In this document: positions 1 to 64,000 of the stretch, in pieces
How the letters are laid out: the number at the start of each line of letters is the position of its first letter
Numbering within the stretch: the stretch's first letter is position 1
Assembly: GCA_015179045.1 (NCBI GenBank)
Contig: WHUZ01000058.1
Coordinates: 124,001-188,000, forward strand
DNA from: Kalaharituber pfeilii
Lineage: Eukaryota > Ascomycota > Pezizomycetes > Pezizales > Pezizaceae
Length of the DNA: 64,000 bases
Direction: 5' to 3'
Translations under genes and position numbers: made by a program
The notes under the pieces: model-generated
Told to the model about the DNA's origin: nothing
The model's input: the letters and a program-made list of their open reading frames with translations, nothing else
Database searches by the model: none

Positions 1-470
1 ACCTGCTTTGTTGTGGTTCTGTCTTCAATATTAATTTCGCACTTTTTACATAATTTGTCACCCAACTTATGAGAAAACGCCTGTAAGACGAGGAAGAACT
101 GGGTATGCTCATTGATAATTCCTTTTGAAACTAGTTGATTTGCTCTCTCAGCGAAATTGAAGAGGAATGTTTGAAACTCTGAAGGCATTGGATCTACAGT
201 GTCATGCATTGTATGGATGATGGATTGAAGGTATGCTGCGGTATACTTGCGTTGCTCTATATCGTCAGCCTTGAACACATCCCAGGTAGTAATCTGCGTG
301 AAGCGGCTCATTTTTTGATGTACTTGCCAAAAATCTTGCAACAATATAGCGGAAGCTTCTTGATGCGGTGTTCACCAGTCCATTCAAACGGTCAGGTCCT
401 CGCAGGTCGTGAAAAGTCTGTTGCATTGTTGTCATTAAAGTGGCGAAACAGAAGCGTTTTCCACCATGGT
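1..470. other. No gene recognised
   Basis: I see no convincing coding sequence and no recognisable repeat here. The short open frames show no domain. The stretch may be old degraded repeat, because the next positions start an LTR fragment. Confidence 0.4.
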
Positions 471-506
471 TGTTATTGCTTTCTCAAGTGCTTGAATAGA
501 TAAACG

Positions 507-577
507 TGTTGAAAATTGTACAGTGCAACGTCCAGTCTTTCCACCACGTCCTGTTCTTCTATACTATTCTGTAATGT
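507..577 (+). mobile_element. 5' fragment of a TGTTG...CAACA solo-LTR family
   Basis: It begins TGTTGAAAAT and continues with a segment matching the start of the complete solo LTR at 9801-10394 (shared words include CAGTCTTTCCACCA). Homology stops near 577, where a LINE fragment begins. Only the first 70 or so bases of the LTR remain, so this is a chimeric junction of two repeats. Confidence 0.6.
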
Positions 578-670
578 TCTACGTGCCAGGGCTGCAGTTC
601 TCGCTTTTCCAATTTTTCCTGCTGCCTTGACTGCGCTGATTGCTGCCTGAGAGTATGCAAGCAGTAACAC
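577..670 (-). mobile_element. LINE ORF2 fragment, RNase H region
   Basis: On the minus strand this reads a peptide with SQAAISAVKAAGKIGKART, which has the form of the conserved DSQAA stretch of RNase H domains in Tad1-type LINE ORF2. The aspartate is replaced by tyrosine (AYSQAA). Only about 30 codons remain, with no reverse transcriptase. The same peptide recurs on the plus strand near 1374-1450. Confidence 0.55.
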
Positions 671-961
671 CTTCGCCCTGCTATCAGGGAAAGGTTTGGT
701 AAGAGAGTGGGAAGTGAAACATTGGCAGGAGGCACGGGGCAGAGTGTGAGTGTGGGGAGCAACAGACAGCAGACCATCTGGGCTTCAGATGTGAAGAGGC
801 AGCCTACCCCGAGGGGTGGGAAAGGTGGAAAGATGTGGAGCAGGGAAAGTGGGCGGAGAGGCAGTCGAATGGTGAAGAGGTGCACATCCTCGGGAACTCA
901 TGTAGATCGGGAGCTGTTTCTTTGTGCATGCCTCCGAGGATGGAGGGCTTCGGCTCAGGGG

Positions 962-1025
962 CCCTGCCATGGCGAACAAGTAAGTGTATGCGGGGCTACG
1001 TGATGGTAAAAGAAAAAAAAAAAAA
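962..1025 (+). mobile_element. Tail-B hairpin plus poly-A
   Basis: It starts CCCTGCCATGGCGAAC and ends in a variant of GCGGGGTTACGTGA followed by an A-rich run. I found no clear target-site duplication. It could be a micro-insertion or the 3' end of a longer LINE B copy covering part of 700-960. Confidence 0.6.
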
Positions 1026-1373
1026 GATTACCCGAAAGAGAAGTGGTGACAGGGTGGCCCTTCGGGGGTCCGAAATTGGGTGGAGAGGCCAGAAATAGTG
1101 GAGAGAGGAGTTCGAGAGGCTTCAGTATCAGGCCCTCTAAAAGTGCACAGGGGCAGTTCAGGGAGCAGCAAGAACGAAGATTGAGGCAATCGCAGGTGTG
1201 AAGAGTGTGTCCACGACCCTGGACCAAAGTCAGGCAAGGTATGCATTAAGGTCAATAAGGGCAGGAGGAGTCCGAAGGGTCCCGGTGGGTGGGCACCAAA
1301 CCCACTGTGTGGGATGGTGAGGTCACAGGTATGAGAGGTGCTCTCGAAGCGGGTGATGGCAGGGCGAAAGTGC

Positions 1374-1450
1374 TTCTGCTTGCAGACTCTCAGGCGGCAA
1401 TCAGCGCAGTCAAGACAGCAGGGAAAACTGGAAAAGCAAGGACTGCGGAC
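1374..1450 (+). mobile_element. LINE ORF2 fragment, RNase H region
   Basis: The plus strand reads ADSQAAISAVKTAGKTGKA, the RNase H segment with DSQAA intact. It is cut off at 1450 by the hAT MITE that starts at 1451. It is a relic with no flanking domains. Confidence 0.55.
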
Positions 1451-1747
1451 TAGTGAGCGGCACGAGCTAGCTCGAGCCTAGATTGATTATATATATAATA
1501 TTGACAAACTAAACTAAACTAAGCTAAATTTTCATCTTTCTCACTACTATCAGCTAAATTGTGCATTTCGAAGTTGTTGGTAGGTCAGAATGAGCTCCAA
1601 GTCTCTAATTATTACTATATTAGGTATTTACAGTTTATGAAACCTTGCACTGGCTAAGTATTTTAGCAAGCTGGCAAGAAAAACACAAGCATGATCTTGG
1701 CTCGTTTGAGCTCGAGCTCGAGCTGGCTCGGCTCGTGCCGCTCACTA
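1451..1747. mobile_element. hAT-type MITE, 297 bp
   Basis: Terminal inverted repeats are TAGTGAGCGGCACGAGC at the left and its complement at the right, ending CCGCTCACTA. The interior is non-coding and near-identical to the copies at 16237-16517, 24491-24853 and 38078-38367. The flanks GGAC and AAAT do not form the 8-bp target duplication seen at the other copies, which suggests recombination or loss of one flank. Confidence 0.8.
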
Positions 1748-1759
1748 AAATTTGAAGGT

Positions 1760-2088
1760 CAACCTATGTACAGGAGGAAGTTCGAGACCTATCTATAACT
1801 GAGATGTCGAGTACAAAGAGAATGTAGATATTTCCAAATAAGGAATGAAAAAGCAAGTCACGTGTATGTAACGTGCTGCCCACATGACTCATGACTTTAG
1901 AAATATCTAGAAGTATCAAGAGGAAAGAACGTAAAGACAGAAACATCCAGAATACATGGTGTATCACAAATGAATACATGACGTATAAGAGAAAACTAGA
2001 AAGTAGTAGAACATTAGAGTGATATAGAAGAAATAGAAAGAGCAGAACGCGGTGGAAAGACTGAACGTTTACTATACCATTTTCAACA
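1760..2088 (-). mobile_element. Partial solo LTR (TGTTG...CAACA family)
   Basis: Read on the minus strand this matches the LTR at 9801-10394, starting TGTTGAAAATGG at 2088. Its 3' end, including the terminal CAACA, is missing next to the MITE that ends at 1747. Confidence 0.65.
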
Positions 2089-2114
2089 CTCCATACGTAG
2101 CAAACTGAACACTT

Positions 2115-2290
2115 AGCCACTGTAGCTTATTAGTTTTGTATGCAATGTCTTGTTGGGCATTTCTGACATATTACATGTATAGCTCTGGAAGCCTCGTCCT
2201 ATACCCAGATACATTATTTGTCAATCGAGTCTACAAATGCCCTCAAATGTACCTGTCAATTTTACAACAGTCCAGTCTCAAACCACCCCA
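2115..2290 (+). repeat. LTR-like segment, short
   Basis: The sequence around TATAGCTCTGGAAGCCTCG resembles segments near 25440, 25690 and 50160, each with a TATA-like word followed by AGCTCT or a close variant. It appears to be the 3' part of the LTR-like family that starts TTGGAAACC. No ends are visible. Confidence 0.4.
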
Positions 2291-2457
2291 TGGGTTCAGG
2301 GTGGGAGTAAACGACCATCCTCGCATACTCAGAAAAAAATATCATAAAGACTGCGATAAGGTTGGAGAAACCTGGAAAGTTATATGATTGGCTTCAAAGC
2401 ATCAGAATCTTTTATCAAAACCGACTTCGGGCAGCCTGAGATACAGGTCGGACAAGA

Positions 2458-2513
2458 TTTTTTTTTTTTTTTATATATCATTGCTCGAATGCCGCCTAAT
2501 AGGCTATGGCGAG
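2458..2513 (-). mobile_element. Tail-A micro-retroposon
   Basis: A T-run is followed by the complement of the tail-A hairpin, with GCCTA and TAGGC still pairing across the loop. The 5' end is at the base of the hairpin (GGCGAG). No clear target duplication, so it is probably older. Confidence 0.6.
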
Positions 2514-2642
2514 TAATGAGGGGCCAGGGATGCTGGACTGCATGTCTCACAAGACCAATGATACGAAGTTGCTAGACTAGGCACAGCTACTGAACTATAC
2601 ACTGTAATCAATGCCCTTGGTCTAATTGAGGCATATCTGCAT

Positions 2643-2708
2643 GTGTTAATTTACCTTATCATAGCGGATAGCGGTAAGCGGGGTTACGTGGTATTTTAAA
2701 AAAAAAAG
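2643..2708 (+). mobile_element. Tail-B micro-retroposon, divergent
   Basis: Target duplication GGCATATCTGCAT at 2630-2642 and 2709-2721. The body includes CGGTAAGCGGGGTTACGTG and A(n). It has about 14 extra bases upstream of the usual hairpin start. Confidence 0.75.
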
Positions 2709-2721
2709 GGCATATCTGCAT

Positions 2722-4150
2722 AAACATTGCAGATCTTCTAGGGTCGCATGCAGCGACGACCCAAACTAATAAGGCGAGGTTACAACTCAAAATTCACATG
2801 GGGCTAGGCGCAGGCTGAACTAGATGTGCTGATCATGGGTGTCTGCCTCACATTTGTACGCACAAGCACGCAGAACCACATCATACAGACCACCAGTCTA
2901 TGCCATATAGTAAGGATTTCGGCTACTCTAGAAAAGTATGCCGATGTCTTGTAAGAACTCTAGGAATCAAACTAAAGGGGTAAGATAGTTGCAAGGTCTT
3001 CAACGAATCAAAAGGTCGGACTAATGATAATATCCTCTAGTTACTTACGCCATGCATGTCCCTGTCATAGGCCCGTAACCTGTACGTGGAATTACGTGAT
3101 TATCCAGAAAAAAAGAAAAAAAAAGTATGCAATGCCACGTATATCATACTTCATAGCGAGGGTACAGACCATGTTTCACAAGAATACCGCATTTCACAGA
3201 ACTGCGAGCAAGAATTCTTTCACTGCTCCAATTCTCACCCATCCATGAATATCAACAACATCTACCAAATCTGGCATCATTAGCCATATCGATTGTCAAG
3301 TATCATTCTTTAGAGACTTCAGGTCATTCACTAGTACCAGCTGTCCTTGTTGGGCGAATGGAACTTCGTACCATAAAATCAGTAGGCAGAGGACTATACG
3401 AATACGATAAAAACAATAAGCTATAGGTTGCTGCATATCGCCGTAAAGCTATTCACGAAGGGAGGAGATAGTATATCGTTGAGTGTATTGAGCGAGAGGT
3501 TACGAGAGATACGTACCTATAAACATGATTGTGGACATACAAAACAGTGGTGTAACACAAACTAATACAAGCACTGGGAAACAACAAGCATGAAATGAAA
3601 TACATATGTGTAATTGCAACACGGGGGCAAGGTATGTGTTTACCAACAAACATCAATTCTCGCATCGTTTATTCATATGATGGAACTACTTTCCAGTAAC
3701 AGTCATAGTCCCAGGTTTGTGGCGGGCTAGCTGGCTTCGCCCAGTTCCCAACAAATTAATTCCTGTTCATTCCCAGTGCTAGGTCCGAAGAACCAGATAA
3801 TTGCAGAAGTCGGGAATGTTTTCAAGCTGCACATATCTGTACGAGTGCAAGGGAAAAGAAAGTGAAAAATAAGCTCACTAGCATTCTCAAGTCCAGGATT
3901 CGGGTATCGCTACCAATGGAGGGTCTCATGAAGGTAATGAATTGGCTACATAACCCCACCATTCCAGTCGAGGGCTTGCTTTTTCGAATCCGGATGTCTT
4001 CCTTTTGTAGTGTGCACAAGTTCACAGTAGAAGGTTCATATGCATATCAGGTGCCAATAAACCATGGGGAACGTGCACGCATCATGAAACTGCTCTAACA
4101 TTGGGCCAATTAAGAATTTGCCTAGCATTGTTTGCACTCCGATTGATTTG
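2722..4150. other. No gene or repeat recognised
   Basis: This stretch holds only short open frames without recognisable domains. No hairpin tail, LTR end or MITE end was found. An A-rich run near 3108-3125 is not preceded by tail A or B. Confidence 0.35.
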
Positions 4151-4154
4151 CTGT

Positions 4155-4560
4155 AATAGAATTCTTCCAGATACACCACGACCGAGCTGGTCTTTTTGCC
4201 TTCTTCCAGCAGCGGTCTTTCTTCTCAGCCACCTTATCCCAACTGTCTTGCCTAGCCTACTGTTCCCGGACTCCAACCATTTCTGGACTTTCCCCAAATC
4301 TTTTCTCAGGGCTATTGCATGTACTACGACGCCGTATGTCTGTGTGGTGGCGCCAGTGTGTGGTGGAGGGGCGGAGGGCTTGTCGGTCTTGGGTCTTGGT
4401 CCTGGGGTAAGGTCCGGTGTGCATCTTTGTCTTTGGAGGTCTGGTGTCGGTGTCGGTGTCGGGGTTGGGGTCTTCGTTGAGGTGGTGGTGGCGACGGGGG
4501 TGTTAGCTGTGGGTGTCGCCGCAAGTGCCTGCCTGGTTGAAGGCCGCGCACGAGGTCTGC
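4155..4560 (-). pseudogene. LINE-type ORF1 fragment (type A)
   Basis: The minus strand encodes a Pro/Thr-rich stretch (about 4330-4560), then VVVHAIALRKDLGKVQKWL and GIRWLRRK, the signature of the gag-like ORF1 also found at 22729-23535. The frame is then lost before the SSVVVYL motif. There is no 3' tail hairpin, so this is an internal relic. Confidence 0.65.
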
Positions 4561-4569
4561 TGCATACAG

Positions 4570-5440
4570 GTGCGCCGGATCAGTGACGTGTGGGAACCGC
4601 CCGAAGTCATGCTTCTATCGATAGCATCTGCACTTGAGTGCAATGTGCTTGACTTGACTTTGATCTTGCTGCAATCAATTTCCATTGGAAATGACGCCTC
4701 CATTTCACAGAGGTCTTCTATTGGTGTCAATCAGTGTACAGGCGAACCTTATGCTTTTTCCTGTGTCAGGTTTCATATCCTATCGAGAATTTAAACCAAG
4801 TCGGGTTAGGACCGCTGATTTGCTGTCCACTGAAAAGTAATTAAGTTCGCAGTATGCATAGTCACTAGCGCCATGGTGGATGTCATGTCCTCAGCCCTCC
4901 CTACGCGGCACGCGATTAATGATACAGTATAATAAAAAAAACAAAAAAACTCAGCCCTTCTATGCATGCATATGCATGCCGATCTATATCCCTGTCCAGC
5001 TACGCAGGAATTGGTTCAGAGGGACCCCCTGTAAGGTGAGCGGGGGCGGTGATCACAGTGCTATTCGCACTCATACATTTGGATACACACTACGGCACAG
5101 TATCATTGCCATTACTGGATTTCCTCGCTGAAAGTAATTCCAGAGATTGCTGAGAAGTGAAAGATGCTTAGGAGTATTACTGAGATGACTCCCATCCTTT
5201 TAGCAAGCGCATCTTGCTTGATTGCTTCGATCGGACTCTTCCTTATAGTGTTAGTAGTGCCTTATACAGTATAGCTTTCGGTAGGCTTAGCTGAACCAGC
5301 ATTTTTGGTTCATTAAAGAAAATGGTCTCATAACTGCCTGGTGTCTCATGAACGAACTTCTGCGGTATGCAGCTCTGATGTAAGATGTGTTTGCGCACGT
5401 CCTACCAACATGCCTTTACAGAATGTGTCCTAGAGCCTCA
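4570..5440. other. No gene recognised
   Basis: I see no coherent coding sequence here. Short open frames lack domains and no repeat ends were recognised. Confidence 0.35.
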
Positions 5441-5456
5441 GTTATCAGACGTTCAT

Positions 5457-5709
5457 TTTTTTTTTTTTTTTTTTTTTTACATCACGTAACCCCGCTTGCA
5501 GCGCCAAGCCATGGGAGGGTCCCTGGGCAAGCCCTCAAAGCCCGGAGACAGGCTTAACAAAGAAAGTTCTATATAAGTTCTATATACATCCCCGTTCCAC
5601 CCCCTTCTAAAGCCTGATTCCAGAAACCTCCGGACGGTTCTTCTGGTTTCTGCATCAGGGAAGCTCCCCTATATCTCACCACCACCCCCCCCCCCTCCCC
5701 TCCTCCACA
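5457..5709 (-). mobile_element. 5'-truncated LINE B copy with tail B, 253 bp
   Basis: Target duplication TATCAGACGTTCAT at 5443-5456 and 5710-5723. Read on the minus strand, a likely ORF2 C-terminus (TRRTVRRFLESG) is followed by a 3' UTR with AGAACTTTCTTTGTTAAGCC, the tail-B hairpin and poly-A. It matches the element ending at 26181, which runs in the opposite orientation. Confidence 0.8.
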
Positions 5710-5941
5710 TATCAGACGTTCATATATACCTGTATTCTCGCGGGAGTAAGATAATACACTGCGATAAGTGCCGCCGTCAAATGGTTTTTCTGGGTCCGCT
5801 GCAACGAAATTGCTGTTATAAAATTAAAGCATAATTTAGTCAAACTGGTTGGATCATCCCTTTCTTAAAGGAATACCGATGTGTATAGTGATGGCAAGAG
5901 TAGCTAACCTTGTCCCAGTCTCAATCTCCACAAACCTCTAA

Positions 5942-7741
5942 ATGAACAACACAACAACGCAGCACTGGGGCGGAGGATTCCCAGACGCCGATGGCATCTA
6001 CCCATCTCAATACCTGCTAGGTCGGCGCTTCATGATGCCATTCCCTGGCGGCAGCAAGAATGCTATTGCTGTTGACAGCTCCCAGGAAATTTACATAATC
6101 TCATTATACACCATTATTGTGACCGCAATCTTTGCTACCTGGTGGATCCTCATCGTTATTGCAATCCCATGCGTGGTTCCTGAATACCTTTTGGCTCAAA
6201 CGTCAGCGCATTTGTTCACACACTGGGCAATCAATGAGCCCTCACAAACGGCTGTTATAATGCTCCAATACTGGTGGAGGCTTCTTACCTCCCGTCTCGT
6301 CAAACGATCTGCAAACTCTAGCATCCCTCGAAGCAACTCCAAAGGCATCCCCGAGTATCTCACGTTTTCTTGGCGAGACTTTACTGTTACCCTTATTATT
6401 GTGTTCCTGGCAGCTGGCACTTATGTTGGGGGGATTGTGGCTGGTATATTACTCCCCAACAAGTTCATTCTTGGCCATGCAGCCCCAGCAAATTCATACA
6501 CGTTACATTATCCACTCCCGTTATCCAAGTTCGACGTTATACCGAATACAATAATGCGGAATTACGGTGATTATATACGGGGTTCCCAATTACGTGCACT
6601 TGGAACTGTCGATAGTGGAAGCGCCCGTAAGCTACTCAATACTACCGTGAAATTTGAGAAAATCCCATCACAACCACCAAGTGATTGGCAATCTGTTGAC
6701 AGTTATACTATCGAATATGTCCTTTCTGTTTCGGGTCATGACATGGGTTTGCAGCATGCACCGGACCTTGCTGTCCAGCTAGAGGGAAAATGCCAATTTA
6801 TGTTTGAGTGGAATGTCATTGTCCACAAGAATAAAAACAATTTTGTACAGTGGGTACAGTGGATTCTATGGCCAAATGATAACATTATTCGAAATAGTAC
6901 GTACTTGTCAGAAATTAGCCCTTCATTTCCAGATATTACTGTACTTCCCGCGGTGCTTCGTGACCAGGTGGAACACAGTTCAAATACCTACCAATATGTT
7001 ATAATACCACAGATGTGGGGCATAAGGACATATGGCAATAACACCGACCCTTGGTACCATGGAGATCCTTTTTATCCTGTCAAACCGGGGCCGCCGGTGG
7101 TGCAATGCTGGGAGAACCAAACATGGACCTATAAGGGATGGACGGGCACATTAACGGACATTCAGAACAACACAGTTCCTAACCTTCATCTTTCCAATGC
7201 AATAATTACGATTTTGAAGACTCATTTTAGTGAGCATGTTATCAAATTGGGTAACCAGGTGTTGTATTTACCCGCCTCGCCATTGGGAAAGATTGCAGTG
7301 GTTGTCGGCCCTTACGCTCTGGCTTCAATGCGGACGATGGGTGCTGACAATGTTGTGAATTTACCCCTCTGCAGCGCCGCTGCAGACATGCAAAGACTCG
7401 CTTATGGAGCATATATTATGACTAGGGATCTCTTCAGAACTACAGCAATAGATTATGGATTGTGGATGGACTCACCTGACTTTACGGACGACATCAGAAA
7501 TAATGCTTCGTTGAATGAACTCCGGATGAAAGATGGCCAGCCCCTGCCAGGGGCCGGCGATTTTGTTATTTATACGGATCGGGCAACAGCAATCAGGTTT
7601 GAAACCCTGGTAGCACTTCCGGCGGTATTAGTGTTTTCATTGCTATTGGTGCCTGTTTGCCGCTGGCTTGTGCGACGTAAGCATACAAAGAAGCCACAGG
7701 AAGTTGATGGGACACACCCACTGTTGGAAAAGGAGGCGTAG
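5942..7741 (+). CDS. Membrane protein of unknown function, 599 aa
   Basis: A single uninterrupted reading frame. Residues about 50-80 and 147-172 are strongly hydrophobic, and a third membrane segment lies at about 562-585, just before a basic tail (RRKHTKK). Between the second and third segments is a roughly 380-residue hydrophilic domain with several N-glycosylation sequons (NTT, NST, NQT, NAS), so it probably faces the outside or a lumen. The start is the first ATG, directly after AACCTCTAA. No catalytic motif is recognised. The arrangement recalls the multi-exon gene at 52360-54392, but I see no clear sequence match. It is the largest intact host-type single-exon frame in the window; an unseen upstream exon cannot be excluded. 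Confidence 0.8.
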   Translation: MNNTTTQHWGGGFPDADGIYPSQYLLGRRFMMPFPGGSKNAIAVDSSQEIYIISLYTIIVTAIFATWWILIVIAIPCVVPEYLLAQTSAHLFTHWAINEPSQTAVIMLQYWWRLLTSRLVKRSANSSIPRSNSKGIPEYLTFSWRDFTVTLIIVFLAAGTYVGGIVAGILLPNKFILGHAAPANSYTLHYPLPLSKFDVIPNTIMRNYGDYIRGSQLRALGTVDSGSARKLLNTTVKFEKIPSQPPSDWQSVDSYTIEYVLSVSGHDMGLQHAPDLAVQLEGKCQFMFEWNVIVHKNKNNFVQWVQWILWPNDNIIRNSTYLSEISPSFPDITVLPAVLRDQVEHSSNTYQYVIIPQMWGIRTYGNNTDPWYHGDPFYPVKPGPPVVQCWENQTWTYKGWTGTLTDIQNNTVPNLHLSNAIITILKTHFSEHVIKLGNQVLYLPASPLGKIAVVVGPYALASMRTMGADNVVNLPLCSAAADMQRLAYGAYIMTRDLFRTTAIDYGLWMDSPDFTDDIRNNASLNELRMKDGQPLPGAGDFVIYTDRATAIRFETLVALPAVLVFSLLLVPVCRWLVRRKHTKKPQEVDGTHPLLEKEA

Positions 7742-7899
7742 TAGAAAGGAGGGTAGTAGCCGTTTGAGTATCAATGGGTTGTCCGGGTAAGAGGAGGTAC
7801 CGCCATGGCTCGTAGTGAGGTCGAGATGGATAGCGTCAGGGCATTGGCGAAGGCAAAGACTGAGGCTAGGGGGCGAGAGTTATAGCCGGAGGAAGCACA

Positions 7900-7954
7900 A
7901 ATTTTTTTTTTATATCGTTACTCGCATGCCGCCCTGTAGGCTATGGCGGGGGGG
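7900..7954 (-). mobile_element. Tail-A micro-retroposon
   Basis: Target duplication GGAAGCACA at 7891-7899 and 7955-7963. T-run, then the complement of the tail-A hairpin, ending GGCGGGGGG rather than GGCGAG. It lies about 160 bp downstream of the membrane protein gene. Confidence 0.85.
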
Positions 7955-8121
7955 GGAAGCACAGAGATGACTGGGAGAACCGAGTAGTAACTTTGCACGT
8001 TGTTTTCTGCCATTCAAGTTATCTGTAACTCTTGTTGCCTGTTTTCGTTTACTTTTGATCAGATAACGCGTCTCATCGGGAAACCGCTTTAAGGGTCTTT
8101 TGGCTTTAATTCGGCCAATGT

Positions 8122-8190
8122 TTTTTTTTTTTTTTTTTTTTTCACGTGACCCCGCTTGTAGCTGTTCGCCATGGCAGGGCAGTTCTTTTT
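8122..8190 (-). mobile_element. Tail-B micro-retroposon
   Basis: Target duplication TTTAATTCGGCCAATGT at 8105-8121 and 8191-8207. T-run, then CACGTGACCCCGCTTG and CGCCATGGCAGGG. About 10 additional bases (CAGTTCTTTT) lie beyond the usual hairpin start. Confidence 0.85.
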
Positions 8191-8297
8191 TTTAATTCGG
8201 CCAATGTGAATGTAGCGCCGTAGGTCTTATTTGTAATCGAGGGTTTCTTAGAGTCACCAGGGTATTTTTATACATATTGTTTTTCATATCATTACTC

Positions 8298-9422
8298 TTT
8301 TTTTTTTTTTTTTTTTTTTATATCATTACTCGCGTGCCGCCCTGGGGGCTATGGCGAGATTAGTTACATGAGATTAGATACATATGAAGGTAGAAGAAAA
8401 GGAATAAGAAAAGATCCTGTGTGTCTCCTATGCCCCTGCCCACTCCAAGATGTCTCTAAGTGGGTCTGTGTCCTTGCTCTTCGGAGGAGTGACCAAGTCT
8501 TGCATGCCTCCTGGCCACTTTCGTTTCCATGTCCTGCACCTAGTGAGCACATGTTCAGTAGTCTCCTCCTCCTCCCCACACCATCGACATTCTGGGCTGT
8601 CTGCTTTCCCGATTTCGTACTGCCATTTCCGTAGTAACTTGCCGCCCAGTATTCCTGCTAGTGTGGCTATGTGTCGACTTCCAAGTCTTGTCAAGGGACG
8701 GTAGCTGAGCCCTAGCCGGTTTCTCTCTGTGGCGGGCTGATGTCTCGAGGTTTGTCGTATCCCATCTTCTGTTATGGTTTCATCTTGGTAGGGGAGGCAT
8801 GTGCCTATTTTCGCAGCTGTGTCTGCCTCGGTGTTCCCTTTGACTCCTATATGGGACTTGACCCACATCACTGCAACGTCCCAGTCACCTCGGTCTGTTC
8901 TCGCTTTCCAGGCGTCTCTAACCAGTTTTGCCGGTCCTTTGTGGGTGGGCTCTCCCTGGGCGATCTTTAGGAGCTTGGATATCGATACCTTAGAGTCTGT
9001 TGTGATCAGGAGTTCCCCAGCTTGATTGCGTAATGCTTCGCTCATGGCAATGAGTTCTGCATCATTGACAGTAGTCTGTTCCCCTAGGTATGTGGAAGTA
9101 GAGGTGTCTTTTGCGTAGGTGCCTAGGCCTGTCTTGTAATCTATCCTGCTCCCATCAGTGTAGACGGAGTTCCACCCCTCGTCCTCGGCATTGGCTATGG
9201 CATTCTCGAACTCGAGCTTGTCTGCGTCCGCAGGTAGTGCTGGTAGGATGGCTAGTGGTAGGGGGTTGTTGTGTGAGAGAGACCCCCGTAGGTACCTGCA
9301 CTCATTATCCCTGTTTTGGATTATCTCATCGTGGAACCGTAGGGCCCTGGCTTCTACCCTCTGGCGTTCTCCTTCTAGGAATGTTTGGGCTGATTCTAGG
9401 TTGGCTATTCCTTCGACTACGT
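8298..9422 (-). mobile_element. 5'-truncated LINE A copy (ORF2 3' end and tail A)
   Basis: Target duplication ATATCATTACTC at 8286-8297 and 9423-9434. Poly-T at the left, then the tail-A hairpin (to 8359), then the ORF2 C-terminus on the minus strand. The duplicated target is itself part of an older tail-A hairpin, whose remainder lies at 9435-9454, so this LINE copy landed inside a micro-element. Confidence 0.85.
8428..9422 (-). pseudogene. LINE ORF2 C-terminal fragment (RNase H and zinc knuckle)
   Basis: About 330 codons remain open. RNase H catalytic acids are visible in order: YTDGS, NDAELIAMSEAL, TTDSK and NTEADTAAK, so the active site looks complete. The C-terminus has the CCHC-type knuckle CRWCG...EHVLTRC, followed by LRDILEWAGA and a stop. 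The reverse transcriptase and endonuclease are missing through 5' truncation. The domain order is that of Tad1-clade LINEs, and this is the best preserved ORF2 piece in the window. Confidence 0.85.
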
Positions 9423-9454
9423 ATATCATTACTCGTATGCCGCCCTGTGGGCTT
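9423..9454 (-). mobile_element. Split remnant of an older tail-A element
   Basis: ATATCATTACTCGTATGCC and CGCCCTGTGGGCT are the distal part of a tail-A hairpin. The LINE copy at 8298-9422 split it, and a shortened T-run lies left of 8286. Confidence 0.65.
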
Positions 9455-9475
9455 CACCACCAGGGTATAAGCGTT

Positions 9476-9532
9476 GCTGCCATAGGCTGGTTGCCTGTAC
9501 GCGGGGGGCAAAAAACAAAAAAGAGCATAGAG
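9476..9532 (+). mobile_element. Tail-B micro-element (AGGCT hairpin variant)
   Basis: GCTGCCATAGGCTGG is followed by TTGCCTGTACGCGGGG and an A-rich tail. In this variant CATAGGC can pair with GCCTGTA(T/C)G. No target duplication found. Confidence 0.55.
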
Positions 9533-9800
9533 GCTGTAGGGGAGTACAGTGCCAGAGACGCGGGCTCACGGCTCCCGCAGTCGTATTAGCGCTCAGTACA
9601 TCGAGCGGTGCATAGCACCGTGGCCTCTACAGTGGCAGGAGGTGCCATCCACGCGCCGACGACAGGTGCCACCAAAGGCGTCAGCGATTCTATCGGGGTG
9701 TTTGAATCCGTACAACAACGAAAGATAGTGGTACACGGAAGGTCTTGGACTAGGGTTGTAACATTTGCATCAAAGCGCGAGCCGTGACAGGAGTATCTAT

Positions 9801-10394
9801 TGTTGAAAATGGCATAGTACAACGTTCAGTCTTTCCACCAACATTCTGTTCTTCCTATTTGTTCTATATCATTCTCTAATGTTCTACTACTTTCTAGTTT
9901 TCTCTTATACGTCATGTATTCCTTTGTCATACATCATCATGTGTTCTTTTTTTTTTTTTTTTTTATTTCATTACTCGCGTGCCGCCCTGTGGGCTATGGC
10001 GAGGTTATTTTAGGTACATGTATGAGAAAGTGAAGAAAGAAAGGAAAATTGAAAGGAAGTGAGATCATTCCTGTCCTGCCCATTCCAGTATCTCCGCGAT
10101 GTTTGTCTCCTTATCCGGTTGCCTTAGTCCTCCCGCTCCGTCCCTTATCTTTCTCCTCCATGTTCATCATGTGTTCTGGATGTTTCTGTCTCTTCGTTCT
10201 CTACTCTTGACACTTCTAGATATTTCTACAGTCATGTGAGCAGCACGTTATATACACGTGACTTGCCTTTTCATTCCTCATTTGGAAATATCTAGATTCT
10301 TTCTGTACTCGAGATCTCAATTTTAAATAGGTCTCGAACTTCCTCCTGTACGTAGGTTGAACTTTAATCAACGAACTTTGTCCTTCCTCCAACA
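9801..10394 (+). mobile_element. Solo LTR, TGTTG...CAACA, 5-bp target duplication
   Basis: Starts TGTTGAAAATGG and ends CTTCCTCCAACA, flanked by a perfect 5-bp duplication TCTAT (9796-9800 and 10395-10399). Without the LINE copy nested at 9948-10163 it would be about 364 bp. Partial copies lie at 507-577 and 1760-2088. No internal coding region adjoins it. Confidence 0.85.
9948..10163 (-). mobile_element. 5'-truncated LINE A copy inside the solo LTR
   Basis: Target duplication TCATCATGTGTTCT at 9934-9947 and 10164-10177. Poly-T, tail-A hairpin, then minus-strand coding for an ORF2 C-terminus resembling EILEWAGQE. It is 216 bp long. Confidence 0.85.
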
Positions 10395-10865
10395 TCTATC
10401 TCGGTGGTGTCCCTCCTCCGGTGACTGCTAGTCGAGGGCAGCCAAACCATGTGGAAGACCTACTAGTGCCGCCATGCATATGTATGCACCAAGCGTCCCG
10501 CCTAGCAAGGCTTGAGTATCGCGCCAGATATAAACATATCCAAGCCACAGCCTAATAGCTTATCGGCAAGCGGAAGAAGAGGAATCGTGGACGTGGCCTT
10601 GGCTGTGGACGCAGCGAGTAGTGAGCGGCACGAGCTAGCTCGAGCGAGCTCGTGGGTAAGTAAGCTCGAGCAGAGCTCATCAAATAGAAGGTTGGCTCGA
10701 GCTGCTTGATTACATGATATTGATAACTAATCTAAACTATTCTACAGCTTTATCCTCCTCCCCGCTATCCGCTAAATTCAGTATTTCTGTCTGAAACGTT
10801 GAATGACACCTTCATGAGTTTTGTTATACTCTCAGAATATCTCTATATATTACGAGCTGAGATTT

Positions 10866-10939
10866 TCTGAGCTTTAGGGTTGCAATATTGGAGGAGCTCT
10901 AGAAATGATGCCTTTTCTGCTAGTTTGATTGGTGAATTT

Positions 10940-10987
<48 letters not shown>

Positions 10988-11371
10988 CATTACTCGCATG
11001 CCGCCTGTGAGGCTATGGCGAGGTGGTGAATTTGTTGAGATAACAAAGCGGCAAACGAGTTCATGATACTGTGTTGCAGAAAAGCCCTCTAGTTTAGCTC
11101 GCTTTGTTGGAACCATCATGTCAAATGATATCCGTCACTTCAATTCTGTAGCGTTGCTAGTGGATGCCACAAGTTCTGAAAGGTGAGTATTCTCTAGTCT
11201 GGTTGCACCAACCCTCCGACCGTAAGTATTCTCCTCAGTTGTCACTTCCGAAAATGGTGAAGTAACATGGATGTGGTTGTTGTACAGCTTTTGACTTGCC
11301 AAGTCTTGGAACAATGCATACATAAAATTTCGTGCACATTGTCTAATATTTTTCGCCGCAAAATCATACAT
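10866..11371 (-). pseudogene. hAT transposase N-terminal remnant
   Basis: Minus-strand frames read FSATQYHELVCRFVISTNSP and, beyond the micro-insertion at 10941-11023, IKLAEKASFLELLQYCNP. This resembles the hAT transposase segment before the catalytic core (a hydrophobic stretch ending in Pro, then an F..LL motif). An upstream 78-codon frame at 11135-11371 may be more of the same protein. The catalytic DDE region is absent. Confidence 0.5.
10941..11023 (-). mobile_element. Tail-A micro-retroposon inside the hAT transposase remnant
   Basis: Target duplication TGGTGAATTTG at 10930-10940 and 11024-11034. The T-run is unusually long (about 42). The hairpin ends at its base, GGCGAGG. Confidence 0.9.
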
Positions 11372-11944
11372 CTTTCATACAGATAACTATAATGATGAGA
11401 GTTCAAAACAGTATGCAGATCTTTAACTGAAGAAGCTGGGCTGGCAAGAACGGCATCACGAATTGATATAGAATTGGTTATCAGATTGATAAATTACTAA
11501 TGTAGTATAAGGAACAAGAATCTGGAAGTGTAGCCTTAAAGCATAGTATGAGTCTCGAAGCCTTGATATTGGGTAGTAGTAAAGAGAAAAGATTTTCAAG
11601 AGGATAGAGAGAATAGAGAGGCCTATATATATACTCTTAAAATGCGCAACTTACCTTCTAGAGACCTCGGACATATTAAGTGTAAAAGACTTGATAGAGG
11701 TCTATATAATTGAACCACTTTTGATATTTATAGAAGTTGTTGGCAGGTTAGAATGAGCTCCGAGTCTCTAATTTATTACAGTATTAGGTTTTTACAGTTT
11801 ATGAAACCCTGCGCTGACTGAGCATTTTAGCAAGCTGTCAAGAGAAAACGTTAGCGTGATCTTGGCTGTCTTAAGCTCGAGCCAGCTTGCGTGGGCTCGG
11901 GCTCGAGCTGCCTCGAGCTGGCTCGGCTCGTGCCGCTCACTTAG

Positions 11945-12300
11945 CAGCGAGCCCTCGTATAAGTTGCCTCACTCCTTCCTCTTGCGCAGGGCAGCGCACC
12001 CGGCTGCATCAGGCACTTTCCAAGACGGTCTTGGCAGCGCGCTTGACTCTCGCCATTTTTTTTTTTTTATCACGTGACTCCGCTTGTAGCTGTTCGCCAT
12101 GGCAGGGCTGACTCTCGCCATGCGGGGTACCCAATGGGCCTGTTTCGGAAGTGCCCCTTTCAGAACTCCGCCCGACCATCACTCTGTGGGCCCCTTGGCC
12201 CCTTCTCCATCCTCTTCGCCCTCCTCTTCCATCTCCTCCACACCCATCCCGCCCACCTCGCCCACCCCAACGCGTCACCACACACCCCATCAAGCTCCGT
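11945..12300 (+). promoter_or_regulatory. Conserved upstream block of coiled-coil gene copy 1
   Basis: The sequence from GCGAGCCCTCGTATAAG through a C/T-rich tract to CATCAAGCTCCG recurs in the same place upstream of copy 3 (32440-32730, minus), in shortened form upstream of copy 4 (48125-48300) and alone at 32895-33190. Conservation of non-coding sequence upstream of every copy suggests a promoter and 5' UTR duplicated along with the gene. Confidence 0.6.
12057..12108 (-). mobile_element. Tail-B micro-retroposon in the upstream block
   Basis: Target duplication TGACTCTCGCCAT at 12044-12056 and 12109-12121. T-run, then CACGTGACTCCGCTTG and CGCCATGGCAGGGC. It is absent from the equivalent place in copy 3. 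Confidence 0.9.
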
Positions 12301-12357
12301 TTTATCCCCATATCCCTCAGGATGGCACGCGATCAATGATAGATAAAAAAAAAAAAA
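12301..12357 (+). mobile_element. Variant tail-A micro-retroposon
   Basis: Target duplication AAGCTCCGT at 12292-12300 and 12358-12366. The body has diverged (CCCTCAGGATGGCACGCGAT, then CAATGATAGAT and A(n)) but keeps the tail-A layout. It sits about 50 bp before the start codon of copy 1. Confidence 0.75.
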
Positions 12358-12409
12358 AAGCTCCGTCTACGCCACCACACACCACTTCACCACGAACAAT
12401 ACATTACTC

Positions 12410-13199
12410 ATGCCTTCCAACAGAGCAATCTCTGCTGTCATCATCGTTATTTCAATCATTGCTTCAGTGTAAGTCGTGCCCAGCTGACCCCGCTCCCGTG
12501 ACGAGATAACCTGCTGACTGCTATGCCAGTTCTGTGACCTCTGCAGTGCCCGTGGCCACTGGCAAAGATGCTGCAGCGGCAGCACTAGATGCTATCAAGA
12601 GCCTGGGCGGAGCTCTGGATTGTGACAATTTTCCTAGCGGCACATTTCCTTGCCGGGCAGATCAGGTTTCAGAGGTGGGAAGTAGAGGAGGCGGAGCGGA
12701 TTAAGAAGGCGAGAGATGAGGAGGCGGCGAGGAAGATGAAGGCCATACGTGCAGTAGCAGCGATAAAGAGGCAGGCAGAACTGGGGACGGCGGCAAGGAG
12801 CAGGCAGGTGGAGCGGGTGAGTGTTAGAGATCTACAGTAATGTCGGAGTGTTGGAGGTGTCGGATATCAGAGAGGTCCGTGATAAAGGGTGGTAAGGGCC
12901 CGAGAGCAACCTCATGCTCTATGTATATAGGTGTATTACTTTGGCTACTCTCTCTACGAAGGAATAACAATCATCTCTTTCTACCCAAAATCTCAACAGT
13001 GAGGAAGGCTGCGGAAGAGAAGGCGGAGCAAAAGAAGATGGCAGCAGAGGAGGCCGCAGCGCGTGATCAAGTGCGGGCGGAGTTTTTGAGAGCGGCCAGA
13101 ATGGAGGAGCGAGAGCAAAAGATCAAATTGCAGTCGCTGAGGTTGGAGACCTTGAAGGTAATTGGAGATGTCGGTAAGTTGAACATTAAGTGGATTTAA
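12410..13199 (+). pseudogene. Membrane-anchored coiled-coil gene, copy 1 (damaged)
   Basis: Exon 1 (12410-12468, 59 nt) encodes MPSNRAISAVIIVISIIASV, a signal-like hydrophobic segment. Intron 1 (12469-12529, 61 nt, GTAAGT...CCAG) has the same length as in copies 2 and 3. Exon 2 continues SVTSAVPVATGKDAAAAAL, then a frame change is needed to reach LWIVTIFLAAHFLAG (second hydrophobic segment) and the charged EEAERIKKARDEEAARK stretch. A possible intron starts near 12814 (GTGAGT). A further charged helical stretch lies at about 13002-13180 (KAAEEKAEQKKMAAEEAAA), ending at a GTAAGT. The frame break and an awkward splice phase suggest a pseudogene. Function unknown. Confidence 0.6.
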
Positions 13200-13256
13200 C
13201 TGCCCTTCAGTTAGTTGCTAACGTGTTGCTCATATCCAGGGTTAGGTGAACTTGGG

Positions 13257-13316
13257 TCCCTGCCATGGCGAACAGCCGCAAACGGGGTTACGTGAAAAAA
13301 AAGAAAAAAAAAAAAG
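13257..13316 (+). mobile_element. Tail-B micro-retroposon
   Basis: Target duplication AGGTGAACTTGGG at 13244-13256 and 13317-13329. Body CCCTGCCATGGCGAACAG, GGGGTTACGTGA and A(n) with one G. It lies just after a likely splice acceptor of the coiled-coil gene unit. Confidence 0.9.
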
Positions 13317-13329
13317 AGGTGAACTTGGG

Positions 13330-13900
13330 AATCTTAATATCAGTTGAGCATTTCAATTACTTGGGCGTCACGTGTGTGCAGGGTGACGTCGGTTGCCCAC
13401 GTTCGTCGTTCTTCATTCCCGTGTCAAACATCAGCTCTCCCATGTCCATCCCTCCCGCTCCTTACATCTACCAACATCTACGACCCACATCTTTCTTCTG
13501 CACTCATGCTTGCTTCCCTCCCTTCGCGCCCCCACTCTAGTCCTCGAATGCAAACCACCTGCTCGACCTATGCTATTTCTAAATCAAGTGTGCGTCGCAG
13601 TATGGAAGCCCACATCCGGGGACCTTCATGGTAGGTGTTTTTTTTTTTTTTTTTTTATATATCAATACTCGCATGCCGCCCTTCGGGCTATGGCGAGATG
13701 GTAGGTGTTGAATGTAGATGGATAGGCCGCGGGGGAGGAAGAGTAGGGGTGGAGACGAGTTAGCGTAGTAAGATCCAGCGGGAAACACGTGGATATGAGA
13801 GTCTAGGTGACTTTTTGTTCTCAATTTGTCGCCGCCTCTTTGACCCCGTCCATCTCTTGTACGCTGGCGACCGCCTCACTTCGGCGTTTTCCAGTGTCCC
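13330..13900 (+). repeat. Conserved 3' block of the coiled-coil gene unit
   Basis: This stretch, starting near GTGTGTGCAGGGTGACGTCG, matches 50325-50830 downstream of copy 4 and a shorter minus-strand block at 31370-31500 beside copy 3. It is therefore part of the duplicated unit. No common long reading frame was recognised, so it may be a 3' exon, a UTR or a neighbouring relic. Confidence 0.5.
13640..13697 (-). mobile_element. Tail-A micro-retroposon
   Basis: Perfect target duplication ATGGTAGGTGTT at 13628-13639 and 13698-13709. Intact hairpin with GCCC and GGGC arms; the 5' end is exactly at the stem base. The paralogous stretch near 50610 lacks the insertion. Confidence 0.95.
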
Positions 13901-14032
13901 CGCTCCCTTCCCTGCTCGCAACTTCTACACGCAATGTGTAGGTCTCCTTTCGTGCACTTTCTAGCACATCCCCTTCCGTGGGCAGAAGAATTTGTGCTTC
14001 ATGTGCAGCGGTTAAACAAAAAGTACAGAAGA

Positions 14033-14098
14033 TTTTTTTCCTTTTTTTTTTTTTTTTTTTGTCGTAACCCCGCCTATAGGCTACCAGCCTATGGCAGG
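14033..14098 (-). mobile_element. Tail-B micro-element (AGGCT variant)
   Basis: T-run, then GTAACCCCGCCTATAGGC, TACCAGCC and TATGGCAGGG. No convincing target duplication. Confidence 0.6.
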
Positions 14099-14413
14099 GA
14101 AAGGAAAGAAGGTTGACTAGGAGGTTCTAGGGGTATCGGCGTGTAGGAATCCATATAGGAGTGGTAACCAGAAAAGTTGTTCCCTGTGGCATCAAAGTGA
14201 GTCGCATTTAATGGACCTAAATTCTGTTGACATCGAAGGTAGTATTGGAGTAGCAGTTGTATGCAGAATCTGAGATACAGATAGGGATATATATACCTTT
14301 CAATCATCGTTACCCAGAAAGCGTCAAGACCTTACCCTCTTAGCTGCCGACGAAATGAAAGTTGATAAGCAACCCCCTTCTGAGAATAATGCTTGCTGTA
14401 CAGCTTGGAGCAG

Positions 14414-14473
14414 TTTTTTTTTTTTTTTGACTCACATAACCGCGCATGCAAGATACAAGTCTATGGCAGGGAG
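14414..14473 (-). mobile_element. Tail-B micro-retroposon (variant)
   Basis: Target duplication GCTTGGAGNAG at 14403-14413 and 14474-14484 (one mismatch). T-run, then CACATAACCGCGCATGC and TCTATGGCAGGG. Confidence 0.75.
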
Positions 14474-14484
14474 GCTTGGAGGAG

Positions 14485-15010
14485 TCTCAGGTGGCATGAG
14501 AAGCGATTTTGGTTTAATAAGGAAGGGGGTTGGATGAGGATACTCAAGGAGGAAATAGTTGCTACAGTGTCTATACTATCACAGTATTACGCTGAACTCA
14601 CTGACCTTGGAACGTTTACTGGTGCGAGAAGAAGCAAGTTCCTGGTTGTGATATTCACATCATACTTTGCCAGCTGACTTTGGGTTCTGAAATAGGATAG
14701 GGATGAACAAGGAGGAAATGCCAGGGTCAATTGCGAAGAGCCCATGATGGGACATAATGTAGCCGTGCTCTGAACTTGCTTGAGGTTTGGGAACCTTTCT
14801 GGTGCACGACACAAATCGTAGTTTTTGAGCGCCAAAACGGCTGGTACGTAAGTGCATGTTGGGAAAAAGGAATCATGAGAGATTGGCTGCGCGACCCAGG
14901 CTGGGATATAAGGATGTTATTAGATTGCTCAGAACATACTGAGCTGGTTTTGGGACACTCGTGGTCAGTGTGGGACGTGTAAAGTCGCTTTCTAAGGTGG
15001 GCACCAGTGG
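14485..15010. other. No gene recognised
   Basis: Short open frames only, without recognisable motifs or repeat ends. Confidence 0.35.
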
Positions 15011-15028
15011 CCGGGCTAAGGAATTATT

Positions 15029-15086
15029 ATTTTTTTTTTTTTTTTTAATATCAATACTCGCTTGCCGCCCGATGGGCTATGGCGAG
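15029..15086 (-). mobile_element. Tail-A micro-retroposon
   Basis: Perfect target duplication TAAGGAATTATT at 15017-15028 and 15087-15098. A hairpin with four-base GCCC/GGGC pairing and the 5' end at GGCGAG make this one of the cleanest copies. Confidence 0.95.
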
Positions 15087-15344
15087 TAAGGAATTATTGT
15101 TGGCTATATCCATCCGGTGGGATGCTTCAGATTCCATAGACACCGTTACCCCGAATGCCCAGCTTGGTGACATTTCCTGCCTTGAGATGCAAAACCCCGT
15201 TCTGGAATGTTTCAGAGGAAAAGTGGTGCAGCAGAACTGTAATGATAAAGACGACCGGAGAGAAATGGAAGGGAGTTGATTAGATATTGGGTATCGCATA
15301 TGACATTCCTGGATGGGGACATTCATTACAAGATTATCAGGTTA

Positions 15345-15560
15345 GTCTGGGGCAGCGACAACTACTGCAACTGCACATGCGTTCGTAAGAAACTTTACGT
15401 TCATAACCCCCTCCTCCGATGAAACCTGCATAGAACGAAAGCTCTCTCTCGACTAAAACCATTAATCTCATTTTTATCTCAAACTACTCAATTCTCCAAA
15501 GTTCCCATCTGGACCGAAAAATCTCAGAAACTTTTTCCGCTGCGTTGCTATCACGATCTG
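15345..15560 (+). mobile_element. 5'-end fragment of the ORF1-type retroelement
   Basis: Words such as AACTGCATAGA or CCTGCATAGAACGAAAGC and CGAAAGCTCTC match the 5' UTR of the element starting at 22136 (and, more weakly, 42225). No ORF1 or tail follows, so this is an isolated promoter or 5' UTR relic. Confidence 0.5.
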
Positions 15561-15779
15561 ATTACTGAAATCTACTGTGGTAAAGTGGGATGTCAAGGCC
15601 CAGGATAAATACAGATCCGAATTCCCGGCGCACTCTGACGAATGGAGTGATGAGCAGCTGACACTGCCAGCAGTCTTAATACCAGGATAGATATCAAAGG
15701 TTTCATGGTGTTAGAGCAGAGAACAAATACACTAAGATTCTAGACTTACAGATAAATGCAGGCTACACAGTTCTAACAA

Positions 15780-16058
15780 ATGAGTTTGGTATATCGACGC
15801 CCATTCCCAAGAATCGCATCGGCTCATCAGCTTAATAACTCACAAATGCAACCGATTGATTATACTGCTGCTTTTATTGCAACATTCGGAAAGAATATGA
15901 AGAATAGCGAATGGACAATGCGATTTCCAGCAGAGACCCAAATTCCCCAGCTATACTACGTAATTGCGGATACACTATGCCAGATCCACAAGAGCTTATT
16001 CATTTGCAGTGTGGAGCCTTTTGAGGGTGTACGATTGAGGTGCAGGTACAGGTTGTAA
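15780..16058 (+). CDS. Possible hypothetical small protein, 92 aa
   Basis: An ATG-started open frame with balanced composition and no low-complexity sequence. No motif, signal or partner is recognised. It could be an exon of a larger gene or chance, and I include it only as a weak candidate. Confidence 0.2.
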   Translation: MSLVYRRPFPRIASAHQLNNSQMQPIDYTAAFIATFGKNMKNSEWTMRFPAETQIPQLYYVIADTLCQIHKSLFICSVEPFEGVRLRCRYRL

Positions 16059-16236
16059 ACCCTTCAGTATATTCTGCAATGCTAGACGATTTTCAAACTG
16101 CTGGATAAGCTGTGCAAGCTTTACAGGCTTGAAAGTAAGCAAAATCATTCTGCTTCTTCGCTTGAAAGATTATGATGGGTATGAAATTGCTCTTGTTCAA
16201 ATAAGTTTTTCCTACTATAGGCCGGTAGCTTGTATG

Positions 16237-16517
16237 TAGTGAGCGGCACGAGCCGAGCCAGCTCGAGCTCAAACGAGCCAAGATCATGCTTGTGTTTTTC
16301 TTGACAGCTCGCTCAAATGCTTAGCCAGTGCAAACTGTAAATACCTAATATAGTAATAATTAGAGACTTGGAGCTCATTCTGACCTACCAACAACTTCGA
16401 AATGCACAATTTAGCTGATAGTAGTGAGAAAGATGAAAATTTAGCTTAGTTTAGTTTAGTTTGTCAATATTATGTATATAATCAATCCAGGCTCGAGCTA
16501 GCTCGTGCCGCTCACTA
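16237..16517. mobile_element. hAT-type MITE, 281 bp
   Basis: TAGTGAGCGGCACGAGCCG at the left, CCGCTCACTA at the right, and a perfect 8-bp duplication CTTGTATG (16229-16236 and 16518-16525). The interior contains TTAGTTTAGTTTAGTTTG. Orientation is opposite to the copy at 1451. Confidence 0.92.
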
Positions 16518-16877
16518 CTTGTATGTAGCGTATGTGGCTTAAAAAAAAAAAAAAAAAAAAAAAGATTATTTGACTAGAATATGGGAAGTTGATAATCCTG
16601 CCGAGCACCGTTTGGACATGGGACAACCCGGCCGTTTGCAGTGATTATGGTTTAGCAGTTTGGGACATTGATGCTGTAGGTTCGGTTGATGTAGTTAATA
16701 GCCATCTAGGATGAATTAAAGTGATTGGAATTGTTGCCTGCAATTCAAACAAAGGTCCAAGCTTGGTGTGACATGGGAGCTCGTATTGGTAAGCAATACT
16801 ACTCGTTACCAGAATTTAGTGCTGTAATAGCATGCGTTGGTTGAAGAGCTGTGGACATCTGCTGCTACATTGCTATT

Positions 16878-17393
16878 TTTTTTTTATATCAGTGATCGCA
16901 TGCCGCCCTATGGGCTATGGCGATTTAGTTACATAAGGAAATGAAGATGCCCACGGCTCTCTCTAGTGATGTGGGTGATAAAAACCGGCAAAGGAAAGTA
17001 CAGTGTGAGACCCACAGCTCTCGCTAGTAGTGTGGGTAGTGCCAAAGTCAGCATGGTTGGTCTTCCTACTTCTGTCCTCTACCCCAATCATAATGTTCCA
17101 CTCTTAACCATCGTCTTCCGAGATGGAAGCGATACGTCGGCCCCCGAAATCCGGGGAAGGGGAAGTCGATCCGATACAGGGACCGATGGAGATGCTGGGG
17201 GAGGACGGAACGAGCAACTGAGCTACCGAAGATTGTTTCCTTCTTTTCTTTCTATTCTCATTGTCGTTGTCGTTAGTCATTTACCCTCATGTAGTTAGGT
17301 AACACCTCGCCATAGCCTCACAGGCGGCCAGCGAGTAATGATATAAAAAAAAAAAAAACAATCGTCTCCCGAGCCTCACTTTCCCAACCTCGG
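16878..17393 (-). mobile_element. 5'-truncated LINE A copy, interrupted
   Basis: Target duplication TACATTGCTATT at 16866-16877 and 17394-17405. Poly-T and a tail-A hairpin at the left. A second LINE copy of opposite orientation (17123-17360) is nested inside. Confidence 0.8.
17123..17360 (+). mobile_element. Nested 5'-truncated LINE A copy
   Basis: Target duplication ATCGTCTYCCGAG at 17110-17122 and 17361-17373 (one transition). It contains an ORF2 C-terminus reading EMLGEDGTSN and a stop, then a 3' UTR, the tail-A hairpin and poly-A. The same C-terminus (EMLGEDGTGD) occurs at 29214-29373. Confidence 0.8.
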
Positions 17394-17417
17394 TACATTG
17401 CTATTGACCCAGGCCCC

Positions 17418-17460
17418 CGCCCTGACATGGCGAACAGCTGCAAGCGGGATTACATGAAAA

Positions 17461-17492
<32 letters not shown>
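17418..17492 (+). mobile_element. Tail-B micro-retroposon
   Basis: Perfect target duplication GACCCAGGCCCC at 17406-17417 and 17493-17504. Body CGCCCTGACATGGCGAAC and CAAGCGGGATTACATGA with a poly-A of more than 30. It lies 12 bp beyond the right target duplication of the previous LINE. Confidence 0.92.
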
Positions 17493-17494
<2 letters not shown>

Positions 17495-17599
17495 CCCAGG
17501 CCCCAAAGAGAAAGACTGCCGTTTCCCCTACAAAATTGTCCTCTCAAAAGAGATGATACCCTGCCGCCACACCAGGTCATGACTGACCTCTTGCACGGA

Positions 17600-17890
17600 C
17601 TATGACCGGCGTCTATTTTGCATCACTAAATGCTGTTAACCTGTACCAACATTCGATCTACCTTTCCCACAATGTTGGTACCTGTGTCACAGTATCATGG
17701 CGTAAAGTTTATCGCCTGATGAGGTCCGGAAGCTGCAGGCAGAATCTGCGTGTCCGGAGAGGTTCCGAATTGGTTGTACTGTGAAGATTGTTATTGCTCG
17801 ATGGCTGGTGAAACAAGAGAGGAGAGAGGGAAAGGTGACTAGTTCGGTTGTTATTTACCTGGAGTGGGCAGGTAGAACTGGTCAAATACC
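17600..17890 (+). pseudogene. ORF1-like fragment (type B)
   Basis: Reads VIARWLVKQERREGKVTSSV followed by VIYLEWAGRT. This is the type-B version of the RWL...TSSVVVYL motif that is also found on the minus strand at 30750-31110. It lies directly upstream of a type-A ORF1 insertion. Confidence 0.55.
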
Positions 17891-17951
17891 TGACCCTCCC
17901 TCACTTGTGGTGGTCGTGTAGAAAACACCCCCTCGAATTGATGGTGCTGGG

Positions 17952-18308
17952 AACGCGGGCCTGGGAAAGACCGTGGGAATTAGGTGGTTAAGAAAGAAGT
18001 CCGTGTTGTTGGAAGAGGGAAAGAAGACGAGTTCAGTGGTGGTATACTTAGAAGACAACACTGACATCGACAGGGTAAGGCTCGGAGGGAAATGGTTGAG
18101 GATTAGCCCTTACGAACAGGACAGGGGACGGAAGTGACGCACCTGTACAAGGGATCACCACCCGCACCATGCATTAGTACCGCGGGAAACACATGTAGTT
18201 AGCCTTTTCTTTTTTCTTTCATTAATACAGAAACCTCGCCATAGCCCGCTGGGCGGCCTGCGAGTATTGATATAAAAAAAAAAAAAGAAAAAAAAAAAAA
18301 AAAAAAAA
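17952..18308 (+). mobile_element. 5'-truncated ORF1-type element with tail A
   Basis: Target duplication GATGGTGCTGGG at 17940-17951 and 18309-18320. The open frame reads GIRWLRKKSVLLEEGKKTSS, then VVVYLED and VRLGGKWLRISPYE, with a stop at 18135-18137. The 3' UTR, tail-A hairpin and poly-A follow directly, with no reverse transcriptase between ORF1 and the tail. Confidence 0.85.
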
Positions 18309-18320
18309 GATGGTGCTGGG

Positions 18321-19249
18321 GAGGCTGGCTTGGCATCTACATCCTATCACAACACACAATTAGCCAGCACTAAGCTAAGCAAGAAAATCATCGAACAGGG
18401 CAAAAAAATAAAAGCAGTGTCGATTTATATAGTTGAAGGAAATTAAGAAGCGGGGGTATTTCCATGAGTATAGAAGGGTTTTCATGTAGATAACCGTACG
18501 AAAAGGGAACCGAAACAATGCAAGTTTTAGTGGCTAGTAAGCACGTCGCGATTAGTTATCTAGTCACAGGCAGTACTCCGAACGCTCGTCGTTTTGAGCT
18601 GGTTTTCGCTGGTGCGCTCGCTACAGTATTTCAGGTCACCAATACTGTAAATCACCACAACGCAATGTACACCACGTTCCGACGCACGTTCTACGCCAAA
18701 ACTGACCACGCGCCACAACATATATCTCAACCACCAGAATAGAATTTTGTATACCCTTTTCAGGGAAAATAAATAAAGGGTTATTCTTCGCTTTTCATAC
18801 CTCTATTTGCACTGAAAGGACATGGCGGTCAGTTAATGGCACCACGAGTTTTTCATTGATGTCTTGGCATGCATTTATATGGAATTCCCATACAAAGTGC
18901 ACTGGAGGGTAGGATGCACTACTTCCCATCAACGCTCACCATAATGGCTCTAGAATTGTGGCTAGACAATCTCCCCAATAGGCCTCTTGATAATTAGTGC
19001 TTCAATTGGCTTAATGTTGTTTTAATTCCTAGTTCATACATCAAATTGCCATTTCGGGTGGTTTTCCTATACAATTATTGCATTCAATTTCTATGAGAAT
19101 ATGAATTTTGTGAATTATTCTACCACTTCTGTATAAATTTTCTTGATGTGCTTCTCACATCTTTGACTAAGATGAAATATTGTTATTCAAGTGTCCTACT
19201 ATTTTTATCAAATTTAATTCAGGTGTGATAAGTGGAATTCAATATTAGT
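18321..19249. other. No gene recognised
   Basis: No coherent coding sequence. The second half is AT-rich with short frames only. Confidence 0.35.
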
Positions 19250-19260
19250 GATATCACAGT

Positions 19261-19322
19261 CCCTCGCCATAGCCCTTTGGGCGGCATGCGAGTATTGATA
19301 AAAAAAAAAAAAAAAAAAAAAA
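19261..19322 (+). mobile_element. Tail-A micro-retroposon
   Basis: Perfect target duplication GATATCACAGT at 19250-19260 and 19323-19333. Nearly the whole element is hairpin plus poly-A; it starts CCCTCGCCATAG. Confidence 0.95.
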
Positions 19323-19776
19323 GATATCACAGTGAAAAATATATGCCAACCCTATGCCAGTTTATAGTGCGAATTTCATGAATGATAAATCCCTTCAAAA
19401 CAACAAATCTGAAGAAGCTAAACTGTGGAATATGAAGAATTGTCCTTAAATCAACCAGTCTACAAGTTACAAACAAAATTCTATTCTCGTGGTTGAGATA
19501 TATGTTGTCGCGCGTGCTCAATTTTGGTGTAAAACGTGCGTCGGGACGTGGTGCACGTCGGGTTGCGGTGAAAGACAGTAGAGAGCGCATACAAAGTCTC
19601 AACAAATAGCATCCAAGTGTATTATCGGGCCAATTGTGAGTTTCGTATTATATAGTATGCATCGGTAGGGTATTAACTTAAGTATCTAAATGCTACTAGG
19701 CCTCGCTTTCATTCTGCCCTATTTGTTACTATCTAATGTTCCTTATTTGAGAAACATGGTAGCCTTTAAGTGGAGT

Positions 19777-19917
19777 GAGGAGGGGAGTTAGACAGAGGAA
19801 GCAGAGAGAAGGAGTAGGTTCAATGTATGGAAGGAACGGGATGTAGAGTAGATAGGACATCTCGCCATAGCCCTTAGGGCGGCAAGCGAGTAATGAAATA
19901 AAAAAAAAAAAAAAAAA
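19777..19917 (+). mobile_element. 5'-truncated LINE A copy, 141 bp
   Basis: Target duplication TTTAAGTGGAGT at 19765-19776 and 19918-19929. About 85 bp of 3' UTR precede the tail-A hairpin and poly-A, so truncation here occurred upstream of the hairpin. Confidence 0.88.
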
Positions 19918-20035
19918 TTTAAGTGGAGTCCCGACGCTCCATGAAGATGACGTGGGCGTTATAGACAATTACGAGTCCACTAACAACCCGTTGCATTGCA
20001 CAGGTTGCTAAGTGGCTCGATTACCCTACGTAGAC

Positions 20036-20084
20036 GCCCTGCAGCTGCATGCGGGGTTACGTGATATCAAAAAAAAGAAAAAAA
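20036..20084 (+). mobile_element. Tail-B micro-retroposon, internally shortened
   Basis: Target duplication ACCCTACKTAGAC at 20023-20035 and 20085-20097 (one mismatch). Body GCCCTGCAGCTGCATGCG and GGGTTACGTGA; the CATGGCGAA segment is missing. Confidence 0.85.
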
Positions 20085-20179
20085 ACCCTACTTAGACAGG
20101 GGAAAGGAGCTCCGCATATCGGCAAATGCATATGCCAAGCCATTCTGTCATGAGACAATGCAGCTGAGAAAGCGGTGCT

Positions 20180-20240
20180 TTTTTTTTTTTTTTTTTTTTT
20201 TATATCATTGATCGCTTGCCGCCCTGTGGGCTATGGCGAT
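20180..20240 (-). mobile_element. Tail-A micro-retroposon with paralogous empty site
   Basis: Target duplication AAAGCGGNGCT at 20169-20179 and 20241-20251. Copy B of the duplication reads GAGAAAGCGGAGCTTGAA near 27183, which is the uninterrupted site. Confidence 0.93.
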
Positions 20241-20331
20241 AAAGCGGAGCTTGAAGGCTGAAAGCCAGTGACTTGACGGCCACAGAGAACGTGTCCTCTC
20301 CTTATTCTCGACATTGTCCCACGGAAGAAAT

Positions 20332-21873
20332 ATGCCGATAATCCCGCATTCCAATTTTGCGCCTCAGCTTTTTACATTGCGTATCTGCTGGGCTCTGGCT
20401 CCCTTCCTAATAGCAATAGTGCTGTTGAAGATGTCCTCAATCAAAAGTCCAAGCATGCCAACCGAAATGATAGCGGCAAACCTTTTGACCAAAATCATGG
20501 TGAGTTACATTCACCTGCTTTGATACTTTTACTCAAATAAAATAAAACCAGAGCGTGAGCACCATCATTTGCACCGGCATAGATATATCCTTTTTTTGGC
20601 TAGCCCTAATGGTTGCTTTCTGGGGGTGGAGTTTCACCCACCTACTCGGTGCAACCATTTACATTATCCTGGGTACTGGGCTTTTTGTTGCATCAGGGAC
20701 ACTCTCCCACTATCTACTAGGGGTACCTGGTGTCAGAGGCTGCGAAAGTCTTGATCTGAATGACAGAGGGTCGACGTATGAGTTTCTCTGGCAGGGAACT
20801 AGCTCTTTCCCCCCCATTTCCGCTCCTACAGCTCTTGAGCATGCAAGAGGCCAATGTCGAGCTTGGGCCAAACATTGGCGAATGATTAATGTGGTAGCGT
20901 ACGTATATATTTAATCTTTTGTTTCCCTCGCTCTTGTCGTTTCCTAGACTTATTATTTCCTTTAATCTCCCCTTGCTTCCTCCGGCTTTTGCGCCCTGCC
21001 CGAACAGTGTAATAATCTGATACATCATGAAGGTGCCTCCATATTGTCCTTGCCATCATCCTATACACAAGTGTCGCCTACCCCTACCTCATTTGCCACA
21101 TACGTTTCAGAAGGCGTATTCAGCAACGGGACGCCTGGGAGAATGCTCACAATCGTACAAACACAGAGGAATTGCAAACTATCTGCAACCCCAACCCCAA
21201 GTTGATCGAAGTCTTGAGTATATATGAGGTTGCTAGCACGATCGCAAAGGAATCTCATGATGCAGACATGCGGAGCTTGATGCTAGTATCACGGGCAGTG
21301 AGAGATACACTCATTAGGTCAACTGGGATGTTGCGCTTACGACAGTTAACATGCTTCAACAAGGGGACACCTGCTAATACAAAACAATGTTGGTCATGTT
21401 CTGGGAAGTTATGTGACGTAATACCTTTGCTGTGACTCCCAGTGTAGAAACAATTTACCTGACCCTCAAGCCAGAACTAGGACTGTGATTTTGGCACCTC
21501 CGAGCCTAGTGCACTACGGGAATGTTATCCTTATTGTACACCATGCTTCCGCCGCCTGTGTTGCTATCCCAGTTCTGCAGACACTACGCTACCATCTTTC
21601 GTTCCACAAGTTCGACGGAACTCCAGTGACTACCTGCTCCCACCGGTTTGTACATGTGGTACCAGGCAGCCTGTCATGCACCCTACGGGTGTGTCACTTT
21701 GTAGGCTATGCCGGTCTGATGGAAAAGTGCATCGTCACAGAGCCTTTCCTCCGGTGTGCAAGCATTGTCATAGCGATATCAAGGCTACCGACCGAAAATG
21801 GTGGGTGTGTTGTAACTGTAAAGTAGAGTGCGAGTATGGAGTGCACTATCCTTCCATACAAAGTGTTGCATGA
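20332..21873 (+). CDS. Membrane protein with F-box-like segment and Cys-rich C-terminus, copy A (430 aa)
   Basis: Four exons: 20332-20499, 20552-20898, 21033-21417 and 21481-21873. The frame stays open across all three introns (52, 134 and 63 nt), and the same exon phases occur in copy B. Exon 1 has one hydrophobic segment (ICWALAPFLIAIVLL), exon 2 two (ISFFWLALMVAFWGW and IIILGTGLFVASG-like), and exon 3 starts with another (LHIVLAIILYTSVAYPYL). Exon 3 then has EVLSIYEVASTIAKES and LVSRAVRDTL, spaced like an F-box. Exons 3-4 carry CWSCSGKLC, CTPCFRRLCC, CTCG, CRLC, CKHC and CCNC, a probable multi-zinc module. This suggests a membrane-tethered adaptor; the function is inferred and the F-box match is weak. 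Confidence 0.75.
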
Positions 21874-21886
21874 CGAAGACATACTT

Positions 21887-21941
21887 TTTCTTTTTTTTTT
21901 AAATCACATAACTCCGCATACAGGCTACAAGCCTATGGCAG
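21887..21941 (-). mobile_element. Tail-B micro-retroposon with paralogous empty site
   Basis: Imperfect target duplication CGAAGACATACTT (21874-21886) and CGAAGAGATAGACTT (21942-21956). Body CACATAACTCCGCATAC, AGGCTACAAGCC, TATGGCAG. Copy B reads straight through as GAAGACATACTTGATGAGG near 28863. Confidence 0.88.
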
Positions 21942-21979
21942 CGAAGAGATAGACTTGATGAGGCTCACTGAGGAAGCTT

Positions 21980-22035
21980 TTTTTTTTTTTTTTTTTTTTT
22001 TATATCATTAATCGCGTGCCGCCCTGTGGGCTATG
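21980..22035 (-). mobile_element. Tail-A micro-retroposon, slightly 5'-shortened, with empty site
   Basis: Perfect target duplication ACTGAGGAAGCTT at 21967-21979 and 22036-22048. The 5' end is CATAGCCC, lacking the outer CTCGC arm. Copy B has the empty site CAGTGAGGAAGCTTTTG near 28886. Confidence 0.93.
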
Positions 22036-22135
22036 ACTGAGGAAGCTTCTGATTGGAACTAGCACAAGGAATTGGCGGTCTATTGCGGGGAAGGGCGAGC
22101 ATAGGCTCAATTGCCTGCTTCTACTGTATGTGGTT

Positions 22136-23706
22136 CAGGAACAACAACCACCTCAGGACGAGCGTTTGGAAGCAACTCCATAACCACAACGTCCCCCAGC
22201 GAAAACTGCATAGATCGAAAGCTCTCATCGAGCTGAGTCTTTTGATCTAAATTTTATTCCCAAATACCCGACACTGCGCTTTTCCCCCGAGGGGCAAAAT
22301 CGCGAGGAATCTTCAGCTCACCACCTCGTTGCCACACCCAGCCGGCGCCAAGATCCAATAGACAGACCTGGATCACCACCCACTAGCCAATAGAAATGCC
22401 GAAAAAGACAAAGCCCGGCCTCCGCCCACCGCCTCCTCGCCCGGCCCGTGCCCGCCTCCGCGCCCGACCCCGTGGCACAATGGGTCGAGACACAAAAGAA
22501 AGAGACCGCCGCCCCCAGAAGAAAGAAGAGACTGCCGCGCCGCGCGCGCCTCCTCCAGCAGCAGAGGAGAAGAAGAAGACAGCCCCCCGCCCGAATTCCA
22601 GACTGGGAGTCCATCAGGGAAATGCTACATAGCGTTGGCATTACCTGGGGCACTGTACTAGCCGCAAGGTGGAAACGTTCTTGGAAACGCACAGGAAGCG
22701 ATTCTGACCCGACGGAAGGGCGTTTCTGATGATAGAGTTCTGCGACGACAGCTACGAGGAATTCGACATCCTGGTGGGAGGTCCCGACGACCCCCTCCCA
22801 GAGACCCCACCACCACCACAGCCATTGGGGCTCAGCCCCATTCACACCATACTCTCGGAAGGGACCCCACCACCTGAAGCCTTAGGATTCAGCCCCATCG
22901 TCACCGCGCTCTCGGAGGAGCCATCCCCGGAGAGCACGACCCCGCCTCAAACACCGACTCCCGAAACCACAACCACCACCACCCCGACCCCAACAACCCC
23001 CGCAGGCAAAACATCAGTAACGCAGCCTGCGAACAACCCAAAGAAGAGAAAAGGCAAAGCGGCATCGACGCAACCGTACGCCTTAAAGAAGAGACTCGAC
23101 GAGACGGAGGCCAGAAAGATCGCCTCAAGCAGCGCCCCGTCATCGCACACACCAACAGCGTCAGCATCAGCCTGCGCACCCACATCCCACCCTAGACCCA
23201 CCCCGAAAACAAAGACCGCCCCCCCTAGACCCCGAAAAGCCAAATCCCCGGCCCGACCATCCACCCGCGATGCTACCACCCCCAGACCGGGCATCGTAAT
23301 ACATGGAATAGCCCTGAGAAAGGATCTCGGGAAGGTTCGGAGATGGTTGGAAGACGACAACAAAGACATGGGTAAAGCCATTGGGATAAGATGGCTAAGA
23401 AGCCAGATGACACTGCAAGAGGAGGGCAAAAAGACAAGCTCGGTAGTGGTCTACCTGGAGGAAGACAAGGAAATGGACATGGTGAGACTTGGAGGAAGAT
23501 GGCTGAGGGCTTGCCGATATGAGTGGGACAGGTGAAGGAAGGCACGACGCCCCTCGCATTGGCCCACCCACAACACCAGCGAAGTCCGTGGGTTCCACAT
23601 GTAATTAGACGAGTAGCTAAATTTCTTTTCCTTTATTTTTAATAAAACCCTCGCCATAGCCCCTAGGGCGGCACGCGAGTAATGATATAAAAAAAAAAAA
23701 AAAAAA
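22136..23706 (+). mobile_element. ORF1-only non-autonomous retroelement, probably full length (1571 bp)
   Basis: Target duplication ACTGTATGTGGTT at 22123-22135 and 23707-23719. The 5' UTR matches that of the element at 42225. The body holds only an ORF1-like protein, then a 3' UTR, the tail-A hairpin and poly-A. Copy B of the segmental duplication has a diverged but uninterrupted site (TTGTTTGTGGTATTCC near 28973). With no ORF2 anywhere, it must borrow a reverse transcriptase, presumably from LINE A, whose tail it shares. Confidence 0.88.
22448..23535 (+). pseudogene. ORF1-like (gag-like) protein, frameshifted
   Basis: An upstream frame (22448-22729) ends WESIREMLHSVGITWGTVL and PTEGRF; the downstream frame starts at ATG 22729, overlapping the stop in TGATG, and runs 268 codons to 23535. 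The element at 42225 aligns across this point in one frame, so a single-base slip is likely. The downstream part is Pro/Thr-rich with basic stretches (KKRKGK), then GIVIHGIALRKDLGKVRRWL, GIRWLRS, TSSVVVYLEED and MVRLGGRWLRACRYEWDR. This C-terminal pattern is typical of gag-like ORF1 of fungal LINEs, the class proposed as the source of Blumeria EKA-like proteins. The role would be RNA binding; an overlapping two-frame design is possible but less likely. Confidence 0.75.
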
Positions 23707-23732
23707 ACTGTATGTGGTTTTCCCGTGTCCTT

Positions 23733-23961
23733 TTTTTTTTTTTTTTTTTTATCATTAATCGCATGCCGCCCTAAGGGCTATGGATGAAAGGAAAAAGTAG
23801 CAAAGACGAGGTAGGTAGTGATCCCCGGCTCCTTCGATGTAAGTGGGAATTTACATATACCAGAAGGAAAAACAGTACCAGCCTATTTCCGTCCCCTGTC
23901 CCACTCGTACTGGCTAGACTTCAACCATTTCCCTCCCAGTCTCACCTTCTCCAGCTCAACC
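23733..23961 (-). mobile_element. 5'-truncated ORF1-type element with tail A
   Basis: Target duplication TTCCMGTGTCCTT at 23720-23732 and 23962-23974. On the minus strand it carries the last codons of ORF1 (YEWDRG-type, degraded), the 3' UTR and a tail-A hairpin missing its outer CTCGC. It sits 13 bp beyond the right target duplication of the previous element. Confidence 0.8.
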
Positions 23962-24310
23962 TTCCAGTGTCCTTGCTGAAGATACTATTTTAATTGCAAT
24001 ATTTCCTGTTGTATCGACGGTCTACTGTAGTGCTGGCACCGCACACGGAAAAACTGAGGAATTGGATTGTTTGTTGGTCCTTGTTTGTATCCTTGTTTTT
24101 GGGAGATTGTCAGACGCGGAGACAGGTTTAAGTAGCAGGTCCCAAGTACAGTTCCTATAACTTTTATCAAACAATCCAACTTAAAAGATCTCTGTCACTC
24201 AAAACCGTGACTCCATTTATATTACAGTACCATCGCTGAGAGAGGGTACAAATTCTGCCAGCTGCATAATGGTTCCATACCGCATGATTGATTTCTACAA
24301 CGGAGATAAA

Positions 24311-24374
24311 TACCCCCCTCGCCATAGCCCATAGGGCGGCATGCGAGTAATGAAAAAAAAAAAAAAAAAAAAAA
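24311..24374 (+). mobile_element. Tail-A micro-retroposon
   Basis: Perfect target duplication ACGGAGATAAA at 24300-24310 and 24375-24385. Six extra bases (TACCCC) precede CCTCGCCATAGCCC. Confidence 0.93.
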
Positions 24375-24490
24375 ACGGAGATAAAGATATAGAAGACGGA
24401 AAATAAGGAGCACTATGCTTTTCTTCCCCTTCCGTTCCACCACCCCAACCTATCAGCCTTGTTGGAAACCATGATTAGCTAAGGTATACG

Positions 24491-24853
24491 TAGTGAGCGG
24501 CTCGAGCTAGCTCTTTTTTTTTTTTTTTTTTTTAATTCACGTGACCCCGCTTGCAGCTTTTCGCCATGGCAGGGCGCTCGAGCTAGCTCGAGCCTAGATT
24601 GATTATATATATAATATTGACAAACTAAACTAAACTAAGCCAAATTTTCATCTTTCTCACTACTATCAGCTAAATTGAGCATTTCGAAGTTGTTGGTAGG
24701 TCAGAATGAGCTCCAAGTCTCTAATTATTACTATATTAGGTATTTACAGTTTATGAAACCTTGCACTGGCTAAGCATTTTAGTGAGCTGGCAAGAAAAAC
24801 ACTAGCATGATCTTGGCTCGTTTGAGCTCGAGCTGGCTCGGCTCGTGCCGCTC
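24491..24853. mobile_element. hAT-type MITE with nested micro-retroposon
   Basis: Perfect 8-bp duplication GGTATACG at 24483-24490 and 24854-24861. The left end is TAGTGAGCGG; the right end has lost its last ACTA yet still abuts the duplication. It is inserted within the LTR-like repeat that starts at 24470. Confidence 0.9.
24514..24575 (-). mobile_element. Tail-B micro-retroposon inside the MITE terminal repeat
   Basis: Perfect target duplication GCTCGAGCTAGCTC at 24500-24513 and 24576-24589. T-run, then CACGTGACCCCGCTTGC and CGCCATGGCAGGGC. Order of events: LTR, then MITE, then micro-element. Confidence 0.93.
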
Positions 24854-25254
24854 GGTATACGGCCTGAAAGATCAGCATCAGTGTCCGGCCGGACATGCAA
24901 TGACCGACCTGACATAACGGGTCAATGTGTTGGAAACCGTCACTAGCTAAGGCATATTGGTCGCATCCTGGCAATCCGAGATGTCTGCGACAAGGTCCGG
25001 ACGGATATGAAATGACCGGTCGGACATGATTGTCAATCTGATCGGATGCCCTGCTAGGGCGAACTGTAGTAAATGTAAGGGTGATGATGCAGCATAGAAT
25101 AAGACTTAATTCCTTAGTGATCAATCAAAATACAAGACGACGCTTCCAGACTCATATAAGGGCCCACCTCATGGCCCCCACTCTTGTCATTTCCGTATTC
25201 ATTGCCGCATTAATTACCGAGACCGGACATTGCTGCGGTGCACCTTAGCCGTGG

Positions 25255-25307
25255 TTCCCAACACGAACAGTTGCAAGTGGGGTCACGTGATATAGGGGAA
25301 AAAACAA
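25255..25307 (+). mobile_element. Degenerate tail-B element
   Basis: CACGAACAGTTGCAAGTGG and GGTCACGTGATAT are followed by a short A-rich run. No target duplication; an old copy. Confidence 0.5.
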
Positions 25308-25594
25308 GAGATCTTATCGGATCATTCAGATGTCTATAGGGGCCATAGTTGAGGCCAAGCGTCCGAGGTGGACCGTATGCCCTTCATACTTAGCAGACCG
25401 AATGGTCAGCTAGGTGGTTCATAGTTTTGTATGCAACTTCGTGTCATGTATTTTCTATATATGTGCGGGTTTGGAAGCCTCGCCATATATTATCGAGAAT
25501 ATCCAGGAATTCAGTCGTGCTGCATCCTACGTTATCCTCTACCTTTTAATACAATCTCATCGAAATTGACTTACACTGTCAGGTGCCAATGGGG

Positions 25595-25940
25595 GCCATG
25601 ATTTAGTCCGAGCATACGAGGCGAACCGTGCACCCTCCATACTTGACAAACCGGACATGGTTCATTGTCATTGTGTGCAACTTTGGGTTATGTGTTTCTC
25701 TGTGTATATATAGCTCTGCAAGCCTCGTCTTGTATAGATTATCAAGAAATTCGGTCTTGTCACATGCCATATTATTTCTCTATTTTACATCAAATTTACC
25801 CACTTCAGAACTGATAAGGGTCTCATTCATTGTAACGGCGGTTCGTGGTCTGGGGCTCGTAGATGACTACGAGCCCCGGAGCGCAAGCAGCGGTTCGACA
25901 GGCAGCAGTTCAGCAGTTGACAGCGTTCGGATACGGCAGG
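25595..25940 (+). repeat. LTR-like end and adjoining segment shared with 29487-29640
   Basis: CCACTTCAGAACTGATAA through GGCGGTTCGTGG and GGCAGCAGTT to TACGGCAGG matches 29492-29625. It appears to be the sequence just inside an LTR element. At 29625 the shared sequence continues uninterrupted, whereas here a LINE B copy begins. Confidence 0.5.
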
Positions 25941-26181
25941 AGAGGAGAGAGGTGGAGAGATGTGGGAAGGAGAAGGTCATGGAATGGAAGAGGGGAGCAT
26001 CGCGCAGCAACCAGAAGAACCGTCCGGAAGGTTCTGGAATCAGGTTCTAGGAGGGGAGAGGGGGGGATGTGTATGTAGAACTTTCTTTATAAAGCCTGTC
26101 TCCGCGCTTTGAGGGCTTGCCAGGGACCCTGCCATGGCTTAGCGCTGCAAGCGGGGTTACGTGATTTAAAAAAAAAAAAAA
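25941..26181 (+). mobile_element. 5'-truncated LINE B copy with tail B
   Basis: Contains a likely ORF2 C-terminus (TRRTVRKVLESG), AGAACTTTCTTTATAAAGCC, the tail-B hairpin CCCTGCCATGGCTTAGCG and GGGGTTACGTGATT, and poly-A. It matches 5457-5709. The right flank (TTACTTCGTAGACACTA) aligns with ATTACTTAGTAGAAACTA at 29633, so 29625 is a paralogous empty site. The exact left end is uncertain by some bases. Confidence 0.7.
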
Positions 26182-27100
26182 AACCCCTTTACTTCGTAGA
26201 CACTAGATTCCTACCCACCCTCCATCTTCTGCATCTGCAATAGCCCTTTCCCACTGCTCCTTCTCCGGGGTCGCCGGGGGTGAGGGGAGTGTTGCCAGGG
26301 GGAGTGGGTCAATCATGTTAATTGTAAGATTTTTATGTAGCGGCATTATTTATGAGGATAATACTCGCTTAAAGTGGACGCTTGACATTTGCAAACATAT
26401 GTTCATTGCCTTATCTGGCAATACAATTACTGAAAATCAGAGGCTTGCCCTTGACGCAGTCCCTGTTACCTCCAGACAATAATATCTGCGAGGGTGGAGG
26501 ATTCCGGATATCTCTGTCTATATAGATGACAGTCTAAAATTTTGCACAGAGAAAGAGAAACACCTGGGGTACATCTGATAAATTTCCCATCATTGTTTAT
26601 TAAACAGAAACATGCTTACGATTACAAGTTTCTATTGTTACCCTCTAGAAATCTAGACGTACAGCAAACATTCAATACATTGTCTATTTTACTCCAGCAC
26701 ATATATTTACAGTACTAGTATTGTCAGTAATGAGTTGTGTATCCCTGTGGCAACTATGTTCTAGCGACAGTTTAACACTAAGGGGAGCTGTGCCAGCAGG
26801 CAGTAACTCGCTTGAGAATTATAAAACCAGTAGCAAAATAGCGCGTGAGCCTATGCTTAAACCTGGTGGCACCAGGAGGTACCTAGTGGTACCTCTGCGA
26901 AGTTACTGTTGGCACTAAGCGGGAGGACATGCAAGTTCTCTACCAATAGCTTCAAAGTGTTAACGAGCCAATTGTGAGATGCGTAATATATGCATAGGCA
27001 CAGGTCTGTCACACAAGACGAAGGTGGTCGTACAATCTGCAGGTGCATGGCGTGGGAGTTACTGGCAAAGCTAGCGGCTACCAGCTGTTAGCCTACGTTG
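26182..27100. other. No gene recognised
   Basis: Short frames only. No tail hairpin, LTR end or MITE end. Confidence 0.35.
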
Positions 27101-27322
27101 AATTGCCCTGCGGGCTACGACAGCTGCACAGATCGCCCAACGCATATGCCAAGCCCTTCTGGCATCATACCATGCGGTGCTGAGAAAGCGGAGCTTGAAC
27201 GTTGCTTTTGTCAATTCGTGTTTGTAGCTCGATGGTCACAGTGGCCGAGTCCTCTCCTCATTTTCAACATCATCGCACCGCAGCTGAGGTCCATAAGCTC
27301 ACGATAGCAACTGTGATAAAAT

Positions 27323-28862
27323 ATGCTCACGCAGAAGTCCTATCATGATATGTCTTTTTATACATTGCGTCATGTGTGGGGACTCACTCCCTTCGTAATA
27401 GCAATAAAGCTACTGCGGACGTCCTTAATCAAATATCCAAGCATGCCGAACGAAATGATAGCGGCAAACCTTATGACCAAAGTCTTGGTGAGTCACATTC
27501 AGCTTCTGTAATACCTTTACTTGACTGAAATAAATCCAGAGTGTGAGCACCATCATTTGGTCTGGCATAGATTTATCCTTTATTTTCGTGGCCCTAATTC
27601 ATGGTTTCTGCGGCTTCGGTGTCACCCAGCTACTCGGTGCAACCGTTTATACCATCCTGGGTGCTGGACTTTTCGTTGCATCAGGGAAGCTATCCCACCA
27701 TCTACTAGGGGTTCCTGGTGTCAGAGGCTGCGAATATCTTGACCTGGATGACAGAGGCTCGATCTATGAGTTTTTCTGGGAGGCAACTAGCTTTTCGGAT
27801 GACCCAAATTCTGCTCCTACAGCTCTTCAGCATGCAAGAAGCCAATGTCGATCTTGGGCCCAACATTGGCGACTGATTGTTGCAGTAGCGTACGTATGCA
27901 TTGAATTTTTGTTTTTTCTTTCTCGGTATTGTCGATTCCCTCACTTACAATTTTCCTTAATCTCTCCTTGCCTTTTGCACCGCACTAACAGTGCAGTAAT
28001 CTGTTTCGTCACCTAGGTGCCTCCACATTCTGCTTGCCATTATCCTTTACACAAGTGTCGCCTATCCATACCTCCTACGCAGCATACGTTTCAGAAGGCG
28101 TATTCAGCAACTAGATGTCTGGGCGCATGCTCGCGATCATGCAAGTACTAAGGAATTCCAATATGAGCAAAATATGTGCAATTCCAACCCTAAGTTGATC
28201 GAAGTCTTGAGCATATATGAGGCTGCCAGCATGATCGCAAAGGAAACTCATGACGTGGACATGCGGTGCTTAATGCTAGCGTCACGGGCAGTGAGAAATA
28301 CACTTATTGGCTCCATTGGGATGTTGCGATTACGACAGTTAACATGCATCAGCGAGGGGACAGCTGCCAGCACAACGGAATGCTGGTCATGTTCCGGAAA
28401 GATATGTGATGTAAGACCTTTGCTCTAACTCCCAGCATGGAACAATTAATCTGACGTTCAAGCCATAACTAGGGCTGTGATTTGGGCACCTGCGAGTCCA
28501 GCAGGGTACCACAGGCATGTCACCTTTATTGTGTACCATGCTTCCGCCGCCTGTGTTGCTATCCCAGTTCCAAAAACGACATTCCGCTACCACACCATCT
28601 TCGGCGGAACCCCAGTGACTACCTGCTTCCTCCCGTTTGTACATGTGCTACCAGGCAGCTCGTCGTGGACCTTACGGGTGTCTCACTCTGTAGGCTATGC
28701 TGCTCCGTTGGAAGATTGTATCGTCACAGAGCCCTTCCTCCGGTGTGCCAGCAATGTCATAGGGATATCAAGGATAAGGACCGAAAATGGTGGGTATGTC
28801 CTGACTGCAACATAGAGTGCGGGCATGGAGCACACTGTGCTTCGATACAAAGTGTTGCATGA
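27323..28862 (+). CDS. Membrane protein with F-box-like segment and Cys-rich C-terminus, copy B (432 aa)
   Basis: Four exons: 27323-27487, 27540-27889, 28017-28410 and 28473-28862. Splice sites and phases match copy A, and the frame is open throughout. The N-terminus differs from copy A (MLTQKSYHDM against MPIIPHSN). Exon 2 has hydrophobic stretches LSFIFVALIHGFCGFG and YTILGAGLFVASG. Exon 3 has EVLSIYEAASMIAKET and LASRAVRNTL. The C-terminus has CWSCSGKIC, CVPCFRRLCC, CTCA, CRLCCS, CQQCH and CPDCN; all the paired Cys positions seen in copy A are kept. Preservation of a long spliced frame in both copies suggests selection. Function unknown. Confidence 0.75.
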
Positions 28863-29213
28863 TGAAGACATACTTGATGAGGCTCAGTGAGGAAGCTTTT
28901 GATTGCAACCAGTGCAAGGAATTGGCAGTCTGTTGAGGGGACGGGAGAGCATAGGCTCGATTGTTTGCTACTCTTGTTTGTGGTATTCCAGTATCCGTGC
29001 TCAAGACGCTGTTTTAATCGCATTATTTCCTGCTGTACCGACCGCCTAATATAATGCTAGCACCACACGCGGATGAACTGAGGAATGGGATTGTTTGTTG
29101 GTCCTTGTTTGTATCCTTGTTTTTCGGGATATTGTCAGGCGGCCGCGAAGGTCATATAAGTGGCAGGGTCCTTCGTGTAGTTCCTGTGCCTTATGTCAAG
29201 CAATTCCATTAAC

Positions 29214-29373
29214 ACCGAGATGTTGGGAGAGGACGGAACGGGGGACTAGGTTTTCTTTCCTTTCTGTTTAGTGAACATCACTCGTATGACCTATGTATTT
29301 CACATAATACCTCGCCATGGCCTTACAGGCGGCAAGCGAGTATTGATATGAAAAAAAAAAAAAAAAAAAAAAA
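29214..29373 (+). mobile_element. 5'-truncated LINE A copy
   Basis: Begins with the ORF2 C-terminus EMLGEDGTGD and a stop, then a 3' UTR, the tail-A hairpin and poly-A. In copy A the site is uninterrupted (AACTTAAAAGATCTCTGTCACTC near 24180, read as two overlapping words). I could not define a clear target duplication. Confidence 0.75.
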
Positions 29374-29639
29374 TCTCTGTCGCTCGAAAACATTACTCCA
29401 TTTGCATTACAGTACCAATCACTGAGGAAAGGTAAATAGCCTGCCAGCGACACAAAGGGTTCCACACTGTTTTTTTCGTCCACCTATCGCTGTATCCACT
29501 TCAGAAACTGATAAAGCGCCTCACTTCCTGTAGCGGCGGTTCGTGGATGACAGCGATCTACGGAGCGCAGGCAACGGCTCGGCAGGCAGCAGTTTAGCAG
29601 CGCACAGTGTTCGGCACGGCAGGTAGCCAAATTACTTAG

Positions 29640-30000
29640 TAGAAACTAAATACAAGTGACTGCGTAAAGTAAAAACGAAAAGAGAACACACGACCATGAA
29701 CACCATTACACATGCACCATAAAGACTGAAAACCCTGCAAATACGTACTAGACTACATTCGTTTATCCATATGCATCATACCGACATGCCGGAATGCTTA
29801 TCTAAACGTCACCTTGGGGTGGTACTGTTTACCTGCCGACCCGCTATACAATATTCGCGTCACACTCCCCTCCTTTGCTGTTTGATAGGTCCCTGGGGCT
29901 TTGAGTACAGCTGGATTGTGCCTCACCTCTGTGGCAGGATTTAGCCGCAAGGGTTGCCGCAGTGTATTCTTGAGCCGTTGCTGATAGTTAGGAAAAAACA
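29640..30000. other. No gene recognised
   Basis: Short frames only, and no repeat ends seen. Confidence 0.35.
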
Positions 30001-30001
30001 A

Positions 30002-30400
30002 TCAGAGTACTATGCGCCAACCACCAGGGCCAGAATTTGAGCTTATCGAGCTCAGGTTGGGCAAGGAGGATGTCGTAGCCAAATGTGAAACGGCCATCGA
30101 CAACGCGAAGGGCAATTCGGCAGCCATATTCACAGTTGGCAATTGCAGTGAAGTGGGTATTGGAGGCGGATGGTGCTGGATGCAGGCGATAGCAGGGGAT
30201 CCACTAGGGTCCCAGTCGCATCTACGGGGTGGCATGGCGAGGCCTTAGGCATGAGGGGCGGCCTGGAAGCTGTTGATCCATGGCAGAGCGAAGGTGCTGC
30301 TGCTTGCAGACCCTCAGGCGGTCGTCAGTACAGTCAAGAGAACAGGAAGAATCGGCAAAGCGAGGACTGGATGTAGCACATGTGGTCAAGCTGGTGCCAG
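30002..30400 (+). pseudogene. LINE ORF2 fragment, RNase H region
   Basis: Reads AIFTVGNCSEVGIGGGW, where LINE RNase H usually has a TDGS motif and a G.G-type strand, then EALGMRGGLEAVDPWQ and a frame change. The pattern resembles the RNase H region of fungal LINE ORF2. No catalytic core survives intact. Confidence 0.45.
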
Positions 30401-30440
30401 AAAGGAGGCGGAGGCTGAGTGATCCCGGGGTTGTGAGGCT

Positions 30441-31110
30441 TTTTTCTTTTTTGTGGATCGCGTAACCCCGCATACAGGCTCTCAGCCTATGGCAGGACCC
30501 CTTAGTTACCCGGAGGCAGGCCGGTGACACCGGATTGTGGGCCGCATCACCCATGCTACCTAATGACTATCTACACGACTTCACCGTGGCTGCAGGGAGC
30601 AAATGCAGACAGTAGATCAAGTGCAACAATACACACATTGGGTTCTTAACCAGTCTCCATTGCGTCCTCCCCAGCCTTAGCCGCCTGCTTTCCTTTATCC
30701 TTCCTTCCCCTTTCCCACTCATACGCATCCCATCGGTCCTTCTTACCTCCGATACGTAGAGTCTCTGGAATTTAACTAGTTCTACCTGCACCCCCCAGGT
30801 AAACAACAACTGAACTAGTCACCTTTCCCACCCTCCTCTCTTGCTTCAATAGCCATCGAGCCCCAGCGATCTTTGTGCCCAGTTCATTATCCACCTCCAA
30901 CCACTTCCGAACATTCCCCAGTCTCTTGGTCACTACTATCCCATGAACTACTATTGCTGAAGTCGCAGGCCGTAGTTCCGGCTTATTTGGTGAAAGGGGT
31001 TTGCTCTTTGTATTAGAAGTGGCCCTGGAGGTGGTGGTCTTTCCTTTGGCACGGGCAGGTGGGTCTCTCTTCTTAACACTGGGTGGGGTGGGAGGGTGGC
31101 GATCCGCTTA
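30441..31110 (-). mobile_element. Type-B ORF1 element with tail B
   Basis: On the minus strand: a Lys/Thr-rich stretch (31000-31090), ATSAIVVHGIVVTKRLGNVR, KWLEVDNELGTKI, ARWLLKQERRVGKVTSSVVV, and after a break RIGGKK and YEWERGRK (about 30700). A 3' UTR of about 200 bp then leads to the tail-B hairpin (CCTGCCATAGGCTG, AGCCTGTATGCGG) and poly-A at 30441. This mirrors the type-A ORF1-only elements: ORF1 directly followed by tail, no reverse transcriptase. Confidence 0.65.
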
Positions 31111-31369
31111 CGGTACAAGGAACTACCGCGGATAGGTAAAAAGTACCTTTCCGGATTTTTTTTTTTTTTTTTTTTTTTTTTAATAACTACATTATCAGAT
31201 AGTCTGTCCCCTTTGTCTCCTCCGAGTACAAATTCCTAAGGAAATAACTAAAAGGATAATTGCGTCCCCTTGTCTCCTGTCTTATGAAATAACTGACATG
31301 CCTAAAAAATGGAAATAAATGACAGCGTAAAAGAAAACTTTGTCTTTAGCTGTTTCCTGTCTCTTCCAT

Positions 31370-31510
31370 AAGTGCCACCAGGCGACCTTTCCGGAGTCAT
31401 CCCGATGTTGGTAGATGTAGGGAGATGAAACGCATCGAAAAGGGAGAGTATCCGAAAGCGGGATGAAGAATGTGGAGAACCGACCTCACCCTGCACACAT
31501 GTGATGCGCA
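31370..31510 (-). repeat. 3' block of the coiled-coil gene unit, copy 3
   Basis: On the minus strand, GTGTGCAGGGTGAGGTCGG and the following sequence match 13375-13520 and 50345-50450. It lies downstream of coiled-coil gene copy 3, as it does for copies 1 and 4. Confidence 0.55.
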
Positions 31511-31628
31511 AGCAAACCGAATGCTCAACTTGTATTAAGCTATTCCCCGGCCCTGCATGTGACTCAACACATCAGCAACTAACTCAACGACAGTTTAAGC
31601 CGACGTGAAATTCAGCCTACCGCACTCT

Positions 31629-31715
31629 TTTTTTGTATTTTTTTTTTATATCATTAATCGCTTGCCGCCCTATGGGCTATGGCGATGTGTTATATATAAA
31701 TATAGAACATAACGG
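31629..31715 (-). mobile_element. Tail-A micro-retroposon with short 5' extension
   Basis: Perfect target duplication ACCGCACTCT at 31619-31628 and 31716-31725. Beyond the hairpin it keeps about 30 bp of AT-rich upstream sequence, making it intermediate between micro-elements and truncated LINE copies. It lies at a likely exon-intron border of coiled-coil gene copy 3. Confidence 0.88.
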
Positions 31716-32339
31716 ACCGCACTCTGTTCTCCTCCTTCTTAAGCTCCACCTTGGCTGTCAACATCTCCAGCTTCACAATGGCGCTGCTATCTTGTCCTGG
31801 CGCTCCACTCTTGATGCCCTTTCTCTGCTCGCCTCTTCCTTCCTGCTGCCTCAGTCGCCGCCGCCTTCACGGATGGTTCTTTCTTCCTCTCCACCTGCCT
31901 GCTCCTTGCCTCCTTCCGAATCTGCGCCTGCGACCTGATCTCTGCTGCTACACGCGTGGCCTTCATGTCCCTCGCCGCCTCCTTATCCTTCGCCTTCTTC
32001 AGGCGCTCCGCCTCCTCATCTTTGGCCTTCTTGACCCGTTCCGCCTCATTTACTTCCCATCCCAAAATCTGACCTGGCCGGCAAGGAAATGTGCTGCCTA
32101 GGAAAATTGTGACTATCCAGAGCCCAGCGCTGGCGATGTTTCTGCCTATACTCTTGACCGCATCAAGTGCTGCCGCAGCAGGAGCACTGTCACTGGCTAG
32201 AGGAACTGCAGAAACGGGACTGGCATAGCAGTCAGCAGGTTGTCTCGTCACGGGAGCATCCTCAGGTGGGCCCGACTTGCACTGCACCAACGATACAAAT
32301 TACGAGAATAACAGCCGAGACTGTGATATTGGAAGGAAT
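31716..32339 (-). pseudogene. Membrane-anchored coiled-coil gene, copy 3 (broken)
   Basis: Exon 1 is 32339-32281 (59 nt) but begins ATT instead of ATG. The intron 32280-32220 (61 nt) has a GC donor (GCAAGT). Exon 2 encodes SPVSAVPLASDSAPAAAALD, KSIGRNIASAGLWIVTIFL, then two compensating frame changes across the second hydrophobic segment, then EEAERLKKAKDKEAARDMK and a basic C-terminal part. The lost start and altered donor argue for a pseudogene. Confidence 0.65.
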
Positions 32340-32368
32340 GACTGTGGTGATAGGTTGGCTGGAGCTTG

Positions 32369-32438
32369 TTTTTTTTTTTTTTTTTTTTTTTTAATATCAT
32401 TACTCGCGTGCCGCCTCCATAGACTATGGCGAGTGGGA
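32369..32438 (-). mobile_element. Tail-A micro-retroposon
   Basis: Target duplication GGAGCTTG at 32361-32368 and 32439-32446. Hairpin variant with CTCCATAGAC between the arms; ends GGCGAG plus TGG. It separates copy 3 from its upstream block. Confidence 0.82.
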
Positions 32439-32439
32439 G

Positions 32440-32730
32440 GAGCTTGATGAGGTGTAGGGTGTATGGTGACGAGTTGGGGTGGGTAAGGTGGGCGAGGTGG
32501 GCGGGGTGGGCGGGGTGGGCGTGGAGGAGGAGACAGAGGAGACGAAGAGGATGGAGAAGGGGCCAAGGGGCCCACAGAGTGATGGTCGGGCTCAGTTTCT
32601 GAAAGGGGCACTTCCGAAACAGGCCCATTGCGTACCCCGCATGGCGAGAGTCGAGCGCGCTGCCAAGACCGTCTTGACGAGTGCCGTGCCGGGTGCGCTG
32701 CGTGAGAGGAAGGAGTGAGGATCGATGTCA
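32440..32730 (-). promoter_or_regulatory. Conserved upstream block of coiled-coil gene copy 3
   Basis: The reverse complement matches 11960-12290 (CCAATGGGCCTGTTTC or a variant, CCATCACTCTGTGGGCC, then the CCCACC-rich tract). It is in the same position relative to exon 1 as in copy 1. Confidence 0.6.
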
Positions 32731-32894
32731 ACTTACACGAGGGCTCGCTGCGTCCAGAGCCAAGGCCATGCTTAAACAACTACCAGTATATGCCTGCGTA
32801 ATACGAAGCAGTTCTCACAAGCAAAGTTCTCTGCTGCACCCCAGTATAGTTCTATGAAATTCATTTCACAATAAAAGCAAGGATAACATAACAC

Positions 32895-33190
32895 AATAGC
32901 GAGCCCTCGTATAAGTTGACATCGATCCTCACTCCTTCCGCTCGTGTAGCGCAATGCAGCTGGCTGCATCAGGCACTTGTCAAGATAACGTGAAATAAAA
33001 AACAAAAAAACAAAAGATGGTCTTGGCAGTGCATCCGAATCTCACCATGCAGGCAGCCTGTTTCGGAAGTGCCCATTTGGACACTGAGCCCTACCATCAC
33101 TCTGTAGGACCCTTGGCCCCTTCTCCATCCTCTTCGTCTCCCTCCTCTGTCTCCTCCTCTACATTGACCCTGTCTACCTCGCCCATCTTA
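32895..33190 (+). repeat. Orphan copy of the coiled-coil gene upstream block
   Basis: GCGAGCCCTCGTATAAG, GGCTGCATCAGGCACTTG and CCATCACTCTGTAGGAC follow the order seen upstream of copy 1, but no coiled-coil gene follows. The block ends at the broken end of the copia element. An A-rich run at 32990-33015 may be a small insertion. Confidence 0.6.
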
Positions 33191-33191
33191 T

Positions 33192-35855
33192 CTAATCTAA
33201 CTCATCATCATACACCCTATTGTCAATGTCGTCGAAAAATGAATTCGATGGATCTATGACAGAATGATGCGGTGTGGGAGTTGACGAACTGGATTCGGTA
33301 TCACTACCAAAACTACCAGGCATAGATTGCTGTATAGGCGATGGACTATGCTGTGCAGGCGGAGGTGGGCTCAGGGTAACTTGAGATTCAGAGGTTGATT
33401 GAGCTGGTGGTGCTGGTGAGGCGGCCGGTTCAGGCGTCGGTAAGGCTGGTGACGGTGATACGGCCGGGACGGCAGAAACAGATGATGACGATGTTGCTGG
33501 GAACTCTATATCAGAGGACGTGTTGTTTGGTACAAACCGTACTTGATTAGATTCATTAACTGTTCTCTTAGATGGAATGTAAACGCGGTACATGGAATTA
33601 CCAGTGTAACCGACAAGACGACCTTCTAGTGCTCGCTGCTCCAGTTTGCTTCCAGGTCCCCTAGTTGATTCTGGAATATGCACGTAGCACTGTGTGAAGA
33701 AAGGGCGGAGGTGTCCAACTTGCGGTCGTCGGTGGAGGAGTACTTCATACGGAGTTCTTCCCTGTAGAGCCGTATGAGGCAGGCGATTCTTGAGGTATAC
33801 AGCCCAGTTAAAGGCCTCAGACCAAAGGAATTTCGGAGCATTTTGCATAGCAGGACGGCACATATTCGCAATGATAGCGTTGTATCTCTCAGCGATACCA
33901 TTGGACTCTGGTGATGCGGCGGCAGTGGTTTGATGAGTGATTCCCTTCTCAGAACAATAATCAGACCACTCAGTGTTGAGGTATTCACCACCTCTGTCAG
34001 ACCTGATAGTACGTGGGTACCGACCAGTGTTATTGGCGACTTTTTGACAGAGATCCTTGAGGTGTTTTACAGCCTCAGATTTCTGTTTCAGGAAGCGGAT
34101 TTCTGCATACCGCGAAAAGTCATCAATAAACGTCATGTAGTAGAGGGCGCCGCTTAGAGATTGTACCGGAAATTTGCCAGCGAGATCAGTGTGAACAAGA
34201 TCGAAGGGCTCTGCGGCTCGCTGGTTTGTAGGGGGAGGAGTAACATGCTTGGAATTCGATTTAGCACACGCATCGCAGAAGAAGAAAGACGGGCGCTTTG
34301 GGATAATATGACCATCAACATATCTATCAACAGCGGATGACCATGACTGTGGTGAGGTATGGCCAAGGGCTTCGTGCCAGTACTGGGTAGTAGAGAGATA
34401 TGCGGTACCATGTTGAATGAGACAAGAGACATAAAAGAGTCCATTCAAGTCATTCTTGTGTGTGGCAACAAAGACAATCTTATTATCACTCTTATAGCGC
34501 ACCTGTATCCAATCATCCTCTCCAACCATACGAAATTTCCCCCGAGCTGCAATCTGCTTCCACGAAATTAAACATCCTGCTTCCCATCTAGGTATAAATA
34601 AAACATTCAACAAGATTAGCTCAACGACATGACCGCCTACTTCCACATCCATCTTGACATTTCCCTTGTGAGTACTGAAAAGTACTCGCCCTCCACCAAC
34701 CTTTATACCCACTTTGGATGGGCTTGGATCTAGGAGGTGGGAAAGGTCAGCTGTGATATGGTGAGTGGAGCCAGTGTCAAAGGCCCATACCTCGTATGTT
34801 TTATCTTGTGCGCTTTTTAGGGCGCTACCTAAAGGCGGAGAAGGAAGAATTTCGGGAGGGGCGGAATCATCAGCGAAGGTAAGGAAACAAGCGCCGGTTG
34901 CGACTTCGGAGACTTCGACGGCGAGGTTTGCGCTTCCGGAGGATGAGGAGGCTGTGTTCTTCTTTTCTTTTGCTTCCTTAAGGACCGTGCACGAGGTATG
35001 TGTATGTCCTTTTGAAGAGAGGTTACGCTTCCAACAGTAAGAGCATTCGTCGGAGGGACATTGGCCCTTGCGTGGGGAGGAGGAGGCGGAACTGGTCGAA
35101 GAAGATTGTTGATTCTCTTTTCTGGGCTTCTTCTTCTTGTTGTCCTTTTTCTTTGCAGCAACGAGGGCGTCGCCAGAGGAGGAAGAAGAGTTTGGAAGGT
35201 CCAGGAGCCGAGTACGGACATCAGCGTAGGTGAGGCCGTCTTTGCTTTGGAGATTGTCAACAATATTCTCCATCGAGGAGGGAAGCGTACGAAGAAGAAG
35301 CTGCGCTTTCAGCTCAATATCAGCAAGAACAAGCTGCAGTGCCTTAACGTAGGACCTTGAATTATCTGCCACATTGACTTTGTCAGCGAGACGAGTCCAT
35401 TGTGCTTCAAAGGCCTGGATGTGCGCTGCGACGGTTGTGGAGTCGTCTTTCTTGAGATCCAGCAAGGTATTGAGTGTATGAAACGTAGAGGTTACATTCT
35501 TGCGGTCGAGTGTATCCTCCAGCTCTCTCCATGCTTCTGCTGCAGTCTTTTTCTGTGATATGACGTGCTTATACTCGGGGGAGACTACTTGAACAAGATG
35601 GAATTTAGCCATTTTATTCTTTCGCTCCCAGTTGCGATAGCGGTCCTGGTCCGGTTTGACTTCCGTGCCAAGTACTACTTCCAGTACATCAGCTGCATCG
35701 AGAATGGTACGTGTTTCGCTTTGCCATACGTTATAGTTGGTTCCATCGAGAATTGTAGGAGTGGAAATCTTGATGGTGACGGCTTCCCATTTTTCGTCAG
35801 TTGGTGTGGGAGGAGTAGAGGACGAGGACGAGGAAGAAGAACCGCGGTCGGCCAT
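33192..35855 (-). CDS. Copia Gag-Pol fragment (gag, protease, integrase), 887 aa
   Basis: An open frame from ATG at 35855. Residues about 30-250 form the UBN2/retrotransposon-gag-like region (WRELEDTLDRKN, LLRTLPSS). A CCHC-like knuckle follows (CSYCWKRNLSSKGH then C). The protease motif is DTGSTHHI. The GAG-pre-integrase zinc site is WHEALGH...CDAC. The integrase core has acids in HTDLAG, IRSDRGGEY and SPESNGIAER, so D, D and E are all present. The frame ends in a Ser/Pro-rich region and DDELD, where a full-length copia polyprotein would continue into reverse transcriptase. It codes for a fungal mobile element, not a host gene. Confidence 0.92.
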   Translation of the reverse strand: MADRGSSSSSSSSTPPTPTDEKWEAVTIKISTPTILDGTNYNVWQSETRTILDAADVLEVVLGTEVKPDQDRYRNWERKNKMAKFHLVQVVSPEYKHVISQKKTAAEAWRELEDTLDRKNVTSTFHTLNTLLDLKKDDSTTVAAHIQAFEAQWTRLADKVNVADNSRSYVKALQLVLADIELKAQLLLRTLPSSMENIVDNLQSKDGLTYADVRTRLLDLPNSSSSSGDALVAAKKKDNKKKKPRKENQQSSSTSSASSSPRKGQCPSDECSYCWKRNLSSKGHTHTSCTVLKEAKEKKNTASSSSGSANLAVEVSEVATGACFLTFADDSAPPEILPSPPLGSALKSAQDKTYEVWAFDTGSTHHITADLSHLLDPSPSKVGIKVGGGRVLFSTHKGNVKMDVEVGGHVVELILLNVLFIPRWEAGCLISWKQIAARGKFRMVGEDDWIQVRYKSDNKIVFVATHKNDLNGLFYVSCLIQHGTAYLSTTQYWHEALGHTSPQSWSSAVDRYVDGHIIPKRPSFFFCDACAKSNSKHVTPPPTNQRAAEPFDLVHTDLAGKFPVQSLSGALYYMTFIDDFSRYAEIRFLKQKSEAVKHLKDLCQKVANNTGRYPRTIRSDRGGEYLNTEWSDYCSEKGITHQTTAAASPESNGIAERYNAIIANMCRPAMQNAPKFLWSEAFNWAVYLKNRLPHTALQGRTPYEVLLHRRPQVGHLRPFFTQCYVHIPESTRGPGSKLEQRALEGRLVGYTGNSMYRVYIPSKRTVNESNQVRFVPNNTSSDIEFPATSSSSVSAVPAVSPSPALPTPEPAASPAPPAQSTSESQVTLSPPPPAQHSPSPIQQSMPGSFGSDTESSSSTPTPHHSVIDPSNSFFDDIDNRVYDDELD

Positions 35856-36010
35856 TGTTGTTGAGGTGGGTACAAGCGCGAAATGACAGAAGAAAGGAAA
35901 TCCAAGAGAATGTGAGACTTAAAGGAATGAGTGGTAACGAAGAGCGACGAGGCGAAAAGGAGAGGTGCGAAGAAGTGGAAGGAATGAGAGGTGCGACTTG
36001 ATGCTTTGTT

Positions 36011-36035
36011 ACAGCGTCAAGCCGGGCTCATAACC
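36011..36035 (-). promoter_or_regulatory. Primer-binding site matching the initiator tRNA anticodon arm
   Basis: Directly inside the LTR, the minus strand reads GGTTATGAGCCCGGC. The reverse complement, GCCGGGCTCATAACC, has the form of the anticodon arm of initiator tRNA-Met (CAT anticodon) rather than a tRNA 3' end. Drosophila copia and yeast Ty5 are known to prime from such half-tRNAs. Confidence 0.7.
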
Positions 36036-36598
36036 TGACTGAACGTCGACCCTGATTCCGGATTCGCACTTAGAATAAGGAGGGCTTCGTCACGTAGGAA
36101 AAAACAAGAAAGAGCTTCTGAAGGAATAAAGAAGATCTGTACTGTTGGGTCCGTACCGTTGGGTCCAATAAGTCTGATTGATTAAAGAGATGCAGAATCA
36201 AACAGGATTATATACATAATGAGCATTGCATGACGTGACTGCAGAACCATGACTAGACAGGCAGGTGTAACATATCAGGCAGGTGCGGAAGTAACGGAAT
36301 GCATGGCTTGCAACTAAGCGCTGTGGCGTGAAGTTGGTACTGTGGCGTTATTGCATGATTCAGACACATAATAGCAACGGAGTGTAGATCATGTGTATGT
36401 TAAATGAAAGAACAGAACAGCAACCAATAAACAGACGAAACAGCAGTTAGAGGGGATTATCTATTAGTAACAGTAACAGAAAGAAACGTATCCATTAGTA
36501 ACAGTAATAGAAAAAACATATCTATTAGTAACAGCAACATACGGGTAGCGGATGTTGATAGACAGCTCAACACGGGTGGCGGATGTCATGTTTCGACA
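36036..36598 (-). repeat. Copia LTR (563 bp)
   Basis: On the minus strand it starts TGTCGAAACATGACATCC and ends CGTTCAGTCA, next to the primer-binding site. It matches the solo LTR at 51821-52372 closely; one difference is a 14-base GTTGGGTCC duplication near 36150. Confidence 0.9.
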
Positions 36599-36640
36599 CC
36601 TATATCCTATTAAGCTCTACCTAACCTATTATATATAATC

Positions 36641-37250
36641 ATGTCTTCTAATAACACAGTCTCGGCTGTTCTTCTCCTAATTTGTGTAGTTGCTGCAGTG
36701 TGAGTCTGGCCCAGGTGAGCATGCTCCCACGACGAGATAATCTGCTGAATGCTATGCCAGTTCCGTTTCTGCAGTTCCTCTTGCTAGTCCTAGTGCTGCT
36801 GCAGCGGCAGCAGTAGATGTCGTCAAGTCCATAGGCGGGAACATTGCCAGCGCCGGGCTCTGGATAGCAACAGTGTTCCTGGCAGCACATTTCGTTGCCG
36901 GCAAGATTAGATTTTGGCAGTGGGAGGTAAAGGAGGTGGAGCGGATTAAACAGGCAAAGGATGAGGAGGCAGAGAGGATTAAGAAGGCTAAAGATGAGGA
37001 GGCCGAGCGGATTAAGAAGGCCAAAGATGAGGAGGCGGAGCGCCTCAAGAAGGCGAAGGATGAGGACATTGCAAGGGACATGAGGGCAAAGGATGAGGAA
37101 ATTGCGAGGAACATGAAGTCCAAGCATGCACCAGAAGCGGTCAAGACCCAGACACAGATTCGGATTGCGGTAAGGAACCGGCAGGCGGACAGGAAGAAAG
37201 GACTGGCCGCGAAGTCGGCGGCGACTAAAGTAGCAGGAAACCCCGCCAAA
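36641..37250 (+). CDS. Membrane-anchored coiled-coil gene, copy 2 (3' end replaced)
   Basis: Exon 1 36641-36699 (59 nt: MSSNNTVSAVLLLICVVAAV), intron 36700-36760 (61 nt, GTGAGT...CCAG), exon 2 from 36761. The spliced frame is open: SVSAVPLASPSAAAAAAVD, KSIGGNIASAGLWIATVFLA (second hydrophobic segment), then repeats of EEAERIKKAKD. The protein would have a signal-like N-terminus, a membrane segment and a highly charged helical tail. From about 37240 the sequence becomes a LINE-type ORF1 fragment; staying in frame gives a stop near 37374. The original C-terminus is lost, so whether it works is unclear. Confidence 0.65.
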
Positions 37251-37728
37251 AGACACCAAAAAGGCTACCCCGCCGACCCCGACGACGACGAAAGCCAAAT
37301 CCGGACTAGTCATACATGGCGTTGCCCTGAGAAGGGAACTGGGCAACGTCAGAAGATGGCTGTCCGAGGACAATAAAGACATGCCAAAGATCACCAGCAT
37401 CAGATGGCTAAGGAAAAAGGACATTTTGGTCGGAGAGGGGAAGAAGACAAGTTCCATAGTGGTATACTTGGAGGAAGACCTAGACAAGGACAAGGTGCGA
37501 CTCGGAGGGAAGTGGCTCAAGGCGTGTCGGTATGAGCCTGAAAGAGGACGGAGATGAAGATTCAGGATGCTGACCGCTCTCCCCGCAACACCTTCTAAAG
37601 ACCGCGGGCATCATGTATTTAAGACCGTATTCGTTTTGATTTTGTTTTAGTTAAATTAAACCCTCGCCATAGCCCATAGGGCGGCATGCGAGTAATGAAA
37701 TAAAAAAAAAAAAAAAAAAAAAAAAAAA
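37240..37728 (+). mobile_element. 5'-truncated ORF1-type element with tail A
   Basis: Reads SGLVIHGVALRRELGNVRRW, SIRWLRKKDILVGEGKKTSS, IVVYLEED and VRLGGKWLKACRYEPERG, with a stop near 37555, then a 3' UTR, tail-A hairpin and poly-A (about 28). The left border is inferred from loss of coiled-coil similarity; no target duplication was found. Confidence 0.75.
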
Positions 37729-37942
37729 CACCGCTCCACTGCATCCTCGTAGATTAAGCCTTCCATATCTCATGCCGTAGAGGAAGGCCTGCCATACCTG
37801 TTAAATTGAACTTATTCTGCCATTCTCGTGCCGTTGAAAGGGCCCTACAATAGGTGTCAGATTGAGCTCATACCATTACATCTCGCGACGTTGAAAGGTA
37901 CCGCCATACCTATGATATTGACCTCATTCTGCTATTCTCGTA

Positions 37943-37999
37943 CTTTTTTTTTTTTTTTTTTTATCATTACTCTCGTGCCGCCCTGGGGGCTATGGCGAG
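37943..37999 (-). mobile_element. Tail-A micro-retroposon in satellite
   Basis: Perfect target duplication TATTCTCGTA at 37933-37942 and 38000-38009. Ends exactly at GGCGAG. Confidence 0.93.
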
Positions 38000-38077
38000 T
38001 ATTCTCGTATTGTCGATTTGGCCCTATGGTACATTTCAGATTCAGCTCACGTTCATACATCTCACGATGTTGAAAGG

Positions 38078-38367
38078 TAGTGAGCGGCACGAGCCGAGCC
38101 AGCTCGAGCTCAAACGAGCCAAGATCATGCTAGTGTTTTTCTTGACAGCTCGCTAAAATGCTTAGCCAGTGCAAGGTTTCATAACTGTAAATACCTAATA
38201 TAGTAATAATTAGAGACTTGGAGCTCATTCTGACCTACCAACAACTTCGAAATGCACAATTTCCCTGATAGTAGTGAGAAAGATGAAAATTTAGCTTAGT
38301 TTAGTTTAGTTTGTCAATATTATGTAAATAATCAATCCAGGCTCGAGCTAGCTCGTGCCGCTCACTA
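38078..38367. mobile_element. hAT-type MITE, 290 bp, in satellite
   Basis: Perfect 8-bp duplication TTGAAAGG at 38070-38077 and 38368-38375. Termini TAGTGAGCGG and CCGCTCACTA. Nearly identical inside to 16237-16517. Confidence 0.95.
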
Positions 38368-39499
38368 TTGAAAGGGATCCGCCATACATATGAAATTGTA
38401 CTTATCATGCTATTCTCGTGCCGTACATAGGGCACTATGGTACGTGTCAGATTCAGCTCATGTTCATACATCTGGCGACGTTGAAAGGGACCCATCATAC
38501 CTGTAAATTGAGCTCATTTTGGAACATCTTGTGCTAGCGGAAGGGCCCTGCGGTATCGTTAAGGTAATCTCATGTTGCCATATTTCATGCTGTAGAGGAA
38601 CGCCTGCTATACCTGTGAAATTGAACTCATTCTGCTATTCTCATGCCGTCGAAAGGGCCCATAGTACCTGTTAGGTCAATCTTATGTTCATAAATCTTAC
38701 AACCTTCAAAGAACTCACCATACCTGTGAAATAAGCTCACCTTGCCACATCTTGAACCATCGAAAGGGCCCTGTGATACCTCTTTAATCTCATGTTGCCA
38801 TATCTCGCGCTGTCACGAGAGGCCTGCTACCTGTTATTAGAGCTCATTCTGTAGCATTTCGTGCTGTCTAGGGAGCCCTGTTAATATGTGTAAGCAAGTT
38901 GTAGGCTGTGCGATATGTGAGTAGGTTGTTCGATGTCCTCGCCTCGAAGAAGGACAAAGAAGGATGAAGAAGGACGAAGAAGGATGAAGGACTTTTAATG
39001 AAAACTGACTCCTGAATGGACTGCTGAATTGACTCTGGAATTGACCTCTGAATTGACTTTTGAATTCAACGTGCAATTAGGGGCAATTCTCACAGTGTTA
39101 ACATGTAGACCGGAATCAGATTGATCAGCAAACTCATTCTATGCCTAGTCTGGTTGTACTATGCCACTGTGGTCCTCTGGTTGCCCTTCTGGGCTCTCCC
39201 AGCCGACCCGTGGGATCACGGCTGGCAGCTGCAGTGGCCTAAGCAACCTTATCAGCACCGAATTTAGCAACCTATACGAGGCCCAACAGGGACCCAGGTG
39301 ACCTCATCAGCGCCCAATTTAGCAACTCATACGAGACCCAAGCGGGGGCCCATGCAACCTCGGCTAGGCCGGCCGTGATCCAAGGAGTAGCTGTATCTGC
39401 CTTCTGGAGCCCCTTTTGCAATAGCGCAAACTTGATCTGAATTCCGTAATGTACTAGCAAGGGAAGTTCAGGCATACTGCAATATTGCCCAATTGAGTC

Positions 39500-40060
39500 A
39501 ATTGACTATCTTCACGCCATTGGGCATATTGGGTACATGTATGAGATATACAATTATAGAACATATTGAGCATGTTAAGTATGTTGAGCACGTTGAGAGC
39601 TCATATGAGATGGAGGGTATATTGGGCACATTGAGTATATTGAGTACGCGTATATGAGATGTACGATACATTAGGCACATTGAGCATTTGAGCACGTTAA
39701 GTGTGCTCATGGGATGTAGGCACATTGAGCATATTAAGCATGTTGAGTGTACGCACATGAGATATAGGATACATTGGGCACATTGAGCATGTCAAGTATA
39801 TTGAGCACGCATATAAAATATAGAACATATTGGGCATATTGAGTATCTTGAGCATGTTGAGCATGCACATGAAATATAGAACATATTGGGCACATTGAGT
39901 ATCTTGAGCATGCTGAATACACAAATGAAAACCTCGCCATAGCCTATAGGGCAGTATGCAAGTAATGATATTTAAAAAAAAAAAAAAAAAACACATATGA
40001 AATGTAGAACATATTGGGCATATTGCTCATGTTCAACACATTGAGTATGCTGCGATGCCG
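39500..40060. repeat. Degenerate minisatellite of ATTGAGCA-type units
   Basis: Words such as ACATATTGGGCA, ATTGAGCATGTTGAGCA and ATATGAAATATAGAACA recur about every 60-70 bp. No coding function is apparent. Confidence 0.65.
39931..39990 (+). mobile_element. Tail-A micro-retroposon in minisatellite
   Basis: Target duplication ACACAWATGAAA at 39919-39930 and 39991-40002. The hairpin carries several changes (GGGCAGTATGCAAG) but keeps its outline. The tandem context makes the duplication slightly less certain. Confidence 0.8.
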
Positions 40061-40720
40061 GCGGTAGGATTACTTGCATTGTGGGCGCAATGGAGGACAT
40101 TTTGAGCATGTTGAGCACATCGTGACACTGGCAGCAGGATTACTTGCGTTATGAGCGCTGAGGGCATAAACGGGCATAAACTACCTTTCATAATGCCATG
40201 AGCGCACCAAGCCAGAAGTCAGAAGGCTAGGGTGCAGGCGTCACGAGCTGATGAGGTTAGAAATGCATGGGCGGAAGAAGCGCTTAGGGCCTAAACTGTG
40301 CGTTGTGACGCTTAGTGTCGCGTTGTGATGGATGCGACTGCTTTTGTACTGATATTCAAACCCTCCAGAAACTCAGCCTCCTTACCACTCTAATATCTAT
40401 CAATAGTTACGATAGTTATTGTATAGTCTTTTACTAGGATATTTACCTAGATACTAGTAAAGGATTTTGCAGTACCTGTATAGATAAAAAAAACTCAGTT
40501 AAAGAAGTATAAGCAATTAATTCCTTTAGTAGAAAAAAGGGAACTACTATTGAATTTATTTACTACCTTTTCCAAGACCCTCAAACCCCTCTGTCACAGC
40601 CCGCGCCCTACAGTCTCCGCACACTAAGCCACGCCCGCCGGCAAGCCATGACCGCCTCCCGCCCGGCAAGCTCATAGAACCGGCTAGCTACATGTAGCTA
40701 GCAAGCTGCCAGTATAACCT
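40061..40720. other. No gene recognised
   Basis: No coding frames of note. It may be decayed LTR-element sequence, as the following kilobases contain gypsy remnants. Confidence 0.3.
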
Positions 40721-40729
40721 GCCAGTCAG

Positions 40730-40905
40730 TACAGTCCGCCTGCTAGTATAGCCCGCCTGCCAGTATAGCCTGCCTGCCAGTACAGCCCGCCTGACTAGTA
40801 TAGCCCGTCTGCCACTACAGCCCGCCTGTTAGTATAGCCCGCCTGCCAGTACAGTCCGCCTGCTAGTATAGCCCGCCTGCCAGTATAGCCTGCCTGCCAT
40901 AAAAA
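40730..40905 (+). repeat. Minisatellite, about 20-bp unit
   Basis: Eight or nine tandem copies of CCGCCTGCCAGTATAGC with variants (GTACAG, CTAGTA). Higher-order repetition is visible: the run of variants at 40735 recurs near 40855. Confidence 0.8.
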
Positions 40906-41399
40906 CTCTGCCTTCACCACTCTGTTCTTACTACTGCCCTAGTCGCTGCCTCTACCTTTGTGTTATGTTTCTTAGGTAATGAACCTATCATGTATATATA
41001 GGCTCTATCTTGTCCTCATGTAAATCTCTCCTTGTCTGTTGTCTTGTCTTCTTAATAGATGTCCTTGTTATTCTTGTCAATCTCTAGATCTAATTCAGTA
41101 CCTGATCTTCTCTGCCTTTCTTACCATAGCCTGCCATCGCCACTGAACTGGAACCGCTGAACTGCTTCTGTCAAGCCTCTCCTGTCAGGTTTGTCAGGCC
41201 TCTGCCATTCAGCGCTTGCAAAACTACTGTTACCCTGAACCGGTCGTATCCCTTAGCAGCACCCGCCGCCGCCGCGTGACACCCTCCTACAATAACTATT
41301 CTTTATACCTGCCTACAAAACTTGTTCTAAGAAGTATAAGGTAGAAGCTTCTCCTCCTACTTCTCCTCTCTAACTATTACTACTCTTTCTTCTATCTTA

Positions 41400-42110
41400 A
41401 CAAAACAAGTATACAAACCCAGGCACAGGAAAAACAGGTCATAATAACAGATCAATCCAAAAATCCTATAAATAACAATTGTACCAATCTCTAGAGATGT
41501 TAAAGTAGAGTTACCTACACAGGTAGAACAACTCCCTCTTTAGCTAGGAGTGCTAGCTCTAGAGTAAACTGTAATAACAACCTCTGCAATCTGTTGATCA
41601 ATCTCTAGGTTAGCATTGAGAGACCTTAATACCTTACAACTGTCAATAATATAGTTAATATTATAGTAGAGCCTTTTTATTATTATTAAGGTCCATATTA
41701 TTATCTTGGCTTTGAAGAGCCTAAGAAGTTAATAGTTCTATCTATCATGACAGCAGATATATAAGTACTGCTTGAGACTGTGTAAAATTCTAACTATTTG
41801 TCAATTTGTAGATGGTAGAATGCGGATAGTTGCAATAGTCAGAGTTTGATGTTGAGCTGCTGGTTAATTTTCTTTCAGCAGGCTGAAGTGAATTGTGATC
41901 CTTGATCCGATATGATGGCCTGTGGTAGTCTATAATGCTGCCAGATGTTGTTAATGGATAATGAGGTGATGATGTCGATAGACGTCCATGCGATTTTGGC
42001 TCGTATATATTGTTGGACCGTGATTCATAAGAATCGTGTTATAGTCTTCTGACTCTGGTAGTTCTCTGATACAATCCATAGCATTCAGTGCCAGTAGTAT
42101 TTGCTCATCG
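41400..42110 (-). mobile_element. Ty3/gypsy integrase remnant
   Basis: On the minus strand around 41810-41960: WQHYRLPQAIISDQGSQFTS, then a stop, KKINQQLNIKL and SAFYHLQIDK. This is the gypsy integrase core, with one catalytic aspartate in ISDQG. Several Gln codons read as stops, in line with C-to-T decay. The rest of the interval is AT-rich and uninterpretable. Confidence 0.65.
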
Positions 42111-42182
42111 TACGGCTGCCCATCGTGTGGCTGCCCATCGTGTGGCTGCCCATCGTGTGGCTGCCCATCGTGCGGCTACCCA
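42106..42182 (+). repeat. 15-bp tandem repeat
   Basis: Five copies of CCATCGTGTGGCTGC with small changes. It lies inside the degraded gypsy element. Confidence 0.8.
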
Positions 42183-42224
42183 CCTCCAACTTGAGTATGC
42201 CAGGGATCCCTATCGCATTACTTT

Positions 42225-43529
42225 ACTGACAATCACCACCTCAGGAGGAGCGTTTGGAAATGCCTCTACAACTACAATGTCCCCCCTAGTAAAACCTACA
42301 CAGATTGAAATCTTAGTGCACTAACTCTTTTAATCTAATTTTTATTCTCCAAATCCACAACCTACAAGTTTCCCCAGCGGAGGAGGACCTCTCTCAATAC
42401 AAAAGACAGTAGCGGGACACAGTACAGTCATTGAAAGATGCAGGCATCGGCTGGACCTCCATATTTGCCTCACTGTGGGCACTGAAGGACAAAGATGTAA
42501 ACCTCCCACCGGAAGGCACGATCCTAGCCCTTCGATAAACCGAATACCAAGTGATAGTCTTTGGGGGAAGACCAGGAGCACCCGTCCCTTCGTGGATCAG
42601 TCCCCCGCCCACCACTGCTCACCTCTTCGGCCCCTCTCAGTCCAGTCTGTCCACTGAAAAATTGGGGCTCAGCCCAATTACTACAATAGAGGCGGCTCTC
42701 ATCTCTCCTCCTCCACAACCGCTGGAGCTTAGCCCTACCACCACCACTATAGACATGGCACCCGCTTCCTCCCCACCACCCAAAACTGTGGGAATCAGTC
42801 CCATTTCCACCACAGAGATGCCAGAAGCACCACCCAGGGCTAACAAGAAGCGCAAAGGAAAGCAGCCATCCCCCCAGGACCCCTACACCCTAAAGCGCTA
42901 GCTTAACGACAAGGAGGCCAAAAAAATAGCCTCCGCACTACCAGTGGACACTCTGGCAGCACCACCAAGGGAAAACACCCCCACTGCCAGTACTGAACCC
43001 CCATCAACACCCACACCCGCCCCCGGCCCCTGCTCCCAGACATCACCTCCACGCCCCCAGACATTACCTCCATGTCCCAAAGCCAGCCTACACTCCCCGA
43101 CCAGCCACGACAATACCACCACAAGACATGGCATTGTCATCCATGGTATCGCCCTGAGGAAAGACTTGGGGAATGTCAGAAGATGGTTGGAGGCCTCCAA
43201 CAAAAAAATAGGAAGAACCAGAGGCATCAGATGGCTGCGGAAGAAGTCCATCGTGATGGAGGAAGGAAAGAAGACAAGCTCGGTGGTTTTATACTTGGAG
43301 ACACAGAAGGACATTGGGAAAGTTAGACTCCGGGGAAGATGGTTGCGGATGACTGTGTACGAGCTGGACAGAGGAAGGAAATAAACAGGCTCGGTACAAG
43401 TTTTGACTTTTCACCTGCATCAAGTATGAGCACCGCGGGAAATACATGTATCTAATTATTTCTTTTCTTTTCTTTCTTTCATTTACAATACACCCTCGCC
43501 ATAGCCCTTAGGGCGGCACGCGTGTATTG

Positions 43530-43565
<36 letters not shown>
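42225..43565 (+). mobile_element. ORF1-only non-autonomous retroelement, second full-length copy (1341 bp)
   Basis: Target duplication ATCGCATTACTTT at 42212-42224 and 43566-43578. The 5' UTR (CACCACCTCAGGAGGAGCG, TTTGGAAATGCC) matches that at 22140. Then ORF1, 3' UTR, tail A and a long poly-A follow. It is inserted in the gypsy remnant. Confidence 0.88.
42380..43384 (+). pseudogene. ORF1-like (gag-like) protein with stops
   Basis: Reads SLKDAGIGWTSIFASLWALK then a stop after TILALR, YQVIVFGGRPG, a Pro/Thr-rich domain (LGLSPITT), KKRKGKQPSPQDPYTLKR, a stop at 42900, KEAKKIASALP, GIVIHGIALRKDLGNVRRWL, GIRWLRKK, TSSVVLYLETQ and VRLRGRWLRMTVYELDRGRK. It aligns end to end with the copy at 22448-23535, which shows the ancestral protein was a single chain of about 360-380 residues. 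Both stops lie in otherwise aligned sequence. Confidence 0.75.
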
Positions 43566-43568
<3 letters not shown>

Positions 43569-43799
43569 GCATTACTTTGCTCAAGTGCTGTGGTGCCTGT
43601 CCACTTAGCTCACCGGGATACAGCTCTATACATTGTCCAGTTTGGACCCTTAGCATGCTGGGTTACTTCCGGACTTACAGCCTATATGCGGTCGGTACCA
43701 TGTACGTGTATACAGTCAGTACCACGTGCGTGTATGCTGTCGGTGCCACATGCGTGTCAGCTTTCGCCTTTTGGCGATGTATGTTTGCGTAGCTTTTTT

Positions 43800-45715
43800 C
43801 CATCCATCTCAGTAGAACTTCCTTGATATCATTTCTTGGGTGCGATGCAGTTCATTACCGGATCGATGTGATATAGCGTCAGCTTTCCCGTTATCGCTCC
43901 CTTGCGATAGATAATAGTAAAGTTCAGCTAGCACATCTTCATATACTAGTTGGCTTTGCCGGGAATTAAGCTTCTGCTTGGTGGTGAGGGGCCGTGATGA
44001 TCCGTTCGACTGCGTTGAGGGCTCGTGAGTGGAAGTCGACTGGGTGTAGCGTTTTGGTTCCGTTCTCCTCATAGTATAGAGTGCCAGTAAGGGCTTGGAA
44101 AGATGCATCAGTTTCCATAATCGTCTTCAGGGTTCTATCCCATGGCACAGTACGGATATGAATGCTTGAGTTCGTCCAATAACTGCTATTGTGCGTTGGC
44201 CCATGGAAATGGTACGTTGCCTGTTTGGGAGGTAAGCGGTTTGCTCTGGCGCTGTAGTTCACGGTGGTAGTAGTTGGCAAAGCTTAGAAACTTCTGGACT
44301 TTTCCTTGGTAGGTGTTGGCCAGTTGGCGTTCGTACTAAGCTTGCAAGGTCCATCTTGATCTCCTTCCCATTGATGATTTGGCCAGGGAGACTGTTTCTT
44401 GCACGTGGAATTCTAGCTTCGCCAGGTTTACGGCTAGCCCATGGTCAAGTAGCAGTTGTAGGACCTGTTCCACGATTTTCATACTATCCCGTCGGTATCC
44501 TTCAGGGTCTCATCCACCATTTCCTGCAAACTCGTCGGTGCGAGTTCAAAAGGCGTAACGGTATATTCGAACAGGCCTTTCTTAATCTTGAAGGCGGTTT
44601 GCCACTCGTCGCCTGACTTGGTGCGAATGAGCTGTTCTTAAGGTTCAACTGGATGAAGTGTTCGCCACCGCGGGTCTTCTCCAGGAGGTCTGGCATGAGT
44701 GGGAGGGGGTACCGGTTCAGTACCGTGATTTTGTTGAGGCCCCCTCTGCAGGGCTTCATCTTCCCAGGTAGTCTTCTATAATCGGGCCATTGGGTACTTC
44801 AGCATCAGGGTCATGGGGTGGGATGTTGTGATCCCAGGATCGGTGGGGTGGTCCGGCTGCTTGCTCCTTAAAGAACACTTGAGCGTAACGTTCGTAACGT
44901 TCGCGTGCGTCAATCATTAGTAGTACATCCCCTTCCTCCAGGGGTTCCTTTCCTAGATCCAAAACAGAAACAGAAACAGATGGCAGAAACGAAAACAGGT
45001 GGCAGAAACAGAGACAGGCGGCAGAAACAGAAACAGATGACAGAACGATTTCATCACAAGGAATAACAAAATCAAGAGAATCATGAACCAAACGCCGGTT
45101 TTCACAATCAACAGAGAAACCTTTCCTTCCAAGATAATCCCAATAACACTTCTGTATTCCCAATATCCAGACATTCCGCATCACAATCAAAAGCAGTACT
45201 AGGAATTACATTACCTGATTTATTCCGAACGCCGGAAAACACAAATGCAGTATTCCAGACCTTCGTTCCACCTTCCAGGGAGCTCCTGTCTCCCTGCCGT
45301 ACGTTTACGGGTCTGGCCGGATCCTTTCAAGAGACAAAGAAACAGCAGAAGCGGATGCACCAAGATTAAGGGCTCTGAGCCTCATTCCAGAGGGCTGGAA
45401 TTCGATATCTGTAGCTAGGAGAGGGTGGTGGTGGTCCTTCCACAGAGACCAGTCTGTCATGGCGTCTGGATGCTCTGCCATATGGTTCGCAATTACGGTG
45501 TCGATGTTTTTCATGACGAAGCCAATTAAGACTTCGTCTTCCAAACCTGCCGAAGAGTTCCATACGTCAATGTCGGTGAGGTAGCAGCGGATATCCTTCG
45601 CGTGGCGAGTGTTCTGGATCTTTCGAGCCTTTTCGGCTTTGCCTATGCTGGTATTGGTTTTGGAACTCAAAATACTTTTCCATGGAGAAGAGGGAGTCCT
45701 CCGGTTCATCGTGGT
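43800..45715 (-). mobile_element. Ty3/gypsy gag-RT-RNase H remnant
   Basis: On the minus strand, in order: a gag-like frame (45709-45305), a divergent middle, GLNKITVLNRYPLPLMPDLL (reverse transcriptase, about 44740-44680), ETDASFQALTGTLYYEENGT with HPVDFHSRALNAVE (RNase H, about 44115-44010), and LNSRQSQLVYEDVL with GKADAISHRSG. Together with 41400-42110 this gives the gypsy domain order. Frameshifts and stops make it non-functional. Confidence 0.75.
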
Positions 45716-45719
45716 TTTC

Positions 45720-45890
45720 CAGAAAATTACTTTGGCTACTTCACCTTCGGCGGGACCTTGAGTGGGACTGGCGGCGACGGCGGCGGCGGGGCTCTGAGCG
45801 ACTACGTGAGGGTCTTAGAGCGGCGTCGGGACTCTGAGCGGCAGCGGGGCTCCGAGCGGCTGCCTGAGGGCCTTTTCTGACAGCGGGATG
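45720..45890. repeat. GC-rich simple repeat
   Basis: CTGAGCGGC-type units recur with period roughly 20-30 (GGACTCTGAGCGG, GGGGCTCCGAGCGGC). It borders the gypsy remnant and the next ORF1 element. Confidence 0.6.
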
Positions 45891-45894
45891 CTCA

Positions 45895-46954
45895 CACGTG
45901 GGGCGGGCGGGGTTGGTTGTGCGAAAGTGCGGAAGCGTGCGGCCTGTGGCAATCCCGTGGGTAGGAATTGCTCTTGTACGATATATTGGCTTGGGGGGGG
46001 GGGTGCATCCCATCCTTCGATCTGACATGGGGCTGTATGTAAGGTTCGCCGTGGTTGGTCATCTCCGGATATGGCGACCTTCAGACGGAGCCGGCGGAAG
46101 CGCCACCACCACCACCACCACAGCCACTGGGGCTCAGCGCCGTCACGTGGATAGAGACTTCCCCGGCAGTCCCACCGCCACCACAGAAGAGATCGACCTC
46201 CCCCCCAGCGGCAGCACCCCCGACCGCCGCCCCCACCCCAAGCAGAAAGCGCAAGGGCAAGACGCCGTCCCCCCAACACGCGTATGCCATAAAGCGCCAG
46301 TTGAGCGACGAGGAGGCAAGGAAGAATGCCTCGGCAACCCACCCAGCCCCCTCCGCGACCCCGACACCGACACCGAGTCCCCCCACCTCCGGGAGGCACC
46401 GAGGAAAGCTGCCATGCCAAGACGCAGCTTTCAAGCGCCATCTCAGGGACAAAGCACCAGAACCGTCGACCTCCCGCCGTACACCCCAAGGCGCCACCAA
46501 ACCTACTCCGACAACACCCGACGTCTCCACCAAATCTGGCATCGTTGTGCACGGCATAGCCCTGAGGAATAATTTGGACAACGTGCGACGATGGCTGACC
46601 GCGGACAACAAAGTCCTGAAGAAGATTGTCGGGATCAGATGGTTGAGGAAGAAAGACACACTTATCGGAGAGGGAAAAAAGACAAGCTCCGTAGTGGTAT
46701 ACTTGGAGGACCAACAGGATATTGAGAAGGTACGTCTCGGAGGAAGATGGCTCAAGGCGAGCCAGTACGAGGCGGAAAGAGGACGGAGATGAGACAGACC
46801 GCTGGCCGCTCACCCCGCAACACAATGGAAACCGCGGGCATCATGTACTTAGACGTTAGTTAGTTTCTTTTTCTTAATAAACCCTCGACATAGCCCGAAG
46901 GGCGGCAAGCGAGTATTGATATATAAAAAAAAGAAAATAAAAAAAAAAAATCCG
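45895..46954 (+). mobile_element. ORF1-type element with tail A, third long copy
   Basis: ORF1 is open from about 46055 to 46792. It ends in a 3' UTR, a tail-A hairpin (CTCGACATAGCCCGAAGGGC) and an interrupted poly-A. I found no target duplication, and the 5' UTR words of the two full-length copies are absent, so it is probably 5'-truncated; the left border is approximate. Confidence 0.7.
46055..46792 (+). CDS. ORF1-like (gag-like) protein, 245 codons open
   Basis: It starts in or near the Pro-rich domain (APPPPPPQPLGLSAV), then SRKRKGKTPSPQHAYAIKRQ, LSDEEARKNASAT, a Pro/Thr-rich linker, SGIVVHGIALRNNLDNVRRW, VGIRWLRKKDTLIGEGKKTS, SVVVYLED and VRLGGRWLKASQYEAERGRR with a stop. No stop codons interrupt the region homologous to the other copies, so this is the best preserved C-terminal three-quarters of ORF1. 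It is a retroelement protein, presumably RNA-binding. Confidence 0.75.
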   Translation: MVISGYGDLQTEPAEAPPPPPPQPLGLSAVTWIETSPAVPPPPQKRSTSPPAAAPPTAAPTPSRKRKGKTPSPQHAYAIKRQLSDEEARKNASATHPAPSATPTPTPSPPTSGRHRGKLPCQDAAFKRHLRDKAPEPSTSRRTPQGATKPTPTTPDVSTKSGIVVHGIALRNNLDNVRRWLTADNKVLKKIVGIRWLRKKDTLIGEGKKTSSVVVYLEDQQDIEKVRLGGRWLKASQYEAERGRR

Positions 46955-48120
46955 TCATCGGTGAGGAGGGGCTGAGTGGTTGGAGTGCTGGGGAGACGGG
47001 GGAGCGACCGTTGGGGCTCCATTGGCAATAGGCATGAGAGAAATAGGCGAGAGAATAGTTAGGAGCGGGGTAATGTTAGCGTAGGCGTCGCTGGGCTCGC
47101 GAGGGTGGCTCTAGAGGCGTCTCCGGGTTCACGAAGGCAGCGAAGCGGACGGCAAAAGGTTACGCGAGAGCGTTAAGTGCGGGTTCAACTTAGATCACCG
47201 CTAGTGTCTTGATTTCTTCTAGCTATCTATAGAATTGATACAATATGCTAGTATTGTAGTATCAGCTATACTGTATATATAACTGTTTACTGTAAGCTGC
47301 TTGCATGTCTATTGCATGAGATATAGCCAGGTGTAGTATCTTTAATAGGTATATCAAAGAAATATCTTATTCCAGTCAACAATTATATCCCGATATAAAA
47401 CAGTAAGTACGTTGTTCATAGTTTTCGGCTGAGTGATGCTATTGAATGTGAGTATCTAAGTTTTTGTATGAATTGATTGCAGGTGTAGCATGCAGAATTC
47501 GGAGGTAGTGACATTTGTATGGAGATCCCATACAAATAAATGCCAAGCCTTCCAACGTAAATGCGACAAGCCACAATCCCTTTGCACCCAGAATTTTTGA
47601 TGAACAAAAAAGTGCTAGATAGCAAGAATCACACTTTGTCTAATAGCTACATAAAGTGCATTCACAAATGCTGTTGTGGTTGTTGAGATATTGAGTGCAA
47701 GAGTTGCGTAGTTTTGGTGGTAAATGTGTCTGGCAAAGTGGGGTGTCCGTGAACTACAGTAACCCCGCTTGCGAGCGGGCATTCTCTCGTACAACAGTAT
47801 CACTAATATATGTGCAGATATAGAGATCCTAGTATTCATAATTATTGCTATTGAGTATTGGATGTCGTGCCGATTATCCCCGTAGAACAAACACAATACC
47901 GCCTAGGTGTCGTAGCCGAAGAACAGTTTTTGAGCCTATGATGACTCACTTTTACCGATAACGCTGCTAACGCACACCTGAAACCTAACAAAGTCCGGCG
48001 CCATGGCATAAACATTTTTGCGCGAGAACCTAACAGCGTATGGCCCAAGCGAGAAGAACAGAGGTGTTTGACTTGGCCTTGCTCTGGGCGTCCTAAGGGT
48101 TCATACAAGTCGGCATACAT
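46955..48120. other. No gene recognised
   Basis: Short frames only. GC-rich at first, AT-rich from 47200. No clear repeat ends. Confidence 0.35.
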
Positions 48121-48124
48121 GATC

Positions 48125-48300
48125 CTCACTCCTTCCTTACTTCCTAGGTCACGCGGTGCATCAAGCATTTACTTGTCTACACCCTCCTCTTCCTCCTCTT
48201 CCATCTTCCCCCGCTTCTTTTTTTTCCTCGTCCTCACCCACCTGGTCCACTTATCACACCCCCACCGCGTCCCCACACATCCATCAAGCTCCGCCTTCCT
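48125..48300 (+). promoter_or_regulatory. Upstream block of coiled-coil gene copy 4
   Basis: GATCCTCACTCCTTCC, GCATCAAGCATTTACTTG, then the C/T-rich tract and CCATCAAGCTCCGCC follow the order seen upstream of copies 1 and 3, in shortened form. Confidence 0.5.
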
Positions 48301-48328
48301 CACCGCACGCGACTTCACCACTAACGAT

Positions 48329-48445
48329 TTGCCTTCAAACGAACTCATCACAATCTTGGCTGTCGTTTTAATCGTTGCCCCAGTGTAAGTCGCCCCCAGC
48401 TGAGTCTGCTCTGGCGACAACGCAACCTGCTCACCGCTACGCCAG
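48329..48445 (+). pseudogene. Extra first exon and intron of coiled-coil gene copy 4
   Basis: TTGCCTTCAAACGAACTC aligns with exon 1 of copy 1 (ATGCCTTCC), but the start codon is TTG. The exon is 48329-48384 and the intron 48385-48445 (61 nt), as in the other copies. Splicing would join it in frame to the exon holding ATG 48537, which is itself a second version of exon 1, so the first exon was duplicated. Confidence 0.6.
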
Positions 48446-48536
48446 CTCCGTATCTGCTCCTGTTGTCCCGCTAGGCACGGCACCAGGGCCCCCTCCTCCC
48501 CACTCACCACTCTGCCGCTACGTTACGACTATAGTC

Positions 48537-49927
48537 ATGCATTCAAACGGAACTGTCATCTCCCAACTGAGTCGCGCTCTCGCTATCCTGACAATCTCGA
48601 TCGCAGTGTAAGTCCCCCCTGGATCCCTCTACAAGGGATATAAGGTGACCATTACGCTAGTTGGGTATGGACGACGCCAGTGGGCACCGACGATGATGTT
48701 GCAGCCCCAGCCATCAGTGCTGTCCAAGATCTGGGCGGAGCCGGTATCGCCAGCATTGCTAAAAATGGACTCTTGATTGTGACAGCTTTAATGGCAGTGC
48801 ATTTCATTGCGGGACTGGCTAAGTCTAGGAATTTGGAAAAAGATGAAGTAAAACGGGTGAAGAAGGCGAAGGATGAGGATGTGGCGAGGAGAAAGAAGGC
48901 AGAGGATGACGAGGCGGCAAGGAGAAAAAAGGCGGAGGATGAAGAGGCGGCGAGGAGAAAAAAGGCGGGGGCTGACGAGGCAGCGAGGAGAAAGAGGGCA
49001 GAGGATGATGAGGCGGCGAGGAGAAAGAGGGCGGAGGATGATGAGGCGGCGAGGAGAAAGAGGGCAGAGGATGATGAGGCGGCGAGGAGAAAGAGGGCGG
49101 AGGATGATGAGGCGGCGAGGAGAAAGAAGGCGGAGCATGAAGAGGCGGCGAGGAGAAAGAAGGCGGAGGATGACGAGGTGGCGAGGAGAAAGAGGGTGGA
49201 GAATGACGAGGCGGTGAGGAGAAAGAAGGTGGAGAATGACGAGGCGGCGAGGAGAAAGAAGGCAGAGGATAACGAGGCAGCGAGGAGAAAGAAGGCGGAT
49301 GATGAGGTGGGGAGGAGAAAGAAGGTGGAGAATGACGAGGCGGTGAGGAGGAAGAAGGCGGATGATGACGTGGCGAGGAGAAAGAAGGCGGATGATGACG
49401 TGGCGAGGAGCAAGAAGGCGGAGGATGACGAGGCGGCGAGGAGAAAGAAGGCGGAGGATGAGGTGGCGCGGAGAAGGAAGGCAGAGGATGACGAGGCGGC
49501 GAGGAGAAAGAGGGCGGAGGATGACGAGGCGGCAAAGAGAAAGAAGGCAGAGGATGAGGTGGCGCGGAGAAAGAAGGCAGAGGATGACGAGGTGGCGAGG
49601 AGAAAGAAGGCGGAGGATGACGAGGCTGAGCGGCAAATGAAAGCCTTGCTTGCAGCAGCAGCAGCAAAGAGGCGAGCGGACCTTGTAGAGGGGGCCAGGA
49701 GGAGACAGGCAGAGAGGCAGAGAGCAGTATGGGCGAAGTGGGCCGCGAGGGGCACAGGAGCAGGGAAGCGGCGAGCGGAGCCAGCGGTGGAGGCGTTGGC
49801 AAGGACGGCGAAAGCGGAGCGAGAGGAAGAGATCAAGGGGCTATTGGCGGCGCTGGCGACGGTCAGAGCGCAGCTGGACATCATGAGGAAGAAGAATACA
49901 CCCCCGTTGGAAACCACCACCAGCTAA
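48537..49927 (+). CDS. Membrane-anchored coiled-coil protein, copy 4 (445 aa)
   Basis: Exon 1 48537-48607 (MHSNGTVISQLSRALAILTI), intron 48608-48660 (53 nt), exon 2 48661-49927; the joined frame is open. A signal-like segment is followed by GTDDDVAAPAISAVQDLGG and a membrane segment GLLIVTALMAVHFIAGL, then about 23 tandem units of AARRKKAEDDE type (mostly 12 residues, about 48870-49630). These are almost entirely Lys, Arg, Glu, Asp and Ala, predicting a long charged helix. An Ala/Arg-rich region follows. The last residues (LETTTS and stop) lie in an LTR-like repeat, so the native end is replaced. It is the only copy of the family with a long uninterrupted frame. Function unknown; a structural tether is only a guess. 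Confidence 0.75.
48875..49630 (+). repeat. Coding minisatellite, 33/36-bp units
   Basis: Units of the form GAGGCGGCGAGGAGAAAG plus AAGGCGGAGGATGAC repeat about 23 times, with single-codon deletions (DDE to DE) that always keep the frame. Adjacent units at 49000-49130 are nearly identical, indicating recent expansion. Confidence 0.85.
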
Positions 49928-50290
49928 GGTATACATGCCGCGCCGCGCCCTGACAGTCCGTAAGATCTGCCACAATGTACGGACGGACATGATTTGCCGA
50001 TCGCGTTGGAGTTGATTTACATAGTCGGATGTCAGTGGGGGCATGATTGAGCGCGAAGCATACGAGGTGGGGCCGTGTGCCATCCATACTGGGCACACAG
50101 ACCACTTAGCTATTCTGGTTCATGGTTTTGTACGCAACGCCGTGTTATGTATTCTCTATATATACATAGCTCTAGATGCCTTGCCATATAAAAGTGAGAT
50201 TATCAAGATATTCAGTCTTGAAGTATCCTGCGTTGTCCCTCTATTTTTATACAACTATGGTGGTAAGCTGAACACCACGTGGGTTTAGTT
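49904..50290 (+). mobile_element. LTR-like repeat ending coiled-coil gene copy 4
   Basis: It starts GTTGGAAACCACCACCAGC, then TAAGGTATA, as at 24470, and contains the GACGGACATGA and CATACGAGGTGG words of that family. Homology with the coiled-coil unit resumes near 50300 (AAGTTGAGCATG; compare CAGTTGAGCATT at 13340), which brackets the insertion. Exact ends and target duplication are not certain. Confidence 0.65.
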
Positions 50291-50299
50291 GATATAAGT

Positions 50300-50830
50300 T
50301 GATATAAGTTGAGCATGTGAATTTGTTGCACCCTCGCCTGTGTCTGTGTGCAGGGTGAGCTTGGTTAGCCACCGTTCTTCATCCCCCCTTTCGGATATCC
50401 GCGCTCCCATTTCTATCCCTCCTATCTCCATATCTACCACCATCTAGGACCAACAGACCCAAATCTTTCGTCTTTGCCCATTTTTGCACCCACACTCTAC
50501 TTATCCCTCGAGCGCAATCCACCTCTCGAGTCAGAGTGTTCTCAAAAGTTGCTGTGCTCCGCAGTATACCGGATAGAAGTAATAACGCAACCCACAGCCG
50601 GGGACCTTGATGGCAAGTCTTGTTCGTACGGTGGCGTAGGTGACGAATTGGTGGGGTGGTAAGACGAAGGGTAAGAGCCCTCTGGACACGCGCGGATATG
50701 GGCATCTTGGTAACTCAAATTGTCACCGCGTCCTTGATCTCCTCTGACCTGTCTATCAAGTGCGCCACCAATTGGCAGCCTGCTGGAGGGATGTCGGCAT
50801 CAGGTATAGGGAAAGCTGTTGCGGACCTCT
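50300..50830 (+). repeat. 3' block of the coiled-coil gene unit, copy 4
   Basis: Matches 13340-13900 in order (GTGTGCAGGGTGAGC, CCACCTCTCGAGTC against CCACCTGCTCGACC, GGGGACCTTGATGG, ATTGTCACCGCG). It lacks the micro-element found at 13640 in copy 1. Confidence 0.55.
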
Positions 50831-51455
50831 GTTCCTGTCTTGCATTCCCGAAAGTAAGGCCGGGTAGACCTTTCCAATGCGAGACGGAACTGACCAATGT
50901 GGAAATCAAGCAGAGTATATTGCAGTGAGTTGGTAGCTACTTGCAGCAATCGAAACAAGAATACAGTAACTAAGGTCTCCGCATCGGGTTTTGAGATATA
51001 CTGCTCATCAGGGAACGACAACAATCACGTGACTAGGGGAGTTCCTCGACATCCAGACGCGATATTAAGAGCGGAAAACACTGACAGAATCCCCTCGGCC
51101 CGATAGCCCCAGGGGCGACACTCGAACCCGGGGAACGACACAAACAGCGACGGACGGACGGCAAACAGATTTCTCAGACGGATTTCAACACTTCCCCAGG
51201 ACGCTCTCCTCCCCAACTCACCCAAACCCACCACAACAGCAGACCCATTTGACCCCAACGCCCTCCCACAGAACTCGCGGCCGAAACGGGACCGCACCGA
51301 TTCAAAGGACGCGTTAGCGCAAGGAGAAGAAGAGTGTTACGGTTTCTACGATGATGTAGTAAATATGAGGGTATAACTTAGGACAACGCTTGGTGCTTGA
51401 CCTTGGAGAGGGCAGCTCTTGCTGGCCCTCCTTATAGCCAACCCTGCGTGCCTAC
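50830..51455. other. No gene recognised
   Basis: Short frames only; I could not assign a domain. A Pro/Asn-rich stretch near 51190-51300 could be degraded retroelement gag, but the evidence is too thin. Confidence 0.3.
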
Positions 51456-51459
51456 TGTA

Positions 51460-51811
51460 TTTTTTTTTTTTTTTTTTTATATCAATACTCGCATTGTGAA
51501 CAGGCAGAGTGTATACAATGATACCGCGTCTGCATGCACGAAAGGACCGGGTCTAGACTTGGTGGGCTGAGCAATAAGGTAGGCAAAACGATCAATTCAT
51601 AGCATGTAATATAAGCAATGCATAGCAAGTGATAGCACAGAAAGAAGAGAAAACCGCTGCCTAGACATCTCCCACTACATCAACACCTACGCCTATATAT
51701 CACCGGCGTATGACTAAGCCAGACCTTGGCCGTAAGCCAAGAAATGACCAAGCTCCCGCCGGCGATTTTTCTCATTATCCCACAGCATGACACCCTATGG
51801 GCTATGGCGAG
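51460..51811 (-). mobile_element. Tail-A element split by a solo LTR
   Basis: The T-run and ATATCAATACTCGCAT (51460-51494) and the rest of the hairpin, CCCTATGGGCTATGGCGAG (to 51811), are separated by a 290-bp insertion. Joining the halves accounts for a standard tail-A hairpin with two substitutions. Confidence 0.75.
51495..51784. mobile_element. Solo LTR TGTG...CACA, 290 bp
   Basis: Starts TGTGAACAGG and ends TATCCCACA, flanked by a 4-bp duplication GCAT (51491-51494 and 51785-51788). The target is the stem of a tail-A hairpin. No other copy of this LTR is recognised in the window. Confidence 0.7.
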
Positions 51812-51820
51812 GGTTTTATT

Positions 51821-52372
51821 TGACTGAACGTCCACCCTGGAATTCCGGCTTCGGACGCAGAATGAGGAAGGCTTCGTCACGTAGGAAAAAACAAGAGAGA
51901 GCTTCTCTGAAGGAATAAAGAAGATCTGTACCGTTGGGTCCAATAAGTCTGATTGATTAAAGAGATGCAGAACAAACAGGATTATATACATAATGAGCAT
52001 TGCATGACGTGACTGCAGAACCATGACTAGACAGGCAGGTGTAACATATCAGGCAGGTGCGGAAGTAACGGAATGCATGGCTTGCAACTAAGCGCTGTGG
52101 CGTGAAGTTGGTACTGTGGCGTTATTGCATGATTCAGACACATAATAGCAACGTAGTGTAGATCATGTGTATGTTAAATGAAAGAACAGAACAGCAACCA
52201 ATAAACAGACGAAACAGCAGTCAGAGGGAACTATCTATTAGTAACAGTAACAGGAAGAAACATGTCCATTAGTAACAGTAACAGAAAAACATATCTATTA
52301 GTAACAGCAACATACGGGTAGCGGATGTTGATAGATAGCTCGAGCACGGGTGGCGGATGTCATGTTTCGACA
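51821..52372 (-). mobile_element. Solo copia LTR (552 bp)
   Basis: Matches the LTR at 36036-36598 from TGACTGAACG to TTTCGACA. The flanks TTTAT and GGTGG do not match, so the expected 5-bp duplication is absent. The right end lies inside the reading frame of the next gene. Confidence 0.85.
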
Positions 52373-54392
52373 GGTGGGTACTCGGTTCCTGGGGAAACAG
52401 GCCATGGTACCTCTTGGGAAGCATCCGCTTCCACTCTCAGGTTCTTCATTGCTCCCTCAAGCCCTTGAATTAACAATTGAACATCGTTGCTCTGATCCTC
52501 ATCGAGGGGCTTCATGTCCGCAGCGTGGAAAAGGTTGTTCTCGTCATCATAGCCAATTCCGCCAACTGTTGTCTGTTTGTACGCAACGCGGTAGTTTTTC
52601 GGTCCACCGATTAGCGGAACAATGATGATGGAATCTTCGGAAGATGTGTGCTGTTTAGTGGCAACTACGCAGGTGTACTTTCCTGATGGGTAGAGTATTA
52701 TGTCGGCATTCATACTCAGATATCCAATCCATCTGGAAAAATGATAATCCGGAAATTTCCAGACCACTTTATAGGAATTCAGCAAATCGTCTCGCAGCTG
52801 ATTTGTTAACGACCCTGCAGAAGCAATGTGGTAGGTGTTTCTAAGCAGGCGCCCGGGGTAATCCAGATGAGAAATTATAAGTCTCGGAACCGTGATGTTT
52901 TGCGTGGGGTATTCAGGTAGTGATGAGAAGTATGAAATTGCCCAGCACTTGTGCGGCAAATCATACCGCTTTACATCTGGGTCGTTGAAGTTATCGAAGC
53001 TTAGATCCCAGATCCAAATGAGTAACCTGAGAAGCGCAAGGCCAATTTGAATTCCAAGCCACCAGGCAGCAGCGATGGTGTTGGCCCTCCTGACCTCCAC
53101 GTATTGGCACAAATATCTGCAAGGTAGTTAACAAATAAAGGTTCTAGTACTTGATTGAGGAATATTATAAGTCTACATACCCAACGCATATCAATACTCC
53201 CATGCCCATGGACACAACCCGGCAGACTATGCCAGGCCAACGAGGCACCGCCTTCAGATCACAGAGGACAAGGATATGAGATCTAGCTTGTGTTGCAGGC
53301 TGGATGATGGTAAAGTACGTCGATCCACATTCATTCTCCCATCCCAGAGGTATACGAGCTTCATGTAATTTTGTGTAACAGACATTTCCAGTGTCGAGGT
53401 GATCGCAGGTTGGCGAACTGTGATCATCCCACGCAAGGTTCCTTCCTGGGCGTTGCTCAATATGGTATACATGTGACCACATGATCGAGGGAACAGCTAA
53501 ACCAATGAATAAGCCGAATGAGGCGACTATGCGCGTCCATGTCCACAAATGTGGGAAGAGAAGGACAGGGAAAGTGGTTACCGCAGCAGTAAGTGGACAA
53601 AGTACCCAGCTCCTCCATGGTGAACGATCGCTATCCTGGCCATTTACCAAGTATATTGTCGGTTGTGGGGAATTTTTCATGTGCATTGCTCTGGGCAGCT
53701 GTTTTGCCAGCGGGAATGATTCCTCAGTATGATATACGTTCTTGACAATCTCAAATTTCATTGACTCTTGATCACTCGTAACTGTGATGTATTTGACCAT
53801 TACCATTTCTTCTTTCGGAAGTCGGTCCACTTCGGCTACACCAAGGATGGGGCGAACAGGCGCTGTACGAACGAAGACAAAATCAGCACATGTTCAGGAC
53901 TTCAAAATGTCCCTTTAAACAAAACGAAAGTGGGTGCATCATGAAGAAGCTAATGAGCTAACTTACCAGTAGGAAAGGCAGAATTTTGACATGATTCCGA
54001 GCCCATAGCTAACTTCACGAGAGCGCGGACATAACCTAACAGTCCCAAAAGCGAGCATGTTGCCATAGCGACAGATAGGTATCCTCGGGAGTAATCGACA
54101 GCATATCGCTCAACAGCGTCAGTAGCGAAAAGCCCGACAAGTGCTGCCAGATCTTGCGTCCCTTCGGCAAGAACCTCGAATGTGCTTTGTAGCTGGTACG
54201 ATTGCTGCCCTTCAGTGTTGTTTACCGCTTTCACTCCGTGGGGTCGAGTCATTGTCCAAAGGGTGCAAAGATATCTCAAGAACGACGATGGCGGCAGCCG
54301 GAATTTTTGGGTAAAACGAATGCGTCCTGTCGCAGTAGTTGTGGGTACTAACTGTACTTGTTGCATTATGTTGGCGATATGTTCGAGTAGAG
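52360..54392 (-). CDS. Multi-pass membrane protein of unknown function (partial at both ends)
   Basis: Exons on the minus strand: 54392-53967, 53862-53181 and 53116-52360, joined by introns of 104 and 64 nt with GTAAGT/CAG and GTATGT/CAG; the frame stays open across both. An acceptor at 54393 and the phase show that a first exon is missing or unseen. Hydrophobic segments lie near YLSVAMATCSLLGLLGYV, LCPLTAAVTTFPVLLF, IVASFGLFIGLAVPSIMW, VVSMGMGVLICVG and WWLGIQIGLALLRLLIWIW. The last 4 residues and the stop (GTCGAAACATGA) come from the copia LTR, so the original C-terminus is truncated. No known domain is recognised. Confidence 0.65.
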
Positions 54393-54520
54393 CTAACAAA
54401 GGAAAACACAAAAACAAGGAATCTCAATGGCGCAAAGCGGAGTTCGAAGCGTCGTTGTAGTTTAATTATTACAAATTGCGGCTACACAAGCTTAGATATA
54501 TAGTTACATTGACTCATCTC

Positions 54521-54560
54521 TCACATAACTCCATATACAGCTGTTCGCAACGGCAGCGAG
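54521..54560 (-). mobile_element. Degenerate tail-B element
   Basis: CACATAACTCCATATACAGC and GCAACGGCAGCGAG match tail B with several substitutions and no T-run. It lies where the missing first exon of the neighbouring gene might be. Confidence 0.45.
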
Positions 54561-54569
54561 AGGCAAGTT

Positions 54570-55640
54570 GAGAAGCTGTTGAGGCTGAAGGCTCTGATAG
54601 TCGTACGGGCCTGATTTTTGCAGTTGAAACTTGGTGGACACATCTGCATGTTTAACATCGAGGAATAGTGCATATTGGGGCCACTGTACTCAAGTAGAGA
54701 GCAGGTGGGGCACGCCGTGTCAACGTCCTCCAAGTGGCAATCATTAATGATCCCTGCTACCTCACAATTTAGATACTGCACCAAGAAGCCCGATCACATG
54801 GAATGCTCACTTCCTGTTCATTAGTGGCCATTAACAAACGTGCTCGATTTTTTCACGTGAGGTCTGACTTGTCCGCGAATGAGTTGACTGGGAACGATAA
54901 CCGCGACCGGGGTTATTTTCGACAACGCAGCGTGTTACATGAACCGTTCTCATCCTATCATGGTCAGTTACTGCTTGCTGTCGCCGGAAATGTCACCATC
55001 AAATAGGACACCGATGTTCCCACGCAGTCTACTTGCATGTTATGAATTGGGAAAGACAATATATGCACTGCAGCGATATGGAGCAGGAAGATCAGCAGTG
55101 AGGAGGTTCGATGGGAATGCGGGGAGGAGTAGAGTGCTGAGCACCTGGTGATCAGGTTAGTTGTGCCGGAGCGACCCAAGTTGAAGGACAAGGATGGGGC
55201 GCACATCACCTGGCAGTGCTGCAGGACTTATCATAGAGAAGAAAAAGTGGAGGCAGGAAGAGCTTCCTGACCGAAGAATCGTTTGCCAACCTCCATCTTT
55301 TCGGAACCTAACATCCGCTGCCACCCGTTGCTGCTATCTTTTCGTTCCACTCATATGCATTGAGACTCGTTCTAGACTGTATGTGAATGTTTAGTCACGT
55401 TATGCTATGCTTTCTCATGTATATAAACCGGCTGTTCTGGCGACTCTTAGATCAATAGATGCAACGGTATCTCTATATCTTCACTTCGTGATTTAGCTTC
55501 CACTGTGATAAAGCAGCCTTCGCATACCCTCTCGTTTTTGTAGATCTGAGCTAGCCGCAGAGTCGGAGGGTAAATTGGGTAGCCTATTATGTATGTAGCA
55601 CGGATAGGTACAGTAGTTGCTCAAACCTGAGCTAGGTATA
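54570..55640. other. No gene recognised
   Basis: Short frames only. The stretch around 55400 (GTATATAAACCGGC) looks like a promoter or LTR TATA region, but no LTR ends are seen. Confidence 0.3.
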
Positions 55641-55645
55641 TGAGT

Positions 55646-55709
55646 TCCTGTCATAGGTTGGTAACCTGTATGCGGGGTTACGTGACGGAGGAGAAAAAAA
55701 AAGAAAAAA
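55646..55709 (+). mobile_element. Tail-B micro-element (AGGTT variant)
   Basis: CCTGTCATAGGTTGG, TAACCTGTATGCGG and GGTTACGTGA with an A-rich tail. The stem substitutions are compensatory (AGGTT with AACCT, against AGGCT with AGCCT elsewhere). No secure target duplication. Confidence 0.65.
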
Positions 55710-55910
55710 TCGAGGTAAATTTTCTGAACATATACATGAGAGAAGAATAACCTGACCACAAGTGCTACTAAGTAGTACGTCAACATCTCCAGGTCGCAAG
55801 CGACGCTTTCTCAGTCGCCCTTTCTGAAACCAGATACCAAACACTCCACAGATTGCCTACATGTTGTCACATGGCACACAGATATAATTTCTGTCTCCTT
55901 GTGCGTGAAG

Positions 55911-55979
55911 TTTTTTTTTTTTTCTAAATTTCTTTTTTTAATATCATTACTAGTATACCGCCCTGAGGGCTACGACGAG
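55911..55979 (-). mobile_element. Degenerate tail-A element
   Basis: An interrupted T-run, ATATCATTACTAGTATACCG, then CCCTGAGGGCTACGACGAG. No target duplication. Confidence 0.55.
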
Positions 55980-56189
55980 ATCAAGTACAGAGGAGATGAA
56001 GAAAAATGAGGACTTTGCAAATAATGATAAAACGAAATCAGAAGCCCATAACACCTCATCTTGCTACCCACCTAGTGGGGGCCCTAATGGCATCCCACCC
56101 CCTGGACACCTTCTCCTCCATACATCGCATCTGGACCACTTATGGTCCGTTGTTTTGCCTCCCAACGTGCCCATCAGGCTGTCCAACCT

Positions 56190-56248
56190 CGCCATAGCCC
56201 ATAGGGCGGCCATGCGAGTAATGATTTAAAAAAAAAAAAAAAAAAAGA
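56190..56248 (+). mobile_element. Tail-A micro-retroposon
   Basis: Target duplication GCTGTCCARCCT at 56178-56189 and 56249-56260 (one transition). Starts CGCCATAGCCC immediately after the duplication. Confidence 0.88.
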
Positions 56249-56261
56249 GCTGTCCAGCCTA

Positions 56262-56745
56262 CTGTGGGTGGATGTACATGCTTGTATATTATTTCAATTT
56301 CACCTATGTGCCACCCCTATAGTACAAAGAAATTGTGCATAAATCGAAAGGAAAATTAATTTTTGTGTAATTAACTATTGTGTACTTATGGGGCAGACTA
56401 TGCAGGTGGTACTGTGCACAATTACCTAGACATTGATTGCATCACTTTTTACCAAATTCATTTATTCCACAGTGGGGATAAGATTCATCACCGCCAATAT
56501 GTGTCAGTGAAGAGTTGTAACATCAACATTCACACCTCTCACTGCCAAGGAACTATCACCATCTCCACCAACACTACAAGTACCCTAGTACCAACTTTAA
56601 AACAGAGCCGTGCACAGCACTTCCACATACGTGACAAAACCTTCAGATTTTCTTCAAAACTAGTATCCTGTATCGCAACTTTAACACATCCATGACCGCC
56701 AAATCAAATTATAACATTTTTAAAATTCGGCTGCAACTGTGCCAT
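56262..56745. other. No gene recognised
   Basis: A 105-codon frame at 56378-56695 shows no domain, and the region is otherwise unremarkable. Confidence 0.3.
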
Positions 56746-56762
56746 AATTGAATCTTTAAAAA

Positions 56763-56826
56763 GCCCTGCCATGGCGAAAAGCTGCATGCGGGGTCACGTG
56801 AATTAAAAAAAAAAAAAAAAAAAAAA
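56763..56826 (+). mobile_element. Tail-B micro-retroposon
   Basis: Target duplication GAATCYTTAAAAA at 56750-56762 and 56827-56839. Body GCCCTGCCATGGCGAAAAGC, TGCATGCGGGGTCACGTGA and A(n). Confidence 0.9.
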
Positions 56827-56839
56827 GAATCCTTAAAAA

Positions 56840-57590
56840 CTCAACTGAGGATCAATTTAATCTATCATATTCAACGAATACCCAAAAAGTACATAATTCG
56901 TTTGCACTATAGAATTTATTATATAATCTTTGCCCAATTGTGACCGAACCTTCGCACCGAATTGGGCACAATTCATTGCACAAGTGGGGGTATTCTATTA
57001 ATTTTTGGGTACTATAGGGCACCACGTCTCTGGTGTGGCAGACTGTGCGGCACTTTGGCGCGAAGGTGCTGGAGGCTCTGCCTGCAGAATACTTTGCAAT
57101 CGCATACAAAGTTCTACTGCGTACAATGTTACTTTGAGCCTCTTTCTCAAGTGCCAATCGTGCCACCCAATGATCAAACTTATCATAGTAGAATCTGCCT
57201 GTGCGCCACAGCCAGTCCGGCGCCACCAAGTTGCTGCGCCCCCATCCTTCGGAGCTTAACTAACCGAGGGATTTTGCAACATCCGGGTAAAGTTGTTAGG
57301 GAAATTACAAAGCATAATTAGGAGTTTCGGTAAAATTATGCAAGCTTTTAGTCGAGATTTAGTCTCACTCACCAAGTACTCGGGGTAGGGAAAAATACTC
57401 AGAAGCACTGTGCACGCATAAATGTACTTGTACGCCACTCGACAGGGGGTCAAAGTGAAGTAGGTATGACTTTTTGTTGAAAATCTTCAGAACTTTGGTA
57501 TGGTCTTGACCCACAAAAATACGACACGTATTTTTCTCTGCATACAACTTAATACAGTGTTGCGTATGTCCATTCAAGCGGGGTTATGTG

Positions 57591-57627
<37 letters not shown>

Positions 57628-58960
57628 AACTACCATAGCAGCAAAGCCAACCTGGCAAACTTCTAATTAATGATGGGACTCTTTCTTTTATCATTGCATC
57701 CCACCTTCTTGAAGCTTTTCAAGTTCAGTTGTGCATTCATCACGTAAGGTAATAATTCAGATGTGCTCAATGCAAGTAGTTCCTCGATGTGCATTTCATG
57801 ACCGAAATCTTTGCGTGACGAGCTCGGAATTTCATTTTGCTGGCTTCAACGGGTGATTCGAGGCTGTGGCTGGGAAATCGAGTGGTTGGTTGAAAACAAA
57901 CATTAAGCGTGTCGCTATGTGAAGCGTGTAGGAAATGCCTATAGAGTACCAAAGTATTACAGTAGCAACTGCCCCTGCCACCCTTGATACCGAATACGTT
58001 GGCAGTCTCATGTGATGCATAAATCGGCAGCGTTTGGAATACATTGCATGTCACACAGCCTTGCTTAAGAGGCCATAATTCATGGCTCCTTAGATAGAAC
58101 AGTGTCTGAAGAGCCTATAAACCGAACTGCGACATGAAGAGCTGATATTGTATGAAATCCAAGTTATCCCAAAAATAGGAGTTTAAGCGGTAACTTGTTA
58201 GTTAAGCTGTATATACGCGCCGCAAACATTTCGTTGCTACAGCAACACTGCTTAATAATTACTCAAACAGTTTTACCCGGATGTCGCCTCAATACTTAAT
58301 AACAAATGACTAAGCTAACACAAATCAAAGTAAACCATGCCATGTCCAAAGAACCAGACCAATTCCAAACGCGAAATGGAATATCCGAACTAGCCGCCGT
58401 TTCCCAACTCCTCCGCAGTTGATATTGAAGCGCCCTTACGACTAATAATCAGCGACCGCAGCCGCGCCCTACGCATATCCGAAGTAGACCAAAATGCTGA
58501 ATAATCAGAATGCTCATTCCCGACCGCAAATCGAATGGAATAGAAAACCTTGCACACGGCGAAGTCAAAGCCTCATGGACGTAATCTTGAATTCATCATC
58601 CGAGATTCTTGCAAGCCCTCGTAAAAATAAACGTGTGGATGTCGCACAACTCGTTGTCGACATCGGAGAGCTCCTAGGGAGAGATGGCAAGAATACACGC
58701 AGGTGTCGACGACGGAAAGATCCAAAGCAACGCCAATTAACCGAAAGAGGCTGAACCGGAGGAACAACGAGGGCGCTCAAACGAGTCACTTCAGAACTAA
58801 GTACAATAGTTAACGTCGAATTAGCGGAAGTTAACGCAGTGACTTGAGCAGTAAGATGGCGATCCGCTGCTGTAAATCTTCGGAAAGGAAACATTCAATC
58901 AGCCTCCAGTACCTTCCATAGTAGCGTTATGACGCTTCGCAACAGGTTCAAAATCCCCGT
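56840..58960. other. No gene supported
   Basis: Several 60-125-codon frames on both strands show no domain and no consistent exon structure. The minus-strand frame at 58894-58565 (109 codons) is the most protein-like but unrecognised. A partial tail-B element lies at 57575-57624. Confidence 0.3.
57575..57624 (+). mobile_element. Tail-B end, only the 3' arm
   Basis: CAAGCGGGGTTATGTGATT plus a poly-A of about 30. The 5' half of the hairpin is missing and no target duplication is visible. It would be the shortest insertion of the family. Confidence 0.5.
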
Positions 58961-58978
58961 AAGGTCTCGCGGTAGCCT

Positions 58979-59036
58979 ACCTCGCCGTAGCCTACCAGGC
59001 GGCACGCGAGTAATGAAATAAAAAAAAAAAAAAATT
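58979..59036 (+). mobile_element. Tail-A micro-retroposon
   Basis: Target duplication TCGCGGTAGCCT at 58967-58978 and 59037-59048. Starts ACCTCGCCGTAGCC. Confidence 0.9.
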
Positions 59037-59379
59037 TCGCGGTAGCCTCAACGACTCCTGCACAACATGCGCTCCAGTAGTAGGATCAATCTCAATAAGA
59101 TGATCAAACGTCATACTGCCCTTTATGGCTAGATGAAAATCTTACCGCCGTTCTCAAACCAACCACGGCCGTTGTGAAGGTACTTGATATTGTCAACACC
59201 AATAATACTCTCGTTCCCCAAAATATAATCACCCGCTTGTGTCCCACTCGCGGCAGAACCTGAACCTGTGCCTGCAGTATCCGACCCACCTGTTGCACCA
59301 CTTCCATCCAAACTGCCAAATTCACCAGCGGTAGATCCTCCAAATGCCATTCTAATACTAGACAGAGGAAAAAATGTTG

Positions 59380-59697
59380 TTCTACCCAGTCCATTGATTT
59401 GCTGATGTCCTTTACCTTCAGGGGTCTGAGTAGTTCTTTCTCGCCTCCAGGCCATCAGTTCGGTGGTGGTGTACCTGGATGAGGTATCGGGAAGTGACAG
59501 GGTGAGACTGGGAGGAAGATGGCTCCGAGCAGAGCAGTACGACTGGGACAGAGGCAGGAAGTGAAGGACCCATTCTGTACTGAACTTCACCCGCATAATT
59601 TACTAGCACCGCGGGCACTACATGTATTTAGCCTTTAATTTCTTTTATTCTTTTACTAAACCCTCGCCATAGCCCATAGGGCGGCATGCAAGTATTG

Positions 59698-59728
<31 letters not shown>

Positions 59729-59870
59729 TCCGGGCTATCCAATCTTCCATACTTTGCACCTGCTCAGCAGGTGTGTGATGGTCTCCTCTTCCTCCACGCA
59801 CCACCTACATTCCGGTCTATCTGCTTTGCCCAGTTTGTATCTCCATTGTCTCAGTATGGCTATGAATAGC
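59380..59870 (-). pseudogene. LINE ORF2 C-terminal remnant, interrupted
   Basis: On the minus strand, KADRPECRWCVEEEETITHL with LSRCKVWKI (59850-59735) continues beyond an insertion as WPGGEKELLRPLKVKD (59450-59400). It aligns with CRWCGEEEETTEHVLTRC and WPGGMQDLVTPPKSKD of the LINE at 8428-9422. An ORF1-type element splits it. Confidence 0.65.
59457..59728 (+). mobile_element. 5'-truncated ORF1-type element with tail A, nested in LINE ORF2
   Basis: Probable target duplication TCCAGGCCATC (59446-59456) and TCCGGGCTATC (59729-59739), with two transitions. It carries SSVVVYLDEV and VRLGGRWLRAEQYDWDRGRK, a 3' UTR, a tail-A hairpin and poly-A. Continuity of the interrupted ORF2 on both sides supports the borders. 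Confidence 0.78.
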
Positions 59871-60121
59871 GAAGCATAAAAAAAAAAGCTAGTTTATGCC
59901 GAAAACTGCATAGCGCATCAACATGCATATATCCCCTGTCCAAACACTACTAATTTTTCTGTCTAGTATGGGAATACGTTAGCAACTAGGTGACATAAAT
60001 TAAAAACGGTCCAATGTCCAAAACCAAGCAATCACCTTGTATACCGTGCCAAAAGCAATCCGAGAGATGCTTGTTCTCAAGGGAAGACAGGTAAAAGCCT
60101 CCTATTTATGCGCCCTGAATT

Positions 60122-60174
60122 CGCCATAGCCCTTAGGGCGGCATGCGATTAATGAAATAAAAAAAAAAAAAAAA
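60122..60174 (+). mobile_element. Tail-A micro-retroposon
   Basis: Target duplication TGYGCCCTGAATT at 60109-60121 and 60175-60187. Starts CGCCATAGCCC; the outer arm's C and T are part of, or lost beside, the duplication. Confidence 0.92.
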
Positions 60175-60370
60175 TGTGCCCTGAATTAACTTGTACAATC
60201 ATCTAACTCCGCCCTCTTGGCCATGGCCTTCGTCGACTATTCACGTTGTAGTACAGCAGCACAAACTTATTGATTAATTGATACCGAATATAACCCAAGA
60301 AATGACGATTTATATACAGGAGACGTAGTGTAAAGTAGGATGTTGCCGCGAGCATGAGTTTGCAAAAATA

Positions 60371-62125
60371 CTGTGTTCTACCGGGATATTGCGCACAACC
60401 GGGATATTGCGCACTTTCGGAACATGCGAATTTTTGCAGTAGTGGCTGCAATTCATGTGCGAGTATTATGAAACTTTAGGATGACGTTTTTAACATATCC
60501 TGAAATATATTCTGTGCCTCAGATTGCATCTATCGGAGGACAGCATAGTGTACTATACTGAGATACACCTAATTAGGCAATAGGGCACTTCTGTTTATAA
60601 AATTAGACACAGACTAGCTAGAGTGTTGATATGCTTAATTATACATTGGCATATGTCCGTGATAATATATACCAGGTTTGGTACTGATATGAGTATTGTA
60701 GCAGAAGTGCTGACTGAAAATATTCAAAAATAGCAGCAATTTAGTAGTAATAGAAGCAGGCAGGCTAATGGGAGATACAATAGGCTTAAATATGAGTAGA
60801 GAGAGTTCTTATAGCTAAAGCATATGAGAAAGATTTATTTTTGGCAGTTCTAGCTCTCTATATAATGATTGCAAGTACATGGAATAAGATACTAGTATCT
60901 ATATTTAGTAAGATATAATATAGTATATAGTTTAATATAGTAGGTATATGAGATGTTATAATAAAGTAAATTAATTATAATATATCTAAAATTATAGATA
61001 ATAAGTTTAGTACTAATATAAGTTTTGTAAAAGAAGTAGTAGTTAAAAATATTTAGAAAGAGTAGTAGTTTAAGAGTAATAAAAGTAAGTAAGCTTAATA
61101 GAAGTAGAATAGACTTAAATATAAGTAAAAACTATTCTTATAATTAAAATATATAATAAAGATTTATTTTTAATACTCATAAGATTCTATATTATAATTT
61201 AGAGTATAGAAAATACTATACTACTATATTTTATTAGATTTTATATTATATTAGATATAATATAGTATATATTTTATTATATAAGATATATAAGAACCTA
61301 TAATATACTTATATATATTATATATTTATTTATAATATGTAAAGAATATTAAAACTTTTTAGAAATAAGAAAAAGTAAAAAAATTCTTAAAATATAGAAT
61401 AAAATAGGAATATTATTAATATCTTCAAAAGATATAAGAACTAGTATCTGTATATAGCTTGAAAAATAAAAGTATAGGAGGTATAAGTAATTTAATCTAT
61501 TATATATTCTTATATACTAAGTATATTCACTTTATACTATAATATATCTTATAAAATATGAATTATAATATACTATTCCTTATAACTCTAATTACTATAT
61601 AGAGTTCTAGGACTATTAAAAATAAATCTTTATCATATACTTTAGCTGTAAGAACTCTTTTTACTTATATTTAAGCTTATTGTATCTCCCATTAGCCTGC
61701 CTACTTCTATAACTACCGAATTACGACTATTTCTAAATATTTTCAGTTAGTACTTCTACTACAATACTCATATCAGTACCAAACTTGATATATATAATCA
61801 TGAGCATATGCTGATGTGTAATTAAGCATATCAACACTCTAGCTGGTCTGTGTCTAATTTTATAAAGAGAAGTGCCCTATTGCCTAATTAGGTATATCTC
61901 AGTATAGTACACTATGCTGTCCTCCGATAGATGCAATCTGAGGCACAGAATATATTTCAGGATATGTTAAAAACGTCATCCTAAAGTTTCATAATACTCG
62001 CACATGAATTGCAGCCACTACTGCAAAAATTCGCATGTTCCGAAAGTGCGCAATATCCCGGTTGTGCGCAATATCCCGGTTGTGCGCAATATCCCGGTTG
62101 TGCGCAATATCCTGGTAGAACACAG
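60371..62125. mobile_element. Tc1/mariner-like foldback element, 1755 bp
   Basis: Ends CTGTGTTCTACCGGGATATT and its complement, flanked by TA on both sides (60369-60370 and 62126-62127), the expected Tc1/mariner target. The inverted arms are about 500 bp each. Subterminal 18-bp units (TTGTGCGCAATATCCCGG) occur about twice at the left and four times at the right. No transposase is open; the centre is extremely AT-rich. Confidence 0.8.
61003..61180 (+). repeat. RIP-like decayed duplicate of 60675-60850
   Basis: The two stretches align over about 175 bp in the same direction. Almost all differences are G-to-A or C-to-T in this copy (for example GGCAGGCTAATGG against TAAGTAAGCTTAAT-type sequence). 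This strongly asymmetric transition pattern is what RIP leaves. Confidence 0.7.
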
Positions 62126-62487
62126 TAGCTGAACTAAGAAATGAGGCTGAAGTACTTTCCGACGACGGCAATGTAACGAGAGCCGAAGCTAACAAATGCA
62201 GCAAGAGCAGAACATGACGACAGTATCAGCTTGTATCTCGCATTAGCCTGCGTCTTGCATCTGTTCTTCAGCTCACTGACCAGGTTCTACTTGGTTAGGC
62301 CTCGGTGCAGAAATTACTAAGCAAGAGTAAAGTATGGCGCATACTTCACCCTGGCCGAAGCCCCCCTGCTGTTCTGGTACATATGCCGGTATACAAGGAT
62401 GCAGTGATATAACAATCGAAACGGGGAAAAAAGAATTGGGTTGCAACTATTGTCGGCATCGAAACTGACGTCAAAAGCGCAGTTCGT

Positions 62488-62982
62488 GTGAGGCTACTTG
62501 TCCGCGGGTTGACCAGTCCATGGATGACTAAGCACCAGTCACACCGACTTCACGAGCTCCAAGGGTATCAGTATCTTAAGGCTTCGTTGCAATATGGACC
62601 TGGCCCCTTCACCACCGCATCTTCCCTCCGCTATCCGATCACGGAGGCAGGCATACGCCAATTCGCAAGAGCACGGAGAGCCGCAGAACGAAACAGACTA
62701 CGCCTAGAGTACCGCCCGTTGCAACGCCTGGGACACAGAGTCGCTACACGGGCAGGGATACTCGGGAATAAGGGACTACGTCACTGGAAATACCAGATAG
62801 GGAAGGAGGACAGCCCGGAGTGCCGGAGGTGTGGGAAAGGATTAGAGACCACCGCACACATACTGACGGAATGCGAAACCTGGAAACGGAGATGGCCGGT
62901 GGGAAAGCCTGACCAAAGGAAACCCCCCAAGGACGGAGACAGAGACACCTTGAGGGAGCTCCTAGAATGGGTTGACCGATAG
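62488..62982 (+). pseudogene. LINE ORF2 C-terminal fragment (zinc knuckle)
   Basis: Reads RAAERNRLRLEYRPLQRLG, then CRRCGKGLETTAHILTEC, WKRRWPVG and LRELLEWVDR with a stop. It aligns with the LINE A C-terminus at 8428-9422 (LSYRPLTRLGSR, LRDILEWAGA). RNase H and reverse transcriptase are absent. Unlike other copies it is not followed by tail A or B but by a tandem repeat array. Confidence 0.75.
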
Positions 62983-63028
62983 AGAGGGAGCGCGGGATTC
63001 TACTATATTTATCCTCTTCCCTTCCCTT

Positions 63029-63277
63029 CATCTATTATAGTACTGAGCTACATCCCTCTTGGCGTCCACCTAACCCCTGTCAAAAAAGACCTTGGCAACA
63101 ACCGCGAATACCATCTATTATAGTACTGAGCTACATCCCTCTTGGCGTCCACCTAACCCCTGTCAAAAAAGACCTTGGCAACAACCGCGAATACCATCTA
63201 TTATAGTACTGAGCTACATCCCTCTTGGCGTCCACCTAACCCCTGTCAAAAAAGACCTTGGCAACAACCGCGAATAC
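63029..63277 (+). repeat. Three identical tandem 83-bp units
   Basis: Units start CATCTATTATAGTACTGAGC at 63029, 63112 and 63195. I see no differences between the three. Each contains GTCAAAAAAGACCTTGGC. The array begins 46 bp after the LINE ORF2 stop. Confidence 0.9.
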
Positions 63278-63299
63278 CATATCAACGTACTGAGTGAAA

Positions 63300-64000
63300 T
63301 GTTCCACATACTCCTGAACCTCAACATACCCCTGAACCTTCGTCATAAGGCACATATTAATGTGGAATATGCCAAACGCCCGACAATACCTATATCAAGA
63401 GTTTCCATCACATTTCGTATGGAATCAACCTTCACGGAAATAGACACCACGACAATGAGGAGTTGCAATTGGCCGTATCTATCACTGCAATCCCTTTATG
63501 TAAAATGTTCACATTCTCCAGAACCTCAACATACTCGGCATAAGATACAGAAGAATGAGCCAAATTTTATAGGTATGATATATCTCTCTCACTATCAGGA
63601 GATGAAGCATAACGAGTTCAATTTGACAGGTACAACAGCAGCTTTCCATAGCACAATAGTAACAGAGTGAGCTGAATTTAACAGGTATAAGAGTACAATT
63701 TGACTGGTATTGGATGGCACGAGATGCAGCTGAACAAGTCAAATTTGACATGTATGGTAGGTCCATTTCACCTCGCGAGATACAGCAAAATGAGCCGAAT
63801 TTGACAGGCACTTTGACAGGCACGGCAGCTCCTCAATTTAACAGGCACGACAGCTCCTCAATTCGACAGGCACGGCAGCTCCTCAATGGTGTGAGATGCA
63901 GCAGAACGAGTCAAATTGACAGGTATAGTAGGTCCATTTCACCCTGCGAGATGCCGCAAAATGAGCCAAATTTGACAGGCACTTTGACAGGCATGACAGC
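63300..64000. repeat. Degenerate satellite, same family as 37740-38830 (inverted)
   Basis: Recurring words are GAGCCGAATTTGACAGG, GAGATGCAGC, AACGAGTCAAATTTGAC and GGTCCATTTCACC. Their reverse complements match the satellite at 37740-38830. The array runs off the window end. Confidence 0.7.

Follow-up and report, generated by a model that had tools for sequence, protein, structure and literature searches.

In stringent-type LINEs such as UnaL2 and ZfL2-1/ZfL2-2, a 3′ stem-loop with compensatory changes is described as adjoining the priming tail (PMC4176376; PMC3747384), and the same arrangement is found in the insertions analyzed here. Two related cases come from the fungus Magnaporthe. Mg-SINE, which carries an MGL tail, resembles the present insertions in being short, non-coding and provided with a LINE-like 3′ end for mobilisation (PMC2104539). 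MINE chimeras, ascribed to template switching of MGL, likewise stem from LINE activity in a fungus; their breakpoints are situated close to predicted hairpins, and their duplications measure 10-20 bp (PMC2104539). Also 5′-truncated, dead-on-arrival LINE copies, usually 100-1,000 bp long, have target-primed reverse transcription (TPRT), target duplications, poly-A and the loss of the 5′ part in common with the copies described below (PMC3747384).

The window (the whole analyzed stretch of 64,000 nucleotides from Kalaharituber pfeilii) contains numerous insertions which consist of a hairpin and an A-run only. These were almost certainly made by the genome's own LINEs via TPRT and contain nothing but the LINE 3′ tail, a hairpin of 30-38 nt plus poly-A.

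Hairpin-plus-poly-A tails in the window

At an alignment score of at least 17, which leaves lower-scoring tails (e.g., one ending near 51478) uncounted, the window holds 47 hairpin + A(n) tails. A target site duplication (TSD; score at least 8, within 60 nt) accompanies 24 of them, 16 of type A and eight of type B. The first-pass annotation had claimed at least 26 such insertions, 16 of type A and ten of type B; its number for type A stands, while that for type B has to be lowered to eight. All five examples it named are real and have a TSD. Three carry hairpin A, namely the hairpin-only copies at 13638-13697 (minus strand; TSD AACACCTACCAT at 13698-13709) and 15030-15086 (minus; AATAATTCCTTA at 15087-15098) and a copy with two extra nucleotides (CC) at 19263-19322 (plus; GATATCACAGT at 19250-19260). 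The other two carry hairpin B, at 17420-17492 (plus; offset 2, CG; GACCCAGGCCCC at 17406-17417) and, within a GAGCGGCACGAG-type inverted-repeat element, at 24514-24574 (minus; offset 1, G; TSD at 24576-24589).

Measured from the outer base of the hairpin, 16 of the 24 copies begin at -3 to +3 and five at +4 to +11; three start within the hairpin (offsets -9, -9 and -6). Further type A copies lie at 10937-11022 (minus; one extra nucleotide; TSD AACAAATTCACCA at 11024-11036), 37944-37999 (minus; offset 0; TACGAGAATA at 38000-38009), 12304-12359 (plus; degenerate hairpin, offset 3; AAGCTCCGT at 12292-12300) and 58981-59034 (plus; two extra nucleotides, AC; TCGCGGTAGCCT at 58967-58978). Longer additions are present at 24318-24375 (plus; seven nucleotides, TACCCCC; AACGGAGATAAA at 24299-24310), 32369-32433 (minus; five nucleotides; CAAGCTCC at 32439-32446) and 7902-7950 (minus; an extra C run; TGTGCTTCC at 7955-7963), whereas the copies at 21978-22041 (minus; offset -6; AAGCTTCCTCAGT at 22036-22048) and 4890-4949 (plus; offset -9; CTCAGCCCT at 4890-4898) start inside hairpin A. 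Some of the window's duplications include a mismatch. Among type A this applies to the copies at 20179-20240 (minus; variant with an A-T outer pair; TSD at 20241-20252), 56188-56246 (plus; 56178-56189), 60120-60174 (plus; 60108-60121) and 39933-39991 (plus; 39919-39930). The last of these, one of the 16 at -3 to +3, lies within a repeat array and represents a less certain case.

Hairpin B with an offset of 1 occurs at 13258-13315 (plus; TTACGTG type; TSD AGGTGAACTTGGG at 13244-13256), 12056-12107 (minus; CTACAAG type, GGAGTCACGTG; TSD ATGGCGAGAGTCA at 12109-12121) and 56764-56826 (plus; TSD with a mismatch at 56750-56762). Eleven extra nucleotides are found at 8121-8179 (minus; CTACAAG/TCACG type; 17-nt TSD at 8191-8207) and, with a diverged hairpin, at 2654-2707 (plus; GGCATATCTGCAT at 2630-2642). 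The copy at 20027-20085 starts inside hairpin B (plus; offset -9; TSD with a mismatch at 20023-20035).

A search of the window with Rfam and ARAGORN yielded no match, which means that the Pol III-derived head and internal promoter of a SINE were not found there. As the inserts are hairpin plus A only, the earlier view that they have no space for a Pol III promoter is supported.

LINE origin of the hairpins and position of the 5′ ends

Many, not all, of the 23 tails in the window without a duplication within 60 nt have LINE-like sequence upstream. A truncated LINE-A copy terminates, at its 3′ side, in the hairpin A + A(n) at 8298-8358 (minus), and just upstream of this hairpin the C-terminus of a LINE-A ORF2 is encoded (8428-9453, minus; Pfam RNase_H, E 5e-15; zf-RVT below the Pfam cut-off). 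Residues 12-341 of this product share about 99% identity with LINE copies having frames of up to 1098 aa. In contrast to the hairpin-only copies, the hairpin A tail at 18235-18308 (plus; TSD GATGGTGCTGGG) belongs to a 5′-truncated LINE copy whose insert is about 283 nt longer, and that at 17306-17358 (plus; TSD with a mismatch) to a copy with about 183 nt of upstream sequence.

A LINE-A locus (L114), which has RVT_1 and RNase_H, terminates in hairpin A followed by A(n), and the same holds for a further locus (L115). LINE-B′ copies terminate in hairpin B; one of them (L117) encodes Exo_endo_phos_2 together with RVT_1 in a single frame and RNase_H in a second one. In an alignment of about 3.26 kb, two of three compared LINE-B′ copies are separated by 3 mismatches and 6 gap positions and are thus recent. 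The hairpins are therefore the last ~40 nt of this genome's LINEs (LINE-A and LINE-B′), and the stand-alone family proposed at first gives way to 3′ tails of elements with reverse transcriptase and RNase H. The EN, RT and RNase H domains are consistent with a putative placement in the Tad1/I-like LINE clade. Three loci from the RVT_1 search for the LINE polymerase (L069-L071), whose translated frames we read as those of Gypsy-type LTR elements, were not used.

Longer 5′-truncated LINE copies coexist with the hairpin-only ones. The median A-run is 22 in both 76 hairpin-base and 14 longer copies, although A-runs were demanded by the search and poly-A is no independent evidence. The mean TSD is 12.8 nt for hairpin-base and 14.3 nt for longer copies, means which are not strictly comparable as the detection thresholds were 9 and 11. 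At the Y^R nick step, Y at -1 is present in 69 of the 76 hairpin-base copies and R at +1 in 68; the values for the small set of longer copies are 12 and 10 of 14. The matching A-runs, TSDs and nick preference indicate that both were made by the same machinery.

The position of the 5′ ends was analyzed in a 264 kb sample of 113 hairpin tails, the window included. TSDs more than 500 nt away, whose scores were no better than those of the flank control, were dropped, leaving 42 of the 113 tails without an assigned end. A duplication score of at least 8 was reached by 54 of the 113 real copies, compared to 7 of 339 combinations with downstream flanks from other copies, which bears out the proposed poly-A retroposition with target duplications. 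Match scores of these 54 are mostly 9-17 and TSD length is variable. Of 49 duplication-mapped ends between -30 and +60, 34 fall at -3 to +3, where 3.8 are expected (binomial p ~7e-27); when the window is set aside together with the two loci flanking it, the figure is 18 of 24 (p ~8e-16). Eight of the 49 ends lie within the hairpin, five of those in its 3′ half. In this mapping, the hairpin-base copies at window positions 37999 and 39933 were filed as "mid", the former owing to a longer chance match 408 nt away, and the stricter seed missed a duplication at L024 7238 (offset 0 by an earlier mapping). L004 and L005 were left out of one TSD mapping because of their overlap with L012, and tails whose downstream flank extends beyond the locus edge were dropped (e.g., L031 in the exact-pattern sample).

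Ordinary random 5′ truncation could account for the longer truncated copies, to 16 of which TSDs at 60-500 nt were assigned in the 264 kb (at least two wrongly). As an explanation of the hairpin-base copies, however, such truncation, or chance hairpins next to A-runs, has a negligible probability given the clustering of ends and the flank control. Genome-wide, exact hairpin A occurs at 1166 + 1167 and exact hairpin B at 553 + 558 places, tails of longer LINE copies included, and the reversed patterns of both gave 0 matches. The massing of 5′ ends at the hairpin base, as first noticed, is real, and neither a smooth spread of ends nor a lack of duplications was observed. Chance hairpins beside A-runs were rejected on the flank and reversed-pattern controls, and a MITE or other DNA transposon on the variable TSD length and the A-run at one end only.

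Type A ends are looser (-3 to +3) than those of type B. Among 54 hairpin-base type B copies (pooled and mostly pattern-selected), 28 begin one nucleotide before CCCTGCC, with G at this position in 25 of the 28, matching LINE-B′. In another 12 the offset is 0 or -2 (shared by insert and target). Copies with two to three extra nucleotides show CG or TG in 10 of 14 cases, where LINE-B′ has GG, and the extra base therefore looks untemplated.

Possible templates of the hairpin-only copies

In these LINE target-primed insertions, the template or the cDNA stops at the 5′ base of the hairpin. Both mechanisms of the first-pass annotation, a stop of reverse transcription at the 5′ side of the hairpin and a short hairpin RNA as template, are live, and the data lean to the second. 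We favor short 3′ fragments of LINE RNA as templates over abortive reverse transcription, with about an even chance of being right. The LINE protein would hold its RNA by the hairpin, which would act as a tag, and poly-A would be the priming site. The template of a tiny copy would be a short 3′ fragment of LINE mRNA with its 5′ end preset at the hairpin 5′ base, most simply if 5′-to-3′ decay stripped away whatever RNA the hairpin and bound protein failed to shield. Reverse transcription would then continue until the template physically ends, with an untemplated base added in some cases, and the cDNA would be joined normally. Against the decay step count that small hairpins normally fail to stop Xrn1 and that poly-A is usually lost ahead of 5′ decay.

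Alternatively, full-length LINE RNA might serve as template, with the protein anchored on the hairpin: copying would destroy the anchor, so that many complexes stop and the rest run far. This is a possible reading with a somewhat less than even chance. It accounts for the looser type A ends, for ends slightly beyond the hairpin and for the coexistence with much longer copies, and it fits the stem-loop binding described for ORF2 of zebrafish L2 LINEs (PMC4176376) and the anchoring stem-loop beside poly-A described for human L1 ORF2p (PMC10830416). Yet scatter beyond the hairpin would be expected, while type B ends are mostly nucleotide-sharp with untemplated bases. Moreover, a polymerase that enters from the 3′ end would be expected to stall on the 3′ side of the hairpin, yet the main ends lie on its 5′ side, which counts for a short template. 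Two copies (L074 and L085) begin at -39 and -37, the 5′ base of a second, upstream LINE-B′ hairpin (AAGCCTGCCTCCGGGCTT). These two ends, which abortive copying leaves unexplained, count for template ends set by structure. A pattern reaching -37 occurs at 151 places and one reaching six bases further at 56, a difference partly explicable by divergence as the two patterns are not nested. No clear tie to predicted hairpins was found for the 5′ ends of 25 longer inserts (19 of type A, some probably misassigned; compared without a formal statistic), and structure-defined template ends are thus not general. In favor of the short template, folded LINE-A 3′ ends exhibited no separate stable hairpin directly upstream; against it, in one fold a weak AU-rich stem closes around the hairpin.

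Of 55 distinct sequences of hairpin A, 41 have C-G and 10 have A-T as the outer pair; pair 13-17 is C-G in 37, T-A in 12 and T-G in 5. Covariation is present in two of nine tested pairs, the other seven being nearly invariant and little informative. By its sequence, the hairpin appears to be kept as a structure, the conserved 3′ stem-loop which characterizes a stringent-type LINE tail.

The subfamilies seem to differ in their share of hairpin-only copies. Of 40 CTACAAG/TCACG copies, chosen down a match list in which CTGCAAG places were bypassed and four already-sampled CTACAAG places skipped, 30 consist of the hairpin alone, flanked by a duplication, and five have LINE sequence; L082 has no row in this mapping, and eight further CTACAAG places were left out unexamined, one of which (C2:531923) is LINE-linked. 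TTA-type copies (LINE-B, exact-pattern sample) have LINE sequence in nine of 11 cases and are hairpin-only in none, two being without an assigned end. As this nearly identical hairpin lacks hairpin-only copies in that sample, the hairpin alone may not suffice. The rule is loose, given that the 264 kb sample includes 15 hairpin-base B copies and seven of them belong to the TTA type.

The excess of hairpin-only over LINE-linked CTACAAG/TCACG copies, mostly with the same start base, would also fit a true micro-SINE, in which the hairpin is transcribed at one or a few source loci under a promoter lying outside it, the transcript then being mobilised by LINE protein. This appears improbable: the same variant is found on LINE-B′ copies, whose -1 base is G too, ends at the hairpin base are seen in many A variants and also in TTA-type B variants, and there is no space for an internal promoter.

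Relation to known systems

The start of most mapped copies at the hairpin base suggests that LINE insertion may require no more than a hairpin and poly-A. Going further, we tentatively propose, at less than even confidence, that decay of LINE mRNA leaves, as a side product, an RNA of about 60 nt made up of hairpin plus poly-A, and that this RNA can serve unaided as a full retrotransposition template. It would have given rise to thousands of insertions (a rough extrapolation), a promoter-free, structure-defined class far below SINE size. If this is the true template, the minimal RNA tag accepted by these LINE enzymes has already been defined by evolution, which would be immediately useful for RNA-templated insertion and for studying how ORF2 proteins select RNA. 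If copying aborts instead, an abortive TPRT step is preserved in the copies as in a fossil record, at near-nucleotide resolution. In addition, the data suggest that scars of about 60 bp (hairpin and A-run) can result from a good part of LINE activity; ordinary repeat annotation may easily overlook them.

In full-text searches of the open PMC literature, none of the listed titles and abstract openings pointed to hairpin-only LINE insertions. The route of mobility is already known; what is new are the numbers and the sharpness of the ends, which are flush with the hairpin. Unlike Mg-SINE-type SINEs, the insertions described here have no tRNA-, 5S- or 7SL-type head or promoter, the tail being the entire insert, and unlike MINE they have no joined second template. 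Dead-on-arrival LINEs have scattered ends, whereas the present insertions are about 40 nt long with a preferred 5′ end. The stem-loops of UnaL2 and ZfL2 are described as essential (PMC4176376; PMC3747384); in the LINEs of this genome, where binding of the hairpin is putative, the distinguishing feature is the mass of insertions that consist of the stem-loop only.

Tails, target duplications and 5′ ends

The window (contig C315, 124001-188000, in an assembly of 78.0 Mb and 360 contigs) and the sampled loci were searched for A-runs preceded by hairpin A or B, the two 30–40 nt stem-loops, and target duplications were detected by ungapped matching of the flank past the A-run against the upstream sequence. 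The window contained 47 such tails at a score of at least 17, of which 24 (16 A, 8 B) had a target duplication within 60 nt. The first-pass annotation, which had described insertions of nothing but hairpin and A-run between target duplications, had counted 16 and 10; its figure for type A was recovered, that for type B was 8 here, and all five of its named examples proved correct in the tail and duplication search. A 264 kb sample combined the window with its two 10 kb neighbours and with another 18 loci of 10 kb picked by place (L011–L028); 113 of its tails had complete flanks. Of these, 54 showed a duplication scoring at least 8 within 60 nt, compared with 7 of 339 controls carrying the flank of another copy. 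By best duplication, 52 of the 113 were assigned near the tail, 16 at 60–500 nt (at least two of which are actually hairpin-base insertions) and three doubtfully far away, with 42 lacking an assignment.

The interval from −30 to +60 around the outer base of the hairpin (negative values lying inside it) held 49 ends that could be resolved. Of these, 34 fell at −3 to +3, where 3.8 were expected (p ~7e-27). A smooth spread of ends is therefore excluded and the concentration of starts at the hairpin base, as first proposed, holds for all but a minority of ends. It was seen in both types (19 of 30 A, 15 of 19 B) and outside the window and its flanks (18 of 24). The remaining ends lay inside the hairpin (eight) or 4–14 nt upstream (seven).

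The exactness of the start was assessed on 54 type-B copies beginning at the hairpin base, drawn from both unselected and pattern-selected loci. Twenty-eight began at offset 1, in 25 cases with G, the base also found in LINE-B′, a coding LINE ending in hairpin B; 12 began at offset 0 or −2, the base or bases there being common to the target. As 10 of the other 14, with 2–3 extra nucleotides, showed CG or TG where LINE-B′ has GG, the extra base appears to be mostly untemplated. Several copies carried C-rich extras between target duplication and hairpin A (TACCCCC, CCCC, TCCCA; 24318, 7902-7950, 32433), which do not clearly seem to be templated by the LINE.

Exact hairpins A and B occurred at 2333 and 1111 places genome-wide, tails of longer LINE copies included, and the reversed patterns of both at none. 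With 18 hairpin-base insertions in the 180 kb of L011–L028, a rough extrapolation gives several thousand genome-wide, an order of magnitude only, from loci at fixed positions and mostly on short contigs.

Source LINEs and subfamilies

By their sequence context, hairpins A and B are LINE tails. The truncated LINE of the window (ORF 8428-9453, with RNase H) ends in hairpin A. Copies of ~99% identity lie elsewhere in the genome and have frames of up to 1098 aa; among them L114, which includes a reverse transcriptase domain, and L115 terminate likewise. LINE-B′ copies terminate in hairpin B, and in one (L117) endonuclease and reverse transcriptase share a frame, with RNase H in another. When three LINE-B′ copies were compared, two showed only 3 mismatches and 6 gap positions in ~3.26 kb, whereas the third differed at about 1 base in 10. 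Of 55 distinct A hairpins, 41 had C-G and 10 had A-T as outer pair, 54 had C-G, T-A or T-G at pair 13-17, and the other seven pairs were nearly invariant; with these two pairs covarying among related sequences, the structure seems to be conserved. A-run length and Y^R nick step were similar in hairpin-base and longer copies (only 14 in the longer set), which points to one endonuclease system behind both.

Twenty loci were sampled by B pattern, one copy (L031) being cut off. Nine of 11 TTA(C/T)GTG copies had LINE-B upstream sequence, two lacked an assignment and none was assigned as hairpin-only, whereas all eight TCA or TAA copies were hairpin-only (9/0 vs 0/8, Fisher p 4e-5). Genome-wide, hairpins preceded by GGGA had CTGCAAG in all matches listed (the first 100 of 231), and TCACG places had CTACAAG in 82 of the 100 listed of 468. 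Forty selected CTACAAG/TCACG copies comprised 30 hairpin-base insertions with target duplication, five with LINE-B′ upstream sequence, one starting 20 nt upstream and four without assignment. The unselected 264 kb were less clean than the selected loci: 7 of 15 hairpin-base B copies were TTA-type, six TCA-type and two neither, so that other B-like subfamilies also yield hairpin-only copies. Twenty A-pattern loci gave six hairpin-only copies and five longer inserts (31 to 154 nt), all with duplications, and nine unassigned copies, most with LINE-like upstream sequence.

Other elements and genomic distribution

An AT-rich element with 564-nt inverted arms, 89% complementary, lies at 60368-62127 (GC 0.29 over 60001-62000) and ends in tandem 18-mers ACCGGGATATTGCGCACA; it is possibly a DNA transposon or foldback element. 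MITE-like elements of ~300 bp with inverted ends TAGTGAGCGGCACGAGC...GCTCGTGCCGCTCACTA were read by eye at ~1453-1747, 16236-16520, from 24575 and near 38312, and a hairpin-B copy (24514-24574) sits within such an element. Tandem 33-bp repeats encode a KKAEDDEAARR-like coiled coil in two frames (48860-49626 and 36931-37116), a 31-bp repeat is shared by 36458-36539 and 52232-52312, and an 83-bp repeat forms three perfect copies (63029-63280). The minus strand carries a Copia-type LTR retrotransposon frame with gag and integrase domains (33192-35918). Gypsy-type LTR elements on three contigs (L069–L071) are nearly identical and keep long open frames, suggesting recent activity.

On contig C1, exact A hairpins among the matches listed lie at 70–500 kb and then from 2.37 Mb, with none between; locus L011 (1.0 Mb) has no tail, and exact B hairpins are present at 1.1 and 1.7 Mb. 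The genome may consist of LINE-rich and LINE-poor parts.

Origin of the 5′ ends and known systems

Because reverse transcriptase starts copying at the 3′ end of the RNA, ends on the 3′ side of the hairpin would be expected if the hairpin were an obstacle. The main ends lie on the 5′ side, with the hairpin fully copied; of the minority inside, five of eight sit in its 3′ half. Two folded LINE-A 3′ ends had no separate stable hairpin just upstream, and in one a weak AU-rich stem encloses the hairpin. This leaves either a template ending at the hairpin base or release of the enzyme. The latter, abortive copying in which the enzyme would leave once its anchoring hairpin is copied, is conceivable but somewhat doubtful. 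For the former, an RNA itself terminating at the 5′ base of the hairpin, we see about an even chance of its making the tiny copies. It is favoured by type B starts that are mostly sharp to the nucleotide, by the untemplated bases and by another preferred end in LINE-B′, located at the 5′ base of the stable hairpin next upstream (L074 and L085, two ends only). It is weakened by the less sharp type A starts, by longer inserts whose 5′ ends in general show no clear tie to hairpins and by the small number of ends at the upstream hairpin. A pattern extended upstream to position −37 occurred at 151 places vs 56 for one six bases further, although neither pattern contains the other and part of the difference may stem from divergence. 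Human L1 retrotransposition is described as ~threefold lower on XRN1 depletion (PMC11014359); a decay enzyme can thus matter for LINE movement, but this has no bearing on fragments as templates.

In earlier work, ORF2 binding to 3′ stem-loops is described for zebrafish LINEs (PMC4176376), and in human L1 a stem-loop next to the poly-A is held by ORF2p (PMC10830416). SINEs have adopted the tails of LINEs (PMC3747384), and a Magnaporthe LINE has template-switch sites next to which strong hairpins are predicted (PMC2104539). Within the open-access literature searched, no description was found of insertions that comprise only the tail hairpin and favour one 5′ end. The route of mobility being already known, we regard as new the insertion of LINE tails with a structure-defined 5′ end.
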